DNA of 64,000 nucleotides from Blastococcus tunisiensis. Its GTDB lineage: Bacteria; Actinomycetota; Actinomycetes; Mycobacteriales; Geodermatophilaceae. Under the pieces are notes generated by a model. The model had not been told where the DNA came from. It saw only the letters and a list, made by a program, of their open reading frames with translations, and did not search any database. Each line of letters opens with the position of its first letter. The first letter of the stretch is position 1. The stretch covers positions 124,001-188,000 of the forward strand of contig NZ_FOND01000003.1 of NCBI RefSeq assembly GCF_900112815.1. The letters run 5' to 3'. Of the stretch, positions 1 to 64,000 are shown piece by piece. The position numbers and the translations under genes were made by a program.

Positions 1-1
1 C

Positions 2-325
2 GAGTTCGGCGGGCGGATCGTGCACGGAGCCCTCGGCCTCATGATCACCACCGGTCTCGTGCAGCGCTCCGGCATGTTCGAAGGCTCGGCGGTCGCCCTC
101 CTCGGCTTCTCGGGCTGGGCCTTCGACCGGCCGTTGCGGGTGGGGGACACCGTCTTCACCCGCCTGCGGATCGCAGGTCTGCGTCGCACCAGCCGGGGAG
201 ACCGGGGGGTCATCAACCGCGAGCTCGAGCTGATCAACCAGGACGGCGACGTCGTCCAGCACGGCCGCAGCGACTTCATGGTGCGCTGCCGGGACGCCGG
301 AGAGCTACCTGCACCGACCGGATAG
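2..325 (+). CDS. MaoC-family hotdog dehydratase, C-terminal part (5' end outside window)
   Basis: The reading frame is open from base 2 and ends at the TGA at 325, so the start lies upstream of the window. About 107 residues are visible, beginning with an HGALGLM stretch that matches the long hotdog helix and following strand of MaoC/FAS1-like dehydratases, and ending with strands rich in RLRIAGLRRT and INQDGDVV. The catalytic Asp/His segment would be further upstream, so activity cannot be judged. It sits just before a CoA-transferase operon and probably supplies an enoyl-CoA hydration step in the same catabolic cluster. The visible part shows no damage. Confidence 0.75.
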   Translation, partial: EFGGRIVHGALGLMITTGLVQRSGMFEGSAVALLGFSGWAFDRPLRVGDTVFTRLRIAGLRRTSRGDRGVINRELELINQDGDVVQHGRSDFMVRCRDAGELPAPTG

Positions 326-352
326 GCGACCTCGGGAAAGCGCCGGAGGTCG

Positions 353-382
353 TTGACGGACGCTAAATGTCTGACATATATT
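353..382 (+). promoter_or_regulatory. Promoter of the CoA-transferase/mutase operon
   Basis: A TTGACG -35 box at 353-358 is separated by 18 bases from a TATATT -10 box at 377-382. This places transcription start near 389. An ATG at 367 that could otherwise extend the next gene lies inside the spacer and therefore cannot be its start. Confidence 0.6.
367..377. promoter_or_regulatory. GntR/FadR-type operator, copy 1 (ATGTCTGACAT)
   Basis: ATGTC-T-GACAT is a perfect odd palindrome lying inside the -35/-10 spacer, as expected for a repressor site. FadR-subfamily GntR proteins bind sites with a GT-N3-AC core, which this has. Four similar sites with the core GTCTGAC occur at 6813, 18881, 24162 and 28006, each in a promoter region of the same cluster. 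Confidence 0.6.
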
Positions 383-465
383 CGTCCCGTCGCGGACACC
401 GAGACGGGGAAGTCTCACGCTCGATGCAGCGGTTCGCGACCGGAGACGAGAGGCATGGGCTGACG

Positions 466-1713
466 GTGACGGCTGACGGCGGCAACGGGCATCCCTCGCC
501 GGGGAGCCCGGTGCTCGAGGGCATCCGGGTGCTGGACCTGACCCAGCAGCTGTCGGGTCCCTACGCGGGGATGATCCTGGCCGACCTCGGAGCCGACGTC
601 ATCAAGGTGGAGGCGCCGCACCGGCCGGACCCCGCCCGCGTGGTTCCCGGCCAGCGCGTCGGCGGGCACAGCTCCTACTACCTGAGCCTGAACCGGAACA
701 AGCGCAGCATCGCCCTCGACCTCAAGGATCCCTGCGACCACGAGGCGTTCATGCGGCTGGTCGAGGAGTCCAACGTCGTCCTGGACAACTTCCGGCCGGG
801 GGTCACGACACGACTCGGTGTCGACCGCGCCGCCCTCGAGGCGCGCAACCCGGCGATCGTCACCTGCAGCGTGACCGGGTTCGGTGAGACCGGCCCGGAA
901 CGGAACCGCCCGGCCTACGACTACCTCATGCAGGCTCTCGCCGGCTCGATGGGCCTCACCGGCGAGCCCGACGGGCCGCCCACCAAGTACGGCCTCTCGG
1001 TGGTCGACCACGTCGGCGGGCTGTTCGCGGTCATCGGGGTCCTGGGGAGCTTGCTCGGCCGGCGTGATCCGCAGGCGCCCGGCCGGCACGTCGACGTGTC
1101 GCTCCTGGACAGCCATCTGTCGATGTTGTCATACGTGGCCGCCGACCTCCTGGCCGGCGGTGAGCCGCCGGTGCGCCAACGACTGTCCTCCCATCCGAGG
1201 GCCGTGGCGGCCCGGGTCTACCGCACCGCCGACGGCTGGGTGGTCCTCATGCCCCTCGCCGAGCACTTCTGGCCCCGGCTGTGCGCCGTTCTCGGCGCCG
1301 ACGAGCTCGCGGACGACCCGCAGTTCGTCGACGCCGAGGCCCGCCTCGCACATCGCGACGAGCTCTTCGCGATCCTCGAACCGCTCGTGGCATCGCGTAC
1401 CACCGCCGAGTGGATGGACCTCATGGTCGCCGCCGACGTCCCGGCCGCGCCGGTCCAGTCTGTCGCCGAGGCCATCGCGATGCCCCAGACGACCGCCCGC
1501 GAGATGGTGGTCGAGCTCGCGCACCCGGCGTACGGCGCCTACCGCGCCATGGGCAATCCGGTGAAGATCTCCGCGTCCGGACCCGCGCTGGTGCGCGGCG
1601 CACCGGAGCTCGGCGAGCACAACGGCGAGATCCTGCACGCCCGTGGGATCCCGGTGCACGACCGGGCGACGCCGTGCCTCCCCGTCGAGCTCCCCGCCGT
1701 GGCCGAGCAGTGA
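466..1713 (+). CDS. CaiB/BaiF family III CoA-transferase
   Basis: Predicted to move CoA from an acyl-CoA donor to a carboxylic acid, activating a substrate for the cluster. The N-terminal region has the family core GIRVLDLTQ followed by GADVIKVE. PAYDYLMQ supplies the expected catalytic Asp at about residue 152, and a DVSLLDSHL segment follows, as in formyl-CoA transferase relatives. The GTG at 466 gives 415 residues, normal for the family, and has AGAGG 12 bases upstream. ATG 424 is an alternative start. ATG 367 is excluded because it lies in the promoter. The stop overlaps the next gene's GTG by four bases, indicating translational coupling. The acid substrate is unknown. Confidence 0.85.
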   Translation: MTADGGNGHPSPGSPVLEGIRVLDLTQQLSGPYAGMILADLGADVIKVEAPHRPDPARVVPGQRVGGHSSYYLSLNRNKRSIALDLKDPCDHEAFMRLVEESNVVLDNFRPGVTTRLGVDRAALEARNPAIVTCSVTGFGETGPERNRPAYDYLMQALAGSMGLTGEPDGPPTKYGLSVVDHVGGLFAVIGVLGSLLGRRDPQAPGRHVDVSLLDSHLSMLSYVAADLLAGGEPPVRQRLSSHPRAVAARVYRTADGWVVLMPLAEHFWPRLCAVLGADELADDPQFVDAEARLAHRDELFAILEPLVASRTTAEWMDLMVAADVPAAPVQSVAEAIAMPQTTAREMVVELAHPAYGAYRAMGNPVKISASGPALVRGAPELGEHNGEILHARGIPVHDRATPCLPVELPAVAEQ

Positions 1714-2510
1714 GCGCCCGGGCGGCCGGCGCCGCGGAAGAACTCGTCGTCGAGCGGCGCGGACGGGTGCTCGAGCTGACGATCAACCGGCCCGACCGGC
1801 GCAACGCCCTCACGCCGAGCCTGATCGGGGCCCTCACCGGTGCGCTCACCGCGGGCGCCGCCGATCCCGAGGTACGGGCCGTCCTGCTGACCGGACAGGG
1901 CCGCAAGGCCTTCTGCGCCGGCTTCGACCTCGGTCACTTCGACGACGCGGGCGCCGCGCCCGGCGGTGAACGCGACCTCGTCGACGGCCTGGCGACGACG
2001 CTGCGCGCGCAGCCCCTGCCGGTCATCGCGGCCGTGAACGGTGCGGCCGTCGGCGCCGGCTGCGACCTCGCCATCGCCTGCGACCTGCGGATCGGTCACC
2101 CCGGCACCCGTTTCGGCATGCCGACGGCGAAGCTCGGCTTCCTGTACGGCACCCGCGGCATCGAGCGGCTGCTGCATACGGTCGGCCTGCCGCTGGCCAA
2201 GGAGATGCTGCTGACCGGCAGTCTGCTGCCGGCGCCCCGGGCCCTGCAGTGCGGCCTGCTGTCGGCGGTGGTCCCCGAGGAGGACCTGCTGTCCGTGGCC
2301 CGCGACGAGGCCGATGTCATCGCCGAGAACGCACCCCTCTCGATGTCGGCGAGCAAGCGCATCGTGGACGTCCTGGCCACCGCGGCGCTGACCGAGCAGG
2401 ACCACGCCGAGATCGTCGCGCTCCAGGACCAGGTGTGGCGCAGCCAGGACGTCGTGGAGGGCCAACGCGCCCACCGCGAGCGTCGTCCCCCGATCTTCAC
2501 CGGGAGGTGA
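1710..2510 (+). CDS. Crotonase-fold protein (enoyl-CoA hydratase/isomerase family), atypical active site
   Basis: This 266-residue crotonase has the oxyanion-hole segments AFCAGFDL and NGAAVGAG. At the positions where classical enoyl-CoA hydratase has its two catalytic Glu residues, the sequence reads GCDLAI (Asp) and GMPTAKLG (Thr). Simple syn-hydration is therefore doubtful, and an isomerase, hydrolase or decarboxylase role is possible. The GTG start overlaps the stop of the CoA-transferase, and the gene is followed eight bases later by the mutase large subunit, so the three genes form one operon. The fold is certain; the reaction is not. Confidence 0.85.
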   Translation: MSARAAGAAEELVVERRGRVLELTINRPDRRNALTPSLIGALTGALTAGAADPEVRAVLLTGQGRKAFCAGFDLGHFDDAGAAPGGERDLVDGLATTLRAQPLPVIAAVNGAAVGAGCDLAIACDLRIGHPGTRFGMPTAKLGFLYGTRGIERLLHTVGLPLAKEMLLTGSLLPAPRALQCGLLSAVVPEEDLLSVARDEADVIAENAPLSMSASKRIVDVLATAALTEQDHAEIVALQDQVWRSQDVVEGQRAHRERRPPIFTGR

Positions 2511-2518
2511 GCTCAGCC

Positions 2519-4105
2519 GTGGACCGAACCCCGGAGCACCGGACCGCATCCGGCCTGCCGATCGAGCCCAGCTACGGGCCCGAGAGCGGCCGCGACCTCG
2601 ACCGCATCGGCAGCCCGGGGGAGTTCCCCTACACCCGCGGCGTGCACCGCGACATGTACCGCGGCCGGCTGTGGACGATGCGCCAGTACTCCGGCTTCGG
2701 CAGCCCCGAGGCGACGAACGAGCGCTACCGCTTCTTGCTGGACCAGGGCCAGACCGGGCTCTCGGTGGCCTTCGACCTGCCGAGCCAGATCGGCTACGAC
2801 TCCGACGACCCGGACGGGGAGGAGGAGGTCGGCCGGGTGGGCGTGCCCATCGACACCCTCGCCGACATGGAGATCGTCTTCGACGGCATCCCGCTGGACC
2901 GGGTGAGCACGTCGTTCACCATCAACGGGACGGCCGCGATCATGCTGGCGATGTACCTCGTGGTCGCCGAGCGCCAGGGTGTTCCGCAGGAGAAGGTCAC
3001 CGGCACGATCCAGAACGACATCCTCAAGGAGTACGTGTCACGGGGGACGTGGATCTTCCCGCCGGACCCGTCGCTGCGGCTGATCGTCGACACGATCGAG
3101 TACTGCGCCGAGCGGGTGCCGCGGTTCAACCCGGTGAGCATCGCCGGAGCCCACTTCCGCGACGCGGGCGCGACGGCGGTGCAGGAGCTCGCCTTCACCA
3201 TCGCCGACGGCATCACCTACGTCGAGCGGTGCGTGGCGCGGGGGATGGACGTCGAGCTCATCGGGAGCCGACTGTCCTTCTTCTTCTACACGCACATGGA
3301 CTTCTTCGAGGAGATCGCCAAGTACCGCGCCGGCCGCCGGATCTGGGCGCGGATCATGAAGGAGCGGTTCGGCGCCACCGACCCCCGGGCGATGATGTTC
3401 CGGGCCGGCGTCGTCTGCGGAGGTAGCTCGCTCACCGCCGAGCAGCCGCAGAACAACATCGTCCGCGTCGCCTACGAGGCGATGGCGTCGGTGCTCGGCG
3501 GCGTGCAGTCGATCTTCACCGCGGCCTGGGACGAGGCGCTGACTCTGCCGTCGCAGGAGACCGCCGAGCTGGCGCTGCGCACCCAGCAGGTGCTCGCGCT
3601 CGAGACCGGCGTCCCCTCGGTCGCGGATCCGCTCGGTGGCTCCTGGTACGTCGAGGAGCTGACCGACCGGTTCGAGGCCGCGGTCCTCACCATCGTCGAC
3701 CGGATCGACGAACTCGGCGGCATGGTGGCGTGCATCGAGTCCGGCTGGGTGCAGTCGGAGATCGGCCAGCGGGCCTACGAGGACCAGCACGACCTGGAGT
3801 CCGGGCGGCGCCCGGTGGTCGGGGTCAACCGGCACGCGCGCGAGGAACCGCCACCGACGGTGGAGTTCTACGAGACGCCACCGGAGGAGGTCGAGCGCCA
3901 GCGGGAGCGGCTGCGCCGGGTCCGCGCCGAGCGGGACGACGGACGGGTACGGGCCGCCCTGGACGCGCTGGCGGCCACAGCCGAGTCGACCGACAACATG
4001 ATGCCCGCCCTCCTCGAGTGCGTCCGCGCGTACTGCACGGTCGGGGAGATGACCGCGACGATGCGGTCGGTCTTCGGCGACTTCCAACAACCCCTGGTGG
4101 TCTGA
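2519..4105 (+). CDS. Coenzyme B12-dependent acyl-CoA mutase, large (catalytic) subunit
   Basis: This 528-residue protein is the TIM-barrel substrate-binding part of the methylmalonyl-CoA mutase family and lacks the B12 domain, which the next gene encodes. Family motifs include RQYSGFG at about residue 55 and [17 protein letters not shown]. Tyr57 matches MCM Tyr89 and Arg175 (SRGTWIFPP) matches Arg207, the carboxylate-binding pair. The segment usually written SGYH reads AGAHFRDAG, so the MCM Tyr243 position is Ala211 while His212 is kept. The two-subunit layout resembles isobutyryl-, 2-hydroxyisobutyryl- and ethylmalonyl-CoA mutases. The substrate is unassigned. The start is GTG 2519 with GGGAGG 11 bases upstream; GTG 2507 overlaps that site. 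Confidence 0.9.
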
Positions 4106-4107
4106 CC

Positions 4108-4500
4108 ATGACTGTTCTCCGGGTCCTCGTGGCCAAGCCGGGCCTCGACGGCCACGACAAGGGCGCCAAGGTCGTCGCGCGCGCCCTGCGCGATGCCGGG
4201 ATGGAGGTCGTCTACATGGGGCTGCGCAACAGCCCGGCCAAGATCGCGGTCACCGCGGTGCAGGAGGACGTCGATGTCGTCGGCCTGTCCGTCCTCTCGG
4301 GGGCGCACCTGTCGCTGAGCAGCAAGGTGCTCGCCGCGTTGCGCGAGTCCGGCGGCGACGACATCCCCGTCGTGGTCGGCGGGACGATCCCTCCGGCCGA
4401 CGTCCCCCGGCTCATCGAGCTCGGCGTCGCCGCCGTCGTCCCGACGTCGACACCCCTGGAGTCGGTCGTATCGGCCGTGCGCGCGGCGGCGTCATCGTGA
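4108..4500 (+). CDS. Cobalamin-binding small subunit of acyl-CoA mutase
   Basis: This 130-residue stand-alone B12-binding domain has the base-off/His-on signature DGHDKG near the N-terminus, followed by GLSVLSGAH and VVVGGTIP, matching the DxHxxG...SxL...GG pattern of methylmalonyl-CoA mutase C-terminal domains. It begins two bases after the large subunit, so the two are almost certainly co-translated and form the active enzyme, which would need adenosylcobalamin. Length and motifs are complete. Confidence 0.92.
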
Positions 4501-4533
4501 CCGGGCGGTTCCGTTCGGCGGCCGTTCTCTCGC

Positions 4534-4539
4534 TAGGCT
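4534..4539 (+). promoter_or_regulatory. -10 box TAGGCT for a probably leaderless GntR gene
   Basis: TAGGCT fits the actinobacterial TANNNT -10 pattern and ends five bases before the GTG at 4545. Transcription would start at or next to the start codon. No Shine-Dalgarno sequence is present in this 44-base gap. Confidence 0.45.
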
Positions 4540-4544
4540 AGGCC

Positions 4545-5318
4545 GTGATCCGCGAATCGTGGCCCCACGGGGACGTGTCCATCGACCCGGAAGAGGAAGG
4601 CGCCGGACCCGCCTACAAGCAGGTCGCCGCCCGCCTCCGGGCACTCATCCTCAGCGGCGAACTCGTGCCCGCTGACCGCCTGCCCTCGGAGGCGGAGCTC
4701 TCCATCCTGTTCAAGGTCAGCCGGAGCACGACGCGGGAGGCCCTGCGGCTGCTGTCCTCCGAGAACCTCATCGTGACCAGTCGTGGACCCACCGGTGGCA
4801 GTTTCGTCGCTCATCCCGAGCCGGGGCACATCCAGGACTTCCTGCAGCTCAACCTGGGGCTGCTGGCCGCCGGCTCCCCGGTGACGGTGCACGCCCTGTT
4901 CGAGGCGCGCGAGCTGCTGGAGACCCCAGCCGCCGGCATGGCGGCGACCCGGCGGACGCCCGAGCAGCTGGAGAAGCTGCGTGCCTGCGTGCGGCCGGCG
5001 GGCGGCGACGACGACCCAGCGCAGCTGTTCGAGATGAACCGCGCCTTCCACGTCCAGCTGCTCGAGGCGGCCGACAATGTCGTGCTGACCACGCTGGCGC
5101 AGCCGGTGTTCGGCGTCATCCGGGGCCGGTTCGGCCGCAACGACGCCGACGAGGCGTTCTGGGGACGGGTCGTGCACGACCACGAGGAGATCCTCGCCGC
5201 CATCGAGGCGGGCGATGCCGACCGGGCCCAGGCCGAGATGCGCCGGCACATCGCCCACCTCGAGACCGCGTACAGCGGCATGGAGCAGCACCTCGCGGGC
5301 GGGCCCCCGGGCGACTGA
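4545..5318 (+). CDS. GntR-family transcription regulator, FadR/FCD subfamily
   Basis: The protein has 257 residues. An N-terminal winged helix (AYKQVAARLRALILSGEL, then LPSEAELSILFKVSRSTTREAL) is followed by an all-helical FCD ligand domain with the usual metal-binding histidines in NRAFHVQLL, HDHEEIL and MRRHIAHLE. FCD regulators usually sense organic acids or acyl-CoA. It lies inside the catabolic cluster behind the mutase genes and is a candidate to bind the repeated GTCTGAC operators; the second GntR gene at 23432 is the other candidate. It probably has its own leaderless promoter. Confidence 0.88.
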   Translation: MIRESWPHGDVSIDPEEEGAGPAYKQVAARLRALILSGELVPADRLPSEAELSILFKVSRSTTREALRLLSSENLIVTSRGPTGGSFVAHPEPGHIQDFLQLNLGLLAAGSPVTVHALFEARELLETPAAGMAATRRTPEQLEKLRACVRPAGGDDDPAQLFEMNRAFHVQLLEAADNVVLTTLAQPVFGVIRGRFGRNDADEAFWGRVVHDHEEILAAIEAGDADRAQAEMRRHIAHLETAYSGMEQHLAGGPPGD

Positions 5319-5358
5319 ACCACAGCGCCGGCACGGGGCCGGCCGAGAAGGAGGGCAC

Positions 5359-6285
5359 GTGCAGTCAGCCAGGCCGGTTCCGTCCGCGGACGGCGGACAG
5401 ATCCTGTTCGTCGGACTGGGGGCGATGGGCGCCCCGATGGCCTCCCGGCTCGCCCGGGCCGGTCACCGCGTCCGTCTCTGCGACGCCGACGACGACCGGG
5501 CCGGCGCGCTGGCCCGCGACCTCGGGGTTCCCTCCCTGCCGCATGCCGAGCTGACCGGGGCGCCGGAGGGCGTCGCCACCGTGATCCTCATGCTGCCCGA
5601 CACCCCGGCCGTGGAGGGGGTGCTCGAAGGGGTGGGCCTGCTCGCCGCGCTCGCCCCCGGAACCACCGTCGTCGACATGGGGTCCTCGAAACCCGGCAGC
5701 ACGGTGCGGCTGGCGGCCGCGGCCGCCGCCCGCGGGGTCCCGTTCGTGGACGCGCCCGTCTCCGGGGGCGTGGCGCGCGCGGTCACCGGTGAGCTGGCGA
5801 TCATGGTGGGCGCGGTGCCGGAGGCGTTCGCCGCGGTCCGGCCGATGCTGGAGCACCTCGGCGCCGCCGTCTCGCATGTCGGGGCGCCGGGTGCCGGGCA
5901 CGCCATGAAGGCGCTCAACAACCTGCTCTCCGCCGTCGGTCTCGCGGCCGCGTCCGAGGTGCTGGCCGTGGGCCGCAACTTCGGCCTCGACCCCCAGGTG
6001 ATGCTCGACGTCCTGAACTCCTCGTCGGGCCGCAACCAGGCGACGGAGGTCAAGATGGCGCGCTTCGTCCTCTCGCGAGCCTTCGACTCGGGCTTCGCCC
6101 TGCGGCTGATGGTGAAGGACCTGCGCACCGCGCTCGACCTCGCCCACGAGACCGCCACTCCTGTGCCGCTGGGCGCCAGCTGCCTGGAGGAGTGGACCGC
6201 CGCCGCCCGCTCCCTGCCCGACGACGCCGACCACACCGCGATCGCCGCGTACGTCGAGGCGAGGGCAGGGACGGAGCTGCGCTGA
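5359..6285 (+). CDS. 3-hydroxyisobutyrate dehydrogenase-family NAD(P)-dependent beta-hydroxyacid dehydrogenase
   Basis: Oxidises a beta-hydroxy acid to a semialdehyde or keto acid. The Rossmann motif FVGLGAMGAPMASRL lies near residue 18, and DAPVSGGVARA is the substrate-binding signature. GAGHAMKALNNLL carries the catalytic Lys at residue 184. Its 308 residues are normal for the family. The GTG start has an AAGGAGGG ribosome site directly upstream. It fits handling of a 3-hydroxy or 2-methyl-branched intermediate made near the B12 mutase, but tartronate semialdehyde-type substrates cannot be excluded. Confidence 0.85.
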   Translation: MQSARPVPSADGGQILFVGLGAMGAPMASRLARAGHRVRLCDADDDRAGALARDLGVPSLPHAELTGAPEGVATVILMLPDTPAVEGVLEGVGLLAALAPGTTVVDMGSSKPGSTVRLAAAAAARGVPFVDAPVSGGVARAVTGELAIMVGAVPEAFAAVRPMLEHLGAAVSHVGAPGAGHAMKALNNLLSAVGLAAASEVLAVGRNFGLDPQVMLDVLNSSSGRNQATEVKMARFVLSRAFDSGFALRLMVKDLRTALDLAHETATPVPLGASCLEEWTAAARSLPDDADHTAIAAYVEARAGTELR

Positions 6286-6340
6286 GCCACCGGGCGGGAC
6301 CGCCGCCGGTGGACGAGGACGACGACGAGAGGTGCTCCGG

Positions 6341-6760
6341 ATGGCCGACGAGAACGAGAAGCAGCAGTACATCGACGACATGGCACGCAAGCGCGGCTAC
6401 GTCCTCGACTACCACAAGGTGATGGCGCGCCACGACTACGACGTCCTCCTCGCCGCCAACGGCCTGGTCAACGCCGCGTACCTCGCCCCGCGGCTGCTCG
6501 ACCGGAAGACCAAGGAGCTGATCTTCATCGTCAGCCTCACGGTCATGCGGGCGTCGAAGGGCCACATCCAGAGCCACATCCGGGTCGCGCTCGAGCTGGG
6601 TCTGTCGCCCCAGGAGATCCTCGAGGCCATCGAGATCTCGCTCCCCGAGGCGGGCATCGTGGCCTTCCAGGGCGGGTTGGAGGCGTGGCGCGAGGTCATC
6701 GGCGCCGAGGGGCTCGAGCCCACCGTGTCGGTGTTCGAGGGTGGCTCCGGCAGCGACTGA
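6341..6760 (+). CDS. Carboxymuconolactone decarboxylase (AhpD-fold) family protein
   Basis: A 139-residue all-helical protein with the CMD-family core LLDRKTKELIFIVSLTVM, then KGHIQSHIRVALELG and PQEILEAIEI. The CxxC redox pair of AhpD peroxidases is absent; a Ser and two His residues occupy that helix, so a thiol peroxidase role is unlikely. CMD proteins without CxxC include true decarboxylases and proteins of unknown role. The ATG at 6341 has GAGAGG upstream. It ends the first operon, and the promoter of the next operon follows. Confidence 0.75.
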   Translation: MADENEKQQYIDDMARKRGYVLDYHKVMARHDYDVLLAANGLVNAAYLAPRLLDRKTKELIFIVSLTVMRASKGHIQSHIRVALELGLSPQEILEAIEISLPEAGIVAFQGGLEAWREVIGAEGLEPTVSVFEGGSGSD

Positions 6761-6812
6761 AAACCCTCGAACTCGCCGGTCAGGGCTTGACTCGGCTCCC
6801 TTCGTCGACCAC

Positions 6813-6823
6813 TGTCTGACGTA
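6813..6823. promoter_or_regulatory. GntR/FadR-type operator, copy 2 (TGTCTGACGTA)
   Basis: TGTCTGAC is followed after one base by TATATG at 6822-6827, the same spacing to a -10-like hexamer as at the first promoter (368 to 377). It is followed directly by an IclR-type palindrome. Transcription of the PrpD operon probably starts here. No good -35 box is visible, which would suit activator dependence. Confidence 0.55.
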
Positions 6824-6827
6824 TATG

Positions 6828-6842
6828 TGGAACGGTGTTCCA
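6828..6842. promoter_or_regulatory. IclR-type operator, copy 1 (TGGAACGGTGTTCCA)
   Basis: TGGAAC-GGT-GTTCCA is a perfect palindrome of 15 bases. IclR-family sites commonly have this GGAAC...GTTCC form. A near-identical site lies at 12604 upstream of the iclR-like gene of the same cluster, so that protein is the likely binder. Confidence 0.6.
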
Positions 6843-6884
6843 TTTCGGTGGTCGCCGCACCTCCAGCGGTGGAGAGGGGCAGAG

Positions 6885-8306
6885 GTGGACACGCTCGCAG
6901 CACCCGAGGACGTCCGGTCGGCGACGGGGGTGGCGGCCGGGGGGCTGACCCGCCATCTCGCCGACGCTGCGCGCGCCTCCCGCTTCGAGGACCTGCCCGG
7001 TCCCGTCGTGCGGGTCGCGAAGCACTGCATGCTCGACTGGCTGGGGGTCGCACTCGCCGGTGCGCGCGAGCCCGCCGCGCGGCTGCTCCGCGACGAACTC
7101 GTCGAGCCGGGCAGCTCGGGCCCGTGCACCCTGCTCGACGGGAGCACCGGCGGTGCGCGGGAGGCCGCCCTGGTCAACGGGACGGCCGGACACGCGCTCG
7201 ACTTCGACGACGTCGTCTGGGTCATGACGGGACATCCGACGGCTCCGCTGCTGCCCGCCGTCCTGGCCGTGGGCGAGCTGGTCGACGCGAGCGGCCGTGA
7301 CCTGCTGACCGCCTTCGTCGCCGGGTTCGAGACCGAGTCGCGGATCGGTGCCGCGGTGGCGCCGGGCCACTACGACGCCGGTTTCCATGCCACGGCGACG
7401 CTGGGCACCTTGGGTGCGGCGGCCGGCTGCGCGCGGCTGCTGGACCTCGACGAGGACCAGTGGCAGCACGCATTCGGGATCGCCGCGACGTCGGCCGCGG
7501 GCCTGAAGTCGATGTTCGGGTCGATGTGCAAGCCGATGCACGCCGGCAACGCCGCTTCCCAGGGCGTGCTCGCGGCACGGCTGGCCGCCCGCGGCTTCAC
7601 CGCCGCGACCGATGCGATCGAGCGGCCGCAGGGCTTCGGGCCCACCCACACCGCGACGTTCCACCCCGAGGCGGGGCAGACCCCGTTCGGGGATCCCTGG
7701 TACGTGCGCGAGGTCCTCTTCAAGTTCCACGCCGCTTGCTTCCTCACCCACTCGGCCATCGAGGGGCTGCTGCGGCTCAAGGAGGCAGAGGGTCTCGCGG
7801 CCGACGACGTCGACGCGGTGCTGCTTCGGGTGGAGCCGGGGCACCTGGCCGTCTGCAACATCCCGGAGCCGCGCTCCGGCCTCGAGGCGAAGTTCAGCCT
7901 TCGGTTCACCGCCGCGATGGCGGTGCTGACCGGCCGCACCGACGAGGCGGCCTTCACCGACGACGTCGTGCGCGACCCGCGCTTCACCACCCTGCGCGAC
8001 CGGGTGACCGTCGTCCCCGAACCGGGCCGGCCGGCCCACGAGACCGACGTGCAGGTGCGGACCCGCGACGGGCGCACCCTGCGCACCCGGGTGGACATGC
8101 AGCAATGGGCGGCCGACGACGAGATCGACGCCCAGGAACGACGACTCGTCGCCAAGTTCCGCTCGCTGGTCGGTACCGGAGACGCGGCCGAGCGGCTGCT
8201 CGAGGCCGTCCTGCGGGTGGACGAATTGTCGTCGGTGCGCGAGCTGACCCGGCTCGTGGCCGACGTGGCACGGGCGGCGAACGGCGCCGAGGGAGGACCA
8301 GCGTGA
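6885..8306 (+). CDS. MmgE/PrpD family protein (2-methylcitrate dehydratase-like)
   Basis: The 473 residues cover the whole MmgE/PrpD fold: a helical N-terminal domain (DWLGVALAGAREPAARLL, NGTAGHALDFDDV, GHPTAPLLPAVLAVGE) and a smaller alpha/beta domain. The family includes 2-methylcitrate dehydratase, cis-aconitate decarboxylase and iminodisuccinate epimerase, so a lyase or decarboxylase acting on a tri- or dicarboxylate is plausible. A longer frame runs upstream, but it would place the GntR and IclR operators inside the gene. The GTG at 6885 with GGAGAGGGG just upstream is therefore chosen. It opens a six-gene operon. Confidence 0.85.
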   Translation: MDTLAAPEDVRSATGVAAGGLTRHLADAARASRFEDLPGPVVRVAKHCMLDWLGVALAGAREPAARLLRDELVEPGSSGPCTLLDGSTGGAREAALVNGTAGHALDFDDVVWVMTGHPTAPLLPAVLAVGELVDASGRDLLTAFVAGFETESRIGAAVAPGHYDAGFHATATLGTLGAAAGCARLLDLDEDQWQHAFGIAATSAAGLKSMFGSMCKPMHAGNAASQGVLAARLAARGFTAATDAIERPQGFGPTHTATFHPEAGQTPFGDPWYVREVLFKFHAACFLTHSAIEGLLRLKEAEGLAADDVDAVLLRVEPGHLAVCNIPEPRSGLEAKFSLRFTAAMAVLTGRTDEAAFTDDVVRDPRFTTLRDRVTVVPEPGRPAHETDVQVRTRDGRTLRTRVDMQQWAADDEIDAQERRLVAKFRSLVGTGDAAERLLEAVLRVDELSSVRELTRLVADVARAANGAEGGPA

Positions 8307-8806
8307 CGACGGCCGCCGAACTACGGTCCCGGGCCACGCTGTGGCCGAAGGGCAACTACTTCGAGGACTTCGCGGTCGGGAAGGTCTTCGAGCACCACTG
8401 GGGCCGCACCCTCACCGAGTCCGACAACATCCAGTTCAGCGCCCTGACGCTGAACTACCACCCGGCCTACTTCAACGTGCCCTACGCCCGGGCCCTGGGT
8501 CATCCCGGGGCGGTGGCCAATCCGATGCTGGTCTTCCTCGTGGTCTTCGGGCTGTCCGTGGAGGACCTTAGCGAGATCGGCGGCGCCTTCCTGGGTGTCC
8601 GGGCACTCACCTTCCACCGGCCGGTCGCGGTGGGGGAGACCCTGACGGCGCGCAGCACGGTCACCGCCGTCCGCGAGTCGGACTCGCGGCCCCGCGAGGG
8701 GATCGTCACCTGGCACACCGAGGGCTTCGACGAGCACGGCGAGCTGCTCATCGACTTCCTGCGCACCAACCTGATCTCGAAGCGCCCGAACGGAGACCTC
8801 GCATGA
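8303..8806 (+). CDS. MaoC-family hotdog protein, probably non-catalytic partner subunit
   Basis: A 167-residue single hotdog with the mesaconyl-CoA-hydratase-like opening NYFEDFAVGKVFEHHWGRT. In the active-site segment LNYHPAYFNVPYA, the position of the usual catalytic His is Tyr and that of the Asp is Asn. A second MaoC gene two positions downstream keeps the His, so the two may form a heteromeric hydratase. The GTG start is preceded by GGGAGG and overlaps the PrpD stop by four bases. Confidence 0.8.
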   Translation: MTTAAELRSRATLWPKGNYFEDFAVGKVFEHHWGRTLTESDNIQFSALTLNYHPAYFNVPYARALGHPGAVANPMLVFLVVFGLSVEDLSEIGGAFLGVRALTFHRPVAVGETLTARSTVTAVRESDSRPREGIVTWHTEGFDEHGELLIDFLRTNLISKRPNGDLA

Positions 8807-9981
8807 GCAGCAGCCAGGACGGCTTCATGACCGAGGAGCGGCGCGCCATCCAGGCGATGGCCCGTGAGTTCGCCATGAAGGAGGTGCTGCCGATCGCCAA
8901 CGAGCTCGACCCGGTCAACGGTGAGATCCCCATGGAGCTGCGCGACAAGATGAGCGAGCTCGGCTTCTTCGGGATCATGATCCCCGAGGAGCACGGTGGC
9001 CTGGGCCTGGGGGCGTTCGAGTACTGCCTGGTGGCCGAGGAGCTGGCCCGGGCGTGGATGAGCGTCGCGAGCATCATGGCGCGCGGCAACGGCCTCGTCG
9101 GCGGGTTCAGCGAGGAGCAGCGCGCCCGGCTGCTGCCAAAGATGGCGCGCGGCGAGTTCCTCGGCGCGGTCGCGCTTTCGGAACCGGAGGCCGGCTCCGA
9201 CGTCGCCAACATCAGCTGCCGTGCCACCCGCACCGACGGCGGCTGGCTGATCAACGGTCAGAAGATGTGGTGCACCTTCGCCGACGGGGCCGACTACCTG
9301 GCGATCTTCGCCCGCACCGGTGCGGAGATCGATCCCCGCCGCCGGCACGCCGGGATCAGCGCCTTCGTGGTCGAGAAGGAGCGGGGCACCCTGCCGGACG
9401 GCATCAGCGGCAATACGGTGCGGAAGATCGGCTACCGCGGTTGGAAGACCTGGGACCTCTCCTTCGACGACTTCTTCGTGCCGGAGGACGCCATGCTCGG
9501 TCAGGAGGGCCGCGGCTTCTACGGCGCGATGAGCTTCCTCGAGGTCGCCCGCGCGCACACCGCGGCCCGGGCCATCGGGCTGGCCCGCGGCGCGCTGGAG
9601 GACTCGATCGCCTACGCCCGGCAGCGGGTGCAGTTCAACCAGCCGATCGGCAACTACCAGGCGATCCGGTTCAAGATCGCGAGCATGGCCACCGACATCG
9701 AGGCGGCGCGCCAGCTCATGTATTCCGTGTGCGCGGCCATCGACAGCGGTCGGCGGTGCGACACCGAGGCGTCGATGGCCAAGCTGTTCGCCAGCGAGAT
9801 GGCCGAGCGGGTCACCAGCGAGGGGCTGCAGATCCATGGCGGGGCCGGCTACACCACCGACTTCGCCGTCGAGCGGCACTGGCGGGATGCGCGACTGACG
9901 AAGATCTTCGAGGGGACCTCGGAGATCCAGCACCGGATCATCTCCGACTCCCTGCTCGGCAAGGTCGCGGAGGCCCGGTGA
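8803..9981 (+). CDS. Acyl-CoA dehydrogenase
   Basis: FAD-dependent alpha,beta-dehydrogenation of an acyl-CoA. Its 392 residues hold the three-part fold. ALSEPEAGSDVANIS is the FAD/substrate loop, and the middle domain is followed by RVQFNQPIGNYQAIRFKIA. The C-terminal KIFEGTSEIQ carries the catalytic Glu at residue 370, and QIHGGAGYTTDFAVER is present. It overlaps both neighbours by four bases (ATGA and GTGA) and lies between two MaoC genes, a layout suited to oxidation followed by hydration. The electron acceptor would be ETF, which is not in the window. Confidence 0.92.
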   Translation: MSSSQDGFMTEERRAIQAMAREFAMKEVLPIANELDPVNGEIPMELRDKMSELGFFGIMIPEEHGGLGLGAFEYCLVAEELARAWMSVASIMARGNGLVGGFSEEQRARLLPKMARGEFLGAVALSEPEAGSDVANISCRATRTDGGWLINGQKMWCTFADGADYLAIFARTGAEIDPRRRHAGISAFVVEKERGTLPDGISGNTVRKIGYRGWKTWDLSFDDFFVPEDAMLGQEGRGFYGAMSFLEVARAHTAARAIGLARGALEDSIAYARQRVQFNQPIGNYQAIRFKIASMATDIEAARQLMYSVCAAIDSGRRCDTEASMAKLFASEMAERVTSEGLQIHGGAGYTTDFAVERHWRDARLTKIFEGTSEIQHRIISDSLLGKVAEAR

Positions 9982-10457
9982 CTCTCGACTCCCTGACCGG
10001 CTCGAACAACTACTTCGAGGACTTCACCGTCGGCGACGTCTACCGCCATGCGCGGGGCAAGACCGTCACCGAGATGGACAACGTGCTGATCACCAACCTG
10101 GTGATGAACACCGCGCAGGGTCATTTCAACGAGGACTCCATGGCCCGCACCGAGTTCGGTCAGCGGATCACGTTCGGCGGGATCACGGCCGCCATGGTGA
10201 TCGGGCTGGCCAGCCAGGACACGGGGGAGAACGCGATCGCCGAGCTCGGCCTGGACGGGATCACCTTCCGGTCGCCGGTCTTCCACGGCGACACCCTCTA
10301 CGCGTTCACCGAGGTGCGTGCGAAGGAGAACGGTGACCGACCGGACGGCGGCATCGTCGAGTTCGCCCACTGGGGGGTGAACCAGCGCGACGAGGTGGTC
10401 TTCGAGGGCGTGCGGCGCGTGCTGGTCCGGCGGCGCGGCGCGGCGGAGCGGCGGTGA
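9978..10457 (+). CDS. MaoC-family enoyl-CoA hydratase-like protein
   Basis: This 159-residue hotdog protein starts NNYFEDFTVGDVYRHARGKT and has MNTAQGHFNEDSMA in the active-site segment, keeping the His of the MaoC pattern with Asn in the Asp position, as in mesaconyl-CoA-hydratase-like relatives. FGQRITFGGITAAMVIGLA is the following helix. It probably hydrates the enoyl-CoA made by the adjacent dehydrogenase, alone or with the product of the gene at 8303. It overlaps both neighbours by four bases. Confidence 0.82.
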   Translation: MTLDSLTGSNNYFEDFTVGDVYRHARGKTVTEMDNVLITNLVMNTAQGHFNEDSMARTEFGQRITFGGITAAMVIGLASQDTGENAIAELGLDGITFRSPVFHGDTLYAFTEVRAKENGDRPDGGIVEFAHWGVNQRDEVVFEGVRRVLVRRRGAAERR

Positions 10458-11734
10458 CCGGGGGCGGAGCGGCTCCCCGCCGGGGGCCGCTGTCCGGACT
10501 GAGGGTGATCGACCTGACGCAGATGCTGTCGGGTCCGTTCGCGACGATGCTGCTCGCCGACATGGGGGCCGACGTCGTGAAGGTGGAGCCGCTCATCGGG
10601 GACGACACACGCCGGGCCGGGCCGTGGCTGGAGGGCGACACGCTGCGCTCCTACGGCGGCTACTTCCAGAGCGTCAACCGGAACAAGCGCAGCATCGCGC
10701 TGGACCTCAAGACCGACGCCGGACGCGAGGCGCTGCTGCGGCTCGTCGACGGAGCGGACGCCGTCCTGGAGAACTACCGGGTCGGCGTGATGGAGCGGCT
10801 GGGGCTGTCCTACGAGACGCTCCGCGAGCGCAGGCCGGGGTTGGTGTACACGGCGATCCGCGGCTTCGGCGATCCGCGCAGCGGCGAGTCGCCGTACATG
10901 AACTGGCCCGCCTACGACGTCGTCGCCCAGGCGATGGGCGGGATCATGGGGATCACCGGCCCCGGGCCGGGGCAGCCCACGAAGGTGGGGCCCGGCATCG
11001 GCGACGTCTTCCCCGCGTGCCTGGCCGCCGTCGGGACCCTGGCCGCTCTCCTGCACGCGCGCGAGACCGGCCGCGGCCAGTTCGTCGACGTGGCGATGTA
11101 CGACAGCATCCTCGCGCTGTGCGAGCGACTGGTCTACCAGTACTCCTACACGGGCGAGGTCGCCGAACCGCACGGCAACGGCCACCCGCTGCTCTGCCCG
11201 TTCGACGTCTTCCCGGCGCGGGACGGCTGGGTCGCCCTGGCGGCGTTCCGGGACCACCAGTGGCGGCTGCTCTGCGACCTGATCGGCTCCCCGGAGTCCG
11301 GCGCCGACCCGAAGTTCGCGACCAACGCCGCTCGCGTCGAGCACAGCGGTGAGGTGCGGGCGGTGCTGTCCGCCTGGACCGCGGTCCGGACCCGGCAGGA
11401 GATCACCGACGTCCTCGGCGGGCAGGTCCCCGTCGGCCCGGTGAACTCGGCGGACGCGATCTTCCAGGATCCGCACGTGGCCGTGCGGCGCATGCTCGTG
11501 GAGGTCGAGCAGCCGGGCGCCGACCGGACGGTCACCATCGCCGGCACCCCGATGAAGTTCATCGGGACGCCGTCGGCCGATCCGCGGCGCGCGCCGGTGC
11601 TCGGGGAGGACCGCGAGGCGGTGCTGCTCGAGGCCGGCTGCTCGCCGGCGGAGGTGGAGACCTGGCGGCTCGGCGGTGCGTTCGGCGAGCCGTCGGCCCC
11701 GCCAGGACCGGAGATGCCGGAGGCGCTGACCTGA
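10454..11734 (+). CDS. CaiB/BaiF family III CoA-transferase
   Basis: A 426-residue second family III CoA-transferase. LRVIDLTQMLSGPFA and GADVVKVEP lie near the start, NWPAYDVVAQAMGG contains the catalytic Asp, and VDVAMYDSILAL follows. It is the last gene of the PrpD-MaoC-ACAD-MaoC operon and starts inside the previous stop codon. With the transferase at 466, the cluster has two family III CoA-transferases, each at the edge of its own operon, suggesting two different acids or two stages of one pathway. Confidence 0.88.
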   Translation: MTGGGAAPRRGPLSGLRVIDLTQMLSGPFATMLLADMGADVVKVEPLIGDDTRRAGPWLEGDTLRSYGGYFQSVNRNKRSIALDLKTDAGREALLRLVDGADAVLENYRVGVMERLGLSYETLRERRPGLVYTAIRGFGDPRSGESPYMNWPAYDVVAQAMGGIMGITGPGPGQPTKVGPGIGDVFPACLAAVGTLAALLHARETGRGQFVDVAMYDSILALCERLVYQYSYTGEVAEPHGNGHPLLCPFDVFPARDGWVALAAFRDHQWRLLCDLIGSPESGADPKFATNAARVEHSGEVRAVLSAWTAVRTRQEITDVLGGQVPVGPVNSADAIFQDPHVAVRRMLVEVEQPGADRTVTIAGTPMKFIGTPSADPRRAPVLGEDREAVLLEAGCSPAEVETWRLGGAFGEPSAPPGPEMPEALT

Positions 11735-11740
11735 GCGGGG

Positions 11741-11763
11741 GCAGGCGGCCCGGCCGCTCCTGC
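11741..11763. terminator. Possible hairpin between convergent operons
   Basis: GCAGG-CGGCC is followed by GGCCG-CTCCTGC, giving a short imperfect stem between the CoA-transferase stop and the convergent iclR stop. There is no T run, so it is only a weak candidate. Confidence 0.3.
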
Positions 11764-11766
11764 GGG

Positions 11767-12504
11767 TCAGGGCAGGCTCTTCGCGACCTCCTGCGCCGAC
11801 TCCATCAGGAGACCGGAGTACCGGGGCAGGTCCTCGTCGCGGAAGCGGAACGCCGGCATCGAGATGCTGATCGACCCGACCGGCCGGTCGTCGGAGCCCA
11901 GGATCGGGACGCCGACGCCGAAGATGTCGCGGCGCCACTCGCCGCGGTTCACCGCATAGCCCTGCTCGCGGATCCGCCGGAGCTCTTCCTCGAGCGCATC
12001 GACGTCGGACAGGGTGGCGTCGGTGAACCGGGCGAGACCGGCCTCGATCGTGGCGGCCACGTGCACGTCCGGAAGGTGGGCGAGGATCGCCTTGCCGGCT
12101 GCCGGCCCGTGCAGCGGCGTGGCCGTGCCCAGCGCGGTGTACGTCCGCACCATCTGCCTGCTGTCGACGCGCTCGATGATGATCGCGTCCAGGCCGTCGA
12201 GGGCGGTGAGGTGCACAGTCTCGTCGAGCGTGTCCCGGATCCGGTGGAGCGCCGGGAGCGCGGCCTCGCGGAGGGTGGCGTACTCCGACGTGCTGCCGGC
12301 GACAGCCCACACCCTGGCGGTGATCGACCACCGGACCGGCGGATCGGAGGAGTGGCGGGTCCAGCCGGCCTTCTCCAGCGTCTCCAGGCAGCGCTGCACA
12401 GTCGTCTTCGGCAGCTCCACCAGACGGGCCAGTTCGCTGACCCCCACCGGCTGATGCTCGGCCACGGCCTCGAGAACGGTGACGGCGTTGAGGACGCTGC
12501 GCAC
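11767..12504 (-). CDS. IclR-family transcription regulator
   Basis: The protein has 245 residues. The N-terminal HTH (SVLNAVTVLEAVAEHQPVGV, SELARLVELPKTTVQRCLETL) is followed by an effector domain with the family signature TPLHGPAAGKAILAHLP, ending in VGSISISMPAFRF. The GTG at 12504 has GGAGG five bases upstream; no ATG start exists further out in frame. An IclR-type palindrome lies 100 bases upstream and a second lies in front of the PrpD operon, so it probably controls itself, the divergent thiolase and the PrpD operon. Confidence 0.88.
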   Translation of the reverse strand: MRSVLNAVTVLEAVAEHQPVGVSELARLVELPKTTVQRCLETLEKAGWTRHSSDPPVRWSITARVWAVAGSTSEYATLREAALPALHRIRDTLDETVHLTALDGLDAIIIERVDSRQMVRTYTALGTATPLHGPAAGKAILAHLPDVHVAATIEAGLARFTDATLSDVDALEEELRRIREQGYAVNRGEWRRDIFGVGVPILGSDDRPVGSISISMPAFRFRDEDLPRYSGLLMESAQEVAKSLP

Positions 12505-12603
12505 TCGGGCCTCCGTGGGGTGCCGGTATCGATCCGTGGTCAGCCCGCTCGTGTCCTTGACCCTGGCACGAGGCAGTCCTAGGTTGATCAGTGTACCGCC
12601 ATG

Positions 12604-12618
12604 TGAAACGCCGTTCCA
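12604..12618. promoter_or_regulatory. IclR-type operator, copy 2 (TGAAACGCCGTTCCA)
   Basis: TGAAAC-GCC-GTTCCA differs from a perfect palindrome at one position and matches the site at 6828 in both arms. It lies in the divergent intergenic region between the iclR-like gene and the thiolase, in position for autoregulation and control of the thiolase. Confidence 0.55.
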
Positions 12619-12666
12619 TACCTCGATGGAGGTGGGTCGGGCCGCAGAGGACGGGGACAGGCTTAC

Positions 12667-13827
12667 ATGAGAACGGCAGTCATCGCAGGGGTCGCCGACC
12701 ACCCGTTGCGCGACGGGAAGCTCGAGCCCGGCGGATCGGTCCTCGCGGCCCAGGCGCGCGTGGCCGCCGCCGCCCTCGCCGACGCCGGCGCCTCCTGGAG
12801 CGACGTCGACGGGCTGCTGAGCACGGGCATGTGGGGCATCCCGGGCGTCGGCCAGTTGCCCACCGTGACCCTGTCGGAGTACCTCGGCCTGCAGCCGCGG
12901 TTCACCGACTCGTCGAACATCGGCGGCTCGTCGTTCGAGTCGCACCTCGCGTCGGCGGTGCGGGCGATCGAGCGGGGCGCCTGCGACGTCGCGCTCATCA
13001 CCTACAGCAGCACGCAGCGCAGCGACCGGAGCCGCACCCTCGGCGGGCGGGCGCCGGTCCTGACCATGCAGTACGAGACGCCGTACGGCATGCCGACGCC
13101 GGTCGGCGGTTATGCGCTGGCGGCCATGCGGCACATGCACGAGTACGGCACCACGAGCGAGCAGCTCGCCGAGATCGCCGTGGCCACGCGTGCGTGGGCG
13201 GCCCTCAATCCCGCCGCCACCCGGCGAGAGCCGCTCACCGTCGACGACGTGCTGGCCAGCCCGATGATCAGCGATCCGCTCCACCAGCTGGACAGCTGCC
13301 TGGTGACCGACGGCGCCGGGGCGGTCGTCGTCACCACCGAGGAGCACGCGCGGGCGTGCGGCGCGACGCCGGTCCACGTGCGCGGCTACGGCGAGGCGCA
13401 GTCGCACTGGACGATCGCGGCCATGCCCGACCTGACCGTGCCGCCGTCCGCGGCCAGCGGCCGCCGTGCCCTCGAGATGGCGGGCATCGGCGTCGACGAC
13501 ATCGACGTCGTCGAGCTCTACGACAGCTTCACCATCACCGTGCTGCTCACCCTCGAGGCGCTGGGCTTCTGCCGCCCGGGCGAGGGCGGCGAGTTCGTGT
13601 CGGGGCAGCGGACGGCTCCGGGGAGGGAGTTCCCGATGAACACCAACGGCGGCGGTCTGTCGTACGCCCATCCGGGGATGTACGGCATCTTCCTGCTCGT
13701 CGAGGCGGTGCGTCAGCTGCGCGGCGAGTGCGGCCCTCGGCAGGTGGCCGGCGCCCGCACGGCGCTGGTCAACGGCACCGGCGGCACGCTCTCCAGCGCC
13801 TCGACCTGCGTGCTGAGCGTCGCGTGA
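12667..13827 (+). CDS. SCP2-type thiolase-fold protein (lipid-transfer/retro-aldolase subgroup)
   Basis: The 386-residue thiolase fold starts RTAVIAGVADHPLR. Where biosynthetic and degradative thiolases have the acylated Cys, residues 81-92 read DSSNIGGSSFES, so there is no Cys nucleophile. Other group motifs are VELYDSFTITVLLTLEALGF, NTNGGGLSYAHPG and LVNGTGGTLSS. Cysteine-less relatives such as Ltp2 act as retro-aldolases with a DUF35 partner, and here the next gene is a DUF35 protein, so C-C cleavage of a beta-hydroxyacyl-CoA is more likely than thiolysis. The ATG is 48 bases from the IclR box. Confidence 0.85.
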   Translation: MRTAVIAGVADHPLRDGKLEPGGSVLAAQARVAAAALADAGASWSDVDGLLSTGMWGIPGVGQLPTVTLSEYLGLQPRFTDSSNIGGSSFESHLASAVRAIERGACDVALITYSSTQRSDRSRTLGGRAPVLTMQYETPYGMPTPVGGYALAAMRHMHEYGTTSEQLAEIAVATRAWAALNPAATRREPLTVDDVLASPMISDPLHQLDSCLVTDGAGAVVVTTEEHARACGATPVHVRGYGEAQSHWTIAAMPDLTVPPSAASGRRALEMAGIGVDDIDVVELYDSFTITVLLTLEALGFCRPGEGGEFVSGQRTAPGREFPMNTNGGGLSYAHPGMYGIFLLVEAVRQLRGECGPRQVAGARTALVNGTGGTLSSASTCVLSVA

Positions 13828-14246
13828 GCGCGCCACCCGCCGGGCGGCCGCTGCCGGTCGTCGACGCCGACAGCGCCCCGTTCTGGGCCGCGCTGCGCGA
13901 CCGCAGGCTGATGGTGCAGTGGTGCGGCACGTGCGACCGGCACGTCTTCTACCCGCGGGCGCTGTGCCCGCACTGCCACGCCGAACTCGCCGAGTGGGTG
14001 GAGTGCTCCGGCAGCGGGACGATCCACTCGTACACGGTGGCCCGCCGCCCGGCCGGGCCGGCGTTCGCCGCCGACGTCCCGTACGTCGTCGTGCTCGTCG
14101 ATCTGGACGAGGGGGTGCGGATGCTGAGCAACCTGGTGACCGACGACGTCGACAGTGTGCGGATCGGGGCGCGGGTCGCCGTCCGCTTCGAGGACGTGAC
14201 CGACGAGATCACGCTCCCGCTGTTCGAGCCGGCTCCCGACGCATGA
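13824..14246 (+). CDS. DUF35/OB-fold zinc-ribbon protein, thiolase partner
   Basis: A 140-residue protein with a rubredoxin-like zinc ribbon (CGTC and CPHC) followed by an OB-fold domain (GSGTIHSYTVARR, PYVVVLVDLDEGVRML). This is the DUF35 architecture found beside SCP2-type thiolases, which in steroid side-chain aldolases is needed for activity and stability of the thiolase-fold subunit. It starts inside the thiolase stop codon. A heteromeric complex of the two is inferred from this pairing. Confidence 0.88.
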   Translation: MSAPPAGRPLPVVDADSAPFWAALRDRRLMVQWCGTCDRHVFYPRALCPHCHAELAEWVECSGSGTIHSYTVARRPAGPAFAADVPYVVVLVDLDEGVRMLSNLVTDDVDSVRIGARVAVRFEDVTDEITLPLFEPAPDA

Positions 14247-14698
14247 CCGGTACGGGTTCAGGGCTGTCGGTGACCGACGACCCGCGCATCCGCGCGCTGC
14301 TGGAGCGGCCCAACCACGCGGTCGTCTCGACGGTGAACGCCGACGGCACGATCCACGCCGCCGTGGTGTGGGTGGCGGTCGAGGACGGGCGGCTGGCGCT
14401 GAGCAGCGTGGTGAACCGGGCGTGGGCGGTCAACCTGGTGCGGGACCCGAGGGTCACCGTCGTCGTGGCCGACCAGTCCAACCCCTACGACTACGTCGAG
14501 GTGCGCGGCACCGCCGTCCGGGACGCGGTCGACCCGGAGGAGCTGGCCGACCGGCTGGCGCAGAAGTACCTGGGGGAGGCGGTCTACCCCTTCCGTGCCG
14601 AGGGTGACGAGCGGGTGTCCTTCGTCGTGGAGCCGTCCCGGGTGCGCTACCGGAGCGCCCCGGCCGGAGGCGGCCGGCAGCCGACCGCCCCGGCCTAG
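14243..14698 (+). CDS. PPOX-class F420-dependent oxidoreductase-like protein
   Basis: A 151-residue split-barrel flavin/deazaflavin-binding protein. RIRALLERPNHAVVSTVNADGTIHAAVVWV is the standard start of actinobacterial PPOX-class F420-dependent enzymes, followed by RDPRVTVVVADQSNPYDYVEVRG. It overlaps the DUF35 gene by four bases and is the third gene of the thiolase operon. Redox function with F420 is likely; the substrate is unknown. Confidence 0.82.
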   Translation: MTGTGSGLSVTDDPRIRALLERPNHAVVSTVNADGTIHAAVVWVAVEDGRLALSSVVNRAWAVNLVRDPRVTVVVADQSNPYDYVEVRGTAVRDAVDPEELADRLAQKYLGEAVYPFRAEGDERVSFVVEPSRVRYRSAPAGGGRQPTAPA

Positions 14699-14979
14699 CC
14701 TGTTCCGGCCAGGGACAGTCCGCGGCGCCGGTCGACCCGGAGGACGGTCGGGAGCCGGAGCAGCCGTGCCTCCAGGAGGTCGGCGTCCCGGTCGTCGGCC
14801 GTGCAGTCGAGCGCCAGGCGCCACGACCCGGACCCTGCCTCCTCGGCCTCGAACCGGGTGATCCGGTACGCGCGCCCGGTGAGCAGGACGAGGACGCGTT
14901 GGACGCTCGCCAGGTCGGAGACCGTGACGTAGAGCTTGAGGCTGCAACTGGCAACCGATGAGCGGTGCTGGGGGAACAT
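14695..14979 (-). CDS. Small ACT-domain protein, acetolactate synthase small-subunit-like
   Basis: A 94-residue protein consisting of one ACT-like domain (LKLYVTVSDLASVQRVLVLL, GRAYRITRFEAEE, SWRLALDCT). It resembles the short IlvM-type acetolactate synthase small subunits, but no large-subunit gene is nearby, so its partner is unknown. The ATG has GGAGG upstream. Its stop codon and that of the convergent F420 gene share a CTAG. Confidence 0.6.
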   Translation of the reverse strand: MFPQHRSSVASCSLKLYVTVSDLASVQRVLVLLTGRAYRITRFEAEEAGSGSWRLALDCTADDRDADLLEARLLRLPTVLRVDRRRGLSLAGTG

Positions 14980-15126
14980 AGCGGTCCTCCGGGCCTGCGC
15001 GGCCCTGACTGGGATGGTGCTCCCGGCGCCGCGCCACGGATCCGCCGGTTCGGGAGTCAGCTCCCGGCGGACCCGCCCCGAATTCGCCGACCAGTCATGC
15101 CGTGCACCTTAACCCTCGGATGCACG

Positions 15127-16038
15127 TCAGGACAGGAGCGGCACGACGTCGCGGGCCAGCCGCGCGCGCTGCTCGGTCAGGTCGACGACGGGGTGCAGGA
15201 CGAGCTCCGTGACGCCCTGCGCGCGGAGGCGGGCGAGGTGCTCGGCGACGACCTCGGCGGGCCCTACGACCGCGCAGTGGTCGGCGAGCTCGGGCTTGCC
15301 GTACTCGTGGTCGAACCAGGCCCGGACCGCATCCCAGTTGGCCGTGGTGGGCTCGCCCACGTGCAGGTAGACCCGCTTGGCGAGGGTGAAGCCGGCCGGG
15401 TCGCGCCCGTGCTCGTCGAGCAGCTCGCGCACCTGGCCGAGCGCCGTCTCGAAGTCGGCGAGCGTCATGGAGCCCGCACCGATGAAGCCGTCGCCGAGGC
15501 GGACGGCGCGGTCGAGGGCGGCCGGCTGCCGCGCGCCGTACCAGATCGGCGGAGTCGGCGACTGCACCGGCAGCAGCGGCCGCTCGACGTCCTCGAGCTG
15601 CCACCACGGCTCCACCGACGTCACGCGGTCCTCGCCCAGCAGCCGGCGCAGCAGGGCGGTGCCGGCCTCGAAGTGGCGGCCGCGGTGGTCCACCGACAAC
15701 CCGTAGCGGGCGTACTGACCCGGGTCGTTGCCCAGGCCCACGCCCAGGGTGAAGCGGCCGTTGCTGAGCCGGTCGAGAGAGGCGATCTCGCGGGCCAGCT
15801 GCAGCGGCGGCCGGAAGCCGGTGAGCAGGATGGCCACCCCGAGCCGCGCCCGCGTGGTAGCCGCCGCCGCGAAGGTGAGGACCGACAGCGGGTCGAGCGC
15901 GCCGGGGACGCTGCTCTCCAGCACCCACAGCGACGAGAAGCCCTCGGCCTCGGCCTCGGTCGCAAAGGTGCGCAGCTCGCCGGCGTCCCCGATCGTCGTG
16001 ATGTCCTGCGGCAGGTTGATGCCGATCCCGGGAATCAT
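15127..16038 (-). CDS. LLM-class (luciferase-like) F420-dependent oxidoreductase
   Basis: A 303-residue TIM-barrel protein of the bacterial luciferase/F420 family: GIGINLPQDITT, GFSSLWVLE, RARLGVAILLT, REIASLDRLSNGRFTLGVGLG, and RAVRLGDGFIG. The DRLSNGRFTLGVGLG segment is a hallmark of LLM-class actinobacterial F420 enzymes. It lies downstream of the MBL hydrolase on the same strand, 30 bases away, and is probably the last gene of the minus-strand operon led by the MaoC-SCP2 gene. Confidence 0.85.
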   Translation of the reverse strand: MIPGIGINLPQDITTIGDAGELRTFATEAEAEGFSSLWVLESSVPGALDPLSVLTFAAAATTRARLGVAILLTGFRPPLQLAREIASLDRLSNGRFTLGVGLGNDPGQYARYGLSVDHRGRHFEAGTALLRRLLGEDRVTSVEPWWQLEDVERPLLPVQSPTPPIWYGARQPAALDRAVRLGDGFIGAGSMTLADFETALGQVRELLDEHGRDPAGFTLAKRVYLHVGEPTTANWDAVRAWFDHEYGKPELADHCAVVGPAEVVAEHLARLRAQGVTELVLHPVVDLTEQRARLARDVVPLLS

Positions 16039-16068
16039 CGCGATCCTCCTCCGTTCAGGCCCGCGGCG

Positions 16069-17106
16069 TCATGCCACGGCGAAGTGGTGCACGCCGTCGG
16101 CGACGGACGTGCGGAGCCGGCCCTGGGCCACGAGCAGCTCCAGGTGGGCGGTCGTCTCGAGGACGGCGAGCATCCGGTTGAACGGGTCGAGGTCGGCCAG
16201 CTCCCTCTCCCGCCGGGTCCAGCGGAGGATGCCCGCGACCTCGAACGGCGTGGAACTCCCGCGCCGGACGGCGTCCTCGGTCTGGTCCAGGCGTTGGCCG
16301 TGGTGGGCGACCAGCTCGTCGACGCGGGCGTGCGCGCTGGGTGCCACCGGCCCGTGCGCCGGCAGCAGCAGGGCGTCGGGCCGGCTGCGGACCCTCGCCA
16401 GCGAGCTCAGGAAGTCGGCCAGCGGGCTCGGCGAGAGAACCGGCTCGAAGCCGATCGACGGCGTGATGGTGGGGAGGACGTGGTCGCCGGCGAACAGCAC
16501 GCGCTCGTCGGTGTCGTGGAAGACGACGTGCCCCTGCGTGTGCCCGGGGGTGGGGACGACGTCGAGGTTCCGCCCCCCTGCCGAGACGGTCGTGCCCGGC
16601 TGCAGCCAGTCGTCCGGGAGCTCCCAGATGGGCTCGTCCACGTCGAGGTGGCGACGGAACCGGTCGCCGAGAAGTTCCACGAGGTGGCCGGCGCCGAGGG
16701 ACGGCAGCCGGGTCAGCTGGGCCTCCATCGGCAGCCGGTCGGGTCGCATCGACTCCTCGAGGGAGGCGCGCTCGTCCACCCCGAGACTCACGCGCATGCC
16801 GAACTCGCGGCGCAGCAGCACGGCCTGGGTGTAGTGGTCGCGGTGCACGTGGGTGACCAGGAACCGCCGGACGTCGGGCAACCCGTGGCCGAGGCCGGCG
16901 AGCGCGTCGACCAGGGTGTCGCGAGCGTTGGCCAGTGCCCAGCCCGAGTCGACGAGATCCACGCCGTCGGGACCGGTCAGGGCGTAGACGTTGACCGCCT
17001 TGAGCGCGTCGTTCGGCAGCGGCAGCGGGATCCGGTGGACTCCGGGCGACACCTCCACCGCGCCGGGGGTCGACCAGTCGTCGGCGCTCGCCGTGCCGGC
17101 GGTCAT
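16069..17106 (-). CDS. MBL-fold metallo-hydrolase
   Basis: A 345-residue metallo-beta-lactamase fold protein. The metal site THVHRDHYT (HxHxDH) lies near residue 84, with PTPGHTQGHVVFHD and LFAGDHVLP later and a C-terminal winged-helix-like tail. The tail resembles that of LACTB2-like and acyl-thioester/glyoxalase-type hydrolases, so CoA thioester or lactone hydrolysis is possible. The ATG overlaps the stop of the upstream alpha/beta hydrolase gene (ATGA). Confidence 0.85.
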   Translation of the reverse strand: MTAGTASADDWSTPGAVEVSPGVHRIPLPLPNDALKAVNVYALTGPDGVDLVDSGWALANARDTLVDALAGLGHGLPDVRRFLVTHVHRDHYTQAVLLRREFGMRVSLGVDERASLEESMRPDRLPMEAQLTRLPSLGAGHLVELLGDRFRRHLDVDEPIWELPDDWLQPGTTVSAGGRNLDVVPTPGHTQGHVVFHDTDERVLFAGDHVLPTITPSIGFEPVLSPSPLADFLSSLARVRSRPDALLLPAHGPVAPSAHARVDELVAHHGQRLDQTEDAVRRGSSTPFEVAGILRWTRRERELADLDPFNRMLAVLETTAHLELLVAQGRLRTSVADGVHHFAVA

Positions 17107-17921
17107 CGGGCCCGGGCGGCGTCTTCGGCCAGCGTCCGCAACCATCCGTCGGCGACGGAGGCGAAGTCGTCGACCTCCTCCATCGGGTAGTGACCGATCC
17201 CCTCGAGGACGAGGGTGCGGGCGCCCTGGATCTGGCTCCCGGTCCACGCGACCTGGTCGAGATCGAGCCAGAAGTCGTCGTCGCCGACGACGAGATAAGT
17301 CGGGCAGGTGATGTTCGCCAGTCCGGCCCGGATGTCGTGGCTGAACCATCCGATGAGGTCCGACGTCGTGATGATCGGGTCCTCGCGGCGGTGCATGGCC
17401 GCGATCATCTCGACGCGTTCCGCCGGAACGGTCCGGCCGCAGACGGCCAGGGTTCCGTAGTAGGTCCGGTCCGTGCGGCTGGGTGACGACGCGTCCTCCA
17501 TGCCACGGTCGAGCGCCGCGGCGCCGCCGGGCTTGGGGGCGTTCACCTCGGCGGCCATCGCGACCACGCCCGACAGCCGGTCGGAGATGCGCGTGGCGAT
17601 GTCCAGCGAGATCTTCCCGCCGATGGAGCAGCCCATGACGTACGGGCGGTCCAAGCCGAGTTCGTCGATCAGGTCGATGCACCACTCGGCGTAGCGCCCC
17701 AGGTCGCGCACCGGTCCGCCGACAGCCGGCTCCGACCGCCCGTGGCCGGGGAGGTCGGGGACGATCACCCGGTACCCGAGGGCCGCCAGGCCGGTCAGCG
17801 TGTGCCGCCACTGGACGCCGCTCTGGCCGGCGGTGTGGATGCAGAGGACGGCGGGGCCCTCGCCGGCGGCCTCCACGTAGGCGAGGCTGCCGCCCAGGTC
17901 GACGTACTGCGACTCGATCAC
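17103..17921 (-). CDS. Alpha/beta-fold hydrolase
   Basis: The 272 residues include the oxyanion segment LCIHTAGQSG, VPDLPGHGRS, the nucleophile elbow GCSIGG with Ser at about residue 98, the acid in VVGDDDFW and the His in GIGHYPMEE. The catalytic triad is complete. Relatives include C-C bond hydrolases of meta-cleavage pathways and esterases; which applies here is open. The GTG at 17921 overlaps the stop of the MaoC-SCP2 gene by four bases, so the two are coupled. Confidence 0.85.
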   Translation of the reverse strand: MIESQYVDLGGSLAYVEAAGEGPAVLCIHTAGQSGVQWRHTLTGLAALGYRVIVPDLPGHGRSEPAVGGPVRDLGRYAEWCIDLIDELGLDRPYVMGCSIGGKISLDIATRISDRLSGVVAMAAEVNAPKPGGAAALDRGMEDASSPSRTDRTYYGTLAVCGRTVPAERVEMIAAMHRREDPIITTSDLIGWFSHDIRAGLANITCPTYLVVGDDDFWLDLDQVAWTGSQIQGARTLVLEGIGHYPMEEVDDFASVADGWLRTLAEDAARAR

Positions 17922-18790
17922 ACCGGTGCTCCCGCCATCTCGCGTGCCGTCTCCCAGATGCGCATCAGGGCCTTGGTCAGCCGCAGGTAGTCGTAGCCGC
18001 TGCCGGTCAGGCTGAACTCGCCGCGCAGGGTCCGGGGGATGAAGTCGTTGCGCGGGCCGGTCATCAGCTGCGCCCACACCAGCTCGCTGGCCTGCACGGT
18101 GAACGTGGGGCCGAGCAGCGCCTTCGGCGCGGCCTCGAGGATCGCGCCCTTGTAGATCCGCAGGCTGGTGGGCACGGTGCCCGCCTGCAGCCCGATCGTG
18201 CCGTCGAACGAGCGCGTGGCGGCGACGAACTCCTCGTCCTGACCCAGCCGGGCGGCGAGGTCCTTGGTCCACCCGGGGCCGCAGAAGTCCAGCGCCGAGG
18301 GGTCGGACGAAGGGTCGGCCGAGGTGCGTGCCTGGACCATGAAGGCCGTCGTGCCCTCCTGGACGACGGTGCCGTCGTCTCGCTTGAGGAGCACGTGCCG
18401 GTTGATCACGCCCCGGTCGCGGGCGCTGGTGCGCCGGCACCGCGTGATGGTGATGTCGAAGATCAGCGTGTCGCCGACGAAGACTGGCTTGAGGTAGCGC
18501 CAGTTGGTGTCGAGCAGCCCGATCACCGTCGAGTCGACGATGTGCAGATCGTGCAGCGCGCCGAAGAACCGGGCCAGGCCGTAGGGCCCGTGCACGAGCC
18601 GCTGACCGAACTGGGTGCCGGCGGCGTAGTCGGCGTCGACGTGGATGGGGGCCTTGTCGCCGGAGACCTCCGCGAACTGCAGCAGGGCCCCCTCGGTGAC
18701 CTCGTGCGGAGGGCTCTGAAAGCTCTGGCCCACCCGGAAGTCCTCGAAGTACATGTCGTTCGCCTCGGCCGGGCCGGGGGTTGCCGCCAT
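17918..18790 (-). CDS. MaoC hydratase fused to an SCP2-like lipid-binding domain
   Basis: Residues 1-150 form a MaoC/hydratase-2 hotdog with the complete catalytic motif VSGDKAPIHVD (Asp45, His50). Residues from about 165 to 290 form a second domain whose layout fits an SCP2 sterol-carrier domain: a Trp near the start, a GTIGLQ strand, FTVQASELVWAQLMTG and GEFSLTGSGYDYLRLTKAL. Together this suggests an (R)-specific enoyl-CoA hydratase that carries its own binding domain for a bulky hydrophobic acyl-CoA. The ATG has GAGGAG upstream and is the first gene of the minus-strand operon under the operator at 18881. Confidence 0.82.
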   Translation of the reverse strand: MAATPGPAEANDMYFEDFRVGQSFQSPPHEVTEGALLQFAEVSGDKAPIHVDADYAAGTQFGQRLVHGPYGLARFFGALHDLHIVDSTVIGLLDTNWRYLKPVFVGDTLIFDITITRCRRTSARDRGVINRHVLLKRDDGTVVQEGTTAFMVQARTSADPSSDPSALDFCGPGWTKDLAARLGQDEEFVAATRSFDGTIGLQAGTVPTSLRIYKGAILEAAPKALLGPTFTVQASELVWAQLMTGPRNDFIPRTLRGEFSLTGSGYDYLRLTKALMRIWETAREMAGAPV

Positions 18791-18868
18791 GCTGTCTCCT
18801 CACCTGCCTGAGCCTTCGGAACGCGGTGCCCGGTCGAGTGCCGGTGGCGGTCCACGCCTCGTCGCCGC

Positions 18869-18898
18869 ACGCTAGCGCATTCGTCTGACATATGTCGC
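18869..18898 (-). promoter_or_regulatory. Promoter of the MaoC-SCP2 operon
   Basis: On the minus strand a GCGACA -35-like box (18898-18893) is separated by 18 bases from a TAGCGT -10 box (18874-18869). The GntR-type operator lies in the spacer. The 5' leader would be about 70 bases. Confidence 0.45.
18881..18896. promoter_or_regulatory. GntR/FadR-type operator, copy 3 (CGTCTGACATATGTC)
   Basis: The site has the GTCTGACAT core and also contains the overlapping perfect palindrome GACATATGTC. It lies between the divergent MaoC-SCP2 and azlC genes. Flanking bases GCACGCTAGCG resemble GCACGGTAGCG next to copy 4 at 28006. Confidence 0.55.
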
Positions 18899-18976
18899 CT
18901 CCCGTGGTAGAACAACCCGCAGTCGGCCTCCGCCCGGTGGTGGCGACCGGCGTACCGGCCCGGCACGAGGTCGTTC

Positions 18977-19684
18977 GTGCGGGCGAGGAGACGAGCCCGC
19001 GGGGGAGTGGTGCAACCAGCCCGGCCCCGTGCGGACGAGCCCTGGCGCCGTGGCGTCCGGGACTCCCTCCCGTTCGCCACCGCGTCGTTCGTGCTGTCCC
19101 TGTCCTTCGGCGTCGTGGCCGTGGAGTCCGGCTTCTCCCCGGTGGCCGCGGTGGTCATGTCGGCGGTGGTCTACGGCGGTGCCGGGCAGTTCGCGCTCGT
19201 GGGCATCCTGTCCGCGGGGGGCGCACTGGGCTCCGCGGTCGGGGCCGCTGCCCTGGTGAACGGCCGCTTCGTGCCGATGGGGTTCGCGCTCGGCCCCTCG
19301 CTGCGGGGTGGTCCGGTGCGCCGCGCGCTGGAGGGGCAGACCTCGATCGACGTGTCGTGGACCATGGCGGCCCGCGGCGACGGGACCTTCGACCGCACGT
19401 ACCTGTTCGGCCACAGCGCCGTCCAGTACGTGGCCTGGGTGGCCGGCACGCTGGCCGGTGTCCTGGTGCCCGGGATGGACGCCCGCGCGCTCGGGCTGGA
19501 CGTCATCTTCCCGGCCTTCTTCCTCGCCCTGCTGGTCAAGGAGGTGCGCAACGGCCGCCGGCTGGTCGTGGCGCTCCTCGCCGCCGCGATCGCGTTCGCT
19601 CTGGTGCCTGTCCTGCCGCCGGGTGCGCCGGTTCTGGTGGCCAGTGTCGCGGCTCTGGTCGGGCTCCGAGAGAACTGGAGGTAG
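18977..19684 (+). CDS. azlC: AzlC-family branched-chain amino acid/organic acid exporter, large subunit
   Basis: About 235 residues with several membrane segments (LPFATASFVLSLSFGVVAVE, AAVVMSAVVYGGAGQFALVG, LVVALLAAAIAFALVPVL) and the AzlC motifs GGAGQFA and LVNGRFVPMG. AzlC with AzlD exports branched-chain amino acids or analogues. GTG 18977 has CGAGG six bases upstream; GTG 19007 and 19010 are alternatives that shorten the Arg-rich N-terminus. Its place among the catabolic genes, opposite a regulated promoter, suggests efflux of a branched or toxic pathway acid. Confidence 0.82.
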   Translation: MRARRRARGGVVQPARPRADEPWRRGVRDSLPFATASFVLSLSFGVVAVESGFSPVAAVVMSAVVYGGAGQFALVGILSAGGALGSAVGAAALVNGRFVPMGFALGPSLRGGPVRRALEGQTSIDVSWTMAARGDGTFDRTYLFGHSAVQYVAWVAGTLAGVLVPGMDARALGLDVIFPAFFLALLVKEVRNGRRLVVALLAAAIAFALVPVLPPGAPVLVASVAALVGLRENWR

Positions 19685-19686
19685 GC

Positions 19687-20007
19687 ATGGACACCACGAC
19701 CGTGTGGCTGGCCATCGGCCTGTGCGCGCTGATCACCTTCGCCGAGCGGGCCGTTGGGCCGGTGGCGACCGGGGGGCGCGAGCTGCCGCCCGTCGTCACC
19801 CGCGTGGTCGTCCTGCTCGCCTCGGCGCTCCTGGCCGCGCTGGTGGTCACCCAGGCCTTCGCCGACGGGGATCGCTGGCACGTCGGCGCGGACACCGCCG
19901 GCGTCCTGGTGGCCGGCGTCCTGCTCTGGCGCCGGGTGCCCCTGCTGGTCGTCGTGCTGGTGGCCGCGGTCGTCACCGCGCTGCTGCGGCTGGCGGGTGT
20001 GCCGTGA
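19687..20007 (+). CDS. azlD: AzlD-family membrane protein, partner of AzlC
   Basis: A 106-residue membrane protein (VWLAIGLCALITFAERAVG, VVTRVVVLLASALLAALVV, AGVLLWRRVPLLVVVLVAAV) with the AzlD length and its position two bases after azlC. It is needed with AzlC for transport in known pairs. Confidence 0.8.
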   Translation: MDTTTVWLAIGLCALITFAERAVGPVATGGRELPPVVTRVVVLLASALLAALVVTQAFADGDRWHVGADTAGVLVAGVLLWRRVPLLVVVLVAAVVTALLRLAGVP

Positions 20008-20053
20008 TGCCGCTGAATTCGCGTACGGACCTACGCGTGGACGGGAGAACCGC

Positions 20054-21625
20054 ATGACCCGGGACGACGACTGGGAGCCCACGACGCTCCATGCCGTGCT
20101 GGACAGAGGGATCGCGACGTACGGGGCGTCGAACGTCGCGTTCAGCTACGTCGACGAGCAGCGCGATCTCACCCTGGGCGAGCTGCGCGCGGACGCGGAA
20201 CGGTGGGCGGTCGCGCTCGCCGCTGCCGGGGTGGACCACGGCGATCGCGTCGCCGTGCTGCTCCAGGGGCACTCGACGTGGCCCACCCTGCAGGTGGCCT
20301 GCAGCCGGCTCGGCGCCGTCCTGGTGGGGGTCAACACGCGGTACCGCAGCCATGAGATCGACCACCTCATGACCGTGATGCAGCCGAGCGTCGTGGTCTC
20401 AGGCCCCACGTGGCGGGACATCCCCTTCGTGCGGTTGATCGACGAATCCGTGCAGCGCCTGCTGCCCGACGGCCGACTGGCAGCGGCGCCGGTGCGCGTG
20501 ACCATCGGTGCCGACGGCGAGGGGGCCTTCGTGCCCGCGGAGGAGTTCCTCGCCGGTGCCGCCGGCCAGGCCCTCGCTGAGCGCGAGGTGACGCCCGACG
20601 ACATCGCGCTCATCCAGTTCACGTCGGGCTCGACGGGGGCGCCCAAGGGGGTGCGGCTGAGCCACGACGCCGTTCTCCGCCCCGCCCACCAGACGATCCG
20701 GGCGATGAACTGGACACTGGACGACGTCGTCTACAGCGCCCTGCCCTTCTACCACGTGGGCGGATCGGTCTTCACCGGTCCGGTGGCCGTCCTCTCCGGG
20801 GCGCGGATGGTCGTCCCGGACACGTTCGGCGCGCGCGAAGCGGTCGAGCACAACGTGACCTGGCGGTGCAACGGTCACCAGGGCCACGCCGCGATGTACA
20901 CGATGTTCCTGGACGCCGCCCGCGAGGCGGGAGCGTTGTCCGACCTGCGCATCGAGAAGGCGTGGGCGGTGGCGCCGCCGTCGGTGCTGCGCCGGATCGC
21001 CGCCGAGCTGCGGACCGACGGCGTGGTGTCCCTGTACGGCATGAGCGAGCATCCGCTGTCGACCATCTGCGGGCTCGACGAGCCGCTCGCCAAGCGCTTC
21101 GAGACCGTGGGGCGGCCCGCGCCGGACGTCGAGCTGCGCATCGACGCCGACGGCCCCGACGGGGTCGGGGAGATCCAGCTGCGCGGCCCGGCGGTGATGA
21201 GCGGCTACCACGAGGACGAGGCGGCCACGCGGGATGCCTTCACGCCCGACGGATGGCTGCACACCGGCGACCTCGGCACGTGGGACCCCGACGGCTACGT
21301 CGTCTTCGCCGGCCGTCTCAAGGACATGCTCAAGCCCGGTGGCGAGAACGTGTCCGCCCAGGAGGTCGAGGAGTTCCTGATGCTCCACCCGGGGGTGGTG
21401 AACGTGGCCGTCTTCGGCGTGCCGGACGACCGCCTGGGGGAGGCGCCGGTCGCCGTGGTGCAGGCCCGCTCCGACGCGGACCTGACCCAGGAGGACCTGC
21501 TGGAGTTCTGCCGCGACCGGATCGCGGGGTTCAAGACGCCGAAGCGGATCCACCTGGTGCCGGAGCTCCCGCTGCTGCCCAACGGGAAGCTCGACAAGGT
21601 GTCCCTCCGGTCGGAGTTCTCCTAG
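20054..21625 (+). CDS. AMP-forming acyl-CoA synthetase
   Basis: ATP-dependent activation of a carboxylic acid to its CoA thioester. The 523 residues have the P-loop FTSGSTGAPKGV near residue 190, LYGMSEH (A5), DGWLHTGDLGTWDPDGYV (A7), GRLKDMLKPGGENVSAQEVE (A8) and the A10 Lys in LLPNGKLDK. All adenylation motifs are present. It starts 46 bases after azlD and precedes a MaoC hydratase and an MFS transporter, so transport, activation and first metabolism are grouped. The substrate is not evident. Confidence 0.9.
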   Translation: MTRDDDWEPTTLHAVLDRGIATYGASNVAFSYVDEQRDLTLGELRADAERWAVALAAAGVDHGDRVAVLLQGHSTWPTLQVACSRLGAVLVGVNTRYRSHEIDHLMTVMQPSVVVSGPTWRDIPFVRLIDESVQRLLPDGRLAAAPVRVTIGADGEGAFVPAEEFLAGAAGQALAEREVTPDDIALIQFTSGSTGAPKGVRLSHDAVLRPAHQTIRAMNWTLDDVVYSALPFYHVGGSVFTGPVAVLSGARMVVPDTFGAREAVEHNVTWRCNGHQGHAAMYTMFLDAAREAGALSDLRIEKAWAVAPPSVLRRIAAELRTDGVVSLYGMSEHPLSTICGLDEPLAKRFETVGRPAPDVELRIDADGPDGVGEIQLRGPAVMSGYHEDEAATRDAFTPDGWLHTGDLGTWDPDGYVVFAGRLKDMLKPGGENVSAQEVEEFLMLHPGVVNVAVFGVPDDRLGEAPVAVVQARSDADLTQEDLLEFCRDRIAGFKTPKRIHLVPELPLLPNGKLDKVSLRSEFS

Positions 21626-21631
21626 TTCCGT

Positions 21632-21648
21632 CGGGCCGTACCGGCCCG
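21632..21648. terminator. Hairpin after the acyl-CoA synthetase gene
   Basis: CGGGCCG-TAC-CGGCCCG is a perfect 7-bp stem with a three-base loop directly after the stop codon. There is no T run, so partial termination or 3'-end protection is as likely as full termination. Confidence 0.4.
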
Positions 21649-21694
21649 TGCGTTCGTACGCATTCATCCCACCGAACGAGAGCGAGTCCTGAAG

Positions 21695-22153
21695 ATGCGC
21701 GTGTTCACCGGCCCCGACGACCTGCTGGCCAGCATCGGCACCGAGATCGGGGTGAGCGACTGGCTGACCATCGAGCAGGACCGGATCGATCTGTTCGCCG
21801 AGGCCACCGGCGACCACCAGTGGATCCACGTGGACGTCGAGCGGGCGAAGGCCGAGAGCCCTTTCGGCGCTCCGATCGCGCACGGCTACCTGACCCTGTC
21901 GCTGCTGGTGCCACTCCAGAAGCTGGTGTTTCGCGTCGAGGGCGTGCGGATGGGCGTCAACTACGGCCTGAACAAGGCGCGCTTCCCCTCCCCGGTGCCG
22001 GTCGGCAGCCGGCTGCGCGACCGGATGGAGCTCGTCGATTGCGTGCCGGTCGAGGGTGGCGGTGTCCAGGTGACGTTCCGGCACACGGTCGAACGGGACG
22101 GCGCCCCGAAGCCGGCGCTCGTCGCGGAGAGCATCGTCCGCTACTACTTCTGA
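21695..22153 (+). CDS. MaoC-family (R)-specific enoyl-CoA hydratase
   Basis: A 152-residue single hotdog with the intact active-site motif ATGDHQWIHVD (Asp and His conserved), then PIAHGYLTLSLLVPL and VNYGLNKARFPSPVPVGSRLR, the typical NodN/MaoC pattern seen in CoA ester hydratases. It is probably co-transcribed with the MFS gene 25 bases downstream. Confidence 0.87.
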   Translation: MRVFTGPDDLLASIGTEIGVSDWLTIEQDRIDLFAEATGDHQWIHVDVERAKAESPFGAPIAHGYLTLSLLVPLQKLVFRVEGVRMGVNYGLNKARFPSPVPVGSRLRDRMELVDCVPVEGGGVQVTFRHTVERDGAPKPALVAESIVRYYF

Positions 22154-22178
22154 ACCGCACCGGGCACGAGCGGCTCCG

Positions 22179-23417
22179 GTGAGCGGGCACCAGGGGGACG
22201 GCGGGCCGCGCAACTCGTTCGCGCTCCTGCTGGACAGCGCGGTGGGGCCGTTGTTCGTGGCCAAGCTGCTGGGCAACTCCGGTATCTGGATCCAGAACAT
22301 CGCGGGCGCCAGCCTGATCTACGAGATCACCGGGTCGGTCTTCCTCGTCGGCCTGATCAGCTTGGCCCAGTTCGCCCCGCAGGTGCTCTTCTCCCCGCTC
22401 AGCGGGGCGATGGCCGACCGTGGCGACACGCGACGGCAGCTGGTGCTGGGACGGTCGTTCTGCTTTCTCGGGGGAGCGGTCCTCGCCGGTTGGATCTGGG
22501 CCACGGGTGATCTCGAGGCCGTTCCCGCCTGGCTGGTGATGGCGGCGGCGTCCCTCGTCGGCATCGGGTACACGATCGGCAGCCCGGCCCTGCAGGCGCT
22601 GATGCCGACGCTCGTGCGCCCGGGGGAGATGGGCCGCGTCGTAGCGCTGGACAACCTGACGTTCGCGGTCGGCCGTGCCGTCGGTCCGGCCGTCGGCGGG
22701 GTGCTCGCTGCCACCGCCGGCTACGCCGTGGCCTTCGCGGTGGCTGCGGCGGCACAACTGGTCTTCGTCGTCGTCGTGGCGACGGTCAGGATCCCGGGCG
22801 CCGTCCGGGTGGAGGGCGCTAGCTACTCGGTCCGCGACGGGCTGCGCTACGTGCGGACCGATCCGGTCGTCGCACTGGTCATCGCCGGCGTGGCGGCCGT
22901 GGGGGTGGGGGCCGATCCGGCGATCACGCTGGCGCCCGCTCTGTCGGATTCCCTGGGCGGCGGGCCCGGGCTCGTCGGATCGTTCGCCTCCGCCTTCGGC
23001 GTCGGTGCGATCGTCGGCTTCTTCCTGCAGGTGGGACTGCTCCGGTTCCTGGACTACGCCCGGCTGGCGCCGCTCGGACTGGTGCTCCTCGCCGGAGGCT
23101 CGGCCGCGCTCCCGTTCGCCACCGATGCCAGGGCGGCCGTCGCGGCGTTCGGAGTGGGGGGCGTGGGGATGACCCTGGCGCTGACCGGCTTCACGACGTT
23201 GCTCTACGACCGGGTTCCGCGCCAGTACCTCGGCCGGATCATGGCGCTGTGGATGGTCGGGTTCGTCGGGTCCCGGCCGCTGGCGGCAGCCCTCGGCGGC
23301 GGCCTGGCGGATCTGTTCTCGGCGGACGTGGCGCTGGCGGGGACCGCGGTCGTGGTGCTGGTGGTCGCGTTCGTCACCCGGCCGGCGGTGCTGCGACGTC
23401 CGGTACCGGGCCGGTGA
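22179..23417 (+). CDS. MFS transporter
   Basis: A 412-residue integral membrane protein with about 12 hydrophobic segments, for example SLVGIGYTIGSPALQALMPT and ALAGTAVVVLVVAFV, and a short basic loop PLSGAMADRGDTRRQ matching the MFS loop 2-3 motif. It resembles the enterobactin exporter-like/DHA3 group. Position suggests uptake or export of the cluster's substrate or product. The GTG start follows the MaoC gene by 25 bases. Confidence 0.83.
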   Translation: MSGHQGDGGPRNSFALLLDSAVGPLFVAKLLGNSGIWIQNIAGASLIYEITGSVFLVGLISLAQFAPQVLFSPLSGAMADRGDTRRQLVLGRSFCFLGGAVLAGWIWATGDLEAVPAWLVMAAASLVGIGYTIGSPALQALMPTLVRPGEMGRVVALDNLTFAVGRAVGPAVGGVLAATAGYAVAFAVAAAAQLVFVVVVATVRIPGAVRVEGASYSVRDGLRYVRTDPVVALVIAGVAAVGVGADPAITLAPALSDSLGGGPGLVGSFASAFGVGAIVGFFLQVGLLRFLDYARLAPLGLVLLAGGSAALPFATDARAAVAAFGVGGVGMTLALTGFTTLLYDRVPRQYLGRIMALWMVGFVGSRPLAAALGGGLADLFSADVALAGTAVVVLVVAFVTRPAVLRRPVPGR

Positions 23418-23431
23418 CGGAGACCGGAGGG

Positions 23432-24097
23432 TCAGCGCCGCCGAGTCGGTCCGAGCCGGCGGACGGCGATGTTCTCGGTGCCCAGCCGGTGCTCGTCGCT
23501 GGTCCGGACCAGCTCCCGGGCGTCCCTGTTCCGGACGGCCTGGATGATCTGCTCGTGCCCGACCACGATGTCGTGGGACGACTGGATCTCGTGCAGGTAC
23601 AGGGACCGGTAGAAGCTGGACATGTACCAGAGCCGCGAGACCTCCTCGCGGATCAGCTTCAGCGGCGAGTACTCGAACAGCGCGAAGTGGAACCGGCTGT
23701 TCAGCTCCTGGAACCGGTCCTGTTCCTCGTCGGGGTCGGTCTGCCGCAGCTCGCCGTTGAGCCGGACGAGTTTGGGGACGTCGACCTCGGCCAGGTCGAT
23801 CGAACGCAGGATCTCGGTCTCGAGCAACCGGCGCATGAGGTAGATCTCGGACAGGTCGTCGCTGCTGAAGCGGGACACCCGGTAGCCGGTGTTCGGCTTG
23901 TAGTCCAGGACCCCCTCGGCGGCGAGGGTGGAGAGCGCCTCGCGCAGCGGGATCCGGCTGACGTTCAGCTGCTCGGCCAGCTCCGACTGGTGCACCTTCT
24001 CGCCCGGGAGCAGCGCCCCGGAGAGGATCAGTTTCCGGATCGCGCCGAGGCACCGGAGAACGCTGGTCTCCGCACCGGCGACGTCGTGCTGGAACAC
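23432..24097 (-). CDS. GntR-family transcription regulator, FadR/FCD subfamily
   Basis: A 221-residue protein: winged helix (IRKLILSGALLPGEKVHQSE, LAEQLNVSRIPLREALSTLA) plus an FCD domain (LNSRFHFALFEYS, VVGHEQIIQAVRNRD, SDEHRLG). The GTG at 24097 has AGGAG seven bases upstream and gives normal FCD-regulator length; a further upstream ATG at 24151 would read through the promoter. A TATACT -10 box lies at 24139-24134 and a GTCTGAC-type operator at 24162, so autoregulation is likely. With its own operator next to it, this is the stronger candidate for the regulon's repressor. Confidence 0.88.
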   Translation of the reverse strand: MFQHDVAGAETSVLRCLGAIRKLILSGALLPGEKVHQSELAEQLNVSRIPLREALSTLAAEGVLDYKPNTGYRVSRFSSDDLSEIYLMRRLLETEILRSIDLAEVDVPKLVRLNGELRQTDPDEEQDRFQELNSRFHFALFEYSPLKLIREEVSRLWYMSSFYRSLYLHEIQSSHDIVVGHEQIIQAVRNRDARELVRTSDEHRLGTENIAVRRLGPTRRR

Positions 24098-24133
24098 CGA
24101 GGATCTCCTGCCTGCCTGCCGGTTCGAGCCGAA

Positions 24134-24139
24134 CAGTAT
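24134..24139 (-). promoter_or_regulatory. -10 box TATACT of the GntR gene
   Basis: On the minus strand TATACT is an excellent -10 match, about 37 bases from the chosen GTG start. It lies within the near-palindrome GTATAC, which could be a further operator half. Confidence 0.5.
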
Positions 24140-24161
24140 ACAAAGTTGCATGTTCTGCTTA

Positions 24162-24172
24162 TGGTCAGACAG
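24162..24172. promoter_or_regulatory. GntR/FadR-type operator, copy 5 (TGGTCAGACAG)
   Basis: Read on the minus strand it is CTGTCTGACCA, sharing the GTCTGAC core with the other four sites and resembling the E. coli FadR half-sites. It lies between the divergent GntR gene and the crotonase operon. Confidence 0.5.
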
Positions 24173-24176
24173 AAGG

Positions 24177-24203
24177 GCTGCCACCCACGGAGGTGGCGGC
24201 AGC
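24177..24203 (+). other. Hairpin in the 5' leader of the crotonase operon
   Basis: GCTGCCACC-CACGGA-GGTGGCGGCAGC can fold into a stem with one three-base bulge. It lies 100 bases before the start codon. Any role in attenuation or mRNA stability is speculative. Confidence 0.3.
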
Positions 24204-24305
24204 CGGAGGCGTTCGCCGGGGCCCCAGTCCCCGCCCGCGGCAGCTGCACCGGCTCGCACGGGAACCGTGCGCGGACCAGACCGCCGCAGGGAGGATGGCA
24301 GGGCG

Positions 24306-25114
24306 ATGGGTGCCGAGGAGTACGGCGAGCGGTTCTCGGAGGGCCCGGTGCTGGCGTCCTGCGACGCGGGCGGGATCCTGCGGATGACCCTCAACCAGCC
24401 GGCCCGCAAGAACGCCATGAGCCTCGAGGCGTGGGAGGCGATGTTCGACGTCCTCCGGCTGGCCGAGTACGACCCTGACGTCCGGGTGCTGGTGATCACG
24501 GGGGCCGGCGGCGACTTCTGCGCCGGCGCGGACATCTCGTCGGCGGCGGCGGGTCACCCGCTGAGCCGCATCCAGCACATCGCGAAGACGCCGATCCTGC
24601 TGCACGACTTCCCGAAGCCGGTCCTGGCGCAGGTCGAGGGCGTCGCCGTGGGCGCCGGCTGGAACATCGCGCTGGCGTGCGACCTGGTGGTGGCCTCCAC
24701 CACGGCGCGGTTCGCGCAGCTGTTCGTCAAGCGCGGGCTGTCGGTGGACTGGGGCGGCTCGTGGCTGCTGCCGCGAATGGTCGGGCTGCAGCAGGCCAAG
24801 AGGCTGACCATGCTCGGCGACTTCGTCTCCCCGCAGGAGGCCGAGCAGCTCGGCCTGGTCACCTGGGTGAAGAGCCCCGAGGAGATCGGCCCGTTCGTCG
24901 ACGAGCTGGCCGCGCGGCTGGCGGCCGCCCCGCCGATCGCCCTGTCGCAGAGCAAGTCACTGATCGACCAGGGGACGATGTCGTCCTTCACCGACGCGCT
25001 GGCCAACGAGGCACGGGCTCAGGCCGTCAACCACGCCACCGCCGACGCCGCGATCGCGCGGCAGGCATTCGCCGCGAAGAGCGAACCGGAGTTCACCGGG
25101 AAGTGGGCAGTTCG

Positions 25115-25118
<4 letters not shown>
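24306..25118 (+). CDS. Crotonase-family enoyl-CoA isomerase/hydratase (PaaG-like active site)
   Basis: A 270-residue crotonase with FCAGADISS for the oxyanion hole and GVAVGAGWNIALACDL. The two Glu residues of classical hydratases are absent. Instead RGLSVDWGGSWLLPRMVG carries an Asp in the position used by PaaG-type and dienoyl/enoyl-CoA isomerases, so isomerisation is more likely than hydration. ATG 24306 is used; an out-of-frame ATG lies 11 bases upstream. It overlaps the next crotonase gene by four bases and follows the divergent GntR promoter. Confidence 0.87.
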
Positions 25119-27003
<1,885 letters not shown>

Positions 27004-27017
27004 GGTGGTCGAGACGC

Positions 27018-27057
27018 CGAAAGGGGCGCGGACCTGTCCGGTCCTCGCCGCCTTTCG
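27018..27057. terminator. Bidirectional terminator hairpin
   Basis: CGAAAGG-GGCGC-GGACC pairs with GGTCC-TCGCCG-CCTTTCG around a short loop, between the convergent flavoprotein and SDR genes. The A-rich and T-rich arms let it work in both directions. Confidence 0.6.
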
Positions 27058-27071
27058 TCGTGCGGCGCCGA

Positions 27072-27830
27072 TCAGCGCATCATGACCCGCCCGCCGTCGA
27101 CGGACAGGACCTGGCCGGTCATGTAGCTGACCTCCTCGGAGGCGAGGAAGACGTAGGCGCCCGCGATCTCGTCGGGCTCGGCCCAGCGGTGCAGCGGAAT
27201 CTCGGCGAGGTACTTGGTGCTGAATCGCTCCTCGGTGCGGATCTTCTCGGTCATCGGCGTCGCGGCGGCCGGGGCGACGGCGTTCACGATGATGTTGTCG
27301 CCGGCGAGCTCGCGGGCCGCCGATCGGGTCATCCCGAGGAGGCCGGACTTGGCGACGGAGTAGTTGATCTGGCCGATGGTGCCCTGGATGCCGGCTGCGG
27401 ATGTGGTGAAGATGACCCGGCCCCACTTGCCGGCGCGCATGCCGTCCACGACCGCCTGAAGCCAGTAGAAGCTGCCGTTGAGATGGGTGTCCATGACGTC
27501 GGACCACTGCTGGTCCGTCATCTTCCACAGCATTGCGGGGCGGGTCACGCCGGCGTTGGCGACGAGGATCTCGATCGGCCCGAGCTCAGAGGCGATCCGC
27601 TGCGCCGCGTCGTTGACGGACTGGCGGCTGGCGACGTCGTTGACGACGGCGATCGCGGTTCCGCCAGCGGCGGTGATCTCGTCGCTGACCGCCTTGGCGT
27701 TGTCGATATTGATGTCGGCGACGGCGATCTTGGCGCCCTCTTCGGCGTAGCGCAGCGCAATGCCGCGGCCGATGCCCTGACCGCCACCCGTGACGACCGC
27801 GACCCTGCCGCTCAGTCTTCCCGTGCTCAT
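27072..27830 (-). CDS. Short-chain dehydrogenase/reductase (FabG-like)
   Basis: A 252-residue classical SDR: TGGGQGIGRG coenzyme loop, LVANAGVTRPA, catalytic Ser in FTTSAAG and YSVAK for Tyr and Lys, and a C-terminal MTGQVLSVDGG. It is probably a 3-hydroxyacyl-CoA or hydroxy-acid dehydrogenase for the cluster. The ATG has GGAGG upstream. Its promoter region 180 bases upstream carries operator copy 4, so it belongs to the regulon although it stands alone at the cluster edge. Confidence 0.88.
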   Translation of the reverse strand: MSTGRLSGRVAVVTGGGQGIGRGIALRYAEEGAKIAVADINIDNAKAVSDEITAAGGTAIAVVNDVASRQSVNDAAQRIASELGPIEILVANAGVTRPAMLWKMTDQQWSDVMDTHLNGSFYWLQAVVDGMRAGKWGRVIFTTSAAGIQGTIGQINYSVAKSGLLGMTRSAARELAGDNIIVNAVAPAAATPMTEKIRTEERFSTKYLAEIPLHRWAEPDEIAGAYVFLASEEVSYMTGQVLSVDGGRVMMR

Positions 27831-28005
27831 GCTGTACCTCCGTATGTCGAAGAGCCATGACCGCTCGGACTGCGAGTCATTCGCCGGAGTGACGACGCTC
27901 TGCAGAGGGCTCACCGGGCCCGTGGGGTGCGCCACCACCCATGCCGTTCGGCGGCGAGCGACGTCCATCAGGCGCTGCACCCTCGCCAGCGCACGGTAGC
28001 GTATG

Positions 28006-28015
28006 TGTCTGACAT
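28006..28015. promoter_or_regulatory. GntR/FadR-type operator, copy 4 (TGTCTGACAT)
   Basis: The core is identical to copy 1 over TGTCTGACAT. It lies upstream of the SDR gene, next to a TACCGT -10-like box on the minus strand (27998-27993). Flanks GCACGGTAGCG resemble those of copy 3. Confidence 0.55.
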
Positions 28016-28090
28016 TTGACCGTGGGCGTTCGATTTGTGGCCTAGCTCACTCGCGTGAGGGGCGTCGACTTGCCATGCGAATCGCGCTGG

Positions 28091-28175
28091 TCCGCGCTGG
28101 CCTCGCACGAGGCGGCCCTGCAGCTGTACGAAGGTGCTCGACGTCGAGGTCATTCACGGCCGGCGCGTCCCCTAA
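28091..28175 (+). pseudogene. Possible frameshifted glyoxalase/VOC-domain remnant
   Basis: One frame reads ASHEAALQLYE and, after a one-base shift at 28133, the next reads VLDVEVIHGRRVP and stops at 28175. Joined, this resembles the SLAFYEGVLGLEVVH helix-strand of vicinal oxygen chelate proteins. Only about 28 residues are involved, so chance is possible. Confidence 0.22.
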
Positions 28176-28224
28176 TCGTGCCTTCGAAGCGCCGGCCAAG
28201 GCCGGTGGCCAGCGGTCAACAGGG

Positions 28225-28263
28225 GGGCAGCACCGCCACGGCACAGAAGGAGCGGTGCTGCCC
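28225..28263. terminator. Hairpin downstream of tRNA-Gly
   Basis: GGGCAGCACCGC pairs perfectly with GCGGTGCTGCCC (12 bp, 15-base loop). On the minus strand it lies about 40 bases after the tRNA 3' end and probably ends that transcript. Confidence 0.5.
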
Positions 28264-28303
28264 GGCTGAGCTGCGCGAACGGACATCCGGGCTGGTCAGG
28301 ACG

Positions 28304-28377
28304 TGGAGCGGGTGACCGGGATCGAACCGGCATGGCCAGCTTGGAAGGCTGGGGCTCTACCATTGAGCTACACCCGC
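28304..28377 (-). tRNA. tRNA-Gly (anticodon TCC)
   Basis: On the minus strand the gene starts GCGGGTGTAGCTCAATGGTA and ends with CACCCGC, discriminator T and an encoded CCA. The 7-bp acceptor stem pairs fully. The anticodon stem CCAGC/GCTGG encloses loop CTTCCAA, giving TCC. The T arm contains GGTTCGATCC. Without CCA it is 71 bases, normal for tRNA-Gly. Confidence 0.95.
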
Positions 28378-28447
28378 GAGACCTGCGAGAGGTCCGGAAA
28401 GAGCCTAGCGCGGCGGTCGCCGGCCGACCGCCAGGGGCCGGGCCGGC

Positions 28448-30370
28448 TCACCCCACCGGGGCGAGCGCCTCGACGGCCGGCAGGAAGACCTGCTCCCGGT
28501 GCACGTCGCTGCGCGCCGGGCTGGTGGTCAGCTGGATGACCAGCAGCCCCTCCGGACCGTCGGCCAGCGCCAGCTCGACGCTCTGCCCCAGGTCGTCCAG
28601 CTGGTAGAGCTGCCAGGTGAACGCGTCGGTCGCCAGCTCGCCGACCGGCTGCGGCGGCTCGGCCAGGCCCAGCTGCACGCCGACCTGCTGCAGCAGCTGC
28701 TCGGCGGTGGCCCCGGGCACGACCTGCTGGATCAGCGTCACCAGCGCCGACTCCTGCCAGATGCCGGGGATCACCTCGGTCCAGTCCTCGGGCCGCACCC
28801 CCGTGAGACCCAGGTCCTCGTTCTCGAACGAGGTCATCTCGATCTGCACGTCGTCCGCGGTGAAGGCCGGCGGCTCGACGTCGTCGACGCAGTCCGTCGC
28901 CGGTTCGCTGCCGGGGTCGTCCAGGAACTCCTCGACGATCTGCACCGCGCAGTCGTGGCTGGGCACCGAGCCGTGCCCGGTGAACGGGAACCGCACGAAG
29001 TAGCTGGTGGAGAACTCCTCGGCGATCTCCTCGCCCCACCGCGGGGGCGTGATCGGGTCCAGGTCGCCGGCCAGCACCAGCGCCGGGATGTCGCTGGTCA
29101 CGGGGTCGTTCGCCCCGTCGCCCGGCTCGCCGGCCTCCCACGAGTCGCACACGTCGAAGACGCCCGGGCCCAGGGTCGGCGCACCCTCGAAGAAGCCCTG
29201 GACCAGCGGGTGCTCGGCGGCGGCGGCGGCCACCTCCCCCTGGGTGCCGAACGCGACCTCCTCCTGGCACTGGATCGCCAGCTGCTGGGCGACGCTGACC
29301 AGATCCAGCTGCTGGGAGAGGGCGCCGAGCAGAAGGCCGATCGTGCCGAACTCCCCGTCGTCCGCCGCGGCGATCACCTCCGGGAGGTGCGCGATCAGCT
29401 CGGTGGAGTAGAGGGTCTGGAAGAGGAAGCCGACGAGCGAGTCCCCGTCCAGCTCGTCGTCCAGGCGCTGCCCGTTCGTGGGGTCGACCACGGTGATCGG
29501 CGCAGGGGCGGCGTTCAGCTCCTCGACGAGCGTCGTGAACCGCTGCTCCAGGTCGGGGTACGCGGCCGCGCACGCGGGGTCGTCGGCGCAGGTGGCGAAC
29601 AGTTCCTCCATGGCCCGGACGGCGTTGCCGGGCGTCTCCGCGTAGAGGTCGGCGTCGACCGGGTAGGCGGCGTCGAGCACCACCGACCGGATGCCCTCGG
29701 GGTGGTCGCGCATCGCGGCCTGCGCCAGCCGGGTGCCGTAGGAGATCCCGTAGAGGTTCCACTCGTCGTAGCCGAGCGCGACCCGCAGGTCCTCGAGGTC
29801 GGCGGCCGACGCAGCGCTGTTGTAGTCGGCGAAGTCGATGCCCTCGTCGGCCAGCCGCTGCCGGCACTCCTCCAGCTCCTGCACCGCCTGCGCCTCCAGC
29901 TCCTCCGCGGGCAGGTCGGAGCCCAGCGACTCCCGCACCCAGGAGCTGTACTCGTCGCAGGCCAGCGACGGCTCGGTCAACCCGGTGCCCCGCTGGTCGA
30001 CGAGCACGAGGTCGCGGTTAGCGGTGAGCGGCTCGTAGAGCTGGCCGAAGGCCTGCGGCACGAGCTCCAGCGTGCTCTGGCCCGGCCCCCCGGACAGGTA
30101 GACGACGGGATCGTCGGCCGGGTCGTCGGCGTCGCTGCGGACGATGCCGAAGGCCAGCTGGATCTGCTCGCCGTCCGGGTCGTCGCGGTCGGCCGGGACG
30201 GGCAGGGTGCCGCACTCGATGTCCACGCCCGCCGGCACGTCGAAGTCGCACGCCCCCAACTCGACGCTCGCGGCCGTGGTCTCGGGGGAATCGTCGCTCC
30301 CGTCCGAGCCCGTGCAGGCACCCAGGCCCAGCAGTGCGACCAGGAACAACGCTGCTCGACGACCGGCCAT
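28448..30370 (-). CDS. Secreted lipoprotein alpha/beta hydrolase, tripeptidyl aminopeptidase-like
   Basis: A 640-residue lipoprotein. A signal peptide with lipobox LGAC (Cys19) is followed by an Asp/Ser-rich linker. The catalytic core has VYLSGGPGQS, LVDQRGTG, nucleophile elbow YGISYGTR, Asp in LAGDLDPITPP and His in TGHGSVPSHDC, the pattern of the proline iminopeptidase/Tap family of actinobacteria. A C-terminal extension of roughly 130 residues follows the usual domain. The ATG at 30370 is preferred over an in-frame start 90 bases upstream because it starts the signal peptide and has GAGAGG upstream. It probably cleaves N-terminal peptides at the cell surface. Confidence 0.85.
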   Translation of the reverse strand: MAGRRAALFLVALLGLGACTGSDGSDDSPETTAASVELGACDFDVPAGVDIECGTLPVPADRDDPDGEQIQLAFGIVRSDADDPADDPVVYLSGGPGQSTLELVPQAFGQLYEPLTANRDLVLVDQRGTGLTEPSLACDEYSSWVRESLGSDLPAEELEAQAVQELEECRQRLADEGIDFADYNSAASAADLEDLRVALGYDEWNLYGISYGTRLAQAAMRDHPEGIRSVVLDAAYPVDADLYAETPGNAVRAMEELFATCADDPACAAAYPDLEQRFTTLVEELNAAPAPITVVDPTNGQRLDDELDGDSLVGFLFQTLYSTELIAHLPEVIAAADDGEFGTIGLLLGALSQQLDLVSVAQQLAIQCQEEVAFGTQGEVAAAAAEHPLVQGFFEGAPTLGPGVFDVCDSWEAGEPGDGANDPVTSDIPALVLAGDLDPITPPRWGEEIAEEFSTSYFVRFPFTGHGSVPSHDCAVQIVEEFLDDPGSEPATDCVDDVEPPAFTADDVQIEMTSFENEDLGLTGVRPEDWTEVIPGIWQESALVTLIQQVVPGATAEQLLQQVGVQLGLAEPPQPVGELATDAFTWQLYQLDDLGQSVELALADGPEGLLVIQLTTSPARSDVHREQVFLPAVEALAPVG

Positions 30371-30520
30371 GGCCCCTCTCCGTGTCCGTCGGAGGACCGT
30401 GCCCGTGGGGGCCCACAGCGCCCGACCGTCTCCGCGGGCCACCCGGCGGCCCCACCCCATCCTTGCGGACGGCGTCGGTCACGTGCACGCGGCATTACCG
30501 GAACGGAGTACCCGCCGCGG

Positions 30521-30934
30521 CTACCGGTCCCGGGCGCGCCGCGCGGCCGGCCCGAGACGGGCCTCCAGGGCGTCGGCCGGCAGCACGACCTGCTCCGTCG
30601 TCCCGCGCCCCAGTTCCCGGCCCTCCGCGTCGACCACCGTGCACGCGCAGTTGAGCCGGGTTCCGAGCAACCCGGTGCACCGGGCGGTGACCGTCAGGGC
30701 GTCGCCGACCCAGGCCGGGGACAGGTGCTCGACGGCGACCGCGCTGCCCACCCCGGCCTCGCCCGGCTCGAGGTGCGGGACGAGCAGCTTGCGTCCGGCC
30801 TCCTCGAAGTGCTTGGCCATCGAGTAGGTCGCGTAGACCGGGTGGACCGCGCCCAGCTCGTCGAAGTCGACCGTCATCTGCGGGGTCACGACGACATGCA
30901 GCGTCGCCGTCTCCCCGACCGTGAAGGGCCGCAT
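30521..30934 (-). CDS. FlK-like (fluoroacetyl-CoA thioesterase family) hotdog thioesterase
   Basis: A 137-residue hotdog protein: VGETATLHVVVTPQMTVDF, MAKHFEEAGRKLLVPHLEPG, GSAVAVEHLSPAWVGDAL, which follows the FlK layout including the LEPGE turn and the His in the EHLSPA strand. It is the last gene on the paa strand and may hydrolyse dead-end CoA esters, the role PaaI has elsewhere. The ATG at 30934 is used; an in-frame extension upstream runs into repeat DNA. Confidence 0.75.
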   Translation of the reverse strand: MRPFTVGETATLHVVVTPQMTVDFDELGAVHPVYATYSMAKHFEEAGRKLLVPHLEPGEAGVGSAVAVEHLSPAWVGDALTVTARCTGLLGTRLNCACTVVDAEGRELGRGTTEQVVLPADALEARLGPAARRARDR

Positions 30935-30968
30935 CTCACGCCGTCCCTTCCGCGCGATTCCGCGCCCC

Positions 30969-31084
30969 GGTCCACTCCTCGCTCGCTGTGGCACCGGTCG
31001 CCTCCGCGGTCGCTCCGCTCCTCGCTCGCTGGCGCTCGCTGCGATGCTCACTCCCTGTCGGCTCCGTCGCTCGCTGCGATGCCC
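30969..31084. repeat. Degenerate interspersed repeat (CTCCTCGCTCGCTG family), several copies
   Basis: Units CTCCTCGCTCGCTG, GCTCGCTGCGATG and CGTCGCTCGCTGCGATG recur between the thioesterase and paaE. The segment 31012-31056 shares both ends (TCCGCTCCTCG-TCGCTG and GCGATGCTC-CTC) with the element inside paaA at 34100, but the middle differs. Confidence 0.6.
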
Positions 31085-31096
31085 CCGCGACTGTCA

Positions 31097-32176
31097 TCAC
31101 GCGTCGTAGTCGACGGTGACCGACTCCGACACCGGCAGGCTCTGGCAGGTCAGCACGTAGCCCGCTGCCACCTCGGCCGCTTCCAGCGCGTAGTTCCGCC
31201 GCATCGTCACCTCGCCGTCGGTGACCCGCGCCCGACATGTCCCGCACACGCCGCCCTTGCAGGCGAAGGGCAGGTCGCCGCGCACCTTCTGCGCCGAGTC
31301 CAGCACCGGCATGCCCCGGGGCAGCGCGAGCGTCGTCGTCCGGCCGTCGAGGACGACGGTCACCTGGGCGCTCGGCCCGTCGACGGTCTCCTCGTCGCCC
31401 CGGACCGGCTCGGGCGGGACGTCGTCGACGTAGAACAGCTCCTGGTGCACCTTCGCCGCCGGCACCCCGAGCTCGGCGAGCAGCTCCCGGGCGTCGGAGA
31501 CCATCCCGTGCGGACCGCACAACCACCAGTGGTCGACATTCGGAGCATCGACCAGGTTGTCCACCAGCGTCCGCAGCCGGTCGCCGTCGAGCCGGCCGCT
31601 GGTCAGCTCGGCGTCGCGCGGCTCGCGGGAGAGCACGTGCACCAGCTGCAGGCGGGTGCCGTAGCGGTCCTTCAGGTCGGCCAGCTCGTCGGCGAACATG
31701 ACCGTGTTCGTCCGGCGGTTGCCGTAGAAGACGGTGACCGTGGACTCGCCGTCGCGCAGCACCGTGCCGGCCAGCGAGAGCGCCGGGGTGATGCCGGAGC
31801 CGGCGACGACGAACACGTGGTCCCCGGGCACCGAGAGGTCGGCGGTGAAGGTGCCCGACGGCGGCAGCACCTCGATCTCCTCGCCCGGCTGCACCTCGTG
31901 CACCAGGTAGGAGGAGAAGAAACCGCCCGGCACCTCGCGGACGCCGACCCGCGGCGCGGCCCCCATCGGCGCGCAGATGGAGTAGGAGCGGCGCTCGTCG
32001 CGTTCGCCGTCGACCCGCCGCAGGGTCAGCGCCTGCCCGGGCCCGAAGGCGAAGTCCTCGGCCAGCTCCGGGGGGACGTCGAAGGTCACGGCGACGGCGT
32101 CGTCGGTCAGCCGCTCCACGGCCGCAACCCGCAGCGGGTGGAACCGCGGCCGGCGCCGCGTCGGTGGGGCGACCAC
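31097..32176 (-). CDS. paaE: 1,2-phenylacetyl-CoA epoxidase, reductase subunit PaaE
   Basis: A 359-residue electron-transfer subunit that passes electrons from NADPH to the PaaAC diiron site. The FAD domain (ERRSYSICAP), the NAD(P) domain (FVVAGSGITPALSLA, VTVFYGNRR) and a C-terminal plant-type [2Fe-2S] domain with CKGGVCGTCRARV and the distal Cys in YVLTCQS are all present. The GTG start directly abuts the paaD stop. The gene order paaABCDE is standard. Confidence 0.95.
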   Translation of the reverse strand: MVAPPTRRRPRFHPLRVAAVERLTDDAVAVTFDVPPELAEDFAFGPGQALTLRRVDGERDERRSYSICAPMGAAPRVGVREVPGGFFSSYLVHEVQPGEEIEVLPPSGTFTADLSVPGDHVFVVAGSGITPALSLAGTVLRDGESTVTVFYGNRRTNTVMFADELADLKDRYGTRLQLVHVLSREPRDAELTSGRLDGDRLRTLVDNLVDAPNVDHWWLCGPHGMVSDARELLAELGVPAAKVHQELFYVDDVPPEPVRGDEETVDGPSAQVTVVLDGRTTTLALPRGMPVLDSAQKVRGDLPFACKGGVCGTCRARVTDGEVTMRRNYALEAAEVAAGYVLTCQSLPVSESVTVDYDA

Positions 32177-32689
32177 TCAGATCTCCTTGACGTGCTCGAA
32201 GGGCTCGCGGCAGCTGCGGCAGCGGCGCAGGGCCTTGCACGCCGTTGCGCCGAACTCGCTCAGCTCCTCGGTGTCGGTCGAGCCGCACAGCGGGCAGTCC
32301 GCCGTGCGCCGGCTGGGGCCCAGCTGCAGCGGGACCGGGCCCGTCGCCGGCTCGGGCGCCTTGCCCGGCGGTGCGATGCCGGCGACGGTCAGCTTGCGGC
32401 GGCCCTCCTCGCTGATCCAGTCGGTGCTCCAGGCGGGGGAGAGGACGGTGCGGACGTCGACGTCGCCGAACCCGGCGCTGTGCAGTGCGTGCACCAGGTC
32501 GGCCCGCATCACGCCCATCGCCGGGCAGCCGGTGTAGGTGGGAGTGATGTCCACGACGACCGTGCCGTCGTCGGTGACCCGGACGTCGCGCAGCACGCCG
32601 AGGTCGGCCAGGGTGACCATCGGCAGCTCGGGGTCGGTGACCGATGCGGCCACCTCCCGCGGATCCACCTCCTGCTGCACGCGGTTCAC
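32177..32689 (-). CDS. paaD: Phenylacetyl-CoA epoxidase-associated protein PaaD
   Basis: A 170-residue SufT/MIP18-like protein: SVTDPELPMVTLADLGVLRDV, then DITPTYTGCPAMGVMRAD, the reactive-Cys segment of the family, and a C-terminal zinc ribbon CPLCGS...CRSC found in PaaD. It is thought to assist Fe-S or diiron assembly of the complex. The GTG at 32689 overlaps the paaC stop by four bases. Confidence 0.93.
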   Translation of the reverse strand: MNRVQQEVDPREVAASVTDPELPMVTLADLGVLRDVRVTDDGTVVVDITPTYTGCPAMGVMRADLVHALHSAGFGDVDVRTVLSPAWSTDWISEEGRRKLTVAGIAPPGKAPEPATGPVPLQLGPSRRTADCPLCGSTDTEELSEFGATACKALRRCRSCREPFEHVKEI

Positions 32690-33597
32690 CACGTGGCCGC
32701 CGGGTGCTCGCGGGCCAGCCCCTGGAGGGTGCCGAGCAGTTCGGCCGTCTCGGGGCCGTGCTCGCCGCGCCGGCCGCGCGGGAGGACGTCGGCCGGCCAG
32801 GCGGGCACTCGCAGGGTGGCCTGGTCCAGCACCTGGGTGAGCACGGTGACGACCTCCTCCCGGACGGCGGCCGGGTCGACGGCGATGCCGGCGGCGGCGA
32901 GCCGGGACTCGACCTCGGTGGGGGAGAAGAGCTCGGCCAGCAGCGGCCACACCGCGTCGGCGCCGTCCTGCGCGCGGCGGTGCGACTCCGCCGTGCCGTC
33001 CCCGAGGCGCAGGACCCAGCGGGCCGCGTGGTCCCGGTGGTAGGCGAGTTCGTTGACGCCCTTCGCGGCGATGGCGGCCAGCACCGGGTCGCGCGACTCG
33101 CGCAGCCGGGCGAGGACCGCCACGCGGACGGTGGACGCGGCGAGCAGGCGGACCATCGTCCGCGCGAAGTCGCCGTTCGGCGCCTCGACCAGCGCGGTGT
33201 GCCGGAACTCGTCCGGGTCGCGGAAGTAGGCCAGCGCGTCCTCGTCGGGGATGGACGCCGTCGCCCGCTCCCGGCTGCGGCCGAGGACGCCGACCGATCC
33301 GGCGCGGGCCAGCAGCAGCCGCGCCTGGCCCAGCAGGTCGAGGGCGAGGTTGCCGATCGCCACCTCCTCCTCCAGCTCGGGGGCGGCGGTGATCCACTGG
33401 GTGAGCCGCTGGGCGAGCAGGAGGGCGTCGTCGCCGAGCATCAGGCAGTACTCGCCGAGGTCGGCCGCGTCGACGCCGTCGGGGACCGTGGTGTCGACGC
33501 CGGCCAGCGGCTCGTCGAACCCGGTGCCGAAGGCCCACTGCCCCCCGTCGTCGTGCGCATTGGTCAGCGCGTCGTACACGGTCTCCTCGTGCGCCAT
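32686..33597 (-). CDS. paaC: 1,2-phenylacetyl-CoA epoxidase, structural subunit PaaC
   Basis: A 303-residue ferritin-like helical protein (LGEYCLMLGDDALLLAQRL, IGNLALDLLGQARLLL, KGVNELAYHRDHAARWVLRLGDGT). PaaC is the non-catalytic partner that shapes the substrate pocket of PaaA. The ATG at 33597 gives normal length; the frame extends upstream without a better start. There is about a 95-base gap to paaB. Confidence 0.94.
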   Translation of the reverse strand: MAHEETVYDALTNAHDDGGQWAFGTGFDEPLAGVDTTVPDGVDAADLGEYCLMLGDDALLLAQRLTQWITAAPELEEEVAIGNLALDLLGQARLLLARAGSVGVLGRSRERATASIPDEDALAYFRDPDEFRHTALVEAPNGDFARTMVRLLAASTVRVAVLARLRESRDPVLAAIAAKGVNELAYHRDHAARWVLRLGDGTAESHRRAQDGADAVWPLLAELFSPTEVESRLAAAGIAVDPAAVREEVVTVLTQVLDQATLRVPAWPADVLPRGRRGEHGPETAELLGTLQGLAREHPAATW

Positions 33598-33692
33598 GCG
33601 AAACCTGCCTTTCCGGGCACGGAGTGCTCGGCCGTCGGCCTGCCTCCAGGGGCCCGCCACGAGGAACGAGTGGTGGGGAGGAGGCAGGTCCT

Positions 33693-34061
33693 TCAGATGT
33701 GCGGGACGTTCTCCGGGATCTCGTAGAACGTCGGGTGGCGGTAGACCTTGTCGCCGCTGGGGGCGAACATCGGGTCCTTCTCGTCCGGGCTGGAGGCGGT
33801 GATGTCGGCGGCCTGGACCACCCAGATGCTCACGCCCTCGTTGCGCCGGGTGTAGAGGTCGCGCGCGGCGTGCACGGCCATCTCGTCGTCCGGGGCGTGC
33901 AGCGAGCCGACGTGCACGTGGTTGAGGCCGCGCTTGCCACGCACGAACACCTCGTACAGCGGCCAGTCCCGTCGGGTCGCGGCCGGCAGCTTCTCGGGGG
34001 CGACCTCGACCGGCACCTCCGGCCCGGTCGGGACGGCGCCGTGGCCGCCCTCGCTGGTCAT
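33693..34061 (-). CDS. paaB: 1,2-phenylacetyl-CoA epoxidase subunit PaaB
   Basis: A 122-residue protein with the PaaB signature DWPLYEVFVRGKRGLNHVHV, SLHAPDDEMAVHAARDLYTRR and a conserved end KVYRHPTFYEIPENVPHI. It is the small bridging subunit between PaaAC dimers. GTG 34067, overlapping the paaA stop, is an equally possible start two codons upstream. Confidence 0.94.
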   Translation of the reverse strand: MTSEGGHGAVPTGPEVPVEVAPEKLPAATRRDWPLYEVFVRGKRGLNHVHVGSLHAPDDEMAVHAARDLYTRRNEGVSIWVVQAADITASSPDEKDPMFAPSGDKVYRHPTFYEIPENVPHI

Positions 34062-34063
34062 GC

Positions 34064-35122
34064 TCACGAGTGCTTCTCCGGGCTGGATGGCTCGACTCCG
34101 GACTCGTTCCGCTCCTCGGTCGCTGTCCCCCGCAAGCGGGAGGTGCCCCCAGCCTGGGGCGATGCTCGCTCGCCCGTCCTCTTCGCGGCGTACGCGGTGG
34201 CCGCTTCCGTGACCCACGCGTTGTCGTCGCGGGCGGCCCGGCGCCGGGTGATGCGCTCGACGTTGCACGGTCCGCCGCCGCTGATCACCCGCTTGAGCTC
34301 GTCCCAGTCGATCGCCCCGAACCGGTAGCGGCCGGTCTCCGGGTCGAGGGAGAGCTCGGGGTCGGGCAGCGTGACGCCGAGGAACTCCGCCTGCGGCACG
34401 GTCATGTCCACGAAGCGCTGGCGCAGCTCGTCGTTGCTGTGCCGCTTGATGCCCCACGCCATCGACTGCGCCGAGTTCGGGCTGTCGGTGTCGGGCGGGC
34501 CGAACATCATCAGCGACGGCCACCACCACCGGTCGACGGCGTCCTGCACCATCGCCCGCTGCGCGTCGGTGCCCCGCATCATCGTCATCAGCAGCTCGTA
34601 GCCCTGCCGCTGGTGGAACGACTCCTCCTTGCAGACCCGGATCATCGCGCGGGCGTAGGGGCCGTAGGAGCTGCGGCACAGCGGCACCTGGTTGCAGATC
34701 GCCGCGCCGTCGACCAGCCAGCCGATCACGCCGACGTCGGCGTAGGTGAGCGTCGGGTAGTTGAAGATCGAGCTGTACTTCTGCCGGCCCTCGATCAGCT
34801 TGTCGGTGAGGTCGGCCCGGTCGGCGCCCAGCGTCTCCGCCGCCGAGTACAGGTAGAGGCCGTGGCCCGCCTCGTCCTGCACCTTGGCCAGCAGGATCGC
34901 CTTGCGGCGCAGGCTCGGCGCGGCCAGCAGCCAGTCGCCCTCGGGCTGCATCCCGATGATCTCGGAGTGCGCGTGCTGGGCGATCTGCCGGATCAGCGTC
35001 TTCCGGTAGCCCTCGGGCATCCAGTCGCGCGGTTCGATCCGGTGCTCGGCAGCCACCGTGGCGTCGAAGTGCGCCTGCAGTGCGGTGTCGTCGGCGGGGC
35101 GTTCCAGGGGAGGCGCGGACAT
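34064..35122 (-). CDS. paaA: 1,2-phenylacetyl-CoA epoxidase, catalytic subunit PaaA
   Basis: A 352-residue diiron monooxygenase subunit that epoxidises the ring of phenylacetyl-CoA. Helices carrying the iron ligands are visible: [17 protein letters not shown] and [15 protein letters not shown]. The body ends at [13 protein letters not shown] as in other PaaA proteins, but about 30 further residues (from [12 protein letters not shown] onward) are encoded by an inserted repeat. The ATG at 35122 has GAGGAG upstream. First gene of the operon, under the operator at 35144. Confidence 0.95.
34100..34175. repeat. Interspersed repeat inserted in the 3' end of paaA
   Basis: The element runs from TTCCGCTCCTCGGTCGCTG to GGGGCGATGCTCGCTC and contains two adjacent hairpins, CCCGC-AA-GCGGG and CCCCAG-C-CTGGGG. 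The core CCCGCAAGCGGGAGGTGCC is of a type seen scattered in actinobacterial genomes. It is read through in frame and gives PaaA a novel tail. Confidence 0.6.
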
Positions 35123-35143
35123 CGGGCTCCTCGGAGGTATTTC

Positions 35144-35163
35144 CTGACCGGACGGTCGGTAAT
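35144..35163. promoter_or_regulatory. PaaR-like TetR operator between paaA and paaK
   Basis: CTGACCGGACGGTCGGTAAT read on the minus strand contains ACCGACCGTCCGGT, fitting the ACCG-NNCGNN-CGGT pattern described for the phenylacetate repressor PaaR of corynebacteria. It lies in the divergent promoter region and would control both paaABCDE and paaK-tetR. Confidence 0.6.
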
Positions 35164-35211
35164 AGTGTGCCCGAGCGTGACGCAGCACACAAGGACGGCG
35201 GGAGAGCCTCG

Positions 35212-36552
35212 ATGACGACGGCAGCGAGCGGGGCGGCCCCGACCTTCGGGGAGCCGCCCCCGGCGGCGCTCCTGGACGACGCCGAGACCCTGGGCGTCGA
35301 CGAGCTGCGGGCCCTCCAGCTCGCGCGGCTGCAGGAGAGCCTGCGGCGCGCCTACGACCACGTGCCGCACTACCGCCGGGCGTTCGACGCCGCGGGCGTG
35401 CATCCCGACGACTGCCGCGAGCTGGCCGACCTGGCCAGGTTCCCGACCACCAGCAAGGCCGACCTGCGCGACAACTACCCGTTCGGCATGTTCGCCGTCC
35501 CGCAGCCGCAGCTGCGCCGGGTGCACGCCTCCTCCGGCACCACGGGGCGGCCGACCGTCGTCGGGTACACCGAGCGCGACCTCGACACCTGGGCGACGGT
35601 GATGGCCCGGTCGATCCGGGCCGCGGGCGGGCGGCCCGGCGACGTGCTGCACAACGCCTACGGGTACGGCCTGTTCACCGGGGGGCTGGGCGCGCACGAC
35701 GGCGCGCAGAAGCTCGGCTGCACCGTCGTCCCGGTCTCCGGCGGCATGACGCCCCGGCAGGTCCAGCTCATCCAGGACTTCCGGCCCCGCGTGGTCATGA
35801 TGACGCCGTCCTACGTGCTCACCGTCATCGACGAGTTCGAGAACCAGGGCATCGACCCCCGCTCGTCGTCGCTGGAGATCGGCATCTTCGGCGCCGAGCC
35901 CTGGACCGAGCAGCTGCGCCGGGAGATCGAGGAGCGCCTCGGCATCCACGCCGTCGACATCTACGGGCGATCCGAGGTCATGGGCCCGGGCGTCGCCCAG
36001 GAGTGCGTGGAGACCAAGGACGGCCTGCACATCTGGGAGGACCACTTCTACCCGGAGGTGCTCGACCCGATCACGGGGGAGGCGATGCCGGAGGGGGAGG
36101 AGGGCGAGCTGGTCTTCACGTCCCTCACCAAGGAGGCCATGCCGGTCGTGCGCTACCGCACCCGCGACCTCACCCGGCTGCTCCCGGGGACCGCCCGGCC
36201 GGGCATGCGCCGGATGGAGAAGATCACCGGCCGCACCGACGACATGATCATCCTGCGCGGCGTGAACCTGTTCCCGACCCAGATCGAGGAGATCGTGCTC
36301 CGGACGCCCGGCCTCTCGCCGCACTTCGCCCTCGAGCTGACCACCGCGGGCCGGATGGACCACCTCGTCGTGCGGATCGAGGCGCGGCCCGACTGCCCTC
36401 CGACGCGACGGCCGGCCGCCGCCTCCGAGGTGGCCACCGGGGTCAAGGACACCGTCGGCACCAGCGTCGAGGTGCTCGTCGTCGACCCGGAGACCCTGCC
36501 GCGATCTGTCGGCAAGCTGCAGCGGCTCACCGACAACCGGGACCGCGGGTGA
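35212..36552 (+). CDS. paaK: Phenylacetate-CoA ligase
   Basis: Activates phenylacetate with ATP and CoA, the entry step of the pathway whose epoxidase is encoded opposite. The 446 residues have [15 protein letters not shown] (P-loop), [13 protein letters not shown] (PaaK form of motif A5), [32 protein letters not shown] and the C-terminal Lys segment [11 protein letters not shown]. The ATG has GGGAGAG upstream. The first genes for beta-oxidation (paaFGHJZ) are not in the window. Confidence 0.95.
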
Positions 36553-37148
36553 CGGCGGCCCCTGTCCGGCGCGGCCGGCCGGGCCACTCGCTGGACTCCC
36601 TCCTCGACGTCGCCGTCGCCGCCTTCAACGAGCGCGGATACGACGCGACGAGCATGGAGGAGCTGGCGGCGCGGCTCGGCGTCACCAAGTCGGCGATCTA
36701 CCACCACGTGCCCGGCAAGGTCGAGCTGCTCCGGCTCGCCCTCGACCGCGCGCTGGACGCGCTGTTCGCCGTCACCGAGGAGCCGGAGGCGACCACCGGC
36801 CGGGCCGTCGACCGCCTCGAGCACGTCGTCCGCCGCTCCGTGCAGGTGCTCGCGGCGGAGCTGCCGTCGGTCACCCTGCTCCTGCGGGTGCGGGGCAACT
36901 CGGCGGTGGAACGGGTGGCGCTGCAGCGGCGCCGAGAGCTGGACCGCATCGTCACCGACCTGGTCCGCGCCGCCGTGGCCGAGGGGGACGTGCGCCCCGA
37001 CGTCGATCCGGCCGTGACCAGCCGGCTGCTGTTCGGCACCGTCAACTCGCTCACCGAGTGGTACCGCCCGGACGGCGGGCTCGGCGCCGACGACCTCGCC
37101 GACGCGCTCGTCGCCAGCACCTTCCGGGGGCTGCGCACCCGGTCGTGA
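36549..37148 (+). CDS. TetR-family regulator, PaaR-like
   Basis: A 199-residue TetR protein: N-terminal HTH (SLLDVAVAAFNERGYDATSM, EELAARLGVTKSAIYHHVPGK) and a helical ligand domain. It overlaps paaK by four bases, so it is made with the ligase. By position it should repress the paa genes through the site at 35144 and release on binding phenylacetyl-CoA, as PaaR does in other actinobacteria. Confidence 0.85.
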   Translation: MTAAPVRRGRPGHSLDSLLDVAVAAFNERGYDATSMEELAARLGVTKSAIYHHVPGKVELLRLALDRALDALFAVTEEPEATTGRAVDRLEHVVRRSVQVLAAELPSVTLLLRVRGNSAVERVALQRRRELDRIVTDLVRAAVAEGDVRPDVDPAVTSRLLFGTVNSLTEWYRPDGGLGADDLADALVASTFRGLRTRS

Positions 37149-37165
37149 TCGTCGGTGGTGACCGC

Positions 37166-37171
37166 TAGCGT
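37166..37171 (+). promoter_or_regulatory. -10 box TAGCGT for a probably leaderless amidase gene
   Basis: TAGCGT ends eight bases before the GTG at 37180, placing transcription start at the start codon. No ribosome site lies between. Confidence 0.45.
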
Positions 37172-37179
37172 GCGGACCC

Positions 37180-38631
37180 GTGACCGACCCCACGTGGCTG
37201 GACGCCACCGCACAGGCAGAGCTGGTCCGCAGCGGCCAGGTGAGCCCCGCCGAGCTGGTCGAGGCCGCGATCGAGCGCGTGCAGCGGGTGGACCCGCAGC
37301 TCGACGCCGTCGTGCGCGACCGGTTCGACGCCGCGCGGGCGGAGGTCGCCGCGGGGCTTCCCGACGGGCCGTTCCGCGGCGTCCCGATGCTGCTCAAGGA
37401 CATGGGCTGCCACGTGGCCGGCGAGACGACCCACTACGGGACGTCGTTCCTCCGCGACGCCGGCTGGCGCTGGCCGACCGGCAGCTACCTGGCGCAGCAC
37501 TTTCGATCGGCCGGGTTGGTACCCATCGGCCGCACCAACGTGCCGGAGTTCGGCACCACGGTGACCACCGAGCCGGCCGCCCACCGCCCGGCGCGCAACC
37601 CGCACGACCCCGGCCGCTCGACCGGTGGGTCCAGCGGCGGGTCGGCGGCCGCCGTGGCGGCCGGGCTGGTGCCGGTCGCGCACGCGAGCGACGGCGGTGG
37701 CTCCATCCGCATCCCGGCGAGCGAGTGCGGCCTCGTCGGCCTCAAGCCCACCCGGGCCCGCGTGAGCCAGGGCCCCGACATCGGCGAGAGCTGGGCCGGG
37801 GCGACGATCGACGGCGTCGTCACCCGTTCCGTGCGGGACACCGCCGCCGTCCTGGACGTCATCGGCCGGCCGATGCCCGGCGACCCCTACATCGCGCCGC
37901 CGTTCGCCCGCCCACTGGTCGAGGAGGTCGACGCCCCCGTGGGCCGGCTGCGCGTCGGGCTGCTGGACGTCGACCCGGGGGAGGCCTACCTGGACCACCC
38001 GCAGTGCCGCGTCGCCGTGGAACACGCCGGACGGTTGCTGGAGGAGCTCGGCTGCTCCGTCGAGCCCGGCACCCCCGAGGCGATGTTCGACCCGCTGTTC
38101 CCGCGGTTCTTCAACGCCACCATCGCCGCCGACACGTCCCTGACGATCTCCGCCTTCGAGCGGGTCCTCGGCCGGCGGGTCCGCGACGACGAGCTCGAGC
38201 CGCGCAACGCGGCCTACCGCGCGGCCGGGAGGACGATGACGGCGGAGGACTACCTCGGCGCCCGGTTCATGCTCGGTGGCTGGGTCCGCCGGATGGCCTC
38301 CTTCTGGGCCCCGGCCGACGACGGCGGTCGCGGCTTCGACCTGCTGGTCACCCCGACCGTGGGCGCCCCGCCGCCCGAGCTCGGCTGGTTCACCGCGGAC
38401 GGCGAGCGCCACGAGGGTCGCCGGATCAGCAGCTTCATCCCGTACACGGCGCAGTTCAACGTGACCGGCCAGCCCGCGGTCAGCCTGCCGCTGCACTGGA
38501 CCGACGACGGCCTGCCGGTCGGCGTCCAGCTGGTCGCCGCCTACGGCCGGGAGGACGTGCTGGTGCGGGTCGCCGCCGCGCTGGAGCAGGCGGCTCCGTG
38601 GGCCCACCGCCGTCCGGCCGTCTCCGCCTGA
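37180..38631 (+). CDS. Amidase (amidase signature family)
   Basis: The 483-residue amidase-signature enzyme has the Ser-cisSer-Lys triad. Lys lies in GVPMLLKDMG, the Gly/Ser-rich signature GRSTGGSSGGSAAAVAAG carries the cis-Ser, and ASDGGGSIRIPAS carries the nucleophile. A substrate such as an aryl or alkyl amide, or an amide giving phenylacetate, is possible given the paa neighbours, but the family is broad. The start is GTG 37180, probably leaderless. Confidence 0.88.
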   Translation: MTDPTWLDATAQAELVRSGQVSPAELVEAAIERVQRVDPQLDAVVRDRFDAARAEVAAGLPDGPFRGVPMLLKDMGCHVAGETTHYGTSFLRDAGWRWPTGSYLAQHFRSAGLVPIGRTNVPEFGTTVTTEPAAHRPARNPHDPGRSTGGSSGGSAAAVAAGLVPVAHASDGGGSIRIPASECGLVGLKPTRARVSQGPDIGESWAGATIDGVVTRSVRDTAAVLDVIGRPMPGDPYIAPPFARPLVEEVDAPVGRLRVGLLDVDPGEAYLDHPQCRVAVEHAGRLLEELGCSVEPGTPEAMFDPLFPRFFNATIAADTSLTISAFERVLGRRVRDDELEPRNAAYRAAGRTMTAEDYLGARFMLGGWVRRMASFWAPADDGGRGFDLLVTPTVGAPPPELGWFTADGERHEGRRISSFIPYTAQFNVTGQPAVSLPLHWTDDGLPVGVQLVAAYGREDVLVRVAAALEQAAPWAHRRPAVSA

Positions 38632-38698
38632 CCACCGCGTCCGGGGGCGGCGCGGCCTCCGGAGACCCGCGCCCGTCGGGGACGCCGGCCGACCGGCC

Positions 38699-38704
38699 TA
38701 GACT
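38699..38704 (+). promoter_or_regulatory. -10 box TAGACT of tRNA-Pro
   Basis: TAGACT lies 10 bases before the tRNA 5' end. The surrounding CTAGACTCGGGC recurs as CTAGACTCGTGGGC at 38880 upstream of tig. Confidence 0.45.
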
Positions 38705-38714
38705 CGGGCGGCCG

Positions 38715-38791
38715 CGGGGTGTGGCGCAGCTTGGTAGCGCACCTGCTTTGGGAGCAGGGGGCCGCAGGTTCAAATCCTGTCACCCCGACCA
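38715..38791 (+). tRNA. tRNA-Pro (anticodon TGG)
   Basis: The gene starts CGGGGTGTGGCGCAGCTTGG and ends CACCCCG-A-CCA, with a 7-bp acceptor stem that pairs fully and an encoded CCA. The anticodon stem CCTGC/GCAGG encloses TTTGGGA, giving TGG. The T arm is GCAGG-TTCAAAT-CCTGT. Its 77 bases with CCA are normal. Confidence 0.96.
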
Positions 38792-38866
38792 GGTCGTGCT
38801 GGAGGGTTCACATCCTGCCGCCCGACCGGAGTGTGCCGCGGGGTTCGCATCCCGCCACCCCCAGGC
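38767..38866. repeat. Three tandem copies of a tRNA-Pro 3'-end-like segment
   Basis: GGTTCAAATCC (38767, in the tRNA), GGTTCACATCC (38805) and GGTTCGCATCC (38842) recur with spacing of 38 and 37 bases, each followed by an acceptor-like C-rich stretch (CACCCCGACCA, CGCCCGACC, CACCCCCA). The second and third copies are degenerate and have no 5' half. Confidence 0.65.
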
Positions 38867-38880
38867 GGCCCACCCGTCTC

Positions 38881-38886
38881 TAGACT
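38881..38886 (+). promoter_or_regulatory. -10 box TAGACT of the trigger factor gene
   Basis: TAGACT lies about 75 bases before the tig start. No good -35 box is seen. The leader contains GAGGAG about 10 bases before the GTG. Confidence 0.4.
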
Positions 38887-38961
38887 CGTGGGCAGCCCGG
38901 CGTCCGCATGTCCGCGGAGCGCCCGAGTCCCCTGCTGTCTGTACCGAGGAGCACTGCCGCT

Positions 38962-40395
38962 GTGAAGAGCACCATCGAGGAACTGGGCCCCACGCGGGTC
39001 CGGATGGCGATCGAGGTGCCCTGGGGGGACCTGGACCACGCATTCGGTGAGGTCTACAAGGAGCTGGGCAAGCAGGTGCGCGTCCCCGGCTTCCGCCCGG
39101 GCAAGGTGCCCAACCGCGTGCTCGACCAGCGGATCGGCCGGCCGGTCATCCTGGAGCAGGTCGTCCAGCACGCCGTCCCGGAGGTCTACTCCGAGGTCGT
39201 GCGCGAGAACCAGGTCCGCGTGCTCGGCCAGCCCGACATCGAGGTGACCCGCCTCGACGACAACGACACCCTGGCGTTCACCGCCGAGGTCGACGTCGCC
39301 CCGCAGCTGGAGCTGCCGTCGCTGGACGGCCTCGCCGTCACCGTCGACGACGTCGAGGTCACCGACGAGGAGATCGACCAGCAGGTCGACGTCATGCGCG
39401 AGCGCTTCGGCATGCTCACCGGCGTCGAGCGCCCGGCCGAGGACGGCGACTTCGTCTCCATCGACCTCGAGGCGACGCTCGACGGCGAGGTGCTGGAGGA
39501 CGGGTCCACCACCGGCATGTCCTACGAGGTCGGCTCCGGCAACCTCATGGAGGGCCTCGACGACGCCGTCCGCGGCCTGTCCGCCGACGAGACGAAGACC
39601 TTTCCCACCGCGCTGCTGTCCGGCCCGAACGCCGGTCAGGACGCCGAGGTCACCGTGACCGTCCGCTCGGTGAAGACCAAGGAGCTGCCCGAGCTGGACG
39701 ACGAGTTCGCCCAGACCGCCAGCGAGTTCGACACCCTCGCCGAGCTGCGCGAGGACGTCCGCACCCGGCTGGCCCGCACCAAGACCCTGAGCCAGGGCGC
39801 CCAGGCCCGGGACAAGATCGTCGAGCACCTCATCGAGACCGTCGAGGTGCCCATGCCCGAGAACCTGGTCGAGCGCGAGATCGAGTGGCGCAACCAGGCC
39901 TTCGAGCGCGAGCTGCAGCAGGCCGGCATGGACTGGGACAGCTTCCTGCAGATGTCCGGCGGCCAGAACCGCGAGGAGTACGACGCCGAGCAGCGCACGA
40001 ACGTCGAGCAGGCGGTCAAGACGCAGTTCATCCTCGACGCGATCGCCGACGCCCGTGAGGTCACCGTCGACAACGACGACCTCTCCGCGCAGATCATGGC
40101 GCAGGCCCAGCGCAGCCGGATGAGCCCGGAGCAGTACGCCCAGCAGCTGCAGCAGGGCGGCAACATCGCCGAGTTCGTCGCCGACGTGCGCCGCACCAAG
40201 ACGCTCGCCCAGCTCCTCGAGGCGGCGACGATCACCGACGCCTCGGGCAACGTCGTCGACCTGGAGGCCCTGCGCCCGCAGACCGTCCGGGCCGCCACGC
40301 CGGCCGACGCCGACGCCGACGCGAGTGCCGACAGCGCGGACAGCGCCGACAGCGCGGACAGCCCCGACGAGGCCGAGGACGACGCGAAGGCGTAG
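38962..40395 (+). CDS. tig: Trigger factor, ribosome-associated chaperone
   Basis: A 477-residue protein. The N-terminal ribosome-binding domain has the signature [10 protein letters not shown], the FKBP-type PPIase domain occupies about residues 155-240 ([34 protein letters not shown]), and a helical C-terminal chaperone domain follows. The last 30 residues form an acidic low-complexity tail of SAD/DAD repeats. It binds nascent chains at the exit tunnel. The gene precedes clpP1P2 and clpX, the order conserved in actinobacteria. Confidence 0.96.
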
Positions 40396-40411
40396 TCCCG
40401 CGCACCGACCG

Positions 40412-40449
40412 ACGACGCCGTCCTGCCCACCCGGGCAGGGCGGCGTCGT
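40412..40449 (+). terminator. Terminator hairpin after tig
   Basis: ACGACGCCG-T-CCTGCCC pairs with GGGCAGG-G-CGGCGTCGT around a four-base loop, 16 bases after the tig stop, followed by TCG. The stem is long and nearly perfect. Confidence 0.65.
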
Positions 40450-40640
40450 TCGATTCCGGCCTTTCCGCTGCGCCGTCGGCGAACACCGCCCCGAGCGGGA
40501 CTGTGTCGTCGGAGGTCCGCGTTAGGGTCGACAGGACTCAGGCGATCGCCGGGGGGTACCGCCTCCCGGAGGGCCGTTCCAGCCCGCACCAATCCACCGA
40601 GACCGACTGCTCAGACAGTTCTACGGAGGTCACCGCACCC

Positions 40641-41279
40641 GTGAGCATTACCGACCCGAACCCGGCGAGCGCGCCGCTGATGCGTGCCGCAGCCGGGGGG
40701 ATGAACCTCAACGACTCGGTCTACGAGCGCCTGCTGCGCGAGCGGATCATCTTCCTGGGCAGCCAGGTCGACGACGTGATCGCCAACCAGCTGGCCGCCC
40801 AGATGCTGCTGCTGTCCGCCGAGGACCCCAAGCAGGACATCCACCTCTACATCAACTCGCCCGGCGGCTCCGTGACGGCCGGCATGGCCATCTACGACAC
40901 GATGCAGTTCATCGACTGCGACGTGGCCACCTACGGCATGGGCTTGGCCGCCTCGATGGGCCAGTTCCTGCTGACGGCCGGCGCCAAGGGCAAGCGCTAC
41001 GCCCTGCCGCACGCCCGGATCCTGATGCACCAGCCGTCGGCCGGCGTCGGCGGTACGGCGTCGGACATCGCCATCCAGGCGGAGCTGTTCCGCAGCACCA
41101 AGCAGCAGCTCAACGAGCTGCAGGCCCTGCACACCGGGCAGACGGCGGAGCAGATCGAGAAGGACTCCGACCGCGACCGCTGGTTCACCGCGCAGGAGGC
41201 CCTCGAGTACGGCTTCGTCGACCACGTGGTGAGCAAGGCGGCCATGACCGACAACGCGAACCCTGTCGCGGACAACTGA
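40641..41279 (+). CDS. clpP1: ATP-dependent Clp protease proteolytic subunit ClpP1
   Basis: A 212-residue serine protease subunit. [16 protein letters not shown], catalytic Ser105 in GLAASMGQ, His130 in RILMHQP and the Asp in DRDRWFT form the triad. Actinobacteria need two different ClpP rings, and the second gene follows 18 bases later. The GTG has ACGGAGGT upstream. The start is preceded by about 20 residues that correspond to a propeptide. Confidence 0.96.
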
Positions 41280-41297
41280 CGGTTCGGAGGAACTGAC

Positions 41298-41927
41298 ATG
41301 AGCTTCGAGATGCCCTCCAGCCGGTACATCCTGCCCTCCTTCGTGGAGCGCACGAGCTACGGCATGAAGGAGTCCAACCCCTACAACAAGCTCTTCGAGG
41401 AACGGATCATCTTCCTCGGCGTGCAGGTGGACGACGCCTCGGCCAACGACGTCATGGCCCAGCTGATCACGCTGGAGTCCGCTGACCCCGACCGCGACAT
41501 CACCATCTACATCAACTCGCCCGGTGGCTCGTTCACGTCGCTGATGGCCATCTACGACACGATGATGTTCGTCCGGCCCGACATCATGACCGTCTGCATG
41601 GGCCAGGCGGCCTCGGCCGCCGCCGTCCTGCTCGCGGCCGGGACGCCGGGCAAGCGCCTGGCCCTGCCCTACTCCCGGGTGCTGATCCACCAGCCCTCGG
41701 GCGAGTCCGGTGGCCAGGTGTCCGACCTGGAGATCCACGCCGCCGAGATCCAGCGGGTGCGCGTGCAGATGGAGGAGATCCTGGCCCGGCACACGGGGCA
41801 GACCGTCGACCAGGTCCGCCTCGACATCGAGCGGGACAAGATCCTGACCGCGCCGGAGGCCAAGGCCTACGGCATCGTCGACGACGTCATCCAGAGCCGG
41901 AAGCTCAACGCCCTTCCGCCGCTCTGA
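41298..41927 (+). CDS. clpP2: ATP-dependent Clp protease proteolytic subunit ClpP2
   Basis: A 209-residue second ClpP with [18 protein letters not shown], catalytic Ser106 in GQAASAAA and His131 in RVLIHQPSG. In mycobacteria the ClpP1P2 hetero-tetradecamer is the active form, and ClpX docks on the ClpP2 ring. The ATG has CGGAGG upstream, and co-translation with clpP1 is likely. Confidence 0.96.
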
Positions 41928-42240
41928 CGCCGGCCGGTGCGGGTCGGGGGTCGCGCGTGTCGCGCCTCCGGCCCGTACCGTCGACAGGGTCGGGGACCGC
42001 GGGGCGCAGGACGCTCCCGGGACGGATGTGGGACGGTCGCGGAACCGGGTGAGTCATTGCCCGGAGACGTCGGCAGCGGGGGTTACGGTCTGCGGACGCC
42101 CGATCCCCGGCAGGTGACACCGGGAGGCGAGCCTCGCGGCAGCAGCCCGGAACATGAGGCCGATCAGGGGCTGAGCAGACAGAATCACGACGCAGGCTCC
42201 TGATGTCAGGACCGGCACAATCACAGGTGGAGGTCAGCAG
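41928..42240. other. Intergenic region clpP2-clpX
   Basis: A 313-base gap. No convincing gene is seen: the one frame across it lacks a ribosome site and recognisable protein features. It should hold a clpX promoter, but no -10/-35 pair stands out. GGAGG lies seven bases before the clpX GTG. Confidence 0.5.
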
Positions 42241-43509
<1,269 letters not shown>

Positions 43510-43521
43510 TTCGATCCGCCG

Positions 43522-43554
43522 ACGAGCCCGTCCCCGCGCAGGGGGCGGGCTCGT
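43522..43554 (+). terminator. Terminator hairpin after clpX
   Basis: ACGAGCCCG-T-CCCC pairs with GGGG-G-CGGGCTCGT around loop GCGCA, 12 bases after the stop, followed by TCG. A strong GC stem. Confidence 0.65.
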
Positions 43555-43625
43555 TCGCGTTCCGGGTCCTGCGCACCGTTGAACTCTGGCGACCCGAACA
43601 GCTCGCCGTCCTGGGTCATGCGGGT

Positions 43626-44549
43626 TCACCGGTCGGCCAGCCGGTGGCGAAGGACTGCCACGATCTCCCGCCGGCACCCCGCCGGATCGCCGACCAGGCG
43701 CGCGTAGCTGAAGCGCAGCACCACCCAGCCCAGCGCCGCGAGCGCGCTGTCGCGGCGCAGATCACGCTCCCGGGCCTCGCGGCTCCCGTGGAAGGCGGCG
43801 CCGTCGAGCTCCACGGCGACCCTGGCCTCCGGCCATGCCGCGTCCAGCTCGGCGGCCCGCCCGTCCGGGAGGACGACCCGGTGCTGTTGGACGTACGCCG
43901 GCACCCCCGGTGGCCCCGGCAGCACGTGCCGGACGCCGAAGACCTCCAGCTCGCTCTGGCACCCGCCCGCGACGAGCTCGAGCAGCGCGACGAGCTCGGC
44001 CCGGCCGGGGTGACGCGGCATCCGGTCGGACTCACGCCGTACTCCCGAGACGCGTACCACCCGTGTCCGCACCGCCTCGACGACCGCCTGCCGCACCAGA
44101 GGGCGCTCGGCCGCGGCCCGCCCGTTGCGGACCGGCGACCACGCCCACCACCACGCGTCGACCAGGCTCCGCGCCGGCTCGACGACTTCGAGGCCGTCGG
44201 AGCGGATCGTCGCGAGGCGCCGTCCCGAGCGGTGCACGACGACGTCCCGGGCGTCACGGAGGCAGCGTCCCAGCCCGACAGTCACGTGCAGCGGCCCGGC
44301 CGTCCGACGTACGAGGCCGGCCGCCGAGAGCGCCGACAGGTGGCTGAGCGGGGCGTCCGCGTAGAGCATCGCGGCCTGGGCACGAACCGCCCAGCTGTCC
44401 GCGCGACCGGGCAGGGCGACCACCCCGGGGGCCACCAGCAGCAGCTCACCTCGGGCCAGCCAGCGGCCCACGGTGCTGGTGCTGGTGAGCGCGGCGACCT
44501 CCGAGCGGCGCGCCACCCCGGAGGGGAGGAGGTCGACCGGCCGGGGCAC
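43626..44549 (-). CDS. DUF559-type endonuclease-fold protein with AbiEi-like N-terminal domain
   Basis: About 307 residues. The N-terminus (SGVARRSEVAALTSTSTVGRWLARG) resembles the winged-helix domain of AbiEi antitoxin-type proteins. The C-terminus has ELDAAWPEARVAVELDGAAFH and RERDLRRDSALAALGWVVLRFSY, the PD-(D/E)xK pattern of the DUF559/Vsr-like fold. Such proteins are common in actinobacteria and their function is unknown. GTG 44549 is chosen by similarity; GTG or TTG starts upstream are possible and no strong ribosome site is seen. It stands alone between clpX and valS. Confidence 0.6.
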   Translation of the reverse strand: MPRPVDLLPSGVARRSEVAALTSTSTVGRWLARGELLLVAPGVVALPGRADSWAVRAQAAMLYADAPLSHLSALSAAGLVRRTAGPLHVTVGLGRCLRDARDVVVHRSGRRLATIRSDGLEVVEPARSLVDAWWWAWSPVRNGRAAAERPLVRQAVVEAVRTRVVRVSGVRRESDRMPRHPGRAELVALLELVAGGCQSELEVFGVRHVLPGPPGVPAYVQQHRVVLPDGRAAELDAAWPEARVAVELDGAAFHGSREARERDLRRDSALAALGWVVLRFSYARLVGDPAGCRREIVAVLRHRLADR

Positions 44550-44682
44550 GCCGAAAGGTTCGCCGATCCGCGGCACCTGCCGTGGACGGCCTGTGGATGG
44601 CGCCGACCGGTGAACCCAGACGACCCAGGGGAGCGCCGGTAGTGGGTCTCCACGGTTCAACGCTGGGATGGCGGCCGCACGT

Positions 44683-44688
44683 TACGGT
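44683..44688 (+). promoter_or_regulatory. -10 box TACGGT for a probably leaderless DUF1697 gene
   Basis: TACGGT ends six bases before GTG 44695, and no ribosome site is present. Confidence 0.45.
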
Positions 44689-44694
44689 CGCCGG

Positions 44695-45225
44695 GTGACC
44701 ACGCGCTACGTCGCGCTGCTCCGGGCGATCAACCTCGGCGCCACCCGCAGGGTATCCATGCCGCGGCTCCGGGAGGTGCTGAGCTTCCGCGGGTACGGCG
44801 ACGTCCGGACCCATCTGGCCAGCGGCAATGTGCTGCTCGACAGCGATCTCCCCGAAGCCGCCCTCTCCGCGGCGCTCACCCGGGCGATCGGCGAGGAATT
44901 CGACCTCGACGTCCCGGTCGTCGTCCGGACCGCGCAGGAACTGGGGGACGTGTTGGCCGCCGATCCGCTGGGAGAGCTCGTCACAGACCCCTCCCGCTAC
45001 TCCGTCACTTTCTTCGCCGAGCCGCTGGACCCGGATCGGGTCGCCGCGGCGCCCGCCTACGAGGGTGCGGTCCTCGCGCTGCGGGACCGCGAGCTGTACC
45101 TGTGGCTCCCGGACGGCTTCCGCGCCGGCCCCGCCGCCGGTGTGCGCTGGGACCGCGTCCTGGGGCAGGCCGGCACGAACCGCAACTGGAACACGGTCCG
45201 GACTCTGGTCGAGCTGGCGGCCTGA
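44695..45225 (+). CDS. DUF1697 family protein
   Basis: A 176-residue protein with the DUF1697 pattern: YVALLRAINLGATRRVSMPRL at the start, GYGDVRTHLASGNVLLDS, SVTFFAEPLD and the end GQAGTNRNWNTVRTLVELA. The family is widespread and its biochemical role is not established. It converges with valS with only 36 bases between stops. Confidence 0.85.
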   Translation: MTTRYVALLRAINLGATRRVSMPRLREVLSFRGYGDVRTHLASGNVLLDSDLPEAALSAALTRAIGEEFDLDVPVVVRTAQELGDVLAADPLGELVTDPSRYSVTFFAEPLDPDRVAAAPAYEGAVLALRDRELYLWLPDGFRAGPAAGVRWDRVLGQAGTNRNWNTVRTLVELAA

Positions 45226-45261
45226 ACAGTCCGAGCCCGGAGGCGAGCGGCCGCAGCCTTC

Positions 45262-47856
45262 TCAGGCGTCGGGAACGGGGGCGAGGACGACCTGGACGGT
45301 CAGCGGGCCCTCGCCGGCCAGCACGGACAGGTCGGCGATGCGCCCGGCGTCGGTCAGGTCCGACCGGGCGGCCTCCAGCGCCGCCACCTGTGCCTCCGGC
45401 GCGATGACGGTCGCGGTCTCGACGTCGGCGCGCATGGACACCTTGGCGTCGGACTTGGCCTTGCGCACCCCCGCCAGCGCCTCGGCCGTGACGGCGACGA
45501 CGGCCGGGTCGCCGCCGGTCGGCAGCTCGGTGGCGGCCGGCCAGAGCGCCCGGTGCACCGAGCCGCTCTGCCACCAGGACCAGACCTCCTCGGTCACGAA
45601 CGGCAGCACGGGCGCGAACAGCCGCAGCTGCACCGACAGGGCCAAGGCGAGGGTGGCCTGCGCCGACTCCGCCCCGGAGTCGGAGCGGTAGGCGCGGGAC
45701 TTCACCAGCTCGACGTAGTCGTCGCAGAACGACCAGAAGAAGGTCTCTGCGACCTCGAGCGCCCGGGTGTAGTTGAACGCCTCCATCGCGGCGGTCGCCT
45801 CGTCCACGACCTTCGCCAGCGCGGCGAGCAGACCGCGGTCGATCGGCTCGGTGATCCGGTCGGCGGCGGAGGCGAGGTCCACGTTCTCCGCGCCCAGCCC
45901 CAGGACGAACTTGCCGACGTTGAGGATCTTCATGGCCAGCCGCCGGCCGACCTTCATCTGCGCCTCGTCGAACGGCGAGTCCGCACCGGGGCGCGCGCCG
46001 GCGGCCCGCCAGCGGACGGCGTCGGTCCCGTAGCGCTCCAGGACGTCGATCGGCGTGGTGGCGTTGCCCTTCGACTTCGACATCTTCTTGCGGTCGGGGT
46101 CGACGACGAAGCCGGAGATGGTGGCGTGCGTCCAGGGCACCGTGCCGTGCTCGAAGTGCGCGCGGACGACGGTGGAGAACAGCCAGGTGCGGATGATGTC
46201 GTGCGCCTGCGGCCGCTGGTCCATCGGGAAGACGGCCGCGAACAGCTCCGGGTCGGTGTCCCAGCCCGAGGCCACCTGCGGGGACAGCGACGACGTCGCC
46301 CAGGTGTCCATGACGTCGGGGTCGGCGATGAACCCGCCGGGCTCGCCGCGCTGCGACTCGTCGAAGCCCGGCGGGACGTCGGAGGACGGGTCGACCGGCA
46401 GCGACGCCTCGGGTGCCAGGATCGGCTCGTCGTGGATCGGCTCGCCGGCGTCGTCCAGGCGGTACCAGACCGGGAACGGGACGCCGAAGAACCGCTGGCG
46501 GCTGATCAGCCAGTCACCGTTGAGGCCCTCGACCCAGTTGTCGTAGCGGTGCCGCATGTGCTCGGGCACCCACTGGATCTCCTTGCCGCGGGCCACGAGC
46601 GCATCGCGCAGGTCGGCGTCGCGCCCGCCGTTGCGGATGTACCACTGCCGCGTGGTGACGATCTCCAGCGGGCGCTCGCCCTTCTCGAAGAACTTCACCG
46701 GGTGGGTGATCGGCTTCGGCTCGCCGTCCAGGTCGCCCGATTCCTTCAGCAGCTCCACGATCCGCTGCTGCGCGCTGAACACCGTCTTGCCGGCCAGCTC
46801 GTCGTAGGGCTGGGCCGGGACGCCGGGCGGCGGGTCGGCCAGGATGCGCCCGTCCCACCCGACGATCGCCCGGGTGGGCAGCTGCAGCTCGCGCCACCAG
46901 GTGACGTCGTTGAGGTCGCCGAAGGTGCAGATCATCGCGATGCCCGAGCCCTTGTCCGGCTCCGCGAGGCGGTGCGCCACGACCGGGACCTCGACGTCGA
47001 ACAGCGGCGTCCGCACCGTCTTCCCGAACAGCGGCCGGTAACGCTCGTCGTCGGGGTGGGCGACCAGGGCGACGCAGGCCGGCAGCAGCTCGGGCCGGGT
47101 GGTCTCGATGAAGACGGGGCCGTCGGGGCCGGAGAAGGAGATCCGGTGGTAGGCGCCGGGCCGCTCCCGGTCCTCGAGCTCGGCCTGGGCGACGGCGGTG
47201 CGGAAGGTGACGTCCCAGAGGGTGGGTGCCTCCTGCGCGTAGGCCTCACCGCGCGCCAGGTTCTGCAGGAACATCCGCTGGGCCGTGGCCCGAGAGGACT
47301 CCGAGATGGTCCGGTAGACGTTCGACCAGTCCACCGACAGGCCCACGCGGCGCCAGAGCTTCTCGAACTCCGCCTCGTCCTCCTCGGTCAGCTGCATGCA
47401 CAGCTCGACGAAGTTGCGCCGGGAGATGGGCAGCTGGTTCTTGTCCGGCGTGGCCGGCGGCTCGAAGGACGGGTCGTAGGGCAGCGACGGATCGCACCGC
47501 ACGCCGTAGTAGTTCTGCACCCGGCGCTCGGTGGGCAGGCCGTTGTCGTCCCAGCCCATCGGGTAGAAGACGTGCTTGCCGCGCATCCGCTGGTAGCGGG
47601 CGACGAAGTCGGTGTGGGTGTAGCTGAAGACGTGGCCCACGTGCAGCGAGCCGCTCGCCGTCGGCGGGGGAGTGTCGATGGACCAGATCTGCTCGCGCGG
47701 CCCGGTCAGGGCGGCGGCGCGGTCGAAGCCGTAGGTGTCCTCGGCGGACCAGCGCTCGACCCACTTCTCCTCGAGCCCGTCGATCGAGGGCTTCTCGGGT
47801 ACGCCGACGGTCGCTCCCGGGGCAGGGGTGTCCGGGGTCGCGATGTCGGGAGCCAT
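45262..47856 (-). CDS. valS: Valyl-tRNA synthetase, archaeal-type
   Basis: An 864-residue class I aminoacyl-tRNA synthetase charging tRNA-Val. HIGH motif is SGSLHVGH and KMSKS motif KMSKSKGN. The CP1 editing domain ([20 protein letters not shown]) is complete. The segment [18 protein letters not shown] and the absence of the long C-terminal coiled coil mark the archaeal/Rickettsia-type ValS rather than the usual bacterial type. It is transcribed opposite to clpX, folC and ndk. ATG 47856 is chosen; ATG 47865 is possible. Confidence 0.93.
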
Positions 47857-47863
47857 GCCCTCC

Positions 47864-47869
47864 ATCCTA
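47864..47869 (-). promoter_or_regulatory. -10 box TAGGAT of valS
   Basis: On the minus strand TAGGAT ends seven bases before the ATG at 47856. If used, the mRNA would be leaderless even though GGAGG sits in the gap. Confidence 0.35.
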
Positions 47870-47936
47870 GGAAGGCCCGGCAACGAGGTTCCGCGCACGC
47901 CGGGAACCTCGCCCCCGCGTCGTCCGTGAGCCTGGC

Positions 47937-48392
47937 ATGGACACGCTGCGCCTGCTGCTCAACCTCGTCTGGCTCGTCCTGCAGGGCTGGATCCTCGCGC
48001 TGGCCTACCTGGTGGCCGGCGTCCTGGCCTGCCTGCTGGTCGTGACCATCCCGTTCGGCATCGCCTCGTTCCGCCTGGCGGCCTTCGTCGTCTGGCCGTT
48101 CGGCCGGACGACGGTGCGCGCACCCGGCGCCGGCGTGGCGTCGGCGGTCGGCAACCTGCTCTGGTTCCTCGTGGCCGGCTGGTGGCTGGCGGTGGTCCAC
48201 GTGGTCGCGGGCATCGGGTTCTGCCTGACGATCATCGGCATCCCCTTCGGCGTGGCCTCGTTCAAGCTGGCCGCCGTGGGGCTGTTCCCCCTGGGCAAGC
48301 GGGTGGTGGAGACCGCCCCGCCGCGGAACTGGATGCACGCGGGCAGCGGCGTGGTGGACGGCGGGGCCCGAGCGCGCGCGGGGGCGTACTGA
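47937..48392 (+). CDS. YccF-domain membrane protein
   Basis: A 151-residue membrane protein with two repeated units, each a hydrophobic helix followed by a [14 protein letters not shown] or [15 protein letters not shown] motif, the hallmark of the YccF domain. Function is unknown. It is divergent from valS (80-base gap) and lies 20 bases before folC. Confidence 0.85.
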
Positions 48393-48412
48393 GCGGCTGG
48401 CATCCTGGGCCG

Positions 48413-49780
48413 GTGAACAGCGGCAGCACCGGGGACAGCCCCCGAGACATGGCCCGGGTCGAGCAGGAGCTGCTGGCCCGGTGGCCGGAGAGCCGCCTCG
48501 AGCCCTCGCTCACCCGCATCTCGGCCCTCGTCGACCTCCTCGGGTCCCCGCACCGCGCGATGCCGGTGGTCCACGTCGCCGGCACCAACGGCAAGACGAC
48601 GACGGCGCGGATGATCGACGAGCTCCTGCGCGGCTTCGGCCTGCGGGTCGGCCGGTTCACCAGCCCGCACCTGGAGTCGATCCGGGAGCGGATCGTGCTG
48701 GACGGCGAGCCGGTGAGCCCCGAGCGGTTCGTCGAGACCTACGAGGACATCGCGCCCTACGTCGAGATGGTCGACGCCGCCGGCGAGCACCCGCTCTCCT
48801 TCTTCGAGGTCATGGTCGGCATGGCCTACGCGCTCTTCGCCGAGGCGCCGGTCGACGTCGCGGTCATCGAGGTCGGCATGGGCGGCAGCTGGGACGCCAC
48901 GAACGTCGCCGACGGGCGGGTCGCCGTCGTCACGCCCGTCGACCTCGACCACGCCGAGTACCTGGGGCCCGACGTCGCGACCATCGCGGGGGAGAAGGCC
49001 GGGATCATCAAGGCCGACGCCATCGCCGTGCTGGCCCACCAGCAGCCCGGCGCCCTGGACACGCTCGTCCGGCGGGCCGTCGAGGTGGAGGCCGTGGTCG
49101 CCCGCGAGGGCACCGAGTTCGGCGTGCTGGAGCGGCGGGTCGCCGTCGGCGGCCAGCAGGTGCGCCTGCAGGGCCTGGGTGGCGAGTACGAGGAGGTCTT
49201 CCTCCCGCTGTTCGGCGCGCACCAGGCGCAGAACGCGGTCACCGCGCTGGCGGCCGTGGAGGCGTTCCTCGGTGCCGGCGCCGCCACCGGGCCGATCGAG
49301 CAGGAGACGGTGCGAGCGGCCTTCGCCGGCGTCCGCTCCCCGGGCCGGCTCGAGCGGTTGCGCACCAGCCCGACGGTCCTGGTCGACGCCGCGCACAACC
49401 CGGCGGGCATGGCGGCCACGGTCGACGCGATCAAGGAGTCCTTCGACTTCACCCGGCTGATCGGCGTGGTCAGCTGCGTCAGCGGCAAGGACGTGCACGG
49501 CATCCTCGCCGCGCTCGAGGACGTGTGCGCCGAGGTGGTCGTCACGCAGAACGGCTCGCCGCGTGCCATGGCCGCCGACGAGCTCGGGGCCCTGGCCGTC
49601 GACGTCTTCGGCGCCGACCGGGTCAGCGTCCAGCCACGGTTGGCCGAGGCGCTGACCGAGGCGATGGAGCTGGCCGAGGCCGGTCCGGACGACGCGCTCG
49701 GTGGGTCCGGTGTCCTGGTGACCGGCAGCGTGATCACCGCCGGCGAGGCGCGCGCCCTGCTGGCCCGGCGGCCCGCATGA
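48413..49780 (+). CDS. folC: Folylpolyglutamate synthase/dihydrofolate synthase
   Basis: A 455-residue Mur-ligase-family enzyme adding glutamate to folates. P-loop [48 protein letters not shown] and [11 protein letters not shown] are the FolC signatures. GTG 48413 is used; an ATG 12 codons further in is an alternative. The folC-DUF4233-ndk order is conserved in actinobacteria. Confidence 0.94.
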
Positions 49781-50184
49781 CCGCGCCCGACCCGGTGCGT
49801 GCCGGTCGCGCCCTGGCCGGGGCGGCCGCCGGCGTCCTCGTGCTCGAGGGGCTGGCCGTGCTGTTCGTCCCCCGGGGCATCGCGCAGACCGGCGAGGGGC
49901 TCACCGGCGGGCGGCTGACCTACCTGCTCGTGCTGGCCGTCGTCCTCGTGCTGGCCGCGGGGATCCAGCGCCGTCCGCGGGGGGTGCTCGTCGGCACGGC
50001 GCTGCAGGTGCCGCTGCTGCTCACCGGGCTCCTGGACGGCGTCATGTGGTTCGTCGCCGGGGCGTTCGTGCTCATCTGGCTCTACCTGCTGCAGGTGCGC
50101 AAGGAGCTGCTGGGCTCGCCGTTCGGCCCGGTCGGGGTGGCGGTGCGGGGCGACGACGGCGGGGCGCCCGGACCCACCCCGTAG
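49777..50184 (+). CDS. DUF4233 membrane protein
   Basis: A 135-residue protein with four hydrophobic segments ([55 protein letters not shown]) and the DUF4233 ending RKELLG. It overlaps folC by four bases and precedes ndk, its usual place. Function is unknown. Confidence 0.88.
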
Positions 50185-50187
50185 GCT
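50182..50187 (+). promoter_or_regulatory. -10 box TAGGCT of ndk
   Basis: TAGGCT ends eight bases before the ndk GTG, in the gap after DUF4233. A leaderless ndk transcript is likely in addition to readthrough from folC. Confidence 0.4.
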
Positions 50188-50195
50188 GCCGCCCC

Positions 50196-50606
50196 GTGAC
50201 CGAACGCACTCTCGTCCTCGTCAAGCCCGATGGTGTCGCCCGCGGCCTGGTCGGCGAGGTGATCACCCGCCTGGAGCGCAAGGGCCTGCGGCTGGTGGCC
50301 GCCGAGCTGCGCACGCTGAGCCGCGAGACCGCCGAGACGCACTACGCCGAGCACCGGGAGCGGCCGTTCTTCGGCTCGCTCGTCGAGTTCATCACCGGCG
50401 GCCCGCTCATGGCCCTGGTGGTGGAGGGGCCGCGGGCCATCGAGGCGTTCCGTGCGCTGGCCGGCGCGACCGACCCGGTGAAGGCGGCGCCCGGCACCAT
50501 CCGCGGGGACTTCGCCCTCGAGGTGCAGAACAACATCGTGCACGGCTCCGACTCGCCCGAGTCCGCCGAGCGCGAGGTGGCGCTCTTCTTCCCCGACCTC
50601 GGCTGA
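50196..50606 (+). CDS. ndk: Nucleoside diphosphate kinase
   Basis: A 136-residue enzyme exchanging the gamma-phosphate among NTPs. [13 protein letters not shown] and the active-site NIVHGSDS with the phosphohistidine are present. All family motifs are intact and the length is normal. Confidence 0.97.
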
Positions 50607-50610
50607 CCCG

Positions 50611-50698
50611 CCACGATCAGCCTCCCTGATCATCGGGCGTCCTCCCTCACGTCCTGCGGTGGGGGAGGACGCGTCATGATCAGGGGCGCTGATCGTGG
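50611..50698. terminator. Long near-perfect palindrome (40-base arms) after ndk
   Basis: Arms 50611-50650 and 50659-50698 match at 34 of 40 positions around an 8-base loop. Paired blocks are CCACGATCAGC, CCCTGATCAT and CGTCCTCCC-CAC. It lies between the convergent ndk and 4-TM genes and can end transcripts from both. It is much longer than the other terminators in the window. Confidence 0.7.
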
Positions 50699-50722
50699 CG
50701 TGTCCCCGGTGGGGGCGGCGGG

Positions 50723-51229
50723 TCAGAGGTCGGCGTCGGCGGGCTCCTCGGGGGAGGTCCAGGCCAGGTGCCAGTAGGTCAGCAGGCCGCTGGCGAACCA
50801 CAGCAGGAACCCGAGGCAGAGCGCCAGCATCACGTGCCCGGTGAGGCCGACGACGGCGACCGCCCCGGTCCACGCCGCGAACGTCAGAGCCGTGCTCGGC
50901 CACGCCACCGCGGTGTGGGACCGTTCGCCGAGCCGCCGCTGGTGCTCGTCCAGCGATCGCTTGTCCCGGTCGAGGACGCCGCGGATGCCGAGGTTCAGCA
51001 GCGAGTGCAGCGGGATGAACCCGAGCATCCCGACCATCCAGGCGACGAAGAACCACGTCGGCCACTCCTCGTCGGTCGAGGCGGCGACGAGCGTGGCGGC
51101 CACGAGGGCCACCACGAGCGCGACCTCGGCGACGACGGCCCGCCGGCGCACCCGCGGCTCCCGGGTCCAGGCGTAGCGGTCGTCCTCGAAGGTCCGGGCG
51201 AGGTAGGTCTGCGCAGGGGAGTTGCTCAC
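50723..51229 (-). CDS. Small integral membrane protein paired with an XRE regulator
   Basis: A 168-residue protein with about four hydrophobic segments (AVVAEVALVVALVAATLVAA, WFFVAWMVGMLGFIPLHSLL, TALTFAAWTGAVAVVGLTG, LALCLGFLLWFASGLLTYW) and a charged middle loop. No function is recognised. The GTG overlaps the upstream HTH gene by four bases, so the two form a module. Similar HTH plus membrane pairs are common and mostly uncharacterised. Confidence 0.75.
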   Translation of the reverse strand: MSNSPAQTYLARTFEDDRYAWTREPRVRRRAVVAEVALVVALVAATLVAASTDEEWPTWFFVAWMVGMLGFIPLHSLLNLGIRGVLDRDKRSLDEHQRRLGERSHTAVAWPSTALTFAAWTGAVAVVGLTGHVMLALCLGFLLWFASGLLTYWHLAWTSPEEPADADL

Positions 51230-51492
51230 GACGTCCTCCTGAGGAGTTCCTGGCTGAGTGAGGGCAGGGGGTCGAGGGAGAAGATCGCCTCGACCGGCAG
51301 CTCGAAGTAGCGGGCGATGCGCAGGGCCAGGGCCAGGGACGGGCTGTACTCGCCGCGCTCCACGTAGCCGATGGTCTGCGGGTGGACGCCCACCGCCTCG
51401 GCCAGTTCCTTCCGGCTGACGCCACGGTCGGCACGCAGCACGCCGATGCGGTCGTGGACCTTGTCCGCCTCGCTCTTGGGCTGTCGTCCCAT
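51226..51492 (-). CDS. XRE-family HTH regulator (YozG-like)
   Basis: An 88-residue Cro/C1-type HTH: RIGVLRADRGVSRKELAEAV, then GVHPQTIGYVERGEYSPSLALALRIARYFE. It is a stand-alone DNA-binding domain with no effector domain. An AT-rich upstream stretch (ATTAATCGTACGAAGATACG), unusual in this GC-rich DNA, is the likely operator. Confidence 0.85.
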   Translation of the reverse strand: MGRQPKSEADKVHDRIGVLRADRGVSRKELAEAVGVHPQTIGYVERGEYSPSLALALRIARYFELPVEAIFSLDPLPSLSQELLRRTS

Positions 51493-51499
51493 ACGACGG

Positions 51500-51530
51500 A
51501 CCGTAGCATTAATCGTACGAAGATACGCAA
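51500..51530 (-). promoter_or_regulatory. Promoter of the XRE/membrane protein pair
   Basis: On the minus strand TTGCGT (51530-51525) and TACGGT (51505-51500) are separated by 19 bases, and the -10 ends seven bases before the ATG, indicating a leaderless transcript. The AT-rich spacer would be covered by an autorepressor. Confidence 0.45.
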
Positions 51531-51606
51531 CTGTGTGCGCTCAGGCCCGGTTCCATGCCCCGAAACCGGGCTCCAGCGCACGCGCTCATCGGTGTGGGAC
51601 GGCGGC

Positions 51607-51612
51607 TACCCT
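51607..51612 (+). promoter_or_regulatory. -10 box TACCCT of the radical SAM operon
   Basis: TACCCT ends nine bases before the ATG at 51622 with no ribosome site between, so a leaderless or near-leaderless mRNA is likely. Confidence 0.4.
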
Positions 51613-51621
51613 GGGACGGTC

Positions 51622-53565
51622 ATGACTGCAGAACTCCGCGCCTCCGCAGGCGAGTCGCTCTACGCCCGCCTCGAGCCGCTGCTGGCCCAGATCCAGAAGC
51701 CGATCCAGTACGTCGGCGGTGAGCTCAACTCCCAGGTCAAGCCGTGGGAGGACGCCGCCGTCCACTGGGCGCTGATGTATCCCGACGCCTACGAGGTGGG
51801 GCTGCCGAACCAGGGCTTGATGATCCTGTACGAGGTGCTCAACGAGCGCCCCGACGCCCTGGCCGAGCGCACCTACGCCGTCTGGCCCGACCTCGCCGGC
51901 CTCATGCGGGAGAACGGCGTCCCGCAGTTCACCGTCGACGGGCACCGGTCGGTGCGCGACTTCGACCTGCTCGGCGTCAGCTTCGCCACCGAGCTGGGCT
52001 ACACCAACCTGCTGGAGGCCCTCGACCTCGCCGGCGTCCCCATCCAGGCCGTCGACCGGGACGAGTCGCACCCGGTCGTCGTCGCCGGCGGGCACGCCGC
52101 CTTCAACCCCGAGCCGGTCGCCGACTTCGTCGACTGCGCCGTCCTCGGCGACGGCGAGCAGGTCGTCGGCGACATCACCGACGTCGTCAAGGCGTGGAAG
52201 GCGCAGGGGCGGCCCGGCGGCCGGGTCGAGCTGCTGGCCCGGCTGGCCCGCGTCGACGGCGTCTACGTGCCGCGGTTCTACGCCGTCTCCTACGGTCCGG
52301 ACGGCGCGATCGCCGGCGTGCAGCGCACCCGCGACGACGTCCCGGCGAAGGTCGGCAAGCGCACCGTCATGGACCTCGACGAGTGGCCCTACCCGAAGAC
52401 GCCGATCGTGCCGCTGGCCGAGAGCGTCCACGAGCGGATGAGCGTCGAGATCTTCCGCGGCTGCACCCGCGGCTGCCGCTTCTGCCAGGCCGGGATGATC
52501 ACCCGCCCGGTCCGGGAGCGGACGATCACCGGCATCGGCTCGATGGTCGAGCAGGGCCTGAAGGCCACCGGCTACGAGGAGGTCGGCCTGCTGAGCCTCT
52601 CCAGCGCCGACCACTCCGAGATCGGTCAGGTCGCCAAGGAGCTCGCCGACCGCTACGAGGGCACCAACACCAGTCTCAGCCTGCCGAGCACCCGGGTGGA
52701 CGCCTTCAACGTCACCCTGGCCAACGAGCTCTCCCGCAACGGACGGCGCAGCGGCCTGACCTTCGCCCCCGAGGGCGGCAGCGAGCGGATCCGGCGGGTG
52801 ATCAACAAGACGGTGTCCAAGGAGGACCTGGTCCGCACGGTCACCACCGCCTACGCCAACGGCTGGCGCCAGGTGAAGCTCTACTTCATGTGCGGGCTGC
52901 CCACCGAGACCGACGAGGACGTGCTGGAGATCGCCGACCTCGCCGTCGAGGTGATCAAGGCCGGCCGGGAGGCCAGCGGGCAGAAGGACATCCGCTGCAC
53001 GGTGAGCATCGGCGGCTTCGTGCCCAAGCCGCACACGCCCTTCCAGTGGGCGGGTCAGGCCAGCGCCGAGACCATCGACCACCGTCTGCGGCTGCTCCGG
53101 CAGAAGATCAACGAGGACCGCCGCATCGGCCGGTCCATCGGCCTGCGCTACCACGACGGCAAGCCCGGCGTGATCGAGGGACTGCTCTCCCGGGGCGACC
53201 GCCGGGTCGGCCGGGTCATCGAGCGGGTCTGGCGCGAGGGCGGGAAGTTCGACGGCTGGAGCGAGCACTTCTCCTACGACCGCTGGACGCAGGCGGCCAC
53301 CGAGGAGCTGCAGCCGTTCGGCGTCGACCTCGACTGGTACACCACCCGCGAGCGCACCGAGCACGAGATCCTGCCCTGGGACCACCTGGACTCCGGGCTG
53401 GACAAGGAGTGGCTCTGGGAGGACTGGCAGGAGGCCCTCAACGAGGAGGAGGTCGCCGACTGCCGGTGGACCCCCTGCTACGACTGCGGCGTCTGCCCGA
53501 CCATGGGCACCGAGATCCAGATCGGGCCGACAGGGCGCAGCCTGCTGCCGCTCACCGTCGTCTGA
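51622..53565 (+). CDS. TIGR03960-family B12-binding-domain radical SAM protein
   Basis: A 647-residue radical SAM enzyme. An N-terminal cobalamin-type Rossmann domain (LLGVSFATELGYTNLLEALD, VVVAGGHAAFNPEP) is followed by the [4Fe-4S] motif CTRGCRFCQ and a TIM barrel, with a C-terminal Cys cluster CYDCGVCP. The family always pairs with the TIGR03936/DUF2344 protein encoded next. It has been linked by context to tRNA or ribosome modification; the reaction is unproven. Confidence 0.9.
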   Translation: MTAELRASAGESLYARLEPLLAQIQKPIQYVGGELNSQVKPWEDAAVHWALMYPDAYEVGLPNQGLMILYEVLNERPDALAERTYAVWPDLAGLMRENGVPQFTVDGHRSVRDFDLLGVSFATELGYTNLLEALDLAGVPIQAVDRDESHPVVVAGGHAAFNPEPVADFVDCAVLGDGEQVVGDITDVVKAWKAQGRPGGRVELLARLARVDGVYVPRFYAVSYGPDGAIAGVQRTRDDVPAKVGKRTVMDLDEWPYPKTPIVPLAESVHERMSVEIFRGCTRGCRFCQAGMITRPVRERTITGIGSMVEQGLKATGYEEVGLLSLSSADHSEIGQVAKELADRYEGTNTSLSLPSTRVDAFNVTLANELSRNGRRSGLTFAPEGGSERIRRVINKTVSKEDLVRTVTTAYANGWRQVKLYFMCGLPTETDEDVLEIADLAVEVIKAGREASGQKDIRCTVSIGGFVPKPHTPFQWAGQASAETIDHRLRLLRQKINEDRRIGRSIGLRYHDGKPGVIEGLLSRGDRRVGRVIERVWREGGKFDGWSEHFSYDRWTQAATEELQPFGVDLDWYTTRERTEHEILPWDHLDSGLDKEWLWEDWQEALNEEEVADCRWTPCYDCGVCPTMGTEIQIGPTGRSLLPLTVV

Positions 53566-54326
53566 TGGCCCGCCAGCCCGAGGGCCCGCCCCCGCCGCCG
53601 ACCGTCCAGAAGCTGCGGATCCGCTACGCCAAGCGGGGCCGGCTCCGCTTCGCCTCCCACCGCGACCTCGCGCGCACCCTCGAGCGCGCGCTGCGCCGCG
53701 CCGGGGTGCCCATGGCGTTCTCCGCCGGGTTCAGCCCGCACCCGAAGATCTCCTACATCGGGGCGGCCCCGACCGGATCCGCGAGCGAGGCCGAGTACCT
53801 GGAGATCGGCCTGTCCGTGGCCTGCGAGCCCGAGGCGGTGCGGGCGGCGCTGGACGGCGCCCTGCCGGCGGAGATCGCGATCCTGGACTGCGTGGCGGCG
53901 GGGGAGGGCACCGGGTCGCTGGCCGACCGGATCGACACCTCCGTGTGGCGGGTGGAGCTGCCGGGTGTCTCGCTGGCCGAGCTGCAGCCGGCCGTCGAGG
54001 AGTTCCTCGGGCGCGAGGTGGTCACCGTCGCCAAGCGGACGAAGAACGGCCTCAAGGACATCGACGCGCGCGCCTCGGTCGCCAGCGCGTCGGCGGCCGA
54101 GGAGGCAGGTTGTGCCATACTGCACATGGTCGTCCGGCAGCTGACGCCCGCTGTACGACCAGACGACGTGTTGGCCGCCCTGGCTGCCGTCGCCGACCTG
54201 CACCCGCCGTTGCCCGCCCGGGCCGTGCGTGAGGCGCAGGGCCGGCTCGACGACACCGGGACCGTGGCCGATCCGCTCGGTCCGGACCGTGCGGCGCGCA
54301 TCCCTCGGGAGCACGCGGCGATCTGA
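53565..54326 (+). CDS. TIGR03936-family radical SAM-associated protein (DUF2344)
   Basis: A 253-residue protein starting KLRIRYAKRGRLRFASHRDLARTLERAL, then GFSPHPKISYIGAAPTGSASEAEYLEI, the DUF2344 signature. It overlaps the radical SAM gene by one base and is its constant partner. Downstream comes RNase E, as in many actinobacteria, which supports an RNA-related role. Confidence 0.88.
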   Translation: MARQPEGPPPPPTVQKLRIRYAKRGRLRFASHRDLARTLERALRRAGVPMAFSAGFSPHPKISYIGAAPTGSASEAEYLEIGLSVACEPEAVRAALDGALPAEIAILDCVAAGEGTGSLADRIDTSVWRVELPGVSLAELQPAVEEFLGREVVTVAKRTKNGLKDIDARASVASASAAEEAGCAILHMVVRQLTPAVRPDDVLAALAAVADLHPPLPARAVREAQGRLDDTGTVADPLGPDRAARIPREHAAI

Positions 54327-54681
54327 CCGGTGGGTCCCCGGAGGTCTCGCGACGTCGAGCGCCACGGCTGCCAGGCGTGACGCGCCCCGATCCGGGCCAC
54401 CCGGTCCGGACCACGCAGACCCTCGCACCACCGACGGACCAGCACACGAACCGCACCACCACACGAAGAGCACCACCGCACCGGAGTTGCACCCGGGGCG
54501 GGCACCACCGCAGTCCGGCTCCCGCCGCGGCAACCGTCGCGCGGAGGCCGACATCAGACTTCCGCAGGGCGAGCCACCCCCGCCGTACCCCGTGCGACGG
54601 CCCGCCCCGCCCAACCCGTGCTCCTGCGCGGCCGCCAGTCATCCGATCGGCGCCCGGGAGCACATGAGGAGACGAGCCCTC
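54327..54681 (+). other. Long leader upstream of RNase E
   Basis: A 355-base non-coding region. Around 54409-54490 it is strikingly rich in C and A and poor in G and T on the coding strand (for example ACCAGCACACGAACC and CACCACCACACGAAG), so it should stay single-stranded. It may be an RNase E target for autoregulation. No small gene is evident. Confidence 0.45.
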
Positions 54682-57600
54682 GTGGCCGATTCAGACAGCA
54701 CCCCCACCGACACGAACGACGACACCGTCGCCGGACCCGCCGCGGACAGCGAGGTCACCGAGCTCCCGGCGGTGTCCGAGGACTCCTCGGTTCCGGAGGA
54801 CCCGGCCGACGACGAGACCGCGGCCGACGACGAGACCGACGCCGAGGCCGCCACCCCGAGCGAGACCGACGCCGAGGCCGCCGCCCCGAGCGAGGCCGCC
54901 GCCGAGCCGGCCGACCCGGAGCCGGAGCACGAGCTCCCGCGGTTCGCGACGGCGTTCAGCTCCCCCGAGCCCACCGCCGTGGTCGCCCGGCCGCGGCGCC
55001 GGGCCACCCGCGCGGTGATCGCGGCCGACCCCGACTCCGTCGAGGCGCCGGCCCCCGCCGCCCCCTCCATCCCCGCCTTCGTCAGCTTCGTGGCGCCCAG
55101 CGAGACCGACACCCCGCCCCCCGCGCGTCGCCGCGGACGCCGTCCCGCCGAGACGCCCGAGGTCGCCGACGCCGACGCAGGCACCGGCACCGAGGAGCCG
55201 GCGGCGACCGGCACCGAGGACACCGGTGACGGCGACAGCGGGCCCTCGCGCCCGCGCCGCAGCCGCTCCCGGCGCCGCCCGGCCGAGCAGCCGGACGCCG
55301 ACGACACCACCGGGGACGGCGACACCGAGGACTCCGACGACACCGACACCGACGAGACCGGGGACCGCGACGAGGGTGGCACCGGCAGCCGCCGGCGTCG
55401 CCGCGGCCGCCGCGGGCGTGGCCGGGGCCGCACCGGCGAGGACAACGGCGACGAGGACTCCACCGAGGACACCTCCGACGACGACGAGGACGGCGAGTCC
55501 GCCGAGGACGACGCCGCCGACACCGACACCGACTCCGACGAGTCCGAGAGCGGCTCCAGCACCCGGCGCCGCCGGCGTCGGCGCCGGCGCAGCGGTGGCG
55601 GCGGGGGCGGCGACTCCGCCGGGGACGACTCCGACGACGACGACCGGCCCGAGCGCGCCGGCCGCAACGGCCGGCTCACCAGCGACGACGACGTCCGGGG
55701 GGTCGCCGGCTCCACCCGCCTCGAGGCCAAGCGCCAGCGCCGCCGGGACGGCCGGGACACCGGGCGCCGCCGCGCACCGATCCTGACCGAGAGCGAGTTC
55801 CTGGCCCGCCGCGAGGCCGTCGACCGGAAGATGGTCATCCGCCAGCGCGGCGAGCGCACCCAGATCGCCGTCCTCGAGGACGACGTGCTCGTCGAGCACT
55901 ACGTGACCCAGGCGTCGGCGACCTCCTTCGCCGGGAACGTCTACCTCGGCCGGGTGCAGAACGTGCTGCCCAGCATGGAGGCCGCGTTCGTCGACATCGG
56001 CAAGGGGCGCAACGCCGTCCTGTACGCCGGCGAGGTCAACTGGGACGCCGCCGGCCTGTCGGGCAAGCAGCGCTCCATCGAGACCGCCATGAAGTCCGGC
56101 GACAAGGTGCTGGTGCAGGTCACCAAGGACCCGATCGGGCACAAGGGTGCCCGGCTGACCCAGCAGATCAACCTGCCGGGCCGCTTCCTGGTCTTCGTCC
56201 CCGGCGGCTCGATGACCGGGATCAGCCGCAAGCTGCCCGACACCGAGCGGCAGCGGCTCAAGGACATCCTCAAGAAGATCGTCCCCGAGGACGCCGGCGT
56301 GATCATCCGGACCGCCGCGGAGGGCGCCTCGGAGGAGGAGCTCACCCGCGACGTCAACCGGCTGACCGCGCAGTGGGACGTCATCCAGAAGAAGGCCGAG
56401 TCGACCTCCAGCGCGCCGACCCTGCTCTACGGCGAGCCCGACCTGGCGATCCGCGTCATCCGCGACGTGTTCAACGAGGACTTCAAGGACCTCGTCGTCC
56501 AGGGTGACGACGCCTGGGACACCGTCGAGGCCTACGTCGCGCACGTGTCCCCGGAGCTGACCGGCCGGCTGACCCGCTTCACCGGCGAGGGCGACGTCTT
56601 CCACGACCTGCGCATCGACGAGCAGCTGGCCAAGGCGCTCGACCGCAAGGTGTGGCTGCCCTCGGGCGGCTCGCTGGTCATCGACCGCACCGAGGCGATG
56701 ACCGTCGTCGACGTCAACACCGGCAAGTTCGTCGGCTCCGGCGGCAACCTCGAGCAGACCGTCACGCGCAACAACATGGAGGCCGCGGAGGAGATCGTCC
56801 GCCAGCTCCGGCTGCGCGACATCGGCGGCATCATCGTCATCGACTTCATCGACATGGTCCTCGAGAGCAACCGCGACCTCGTGCTGCGGCGGCTCACCGA
56901 GTGCCTGGGCCGGGACCGCACCAAGCACCAGGTCGCCGAGGTGACCTCGCTGGGCCTGGTCCAGATGACCCGCAAGCGGGTCGGCCAGGGTCTTCTCGAG
57001 GTCTTCTCCGAGCCCTGCGAGCACTGCCGCGGGCGGGGCGTGATCGTCAGCACCGACCCGGTGGACGAGAAGCGTCGCGGTGGCGGTGGCGGTGGCGGGA
57101 ACGCCGGCGGCGGCAGCGGCAACGGCGGCAGCAGCCGCCGGGACCGTTCCGGTGGCCGCGACGCCGGCAAGGACGCCGGCAAGGACACCGGCAAGGACAC
57201 CGGCAGGGAAACCGGCAAGGAAATCGGCAAGGACGCCGCCAAGGACGACGCGACGCCGGTCGACGCGCCCGGTCAGGCGCCCGCCGACGCCGTCCCCGGG
57301 GACGGTGAGGAGTCCGAGGGCTCGCGTACCGGTGGCCGCCGCAACCGGGGTCGCCGCAACCGTGGCCAGTCGGGCGAGGAGCGTGCCGCGGAGGACGCCG
57401 CCGTGCTGACCGGAGCCGAGGACGGCGCCACGGACGGGGGCGCGGCCGAGGAGCCGGCGGGCACGCCGACCGAGGCGGTCGCCGAGCAGTCGCCGGCCTC
57501 GTCGGAGCCGGCCGCAGTCGGGGGAGCCGCCGACGAGACGGCTCCGGTGCAGTCGACGGCCGGAGAGCCCGCAGCCGAGCAGCCGGCAGCCGAGGAACAG

Positions 57601-57690
57601 GGTGTCGCGGCGCCGGTGGCGGCCGAGGCCACCTCCCGTCCGCGTCGCCGCCGGGCGGCCAGCCGACCGGCGGGTCCGCCGGTCTCCTGA
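54682..57690 (+). CDS. rne: Ribonuclease E/G
   Basis: About 1,002 residues. The first 370 are disordered: Asp/Glu/Thr-rich blocks alternating with Arg-rich tracts ([14 protein letters not shown]) that bind RNA. The catalytic core has the S1 domain (GNVYLGRVQNVLPSMEAAFVD), the DNase I-like domain with the two metal-binding Asp in VDVNTGKFVG and IDFIDM, and the zinc link CEHCRGRG. The C-terminal 220 residues are Gly-, Lys/Asp- and Ala/Glu-rich with a run of GKD repeats. GTG 54682 has GAGGAG nine bases upstream; ATG 54664 overlaps that site and is less likely. Confidence 0.94.
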   Translation: MADSDSTPTDTNDDTVAGPAADSEVTELPAVSEDSSVPEDPADDETAADDETDAEAATPSETDAEAAAPSEAAAEPADPEPEHELPRFATAFSSPEPTAVVARPRRRATRAVIAADPDSVEAPAPAAPSIPAFVSFVAPSETDTPPPARRRGRRPAETPEVADADAGTGTEEPAATGTEDTGDGDSGPSRPRRSRSRRRPAEQPDADDTTGDGDTEDSDDTDTDETGDRDEGGTGSRRRRRGRRGRGRGRTGEDNGDEDSTEDTSDDDEDGESAEDDAADTDTDSDESESGSSTRRRRRRRRRSGGGGGGDSAGDDSDDDDRPERAGRNGRLTSDDDVRGVAGSTRLEAKRQRRRDGRDTGRRRAPILTESEFLARREAVDRKMVIRQRGERTQIAVLEDDVLVEHYVTQASATSFAGNVYLGRVQNVLPSMEAAFVDIGKGRNAVLYAGEVNWDAAGLSGKQRSIETAMKSGDKVLVQVTKDPIGHKGARLTQQINLPGRFLVFVPGGSMTGISRKLPDTERQRLKDILKKIVPEDAGVIIRTAAEGASEEELTRDVNRLTAQWDVIQKKAESTSSAPTLLYGEPDLAIRVIRDVFNEDFKDLVVQGDDAWDTVEAYVAHVSPELTGRLTRFTGEGDVFHDLRIDEQLAKALDRKVWLPSGGSLVIDRTEAMTVVDVNTGKFVGSGGNLEQTVTRNNMEAAEEIVRQLRLRDIGGIIVIDFIDMVLESNRDLVLRRLTECLGRDRTKHQVAEVTSLGLVQMTRKRVGQGLLEVFSEPCEHCRGRGVIVSTDPVDEKRRGGGGGGGNAGGGSGNGGSSRRDRSGGRDAGKDAGKDTGKDTGRETGKEIGKDAAKDDATPVDAPGQAPADAVPGDGEESEGSRTGGRRNRGRRNRGQSGEERAAEDAAVLTGAEDGATDGGAAEEPAGTPTEAVAEQSPASSEPAAVGGAADETAPVQSTAGEPAAEQPAAEEQGVAAPVAAEATSRPRRRRAASRPAGPPVS

Positions 57691-57885
57691 GGCGTCGCCG
57701 GGGCCGTCGGGGTCACATCGACCGGCGCGGGGGCCTCAGGTACGCTGGTCGGGTTGCACCGCCACCGCGCGGGCGCCTTCGGGTGCCGCCGGGCAGGCGT
57801 ACGCAGCCCGTCCAGCACCCGGCGATCGCTCCGGTCTGCGCGCCGGAACACAGAGCTAGCAACGAAGCGATACGAGGAGTCAGTG
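57691..57885 (+). ncRNA. Promoter and possible leader RNA of rplU-rpmA
   Basis: TCGACC (57718-57723), 17 bases and TACGCT (57741-57746) form a good promoter, leaving a leader of about 130 bases. The leader contains GGGCGCC-TTCG-GGTGCC, a UUCG-capped stem, and other GC stems, so ribosomal-protein autoregulation is possible. I cannot match it to a named leader family from the sequence alone. Confidence 0.35.
57718..57746 (+). promoter_or_regulatory. Promoter of rplU-rpmA
   Basis: -35 TCGACC, 17-base spacer, -10 TACGCT. Transcription start is expected near 57753. Confidence 0.55.
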
Positions 57886-58197
57886 GTGTACGCAGTGGTG
57901 AAGGCCGGTGGCAGCCAGCACAAGGTGGCCGTGGGCGACACGTTCACGATCAACCGCCTGCAGGGCGCTGCCGGTGACACGGTGGCCCTCCCGGCCATCC
58001 TGCTGGTCGACGGCGACACCGTCACCAGCGACGCCGCGGCCCTGGCCAAGGTGACCGTGACCGGTGAGATCCTCGAGCACGGCAAGGGCCCGAAGATCCA
58101 CATCCACAAGTTCAAGAACAAGACCGGGTACCACAAGCGGCAGGGGCACCGTCAGCCCCTGACCAGCGTCGTGGTCCGCGACATCTCGAAGGGCTGA
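57886..58197 (+). CDS. rplU: 50S ribosomal protein L21
   Basis: A 103-residue L21: [19 protein letters not shown] at the start, [18 protein letters not shown] near the end. Two GTG codons stand side by side at 57883 and 57886; the second gives the conserved start and has GAGGAG six bases upstream. Operon with rpmA. Confidence 0.97.
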
Positions 58198-58204
58198 CGC
58201 CGAC

Positions 58205-58462
58205 ATGGCACACAAGAAGGGCGCTTCGTCGTCCCGCAACGGTCGCGACTCGAACGCCCAGCGCCTCGGCGTGAAGCGGTTCGGTGGCCAGGTCGTCAAG
58301 GCCGGCGAGATCATCGTCCGCCAGCGCGGGACCCACTTCCACCCGGGCCTGGGTGTCGGTCGCGGTGGCGACGACACGCTGTTCGCGCTCGCGCCGGGTG
58401 CGGTCACCTTCGGCACCCGCCGGGGGCGGAAGACCGTCTCCATCTCGGCCGTCGAGGCTTGA
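58205..58462 (+). CDS. rpmA: 50S ribosomal protein L27
   Basis: An 85-residue L27 starting [21 protein letters not shown], with [17 protein letters not shown]. The N-terminus is the mature type without the Firmicutes pre-sequence. It lies seven bases after rplU. Confidence 0.97.
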
Positions 58463-58534
58463 GCACGGTCCCCGCTGCCTTCGCAGGCTCGGGGAGGGCC
58501 CCGGAGCGGGGCCACACGCACGTTCACCACGCAG

Positions 58535-58568
58535 ACGAGCGCACGGGCCAGCGGGCCCGTGCGCTCGT
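58535..58568 (+). terminator. Terminator hairpin between rpmA and obgE
   Basis: ACGAGCGCACGGGCC pairs perfectly with GGCCCGTGCGCTCGT (15 bp, loop AGCG). A second GGCCCCG/CGGGGCC stem precedes it near 58497. Partial readthrough into obgE is likely. Confidence 0.65.
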
Positions 58569-58596
58569 GGCGGTTAACAGCTAGGAGGCGGCGGAC

Positions 58597-60099
58597 ATGG
58601 CCGCTTTCGTCGACCGGGTAGTCGTGCACGTCGCCGCCGGGAACGGTGGCCACGGCGTCTCCTCGGTCCATCGGGAGAAGTTCAAGCCCCTCGGCGGGCC
58701 CGACGGGGGCAACGGCGGCGACGGCGGGGACGTCGTCCTCGAGGTCGACCCCAGCGTGCACACGCTGCTGGACTTCCACCACCGGCCGCACCAGAAGGCC
58801 GGCAACGGCCGCCCCGGTGAGGGCAGCAACCGGCACGGCGGCAAGGGCGAGGACCGGGTCCTCAAGGTCCCGGCCGGCACGGTGGTCAGCACCCCCGACG
58901 GCCGGGTCATCGCCGATCTCGTCGGCGCCGGCACCCGCGTGGTGCTCGCGAAGGGCGGCAAGGGCGGCCTCGGCAACGCCGCGCTGGCCAACGCCCGGCG
59001 CAAAGCGCCCGGCTTCGCCCTGCTCGGCGAGGAGGGCGAGGCCTTCGACGCGGTCATCGAGCTCAAGAGCATCGCCGACGTCGGCCTGGTCGGCTTCCCC
59101 TCGGCGGGCAAGTCGTCGCTGGTCGCGGCCATGTCGTCGGCCCGCCCGAAGATCGCCGACTACCCCTTCACCACGCTGGTGCCCAACCTCGGCGTGATCC
59201 GCTCCGGCGACACCGTCTACACGATGGCCGACGTCCCCGGCCTCATCCCGGGCGCGTCGGCCGGCAAGGGCCTCGGGGTGCAGTTCCTCCGGCACGTCGA
59301 GCGCTGCGCCGTCCTGGTGCACGTCGTCGACATGGCCACCATGGAGCCCGGCCGTGACCCGGAGAGCGACATCGAGGCCCTCGAGCACGAACTCGCCGAA
59401 TACGGCGGGGACGAGCTCGACCTCGTGGGCCGGCTGCAGATCGCCGTCCTCAACAAGATCGACGTGCCCGACGGGCGCGAGCTGGTCGACCTGGTGCGCA
59501 CCACGCTGGAGAAGCGCGGCCTGGACGTCTACCCGGTCAGCGCCGCCACGGGAGAGGGGCTCCGGGAGTTCGGCTTCGCCCTCGCCGCCCACGTCGAGGC
59601 GCACCGCGCGAGCCTGCCCACGATGGAGCCGGCGCGCGTCACCATCACGCCGAAGGCCGTGGACGACTCGGGCTTCACCGTCGAGCGCGCGCCCGAGTGG
59701 GAGGACGGGCCCGACGACCGGGCGTTCGTCGTCCGCGGTGTCCGGCCGGAGCGCTGGGTGCGGCAGACCGACTTCAGCAACGACGAGGCCGTCGGCTTCC
59801 TCGCCGACCGGCTCAACCGGCTCGGTGTGGAGGAGCAGCTGGCCAAGGCCGGCGCCCGCGAGGGCGACGCGGTCACCATCGGCGGCGTCACCTTCGACTG
59901 GGTGCCGACGCTGCCGGCCGGGACGCTGACGGTCGAGGAGTCCGCCGGGCTCGGCGGGCGCGGCACCGACTCCCGGGTGGACGCGCCGCACCGCGTCCGG
60001 GCGCAGGAGCGGCTGGCCGCGAAGAAGGCCCGCCGCACGCCCTACGAGCTGGGCGAGGAGACCTGGACCGACACCGATCTCCCGGACGACGCCCAGTGA
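58597..60099 (+). CDS. obgE: GTPase Obg (ObgE/CgtA)
   Basis: A 500-residue ribosome-assembly GTPase. The Gly-rich Obg domain ([19 protein letters not shown]), G1 [10 protein letters not shown]3 DVPGLI, G4 NKID and the C-terminal OCT domain ([17 protein letters not shown]) are present in order. A basic and acidic tail of about 60 residues follows OCT. The ATG has TAGGAGG upstream. It associates with the 50S subunit and responds to ppGpp in other bacteria. Confidence 0.97.
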
Positions 60100-61220
60100 G
60101 CGTCGCGCGTCCGCAGATCGCCGGTGCCCGCCGCGTCGTCGTGAAGGTGGGCTCCTCGTCGCTGACCACGCTGCCCGGGGGGCTCGACCCGGCCCGGCTG
60201 TCGGCGCTGGTCGACCACCTCGGTGCGGTCCGCGCCGCCGGGCGGGAGGTCGTGCTCGTGTCCTCCGGCGCGATCGCGGCCGGCCTGGCACCGCTGCGGC
60301 TGGACGGTAGGCCGCGGGACCTGGCCACCGCGCAGGCGGCGGCGAGCGTCGGTCAGCTCCGGCTGGTGCAGACCTACGCCGATGCGTTCGCCCGGCACGA
60401 CATCACCGTCGGCCAGGTGCTGCTCACCTCCGACGACCTGACCCGGCGCAGCCACTACCGCAACGCCCAGCAGACGGTCGAGAAGCTGCTCAGCCTCGGC
60501 GTCCTGCCGGTGGTCAACGAGAACGACACCGTGGCCACCGAGGAGATCCGGTTCGGCGACAACGACCGGCTGGCGGCGCTGGTGGCGCACGTGGCCCGGG
60601 CCGACGCCCTCGTGCTGCTCTCCGACGTCGACGGCGTGTACGACGGCGACCCGCGCGTGGGCCCCGCCCAGCTGGTGGACACGGTGACCGCGCCGGCCGA
60701 TCTCGCCACCGTCGCCCTCGGCACCGCGAAGCGCAACGGGGTCGGCACCGGCGGCATGGCCACGAAGGTGGAGGCGGCCTTCATCGCCGCCCATGCCGGC
60801 GTCCCGGTCGTCGTCACCTCCACGCCCCAGGCGGCCGCGGCGCTGGCCGGGGAGCAGGTGGGCACCCTCTTCACCCCGATGGGCCGCCGCCCCAGCGCCC
60901 GGCAGTTCTGGCTCCGCTACGCCAGCCGGCCCCGCGGCCGGGTGCTGCTGGACGAGGGCGCCGTGCGGGCCGTGCGGGAGCGGCACGCCTCGCTGCTGGC
61001 CGCGGGCATCACCGGGGTGACCGGCGACTTCCTGGCCGACGACCCGGTCGAGCTGGTCGGTCCGGACGGCGTCGTCGTCGCCCGCGGGCTGGTCGCCTAC
61101 GACGCCCGGGAGATGCCCGCCCTGCTCGGCCGCAAGACCGGCGACCTGGCACCGGAGTACCGCCGCGAGGTCGTGCACCGCGACGAGATGGTCCTGATCG
61201 GGCGGCACGTCGGGCGCTGA
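60096..61220 (+). CDS. proB: Glutamate 5-kinase
   Basis: A 374-residue enzyme making gamma-glutamyl phosphate, the first step of proline synthesis. Kinase motifs [40 protein letters not shown] and [10 protein letters not shown] are present, followed by a C-terminal PUA domain ([15 protein letters not shown]). It overlaps obgE by four bases. proA is not in the window. Confidence 0.96.
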
Positions 61221-61244
61221 ACGGGAGCTGAGAGACTGCTGCCC

Positions 61245-61727
61245 GTGACGATCCGCCCCATCCGCGAGCTCGGCGACCCGGTCCTGCGCACCCCCTCCGA
61301 CGAGGTCACGGCGTTCGACGGCTGGCTGGCCGCGCTCGTCCGCGACCTCCTCGACACCGTGGACCACCCCGGCCGGGCCGGGGTGGCCGCACCGCAGATC
61401 GGCGTGAACGCGCGCGTGTTCTCCTACAACGTCGACGGCGTCATCGGGCACATGGTGAACCCGGTGATCGTGGAGCGGTCCGAGGAGATCCAGGACGGCG
61501 ACGAGGGCTGCCTGTCGGTCCCGGGCATCTGGGCGCCGACGGTGCGGGCGCTGAGCTGCGTCGCCGAGGGGTTCGACGTCGACGGCAACCCGCTCCGGCT
61601 GGAGGGCGAGGGCCTCATGGCCCGGTGCCTGCAGCACGAGGTCGACCACCTCGACGGCACGGTGTTCCTCGACCGGCTCACCGGCGACGCGCGGAAGGCG
61701 GCCCTCCGCGCGCTGCGCGACCGCTGA
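61245..61727 (+). CDS. def: Peptide deformylase
   Basis: A 160-residue metalloenzyme removing the N-formyl group from nascent proteins. Motif 1 is GVAAPQIG, motif 2 EGCLSVP with the metal Cys, and motif 3 QHEVDHLDG with two metal His and the catalytic Glu. The GTG start lies 24 bases after proB. It converges with zur with no gap. Confidence 0.95.
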   Translation: MTIRPIRELGDPVLRTPSDEVTAFDGWLAALVRDLLDTVDHPGRAGVAAPQIGVNARVFSYNVDGVIGHMVNPVIVERSEEIQDGDEGCLSVPGIWAPTVRALSCVAEGFDVDGNPLRLEGEGLMARCLQHEVDHLDGTVFLDRLTGDARKAALRALRDR

Positions 61728-62144
61728 TCAGCCGCGTCGGCTGCAGTCCGTGCAGGTGCCGAACACCTCGACCTGGTGCTGGACGTCGGCGAAGCCGTGC
61801 TCGGCGGCGATCCGGGCGGCCCACCGCTCCACCGGTGGGTCGGTGACCTCCACGGTCGTGCCGCACGAGCGGCAGACCAGGTGGTGGTGGTGGACCGGGG
61901 AGCAGCGGCGGTACGCCGCCTCGCCGTCGTCGCTGCGGAGGACGTCGAGCTGGCCGTCGTCCACCAGGGCCTGCAGCGCGCGGTAGACGGTCGCCAGCCC
62001 GACCGGGTCGCCACGGTCGCGCAGGAGGGCGTGCAGGTCCTGGGCGCTGCGGAAGCCGTCGAGGTCGTCCAGGAGGGCGAGGACGGCGCTGCGCTGCCGG
62101 CTGGGACGCCGGGCGCCGGCCCCGGCCGGCTCCGGGGCGCTCAT
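61728..62144 (-). CDS. zur: Fur-family metalloregulator, probably Zur
   Basis: A 138-residue Fur-fold repressor. HTH SAQDLHALLRDRGDPVGLATVYRALQAL, the metal-site HHHHLVCRSCG and the structural zinc pair CTDC near the end are present. Location at the end of a zinc ABC transporter operon identifies it as Zur. The ATG overlaps the znuB stop by four bases, so repressor and transporter are made together. Confidence 0.92.
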   Translation of the reverse strand: MSAPEPAGAGARRPSRQRSAVLALLDDLDGFRSAQDLHALLRDRGDPVGLATVYRALQALVDDGQLDVLRSDDGEAAYRRCSPVHHHHLVCRSCGTTVEVTDPPVERWAARIAAEHGFADVQHQVEVFGTCTDCSRRG

Positions 62145-63166
62145 TCGGCACCTCGTCCCGGGGACGCCGGGGCGGCGGCCTGATCCCCGTGCTCGTCGTA
62201 GTGCACGCCCGCGCCCGTCAGGTGCGGTGCGTGCCGGTGGCCGTCGTGGTCGTAGTCGACGTGGTCGCCGTGCGGCACCGGCTCGTGCCCGCACCCCGCG
62301 CCGTGCTCGTGCGGGTGGGCGGCGTGGACGTCGCCGCGCCGGTGGTGCCGGCGGTGCGCCGTCAGGTCGCGGAGGGCCACGCCGAGGGAGACCAGCAGGA
62401 ACAGCGCGATGGCCAGCAGCACGATCGTCCCGCCGGACGGCGTGCCCGTGTAGTAGGACGCGGTCGTGCCGGAGAGGCTGACGACCAGCCCGATCGCGCA
62501 GGCGAGGTACAGCGCCTGCCGGAAACTGCGGGCGAGGAGCTGGGCGATCGCGCTGGGGACGATCATCAGCGCGCTGATCAGGAGCAGACCGACCACCCGC
62601 ATCGAGAGCACGACGGTGGCCGCGACCAGGGCGGCGAGCAGGACGTTCAGCGCGAGCACCGGCAGACCCACGGCCCGGGCGTACTCCTCGTCGTCGCTGA
62701 CCGCGTAGAGCCGCTGGCCGAGCAGCCCCACGACGGCGAGGACGAGGACGGTGATCACGGCGAAGACCGCGAGGTCGGCGGGTGCCGTGGTGGTGATCGC
62801 CCCGAACAGGTAGGCGTCGAGGTTGGTGGCCTGCCCGCGCGGGGCCAGGCTGAGCAGCACCACGCCACCGGCGATCCCGCCGTAGAACAGGACGGCCAGC
62901 GCCACGTCCCCGCTGGTCCGCCCGCGCGCCCGGATCAGCTCGATCAGGACGGCGCCGAGGACGGCGGCGACGAGAGCCGCACCGACCGGCGCGGTCGAGG
63001 TCAGCACGCCGACCGCGACACCGGTGAGGGCCACGTGCCCAAGCCCGTCGCCGAGCAGCGAGAGGCGCCGCTGGACGAGGAAGATGCCCACCGCCGGGGC
63101 GACCAGGCCGACCATCAGGGAGGCCAGCAGGGCGCGCTGCATGAAGCCGTACTCGAGCACCTCCAC
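62141..63166 (-). CDS. znuB: Zinc/manganese ABC transporter permease
   Basis: A 341-residue ABC-3 family permease with eight or so hydrophobic segments (ALLASLMVGLVAPAVGIFLV, LGHVALTGVAVGVL, VVGLLLISALMIVPSAIAQLL). The C-terminal 70 residues are cytosolic-looking and contain 16 His with Asp and Glu, a metal-binding tail rarely found on the permease itself. The GTG start lies one base after the znuC stop. Confidence 0.92.
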   Translation of the reverse strand: MEVLEYGFMQRALLASLMVGLVAPAVGIFLVQRRLSLLGDGLGHVALTGVAVGVLTSTAPVGAALVAAVLGAVLIELIRARGRTSGDVALAVLFYGGIAGGVVLLSLAPRGQATNLDAYLFGAITTTAPADLAVFAVITVLVLAVVGLLGQRLYAVSDDEEYARAVGLPVLALNVLLAALVAATVVLSMRVVGLLLISALMIVPSAIAQLLARSFRQALYLACAIGLVVSLSGTTASYYTGTPSGGTIVLLAIALFLLVSLGVALRDLTAHRRHHRRGDVHAAHPHEHGAGCGHEPVPHGDHVDYDHDGHRHAPHLTGAGVHYDEHGDQAAAPASPGRGAE

Positions 63167-63167
63167 G

Positions 63168-63980
63168 TCAGCGGCTCCCGCGCGACCCGGTCGTGACGGT
63201 CGGCTGGTCGAGCCGGTAGCCGGTGCCGGCCGGCTCGGCCGGCGGGCCGCAGTGGTCGTGCCGTCCGGGGCCGGCCGCGGCGTCGGCGCCCGCCAGCGGG
63301 CCGTCGTAGCGGATGCGCCCGTGGTCGACCACGACCGCCCGCGTCAGCACACCGGACAGCGGCCCGGTCTCGTGGGTGACCACGAGCAGGGTGGTGCCGG
63401 TGGCGGACACGCGGGCGAGGACCGCGGCCAGGGCGTCCTGGCTCGCCGCATCCACGCCGGCGGTGGGCTCGTCCATGATCAGCAGCTCGGGCTGGGCCGC
63501 CAGGGCCCGCGCCACGAGCACCCGCCGCTGCTGCCCGCCCGAGAGCGAGGCGACCGGCTCCTCCATGCGGTCGGCCAGGCCGACGGCCGCCACGGCCTCC
63601 CCGACGGCGGCGCGGTCGGCGGCGCCGAGCCGGCGGAAGAGGCCCAGCCGGGCCAGCCGTCCGACCGCCACCACCTCGCGGACGGTGGCCGGCACCGCCC
63701 CGCTGACCGTGTGCCGCTGCGGCACGTACCCGACGCGGCCGCGCTCGCGCAGCCGGCCGACCGGCGCCCCGAGCAGCTCCACCTCGCCACCGAGGACCGG
63801 TGCCAGGCCGAGCAGGCCGCGGGCGAGGGTGGTCTTGCCCGAGCCGTTGGAGCCCAGGACCGCCAGTGCCTCGCCGTAACGGACGGTCAGGTCGACGCGC
63901 GAGACGATCGGGACGTCGCCGTAGCCGATGCTGGCATCACGGAGTCGGACGGCGGTCCCGGCCGCGGGGTGCTGGCTCAT
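63168..63980 (-). CDS. znuC: Zinc/manganese ABC transporter ATP-binding protein
   Basis: A 270-residue ABC ATPase. Walker A GSNGSGKTT, Q-loop VGYVPQRH, signature LSGGQQRR, Walker B LLIMDEPT and the H-loop VVTHETG are intact. A His/Cys-containing tail (GRHDHCGPP) follows. It is upstream of znuB in the operon; a binding protein gene (znuA) would lie beyond the window end. Confidence 0.94.
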   Translation of the reverse strand: MSQHPAAGTAVRLRDASIGYGDVPIVSRVDLTVRYGEALAVLGSNGSGKTTLARGLLGLAPVLGGEVELLGAPVGRLRERGRVGYVPQRHTVSGAVPATVREVVAVGRLARLGLFRRLGAADRAAVGEAVAAVGLADRMEEPVASLSGGQQRRVLVARALAAQPELLIMDEPTAGVDAASQDALAAVLARVSATGTTLLVVTHETGPLSGVLTRAVVVDHGRIRYDGPLAGADAAAGPGRHDHCGPPAEPAGTGYRLDQPTVTTGSRGSR

Positions 63981-64000
63981 GCGCAGGACTGGCCTTCCTG

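Follow-up and report, generated by a model that had tools for sequence, protein, structure and literature searches.

The catabolic cluster and its copies of GTCTGAC

The window analysed here, a 64,000-nucleotide stretch of the Blastococcus tunisiensis genome (contig NZ_FOND01000003.1, positions 124,001 to 188,000), begins with a 28-kb cluster of genes related to acyl-CoA catabolism. Two FadR-type regulators with GntR and FCD domains, GntR1 and GntR2, are encoded within it, as a first-pass annotation made from the DNA letters had stated. The genes relevant to this analysis are the following.

424..1713, plus: CoA-transferase family III, first gene of its unit; start uncertain (424, 466 or 511)
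1710..2510, plus: enoyl-CoA hydratase/isomerase (PF00378, 170.9 bits)
2249..4105, plus: acyl-CoA mutase large subunit, probably starting in fact at about 2510-2540; nearest PDB sequence, 2-hydroxyisobutyryl-CoA mutase large subunit
4108..4500, plus: acyl-CoA mutase small (B12-binding) subunit (PF02310, 85 bits)
4545..5318, plus: GntR1, GntR and FCD domains; proposed repressor of the regulon
6885..8306, plus: MmgE/PrpD family protein (nearest PDB sequence, IDS-epimerase); putative target of operator 2
17918..18790, minus: MaoC-like dehydratase; candidate target of operator 3
18977..19684, plus: AzlC-type transporter; candidate target of operator 3
23432..24097, minus: GntR2, GntR and FCD domains, PDB relatives including McbR; unlikely to read this operator
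27072..27830, minus: short-chain dehydrogenase; candidate target of operator 5

The same annotation had proposed that five intergenic copies of the word GTCTGAC tie the 28 kb into a single regulon. All five were recovered, at 369, 6814, 18883 and 28007 on the plus strand and at 24164 on the minus strand, and each lies upstream of genes when the best-supported start codons are used. The word is absent across 28014-64000, in line with the annotation's remark on the remaining regions of the window. A sixth copy had been overlooked, and the flanks GCACG-TAGCG, which had been assigned to the third and fourth copies, are in fact common to the third (18881) and the fifth (28006). The sites, including two candidates left of the window, are listed below.

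364..380, plus: operator 1, TAAATGTCTGACATATA; ahead of the unit CoA-transferase / enoyl-CoA hydratase / acyl-CoA mutase / gntR
4100..4106, plus: sixth GTCTGAC, overlying the stop codon of the mutase large-subunit gene; not operator-like (independent-matrix score -1.7)
6809..6825, plus: operator 2, ahead of the MmgE/PrpD gene, whose start is probably 6885; matrix score 11.9
18878..18894, plus: operator 3, between the divergent MaoC (minus) and AzlC (plus) genes; matrix score 17.9
24159..24175, minus: operator 4, the weakest candidate, between gntR2 (minus) and an enoyl-CoA hydratase gene (plus); score 6.7
28002..28018, plus: operator 5, TATGTGTCTGACATTTG; about 180 bp upstream of the minus-strand short-chain dehydrogenase gene; score 19.5
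C26:112249: new operator candidate, 11.75 kb left of the window, before a branched-chain-type ABC transporter
C26:108304: weaker operator candidate, left of the window

A predicted promoter (TTGACG-18-TATATT, 353-382) surrounds operator 1, with the core word between its -35 and -10 elements and the palindrome overlapping the -10. The promoter scan found no promoter-like pair at the four other window sites or at C26:112249. Site 1 was also considered as a start-codon artefact, as ATG TCT GAC opens the longest open reading frame (ATG at 367). This was rejected because the CoA-transferase domain begins 49 residues later, at residue 50 of that frame, and because the frame has further possible starts downstream, at 424, 466 and 511.

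An extended site nearly confined to the cluster

The bare word provides little support for a regulon. Its six copies fall below the mean of 13.23 in shuffled sequence, with at least six reached by 99 of 100 shuffles. Intergenic position is likewise weak evidence, because 10 of 17 background copies also lie outside called-gene cores, one of the ten being the new operator candidate itself (L138:8249). These counts come from 19 background stretches, of which seven have a YGTCTGACRT match and most of those were picked for it, and from a crude gene caller, which counts site 4 as genic but leaves outside genes the 4100 copy, whose letters run across the large-subunit stop (frame end 4105) just short of the small-subunit start at 4108. 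Since the bare core is not enriched, counting gave way to matrices whose training and test genomes were kept apart.

A longer imperfect palindrome, of about 17 bp and with a clade consensus of approximately TAAAYRTCTGAYRTTTA, seems to be the functional site. A matrix trained only on other genomes, in which two of the 16 training sites from genus g6 (gntR-side) were weighted with the wrong, prpD-side subgroup, scores at least 11.9 at five places in 429 kb of the own genome. These are sites 1, 5, 3 and 2 and C26:112249, all confined to one 40-kb stretch, with operator 1 the best of the 429 kb at 32.0. When up to three mismatches are allowed, the 5.04-Mb genome has two matches to TAAAYRTCTGAYRTTTA, at sites 1 and 5 (control 0), and 365 kb of own background has none; these are the only two of seven own-genome sites to fit at this level. 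Mismatches number one at site 1, three at site 5, four at site 2 and five at site 3, while site 4 is not matched within six, and its status as an operator is doubtful.

Simpler patterns agree with this picture. YGTCTGACRT has 11 matches genome-wide, four of them in this 28 kb, against two for the reversed-pattern control. Similarly, WNNGTCYGACVHWW has 11 genome-wide matches (control 2), seven of which fall inside C26:108300-152017, including all six with GTCTGAC, a count that is partly circular as the pattern was derived from these sites and their relatives. Model R1, which was built without the window sites, gave a single genome match at E<=10 among the 150 of 489 candidates scored. This match is site 1 (E 0.076), so the scan backs this site while setting too strict a bar for the others. 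The extended site is thus nearly confined to the cluster, as these computations show. The 28-kb boundary does not hold, as the candidate regulon seems to extend about 16 kb left of the window.

All five window sites read GT-CTG-AC and so have the GT-N3-AC palindrome in A/T-rich surroundings described as typical, though not universal, of FadR-subfamily operators (PMC4494728). The wider TKGT/ACMA boxes, a common site consensus rather than a definition and one from which some members depart (PMC4494728), are not present because each site lacks either the outer T or the K (pre-spacer letters ATGT, CTGT, TCGT, CTGT and GTGT). No paired operators occur within 200 bp of the window sites.

GntR1 and the loci of its relatives

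Both domains of GntR1 score above cut-off (PF00392, 62.7 bits; PF07729, 93.9 bits), which places it in the FadR subfamily. Histidines of the FCD domain at the FH, DH/EH and RRH-type positions are kept in most GntR1 relatives, where they would hold a metal and a carboxylate. The best NCBIfam models are LldR (102.3 against a cut-off of 311), NanR (89 against 260) and PdhR (75.6 against 330). The GT-N3-AC spacing is common to GntR1 and this group, yet all scores are far below the curated cut-offs and GntR1 is placed in none of the three. Its PDB relatives are 7c7e, 2di3 and 6az6, of which 2di3 is LldR of Corynebacterium glutamicum (PMC4494728).

The annotation had proposed a check of relatives' loci. 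With up to three mismatches allowed, 17 of 21 GntR1-relative loci carry the palindrome, at 30 places in all (control 0), and none of seven GntR2-relative loci does, with the reservation that the palindrome was partly read from the same relatives and that eight g6 genomes and two Rhodococcus loci are not independent. For this reason GntR1, and not GntR2, is named as the probable regulator. A matrix from the own genome's seven sites scored above 17.0 in 14 of 21 GntR1-relative loci, 0/7 GntR2-relative loci and 0/80 mutase loci, the last being a negative set made of the best 80 of 213 relatives found by a mutase query, among which no GntR1 relatives are listed at 1e-10. In those 80 loci the palindrome turns up at 14 places, compared with 19 for the reversed control, which is background, and their best matrix score of 17.0 exceeds the best of seven GntR1-relative loci (L116, L118, L119 and L132-L135). 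In 18/21 GntR1-relative loci versus 0/7, the best score was more than 3 above the reversed control of that locus; a bare excess means little because five of the seven GntR2-relative loci also beat their control, by less than 3. MmgE/PrpD-like genes are present in 18 of the 21 GntR1-relative stretches versus none of the seven, and a GTCTGAC site stands upstream of the MmgE/PrpD gene in 8/8 g6 loci. Because relatives of GntR1 carry the same word beside matching genes, the repeated word is very probably a GntR1 binding site.

The linkage has exceptions. Four of the 21 loci (L120, L132, L133 and L183) are missing the palindrome. L120 and L183 have good matrix scores despite this, the best match in L133 lies 5.7 kb from gntR, and no operator site was found in L132 although the recognition helix matches. 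In L119, L132 and L135, the best matrix match is no better than the reversed control. Within the genus, no GntR1 match (E<=1e-30) was obtained in the other 15 of 16 genomes, five of which are less than 90% complete.

Variation among the relatives follows two lines. In some, the core drifts to GTCTGAT or to ATCTGAT, the latter with the outer pair changed to AT-CTG-AT. In several, two operators stand 64, 74, 75, 76, 84 or 115 bp apart, near whole DNA turns, a spacing that would suit looping or cooperative binding on one DNA face. This phasing (P about 0.026 in a rough simulation with five chosen spacings and the 75-bp pairs left out) is a lead.

Proposed regulation, known systems and significance

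We consider it highly probable that the cluster is a local FadR-type regulon, in which a GntR1 dimer would occupy the imperfect palindromic operator of about 17 bp, with GTCTGAC as its core, and repress the units until a carboxylate ligand releases it. Where the sites lie and how they are linked to GntR1 relatives are computed results; binding, repression and ligand are inferred from them. At operator 1, GntR1 would sit on the promoter of its own unit between -35 and -10. Further targets would be the MmgE/PrpD gene, the MaoC/AzlC pair, the short-chain dehydrogenase and, left of the window, the branched-chain-type ABC transporter, perhaps together with a lyase / CoA-transferase / MaoC / acyl-CoA dehydrogenase operon in that region. 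The ligand, most likely the pathway substrate or an early product, would bind the FCD domain and cause release. Of the original regulon claim, a FadR-type GntR operator linking several transcription units stands, with one regulator of the two favoured.

Other readings of the sites were weighed. An activator site, or a site read by a regulator outside the cluster, is improbable. Operator 1 alone has a recognisable promoter, GntR1 binding is a prediction, and the extra flanking sequence common to operators 3 and 5 could be another element; against this, the site and GntR1 relatives co-occur across genera and families, and operator 1 reaches into the -10 region, where repressors usually bind. Slightly less probable is reading by GntR2, alone or with GntR1. 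GntR2 has the same two domains, and site 4 lies about 70 bp before its likely start, yet this is the weakest site, the palindrome is missing from all seven loci of GntR2 relatives, and GTCWGAC is absent from these short loci of about 3.6 kb each. Moreover, the gntR2 promoter has a different AT-rich inverted repeat with the window's only GTATAC.

Chance combined with codon bias is very improbable as a general account, although it may explain site 4 and the 4100 copy. In this explanation, a meaningless GTCTGAC gathers outside genes in a 72% G+C genome because it contains a TGA stop in one frame and TCT, rare at high G+C, in another. The count below expectation (6 against 13.2) and the similar placement of background copies (10/17) fit such an origin; the specificity of the extended site and its linkage to relatives of GntR1, not of GntR2, do not.

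The pathway was approached through gene content. On the Rhodococcus plasmid pDND3A, a GntR1 relative adjoins MaoC, CoA-transferase III, MmgE/PrpD, acyl-CoA dehydrogenase and CoA-ester lyase genes, a complete five-type module of the itaconate/methylsuccinate kind. In the own genome, four of these types lie in L138:4201-8189 and MmgE/PrpD at 6885, so they do not form one operon. Proteins of the operon left of the window score below the equivalog cut-offs for RipB/Ich (197.5 against 340) and RipC/Ccl (172.5 against 375), and for the lyase the citE model scores slightly above RipC/Ccl; they are predicted enzymes, named by resemblance only. We give an even chance to the substrate being an itaconate/methylsuccinate-like branched dicarboxylate.

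Comparable gene types (hydratase, CoA-transferase, MmgE/PrpD, acyl-CoA dehydrogenase and citramalyl-CoA lyase) are found in the published itaconate/methylsuccinate degradation cluster of Pseudomonas and Cupriavidus (PMC12290011). They stand together beside the Rhodococcus GntR1 relative, whereas here they are split over two regions and, unlike in that cluster, are accompanied by an acyl-CoA mutase and an ABC transporter. Neither "GntR" nor "regulator" occurs in the main text of PMC12290011, and a literature search with most subscription papers outside its reach found no GntR regulator of such a module.

The core itself has precedents. For instance, LhgR of Pseudomonas putida W619, a GntR-family regulator of L-2-hydroxyglutarate catabolism and of a dicarboxylate catabolic gene, has footprinted sites TAGTCTGACAA and TTGTCTGACAA with the same GTCTGAC core (PMC8206213). 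It differs from GntR1 in genes, ligand and phylum, and its flanks are unlike TAAAY/RTTTA. Another case is AnsR, an actinobacterial catabolic repressor of the FadR subfamily in C. glutamicum, whose site ACCTGTCTGACAGCT has the same core and is backed by mutated probes in gel shifts; it controls an asparaginase/aspartase/permease operon from downstream of the transcription start (PMC9145765).

In summary, the finding is solid but conventional gene regulation, in which comparative evidence gives an uncharacterised GntR regulator an operator and a predicted regulon, whose members outside the window include an ABC transporter and perhaps a lyase operon. Some actinobacteria, it suggests, place an itaconate/methylsuccinate-like pathway under a FadR-type repressor. 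More tentatively, and with somewhat less confidence than the substrate, an actinobacterial FadR-type GntR clade may sense a branched C5-dicarboxylate (itaconate- or methylsuccinate-like) and control its uptake and degradation, with a core that has drifted from GTCTGAC to GTCTGAT and ATCTGAT and paired operators in several relatives. Such operator-core drift among members of one regulator clade offers material for studying the evolution of GntR-DNA recognition, and FadR-type control of such a pathway would provide an inducible promoter and perhaps a biosensor for branched dicarboxylates.

GTCTGAC sites and their gene setting

By Pfam scans, the window gene order is CoA-transferase III, enoyl-CoA hydratase, acyl-CoA mutase large subunit, B12-binding small subunit and the regulator GntR1, followed by a 3-hydroxyisobutyrate-dehydrogenase-like protein, a CMD protein, MmgE/PrpD, acyl-CoA dehydrogenase, CoA-transferase, thiolase and more acyl-CoA genes. 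Among solved structures, sequence comparison places 2-hydroxyisobutyryl-CoA mutase nearest to the mutase. The stretch to the left of the window (L138; C26, contig coordinates) holds genes for AzlC and for a branched-chain-type ABC transporter, as well as an operon that encodes an HpcH/HpaI lyase, a CoA-transferase, MaoC and an acyl-CoA dehydrogenase. The first-pass annotation had proposed a single GntR regulon with five GTCTGAC operators; a motif search of the window recovered all five, together with a sixth copy that had been overlooked (4100), and none in 28014-64000.

369 (+): GTCTGAC, site 1
4100 (+): GTCTGAC, spanning the stop codon of the mutase large-subunit gene
6814 (+): GTCTGAC, site 2
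18883 (+): GTCTGAC, site 3
24164 (-): GTCTGAC, site 4
28007 (+): GTCTGAC, site 5
24131-24155 (given on +): AT-rich inverted repeat GAACAGTATACAAAGTTGCATGTTC in the promoter of gntR2 (the second GntR gene), different from the GTCTGAC operator
L138:8249-8255 (C26:112249): operator candidate left of the window, before the ABC transporter
L138:4304-4310 (C26:108304): weaker candidate with a GTCCGAC core, between the AzlC gene and the lyase operon
L138:3614-4330 and window 18977-19684: one AzlC-type transporter gene in each place, facing an operator candidate
L138:1650-3527: ORF at the cluster's left edge, beyond the AzlC gene, lyase operon and ABC transporter; possible IS481-type transposase (IS481-type leucine-zipper and HTH matches)

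As a 7-mer, GTCTGAC is rarer in the window than shuffles predict (6 versus 13.23), and background copies also lie mostly outside called genes (10/17, from stretches partly picked for such matches and a crude gene caller, one of the ten being the new operator candidate), so neither the copy count nor the intergenic location is by itself much proof. Common flanks, earlier ascribed to copies 3 and 4, belong to the pair at 18881 and 28006. Operators 3 and 5 (window 18867-18893 and 27991-28017) have an extra common flank, GCACG-TAGCG-AT, ahead of the core, perhaps a duplicated promoter.

Predicted operators beside GntR1 relatives

Relatives of GntR1 (43-51% identity in search tables) were found in 20 other genomes among 298 of the order (E<=1e-45) and in one more family of the phylum, where the search covered 396 genomes (E<=1e-50); 21 of the 23 listed places form the comparison set. 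In one genus of the same family, all eight genomes have one GTCTGAC whose distance to the edge of the gntR match is 74-85 bp and another upstream of MmgE/PrpD. A matrix built from 16 sites of that genus (two weighted with the wrong subgroup) and one from locus L128, excluding window sites, was run across the window plus 365 kb of own background. Five places scored at least 11.9: site 1 (32.0), site 5 (19.5), site 3 (17.9), C26:112249 (16.1) and site 2 (11.9). The next place scored 11.3, site 4 6.7 and the copy at 4100 -1.7. A sequence model from 11 such sites, run genome-wide with 150 of 489 first-look candidates scored, reported site 1 alone at E<=10 (E 0.076).

Reciprocally, a matrix from seven sites of the own genome (five in the window, two to its left) scored above 17.0 in 14/21 GntR1-relative loci, mostly beside the gntR, prpD or CoA-transferase unit, among them G548 of the other family (26.0); top scores were 13.5 in seven GntR2 loci and 17.0 in 80 mutase loci (best 80 of 213). 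Taken by themselves, the scores of 12-15 in L116, L118, L119, L134 and L135 do not convince, and in L119, L132 and L135 the match does not exceed its own reversed control.

A longer palindrome, TAAAYRTCTGAYRTTTA, was derived from the GntR1-relative loci. Allowing up to three mismatches, 17/21 of these loci hold it, at 30 places in all (reversed control 0), versus 0/7 GntR2 loci; own background has none, mutase loci 14 (reversed control 19), and the whole own genome two, sites 1 and 5. It is missing at this threshold from L120, L132, L133 and L183, although L120 and L183 have good matrix matches. The recognition helix reads RNT in L133 and the plasmid locus L187, versus RST in other relatives; L132 has RST, yet no site. 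Six plasmid records hold a GntR1 relative; all three examined carry the palindrome, two being close relatives and the third (L187) matching only at three mismatches without the TCTGA core. Pairs of operators occur in L116, L118, L119, L121, L122, L128, L135, L186 and L188, with spacings of 64, 74, 75, 76, 84 or 115 bp that come close to whole helical turns; no pairs were found around the window sites.

Promoter placement and known counterparts

The core of operator 1 lies inside the spacer of a predicted promoter (TTGACG-18-TATATT), with the palindrome overlapping the -10. Such placement over a promoter is a classic repressor position. The other sites stand roughly 70-180 bp upstream of the probable starts, where a promoter scan recognised none. 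GntR1 carries an FCD sensor domain (Pfam) and would be a repressor that a carboxylate releases from DNA; it may also regulate itself, as gntR1 sits in the unit behind operator 1. The repeat GAACAGTATACAAAGTTGCATGTTC, holding the only GTATAC of the window, is possibly GntR2's own operator.

The characterised GntR-family regulators LhgR (site TTGTCTGACAA; PMC8206213) and AnsR (site ACCTGTCTGACAGCT; PMC9145765) have cores identical to the window sites, and FadR-subfamily sites typically have 3 nt from GT to AC in A/T-rich surroundings (PMC4494728), so the operator set appears to belong to an already known type. The wider TKGT/ACMA boxes described there for the subfamily are lacking in the window sites. 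In relatives, the drift of the core and the pairing of operators at distances of 64-115 bp are less ordinary features and serve as leads.

Pathway and accessory nature

GntR1-relative stretches contain genes resembling MmgE/PrpD (18/21), CoA-transferase (14/21) and acyl-CoA dehydrogenase (12/21). For example, Rhodococcus gordoniae pDND3A has the order gntR, MaoC, CoA-transferase, MmgE/PrpD, acyl-CoA dehydrogenase, CoA-ester lyase, with palindromes in the gntR-MaoC gap. The Amycolatopsis relative is adjoined by MaoC, CoA-transferase and lyase; MmgE/PrpD and acyl-CoA dehydrogenase are missing from the stretch examined. At L188:9416-10729, on the Rhodococcus pyridinivorans SB3094 plasmid, an IS256 transposase gene separates the CoA-transferase gene from the annotated, short MmgE/PrpD gene. 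For Cupriavidus and Pseudomonas enzymes, PMC12290011 shows that a gene set of the kind found on pDND3A degrades itaconate and methylsuccinate. Here, matches to the RipB/Ich and RipC/Ccl models fall below cut-offs, with the citE model slightly ahead of RipC/Ccl, which leaves itaconate itself and a related branched dicarboxylate equally likely as the substrate.

No GntR1 match at E<=1e-30 was found in the other 15 of the 16 genus genomes searched. GntR1 is thus an accessory trait, as perhaps is the cluster; together with the IS481-type ORF at the cluster edge, this would fit acquisition.
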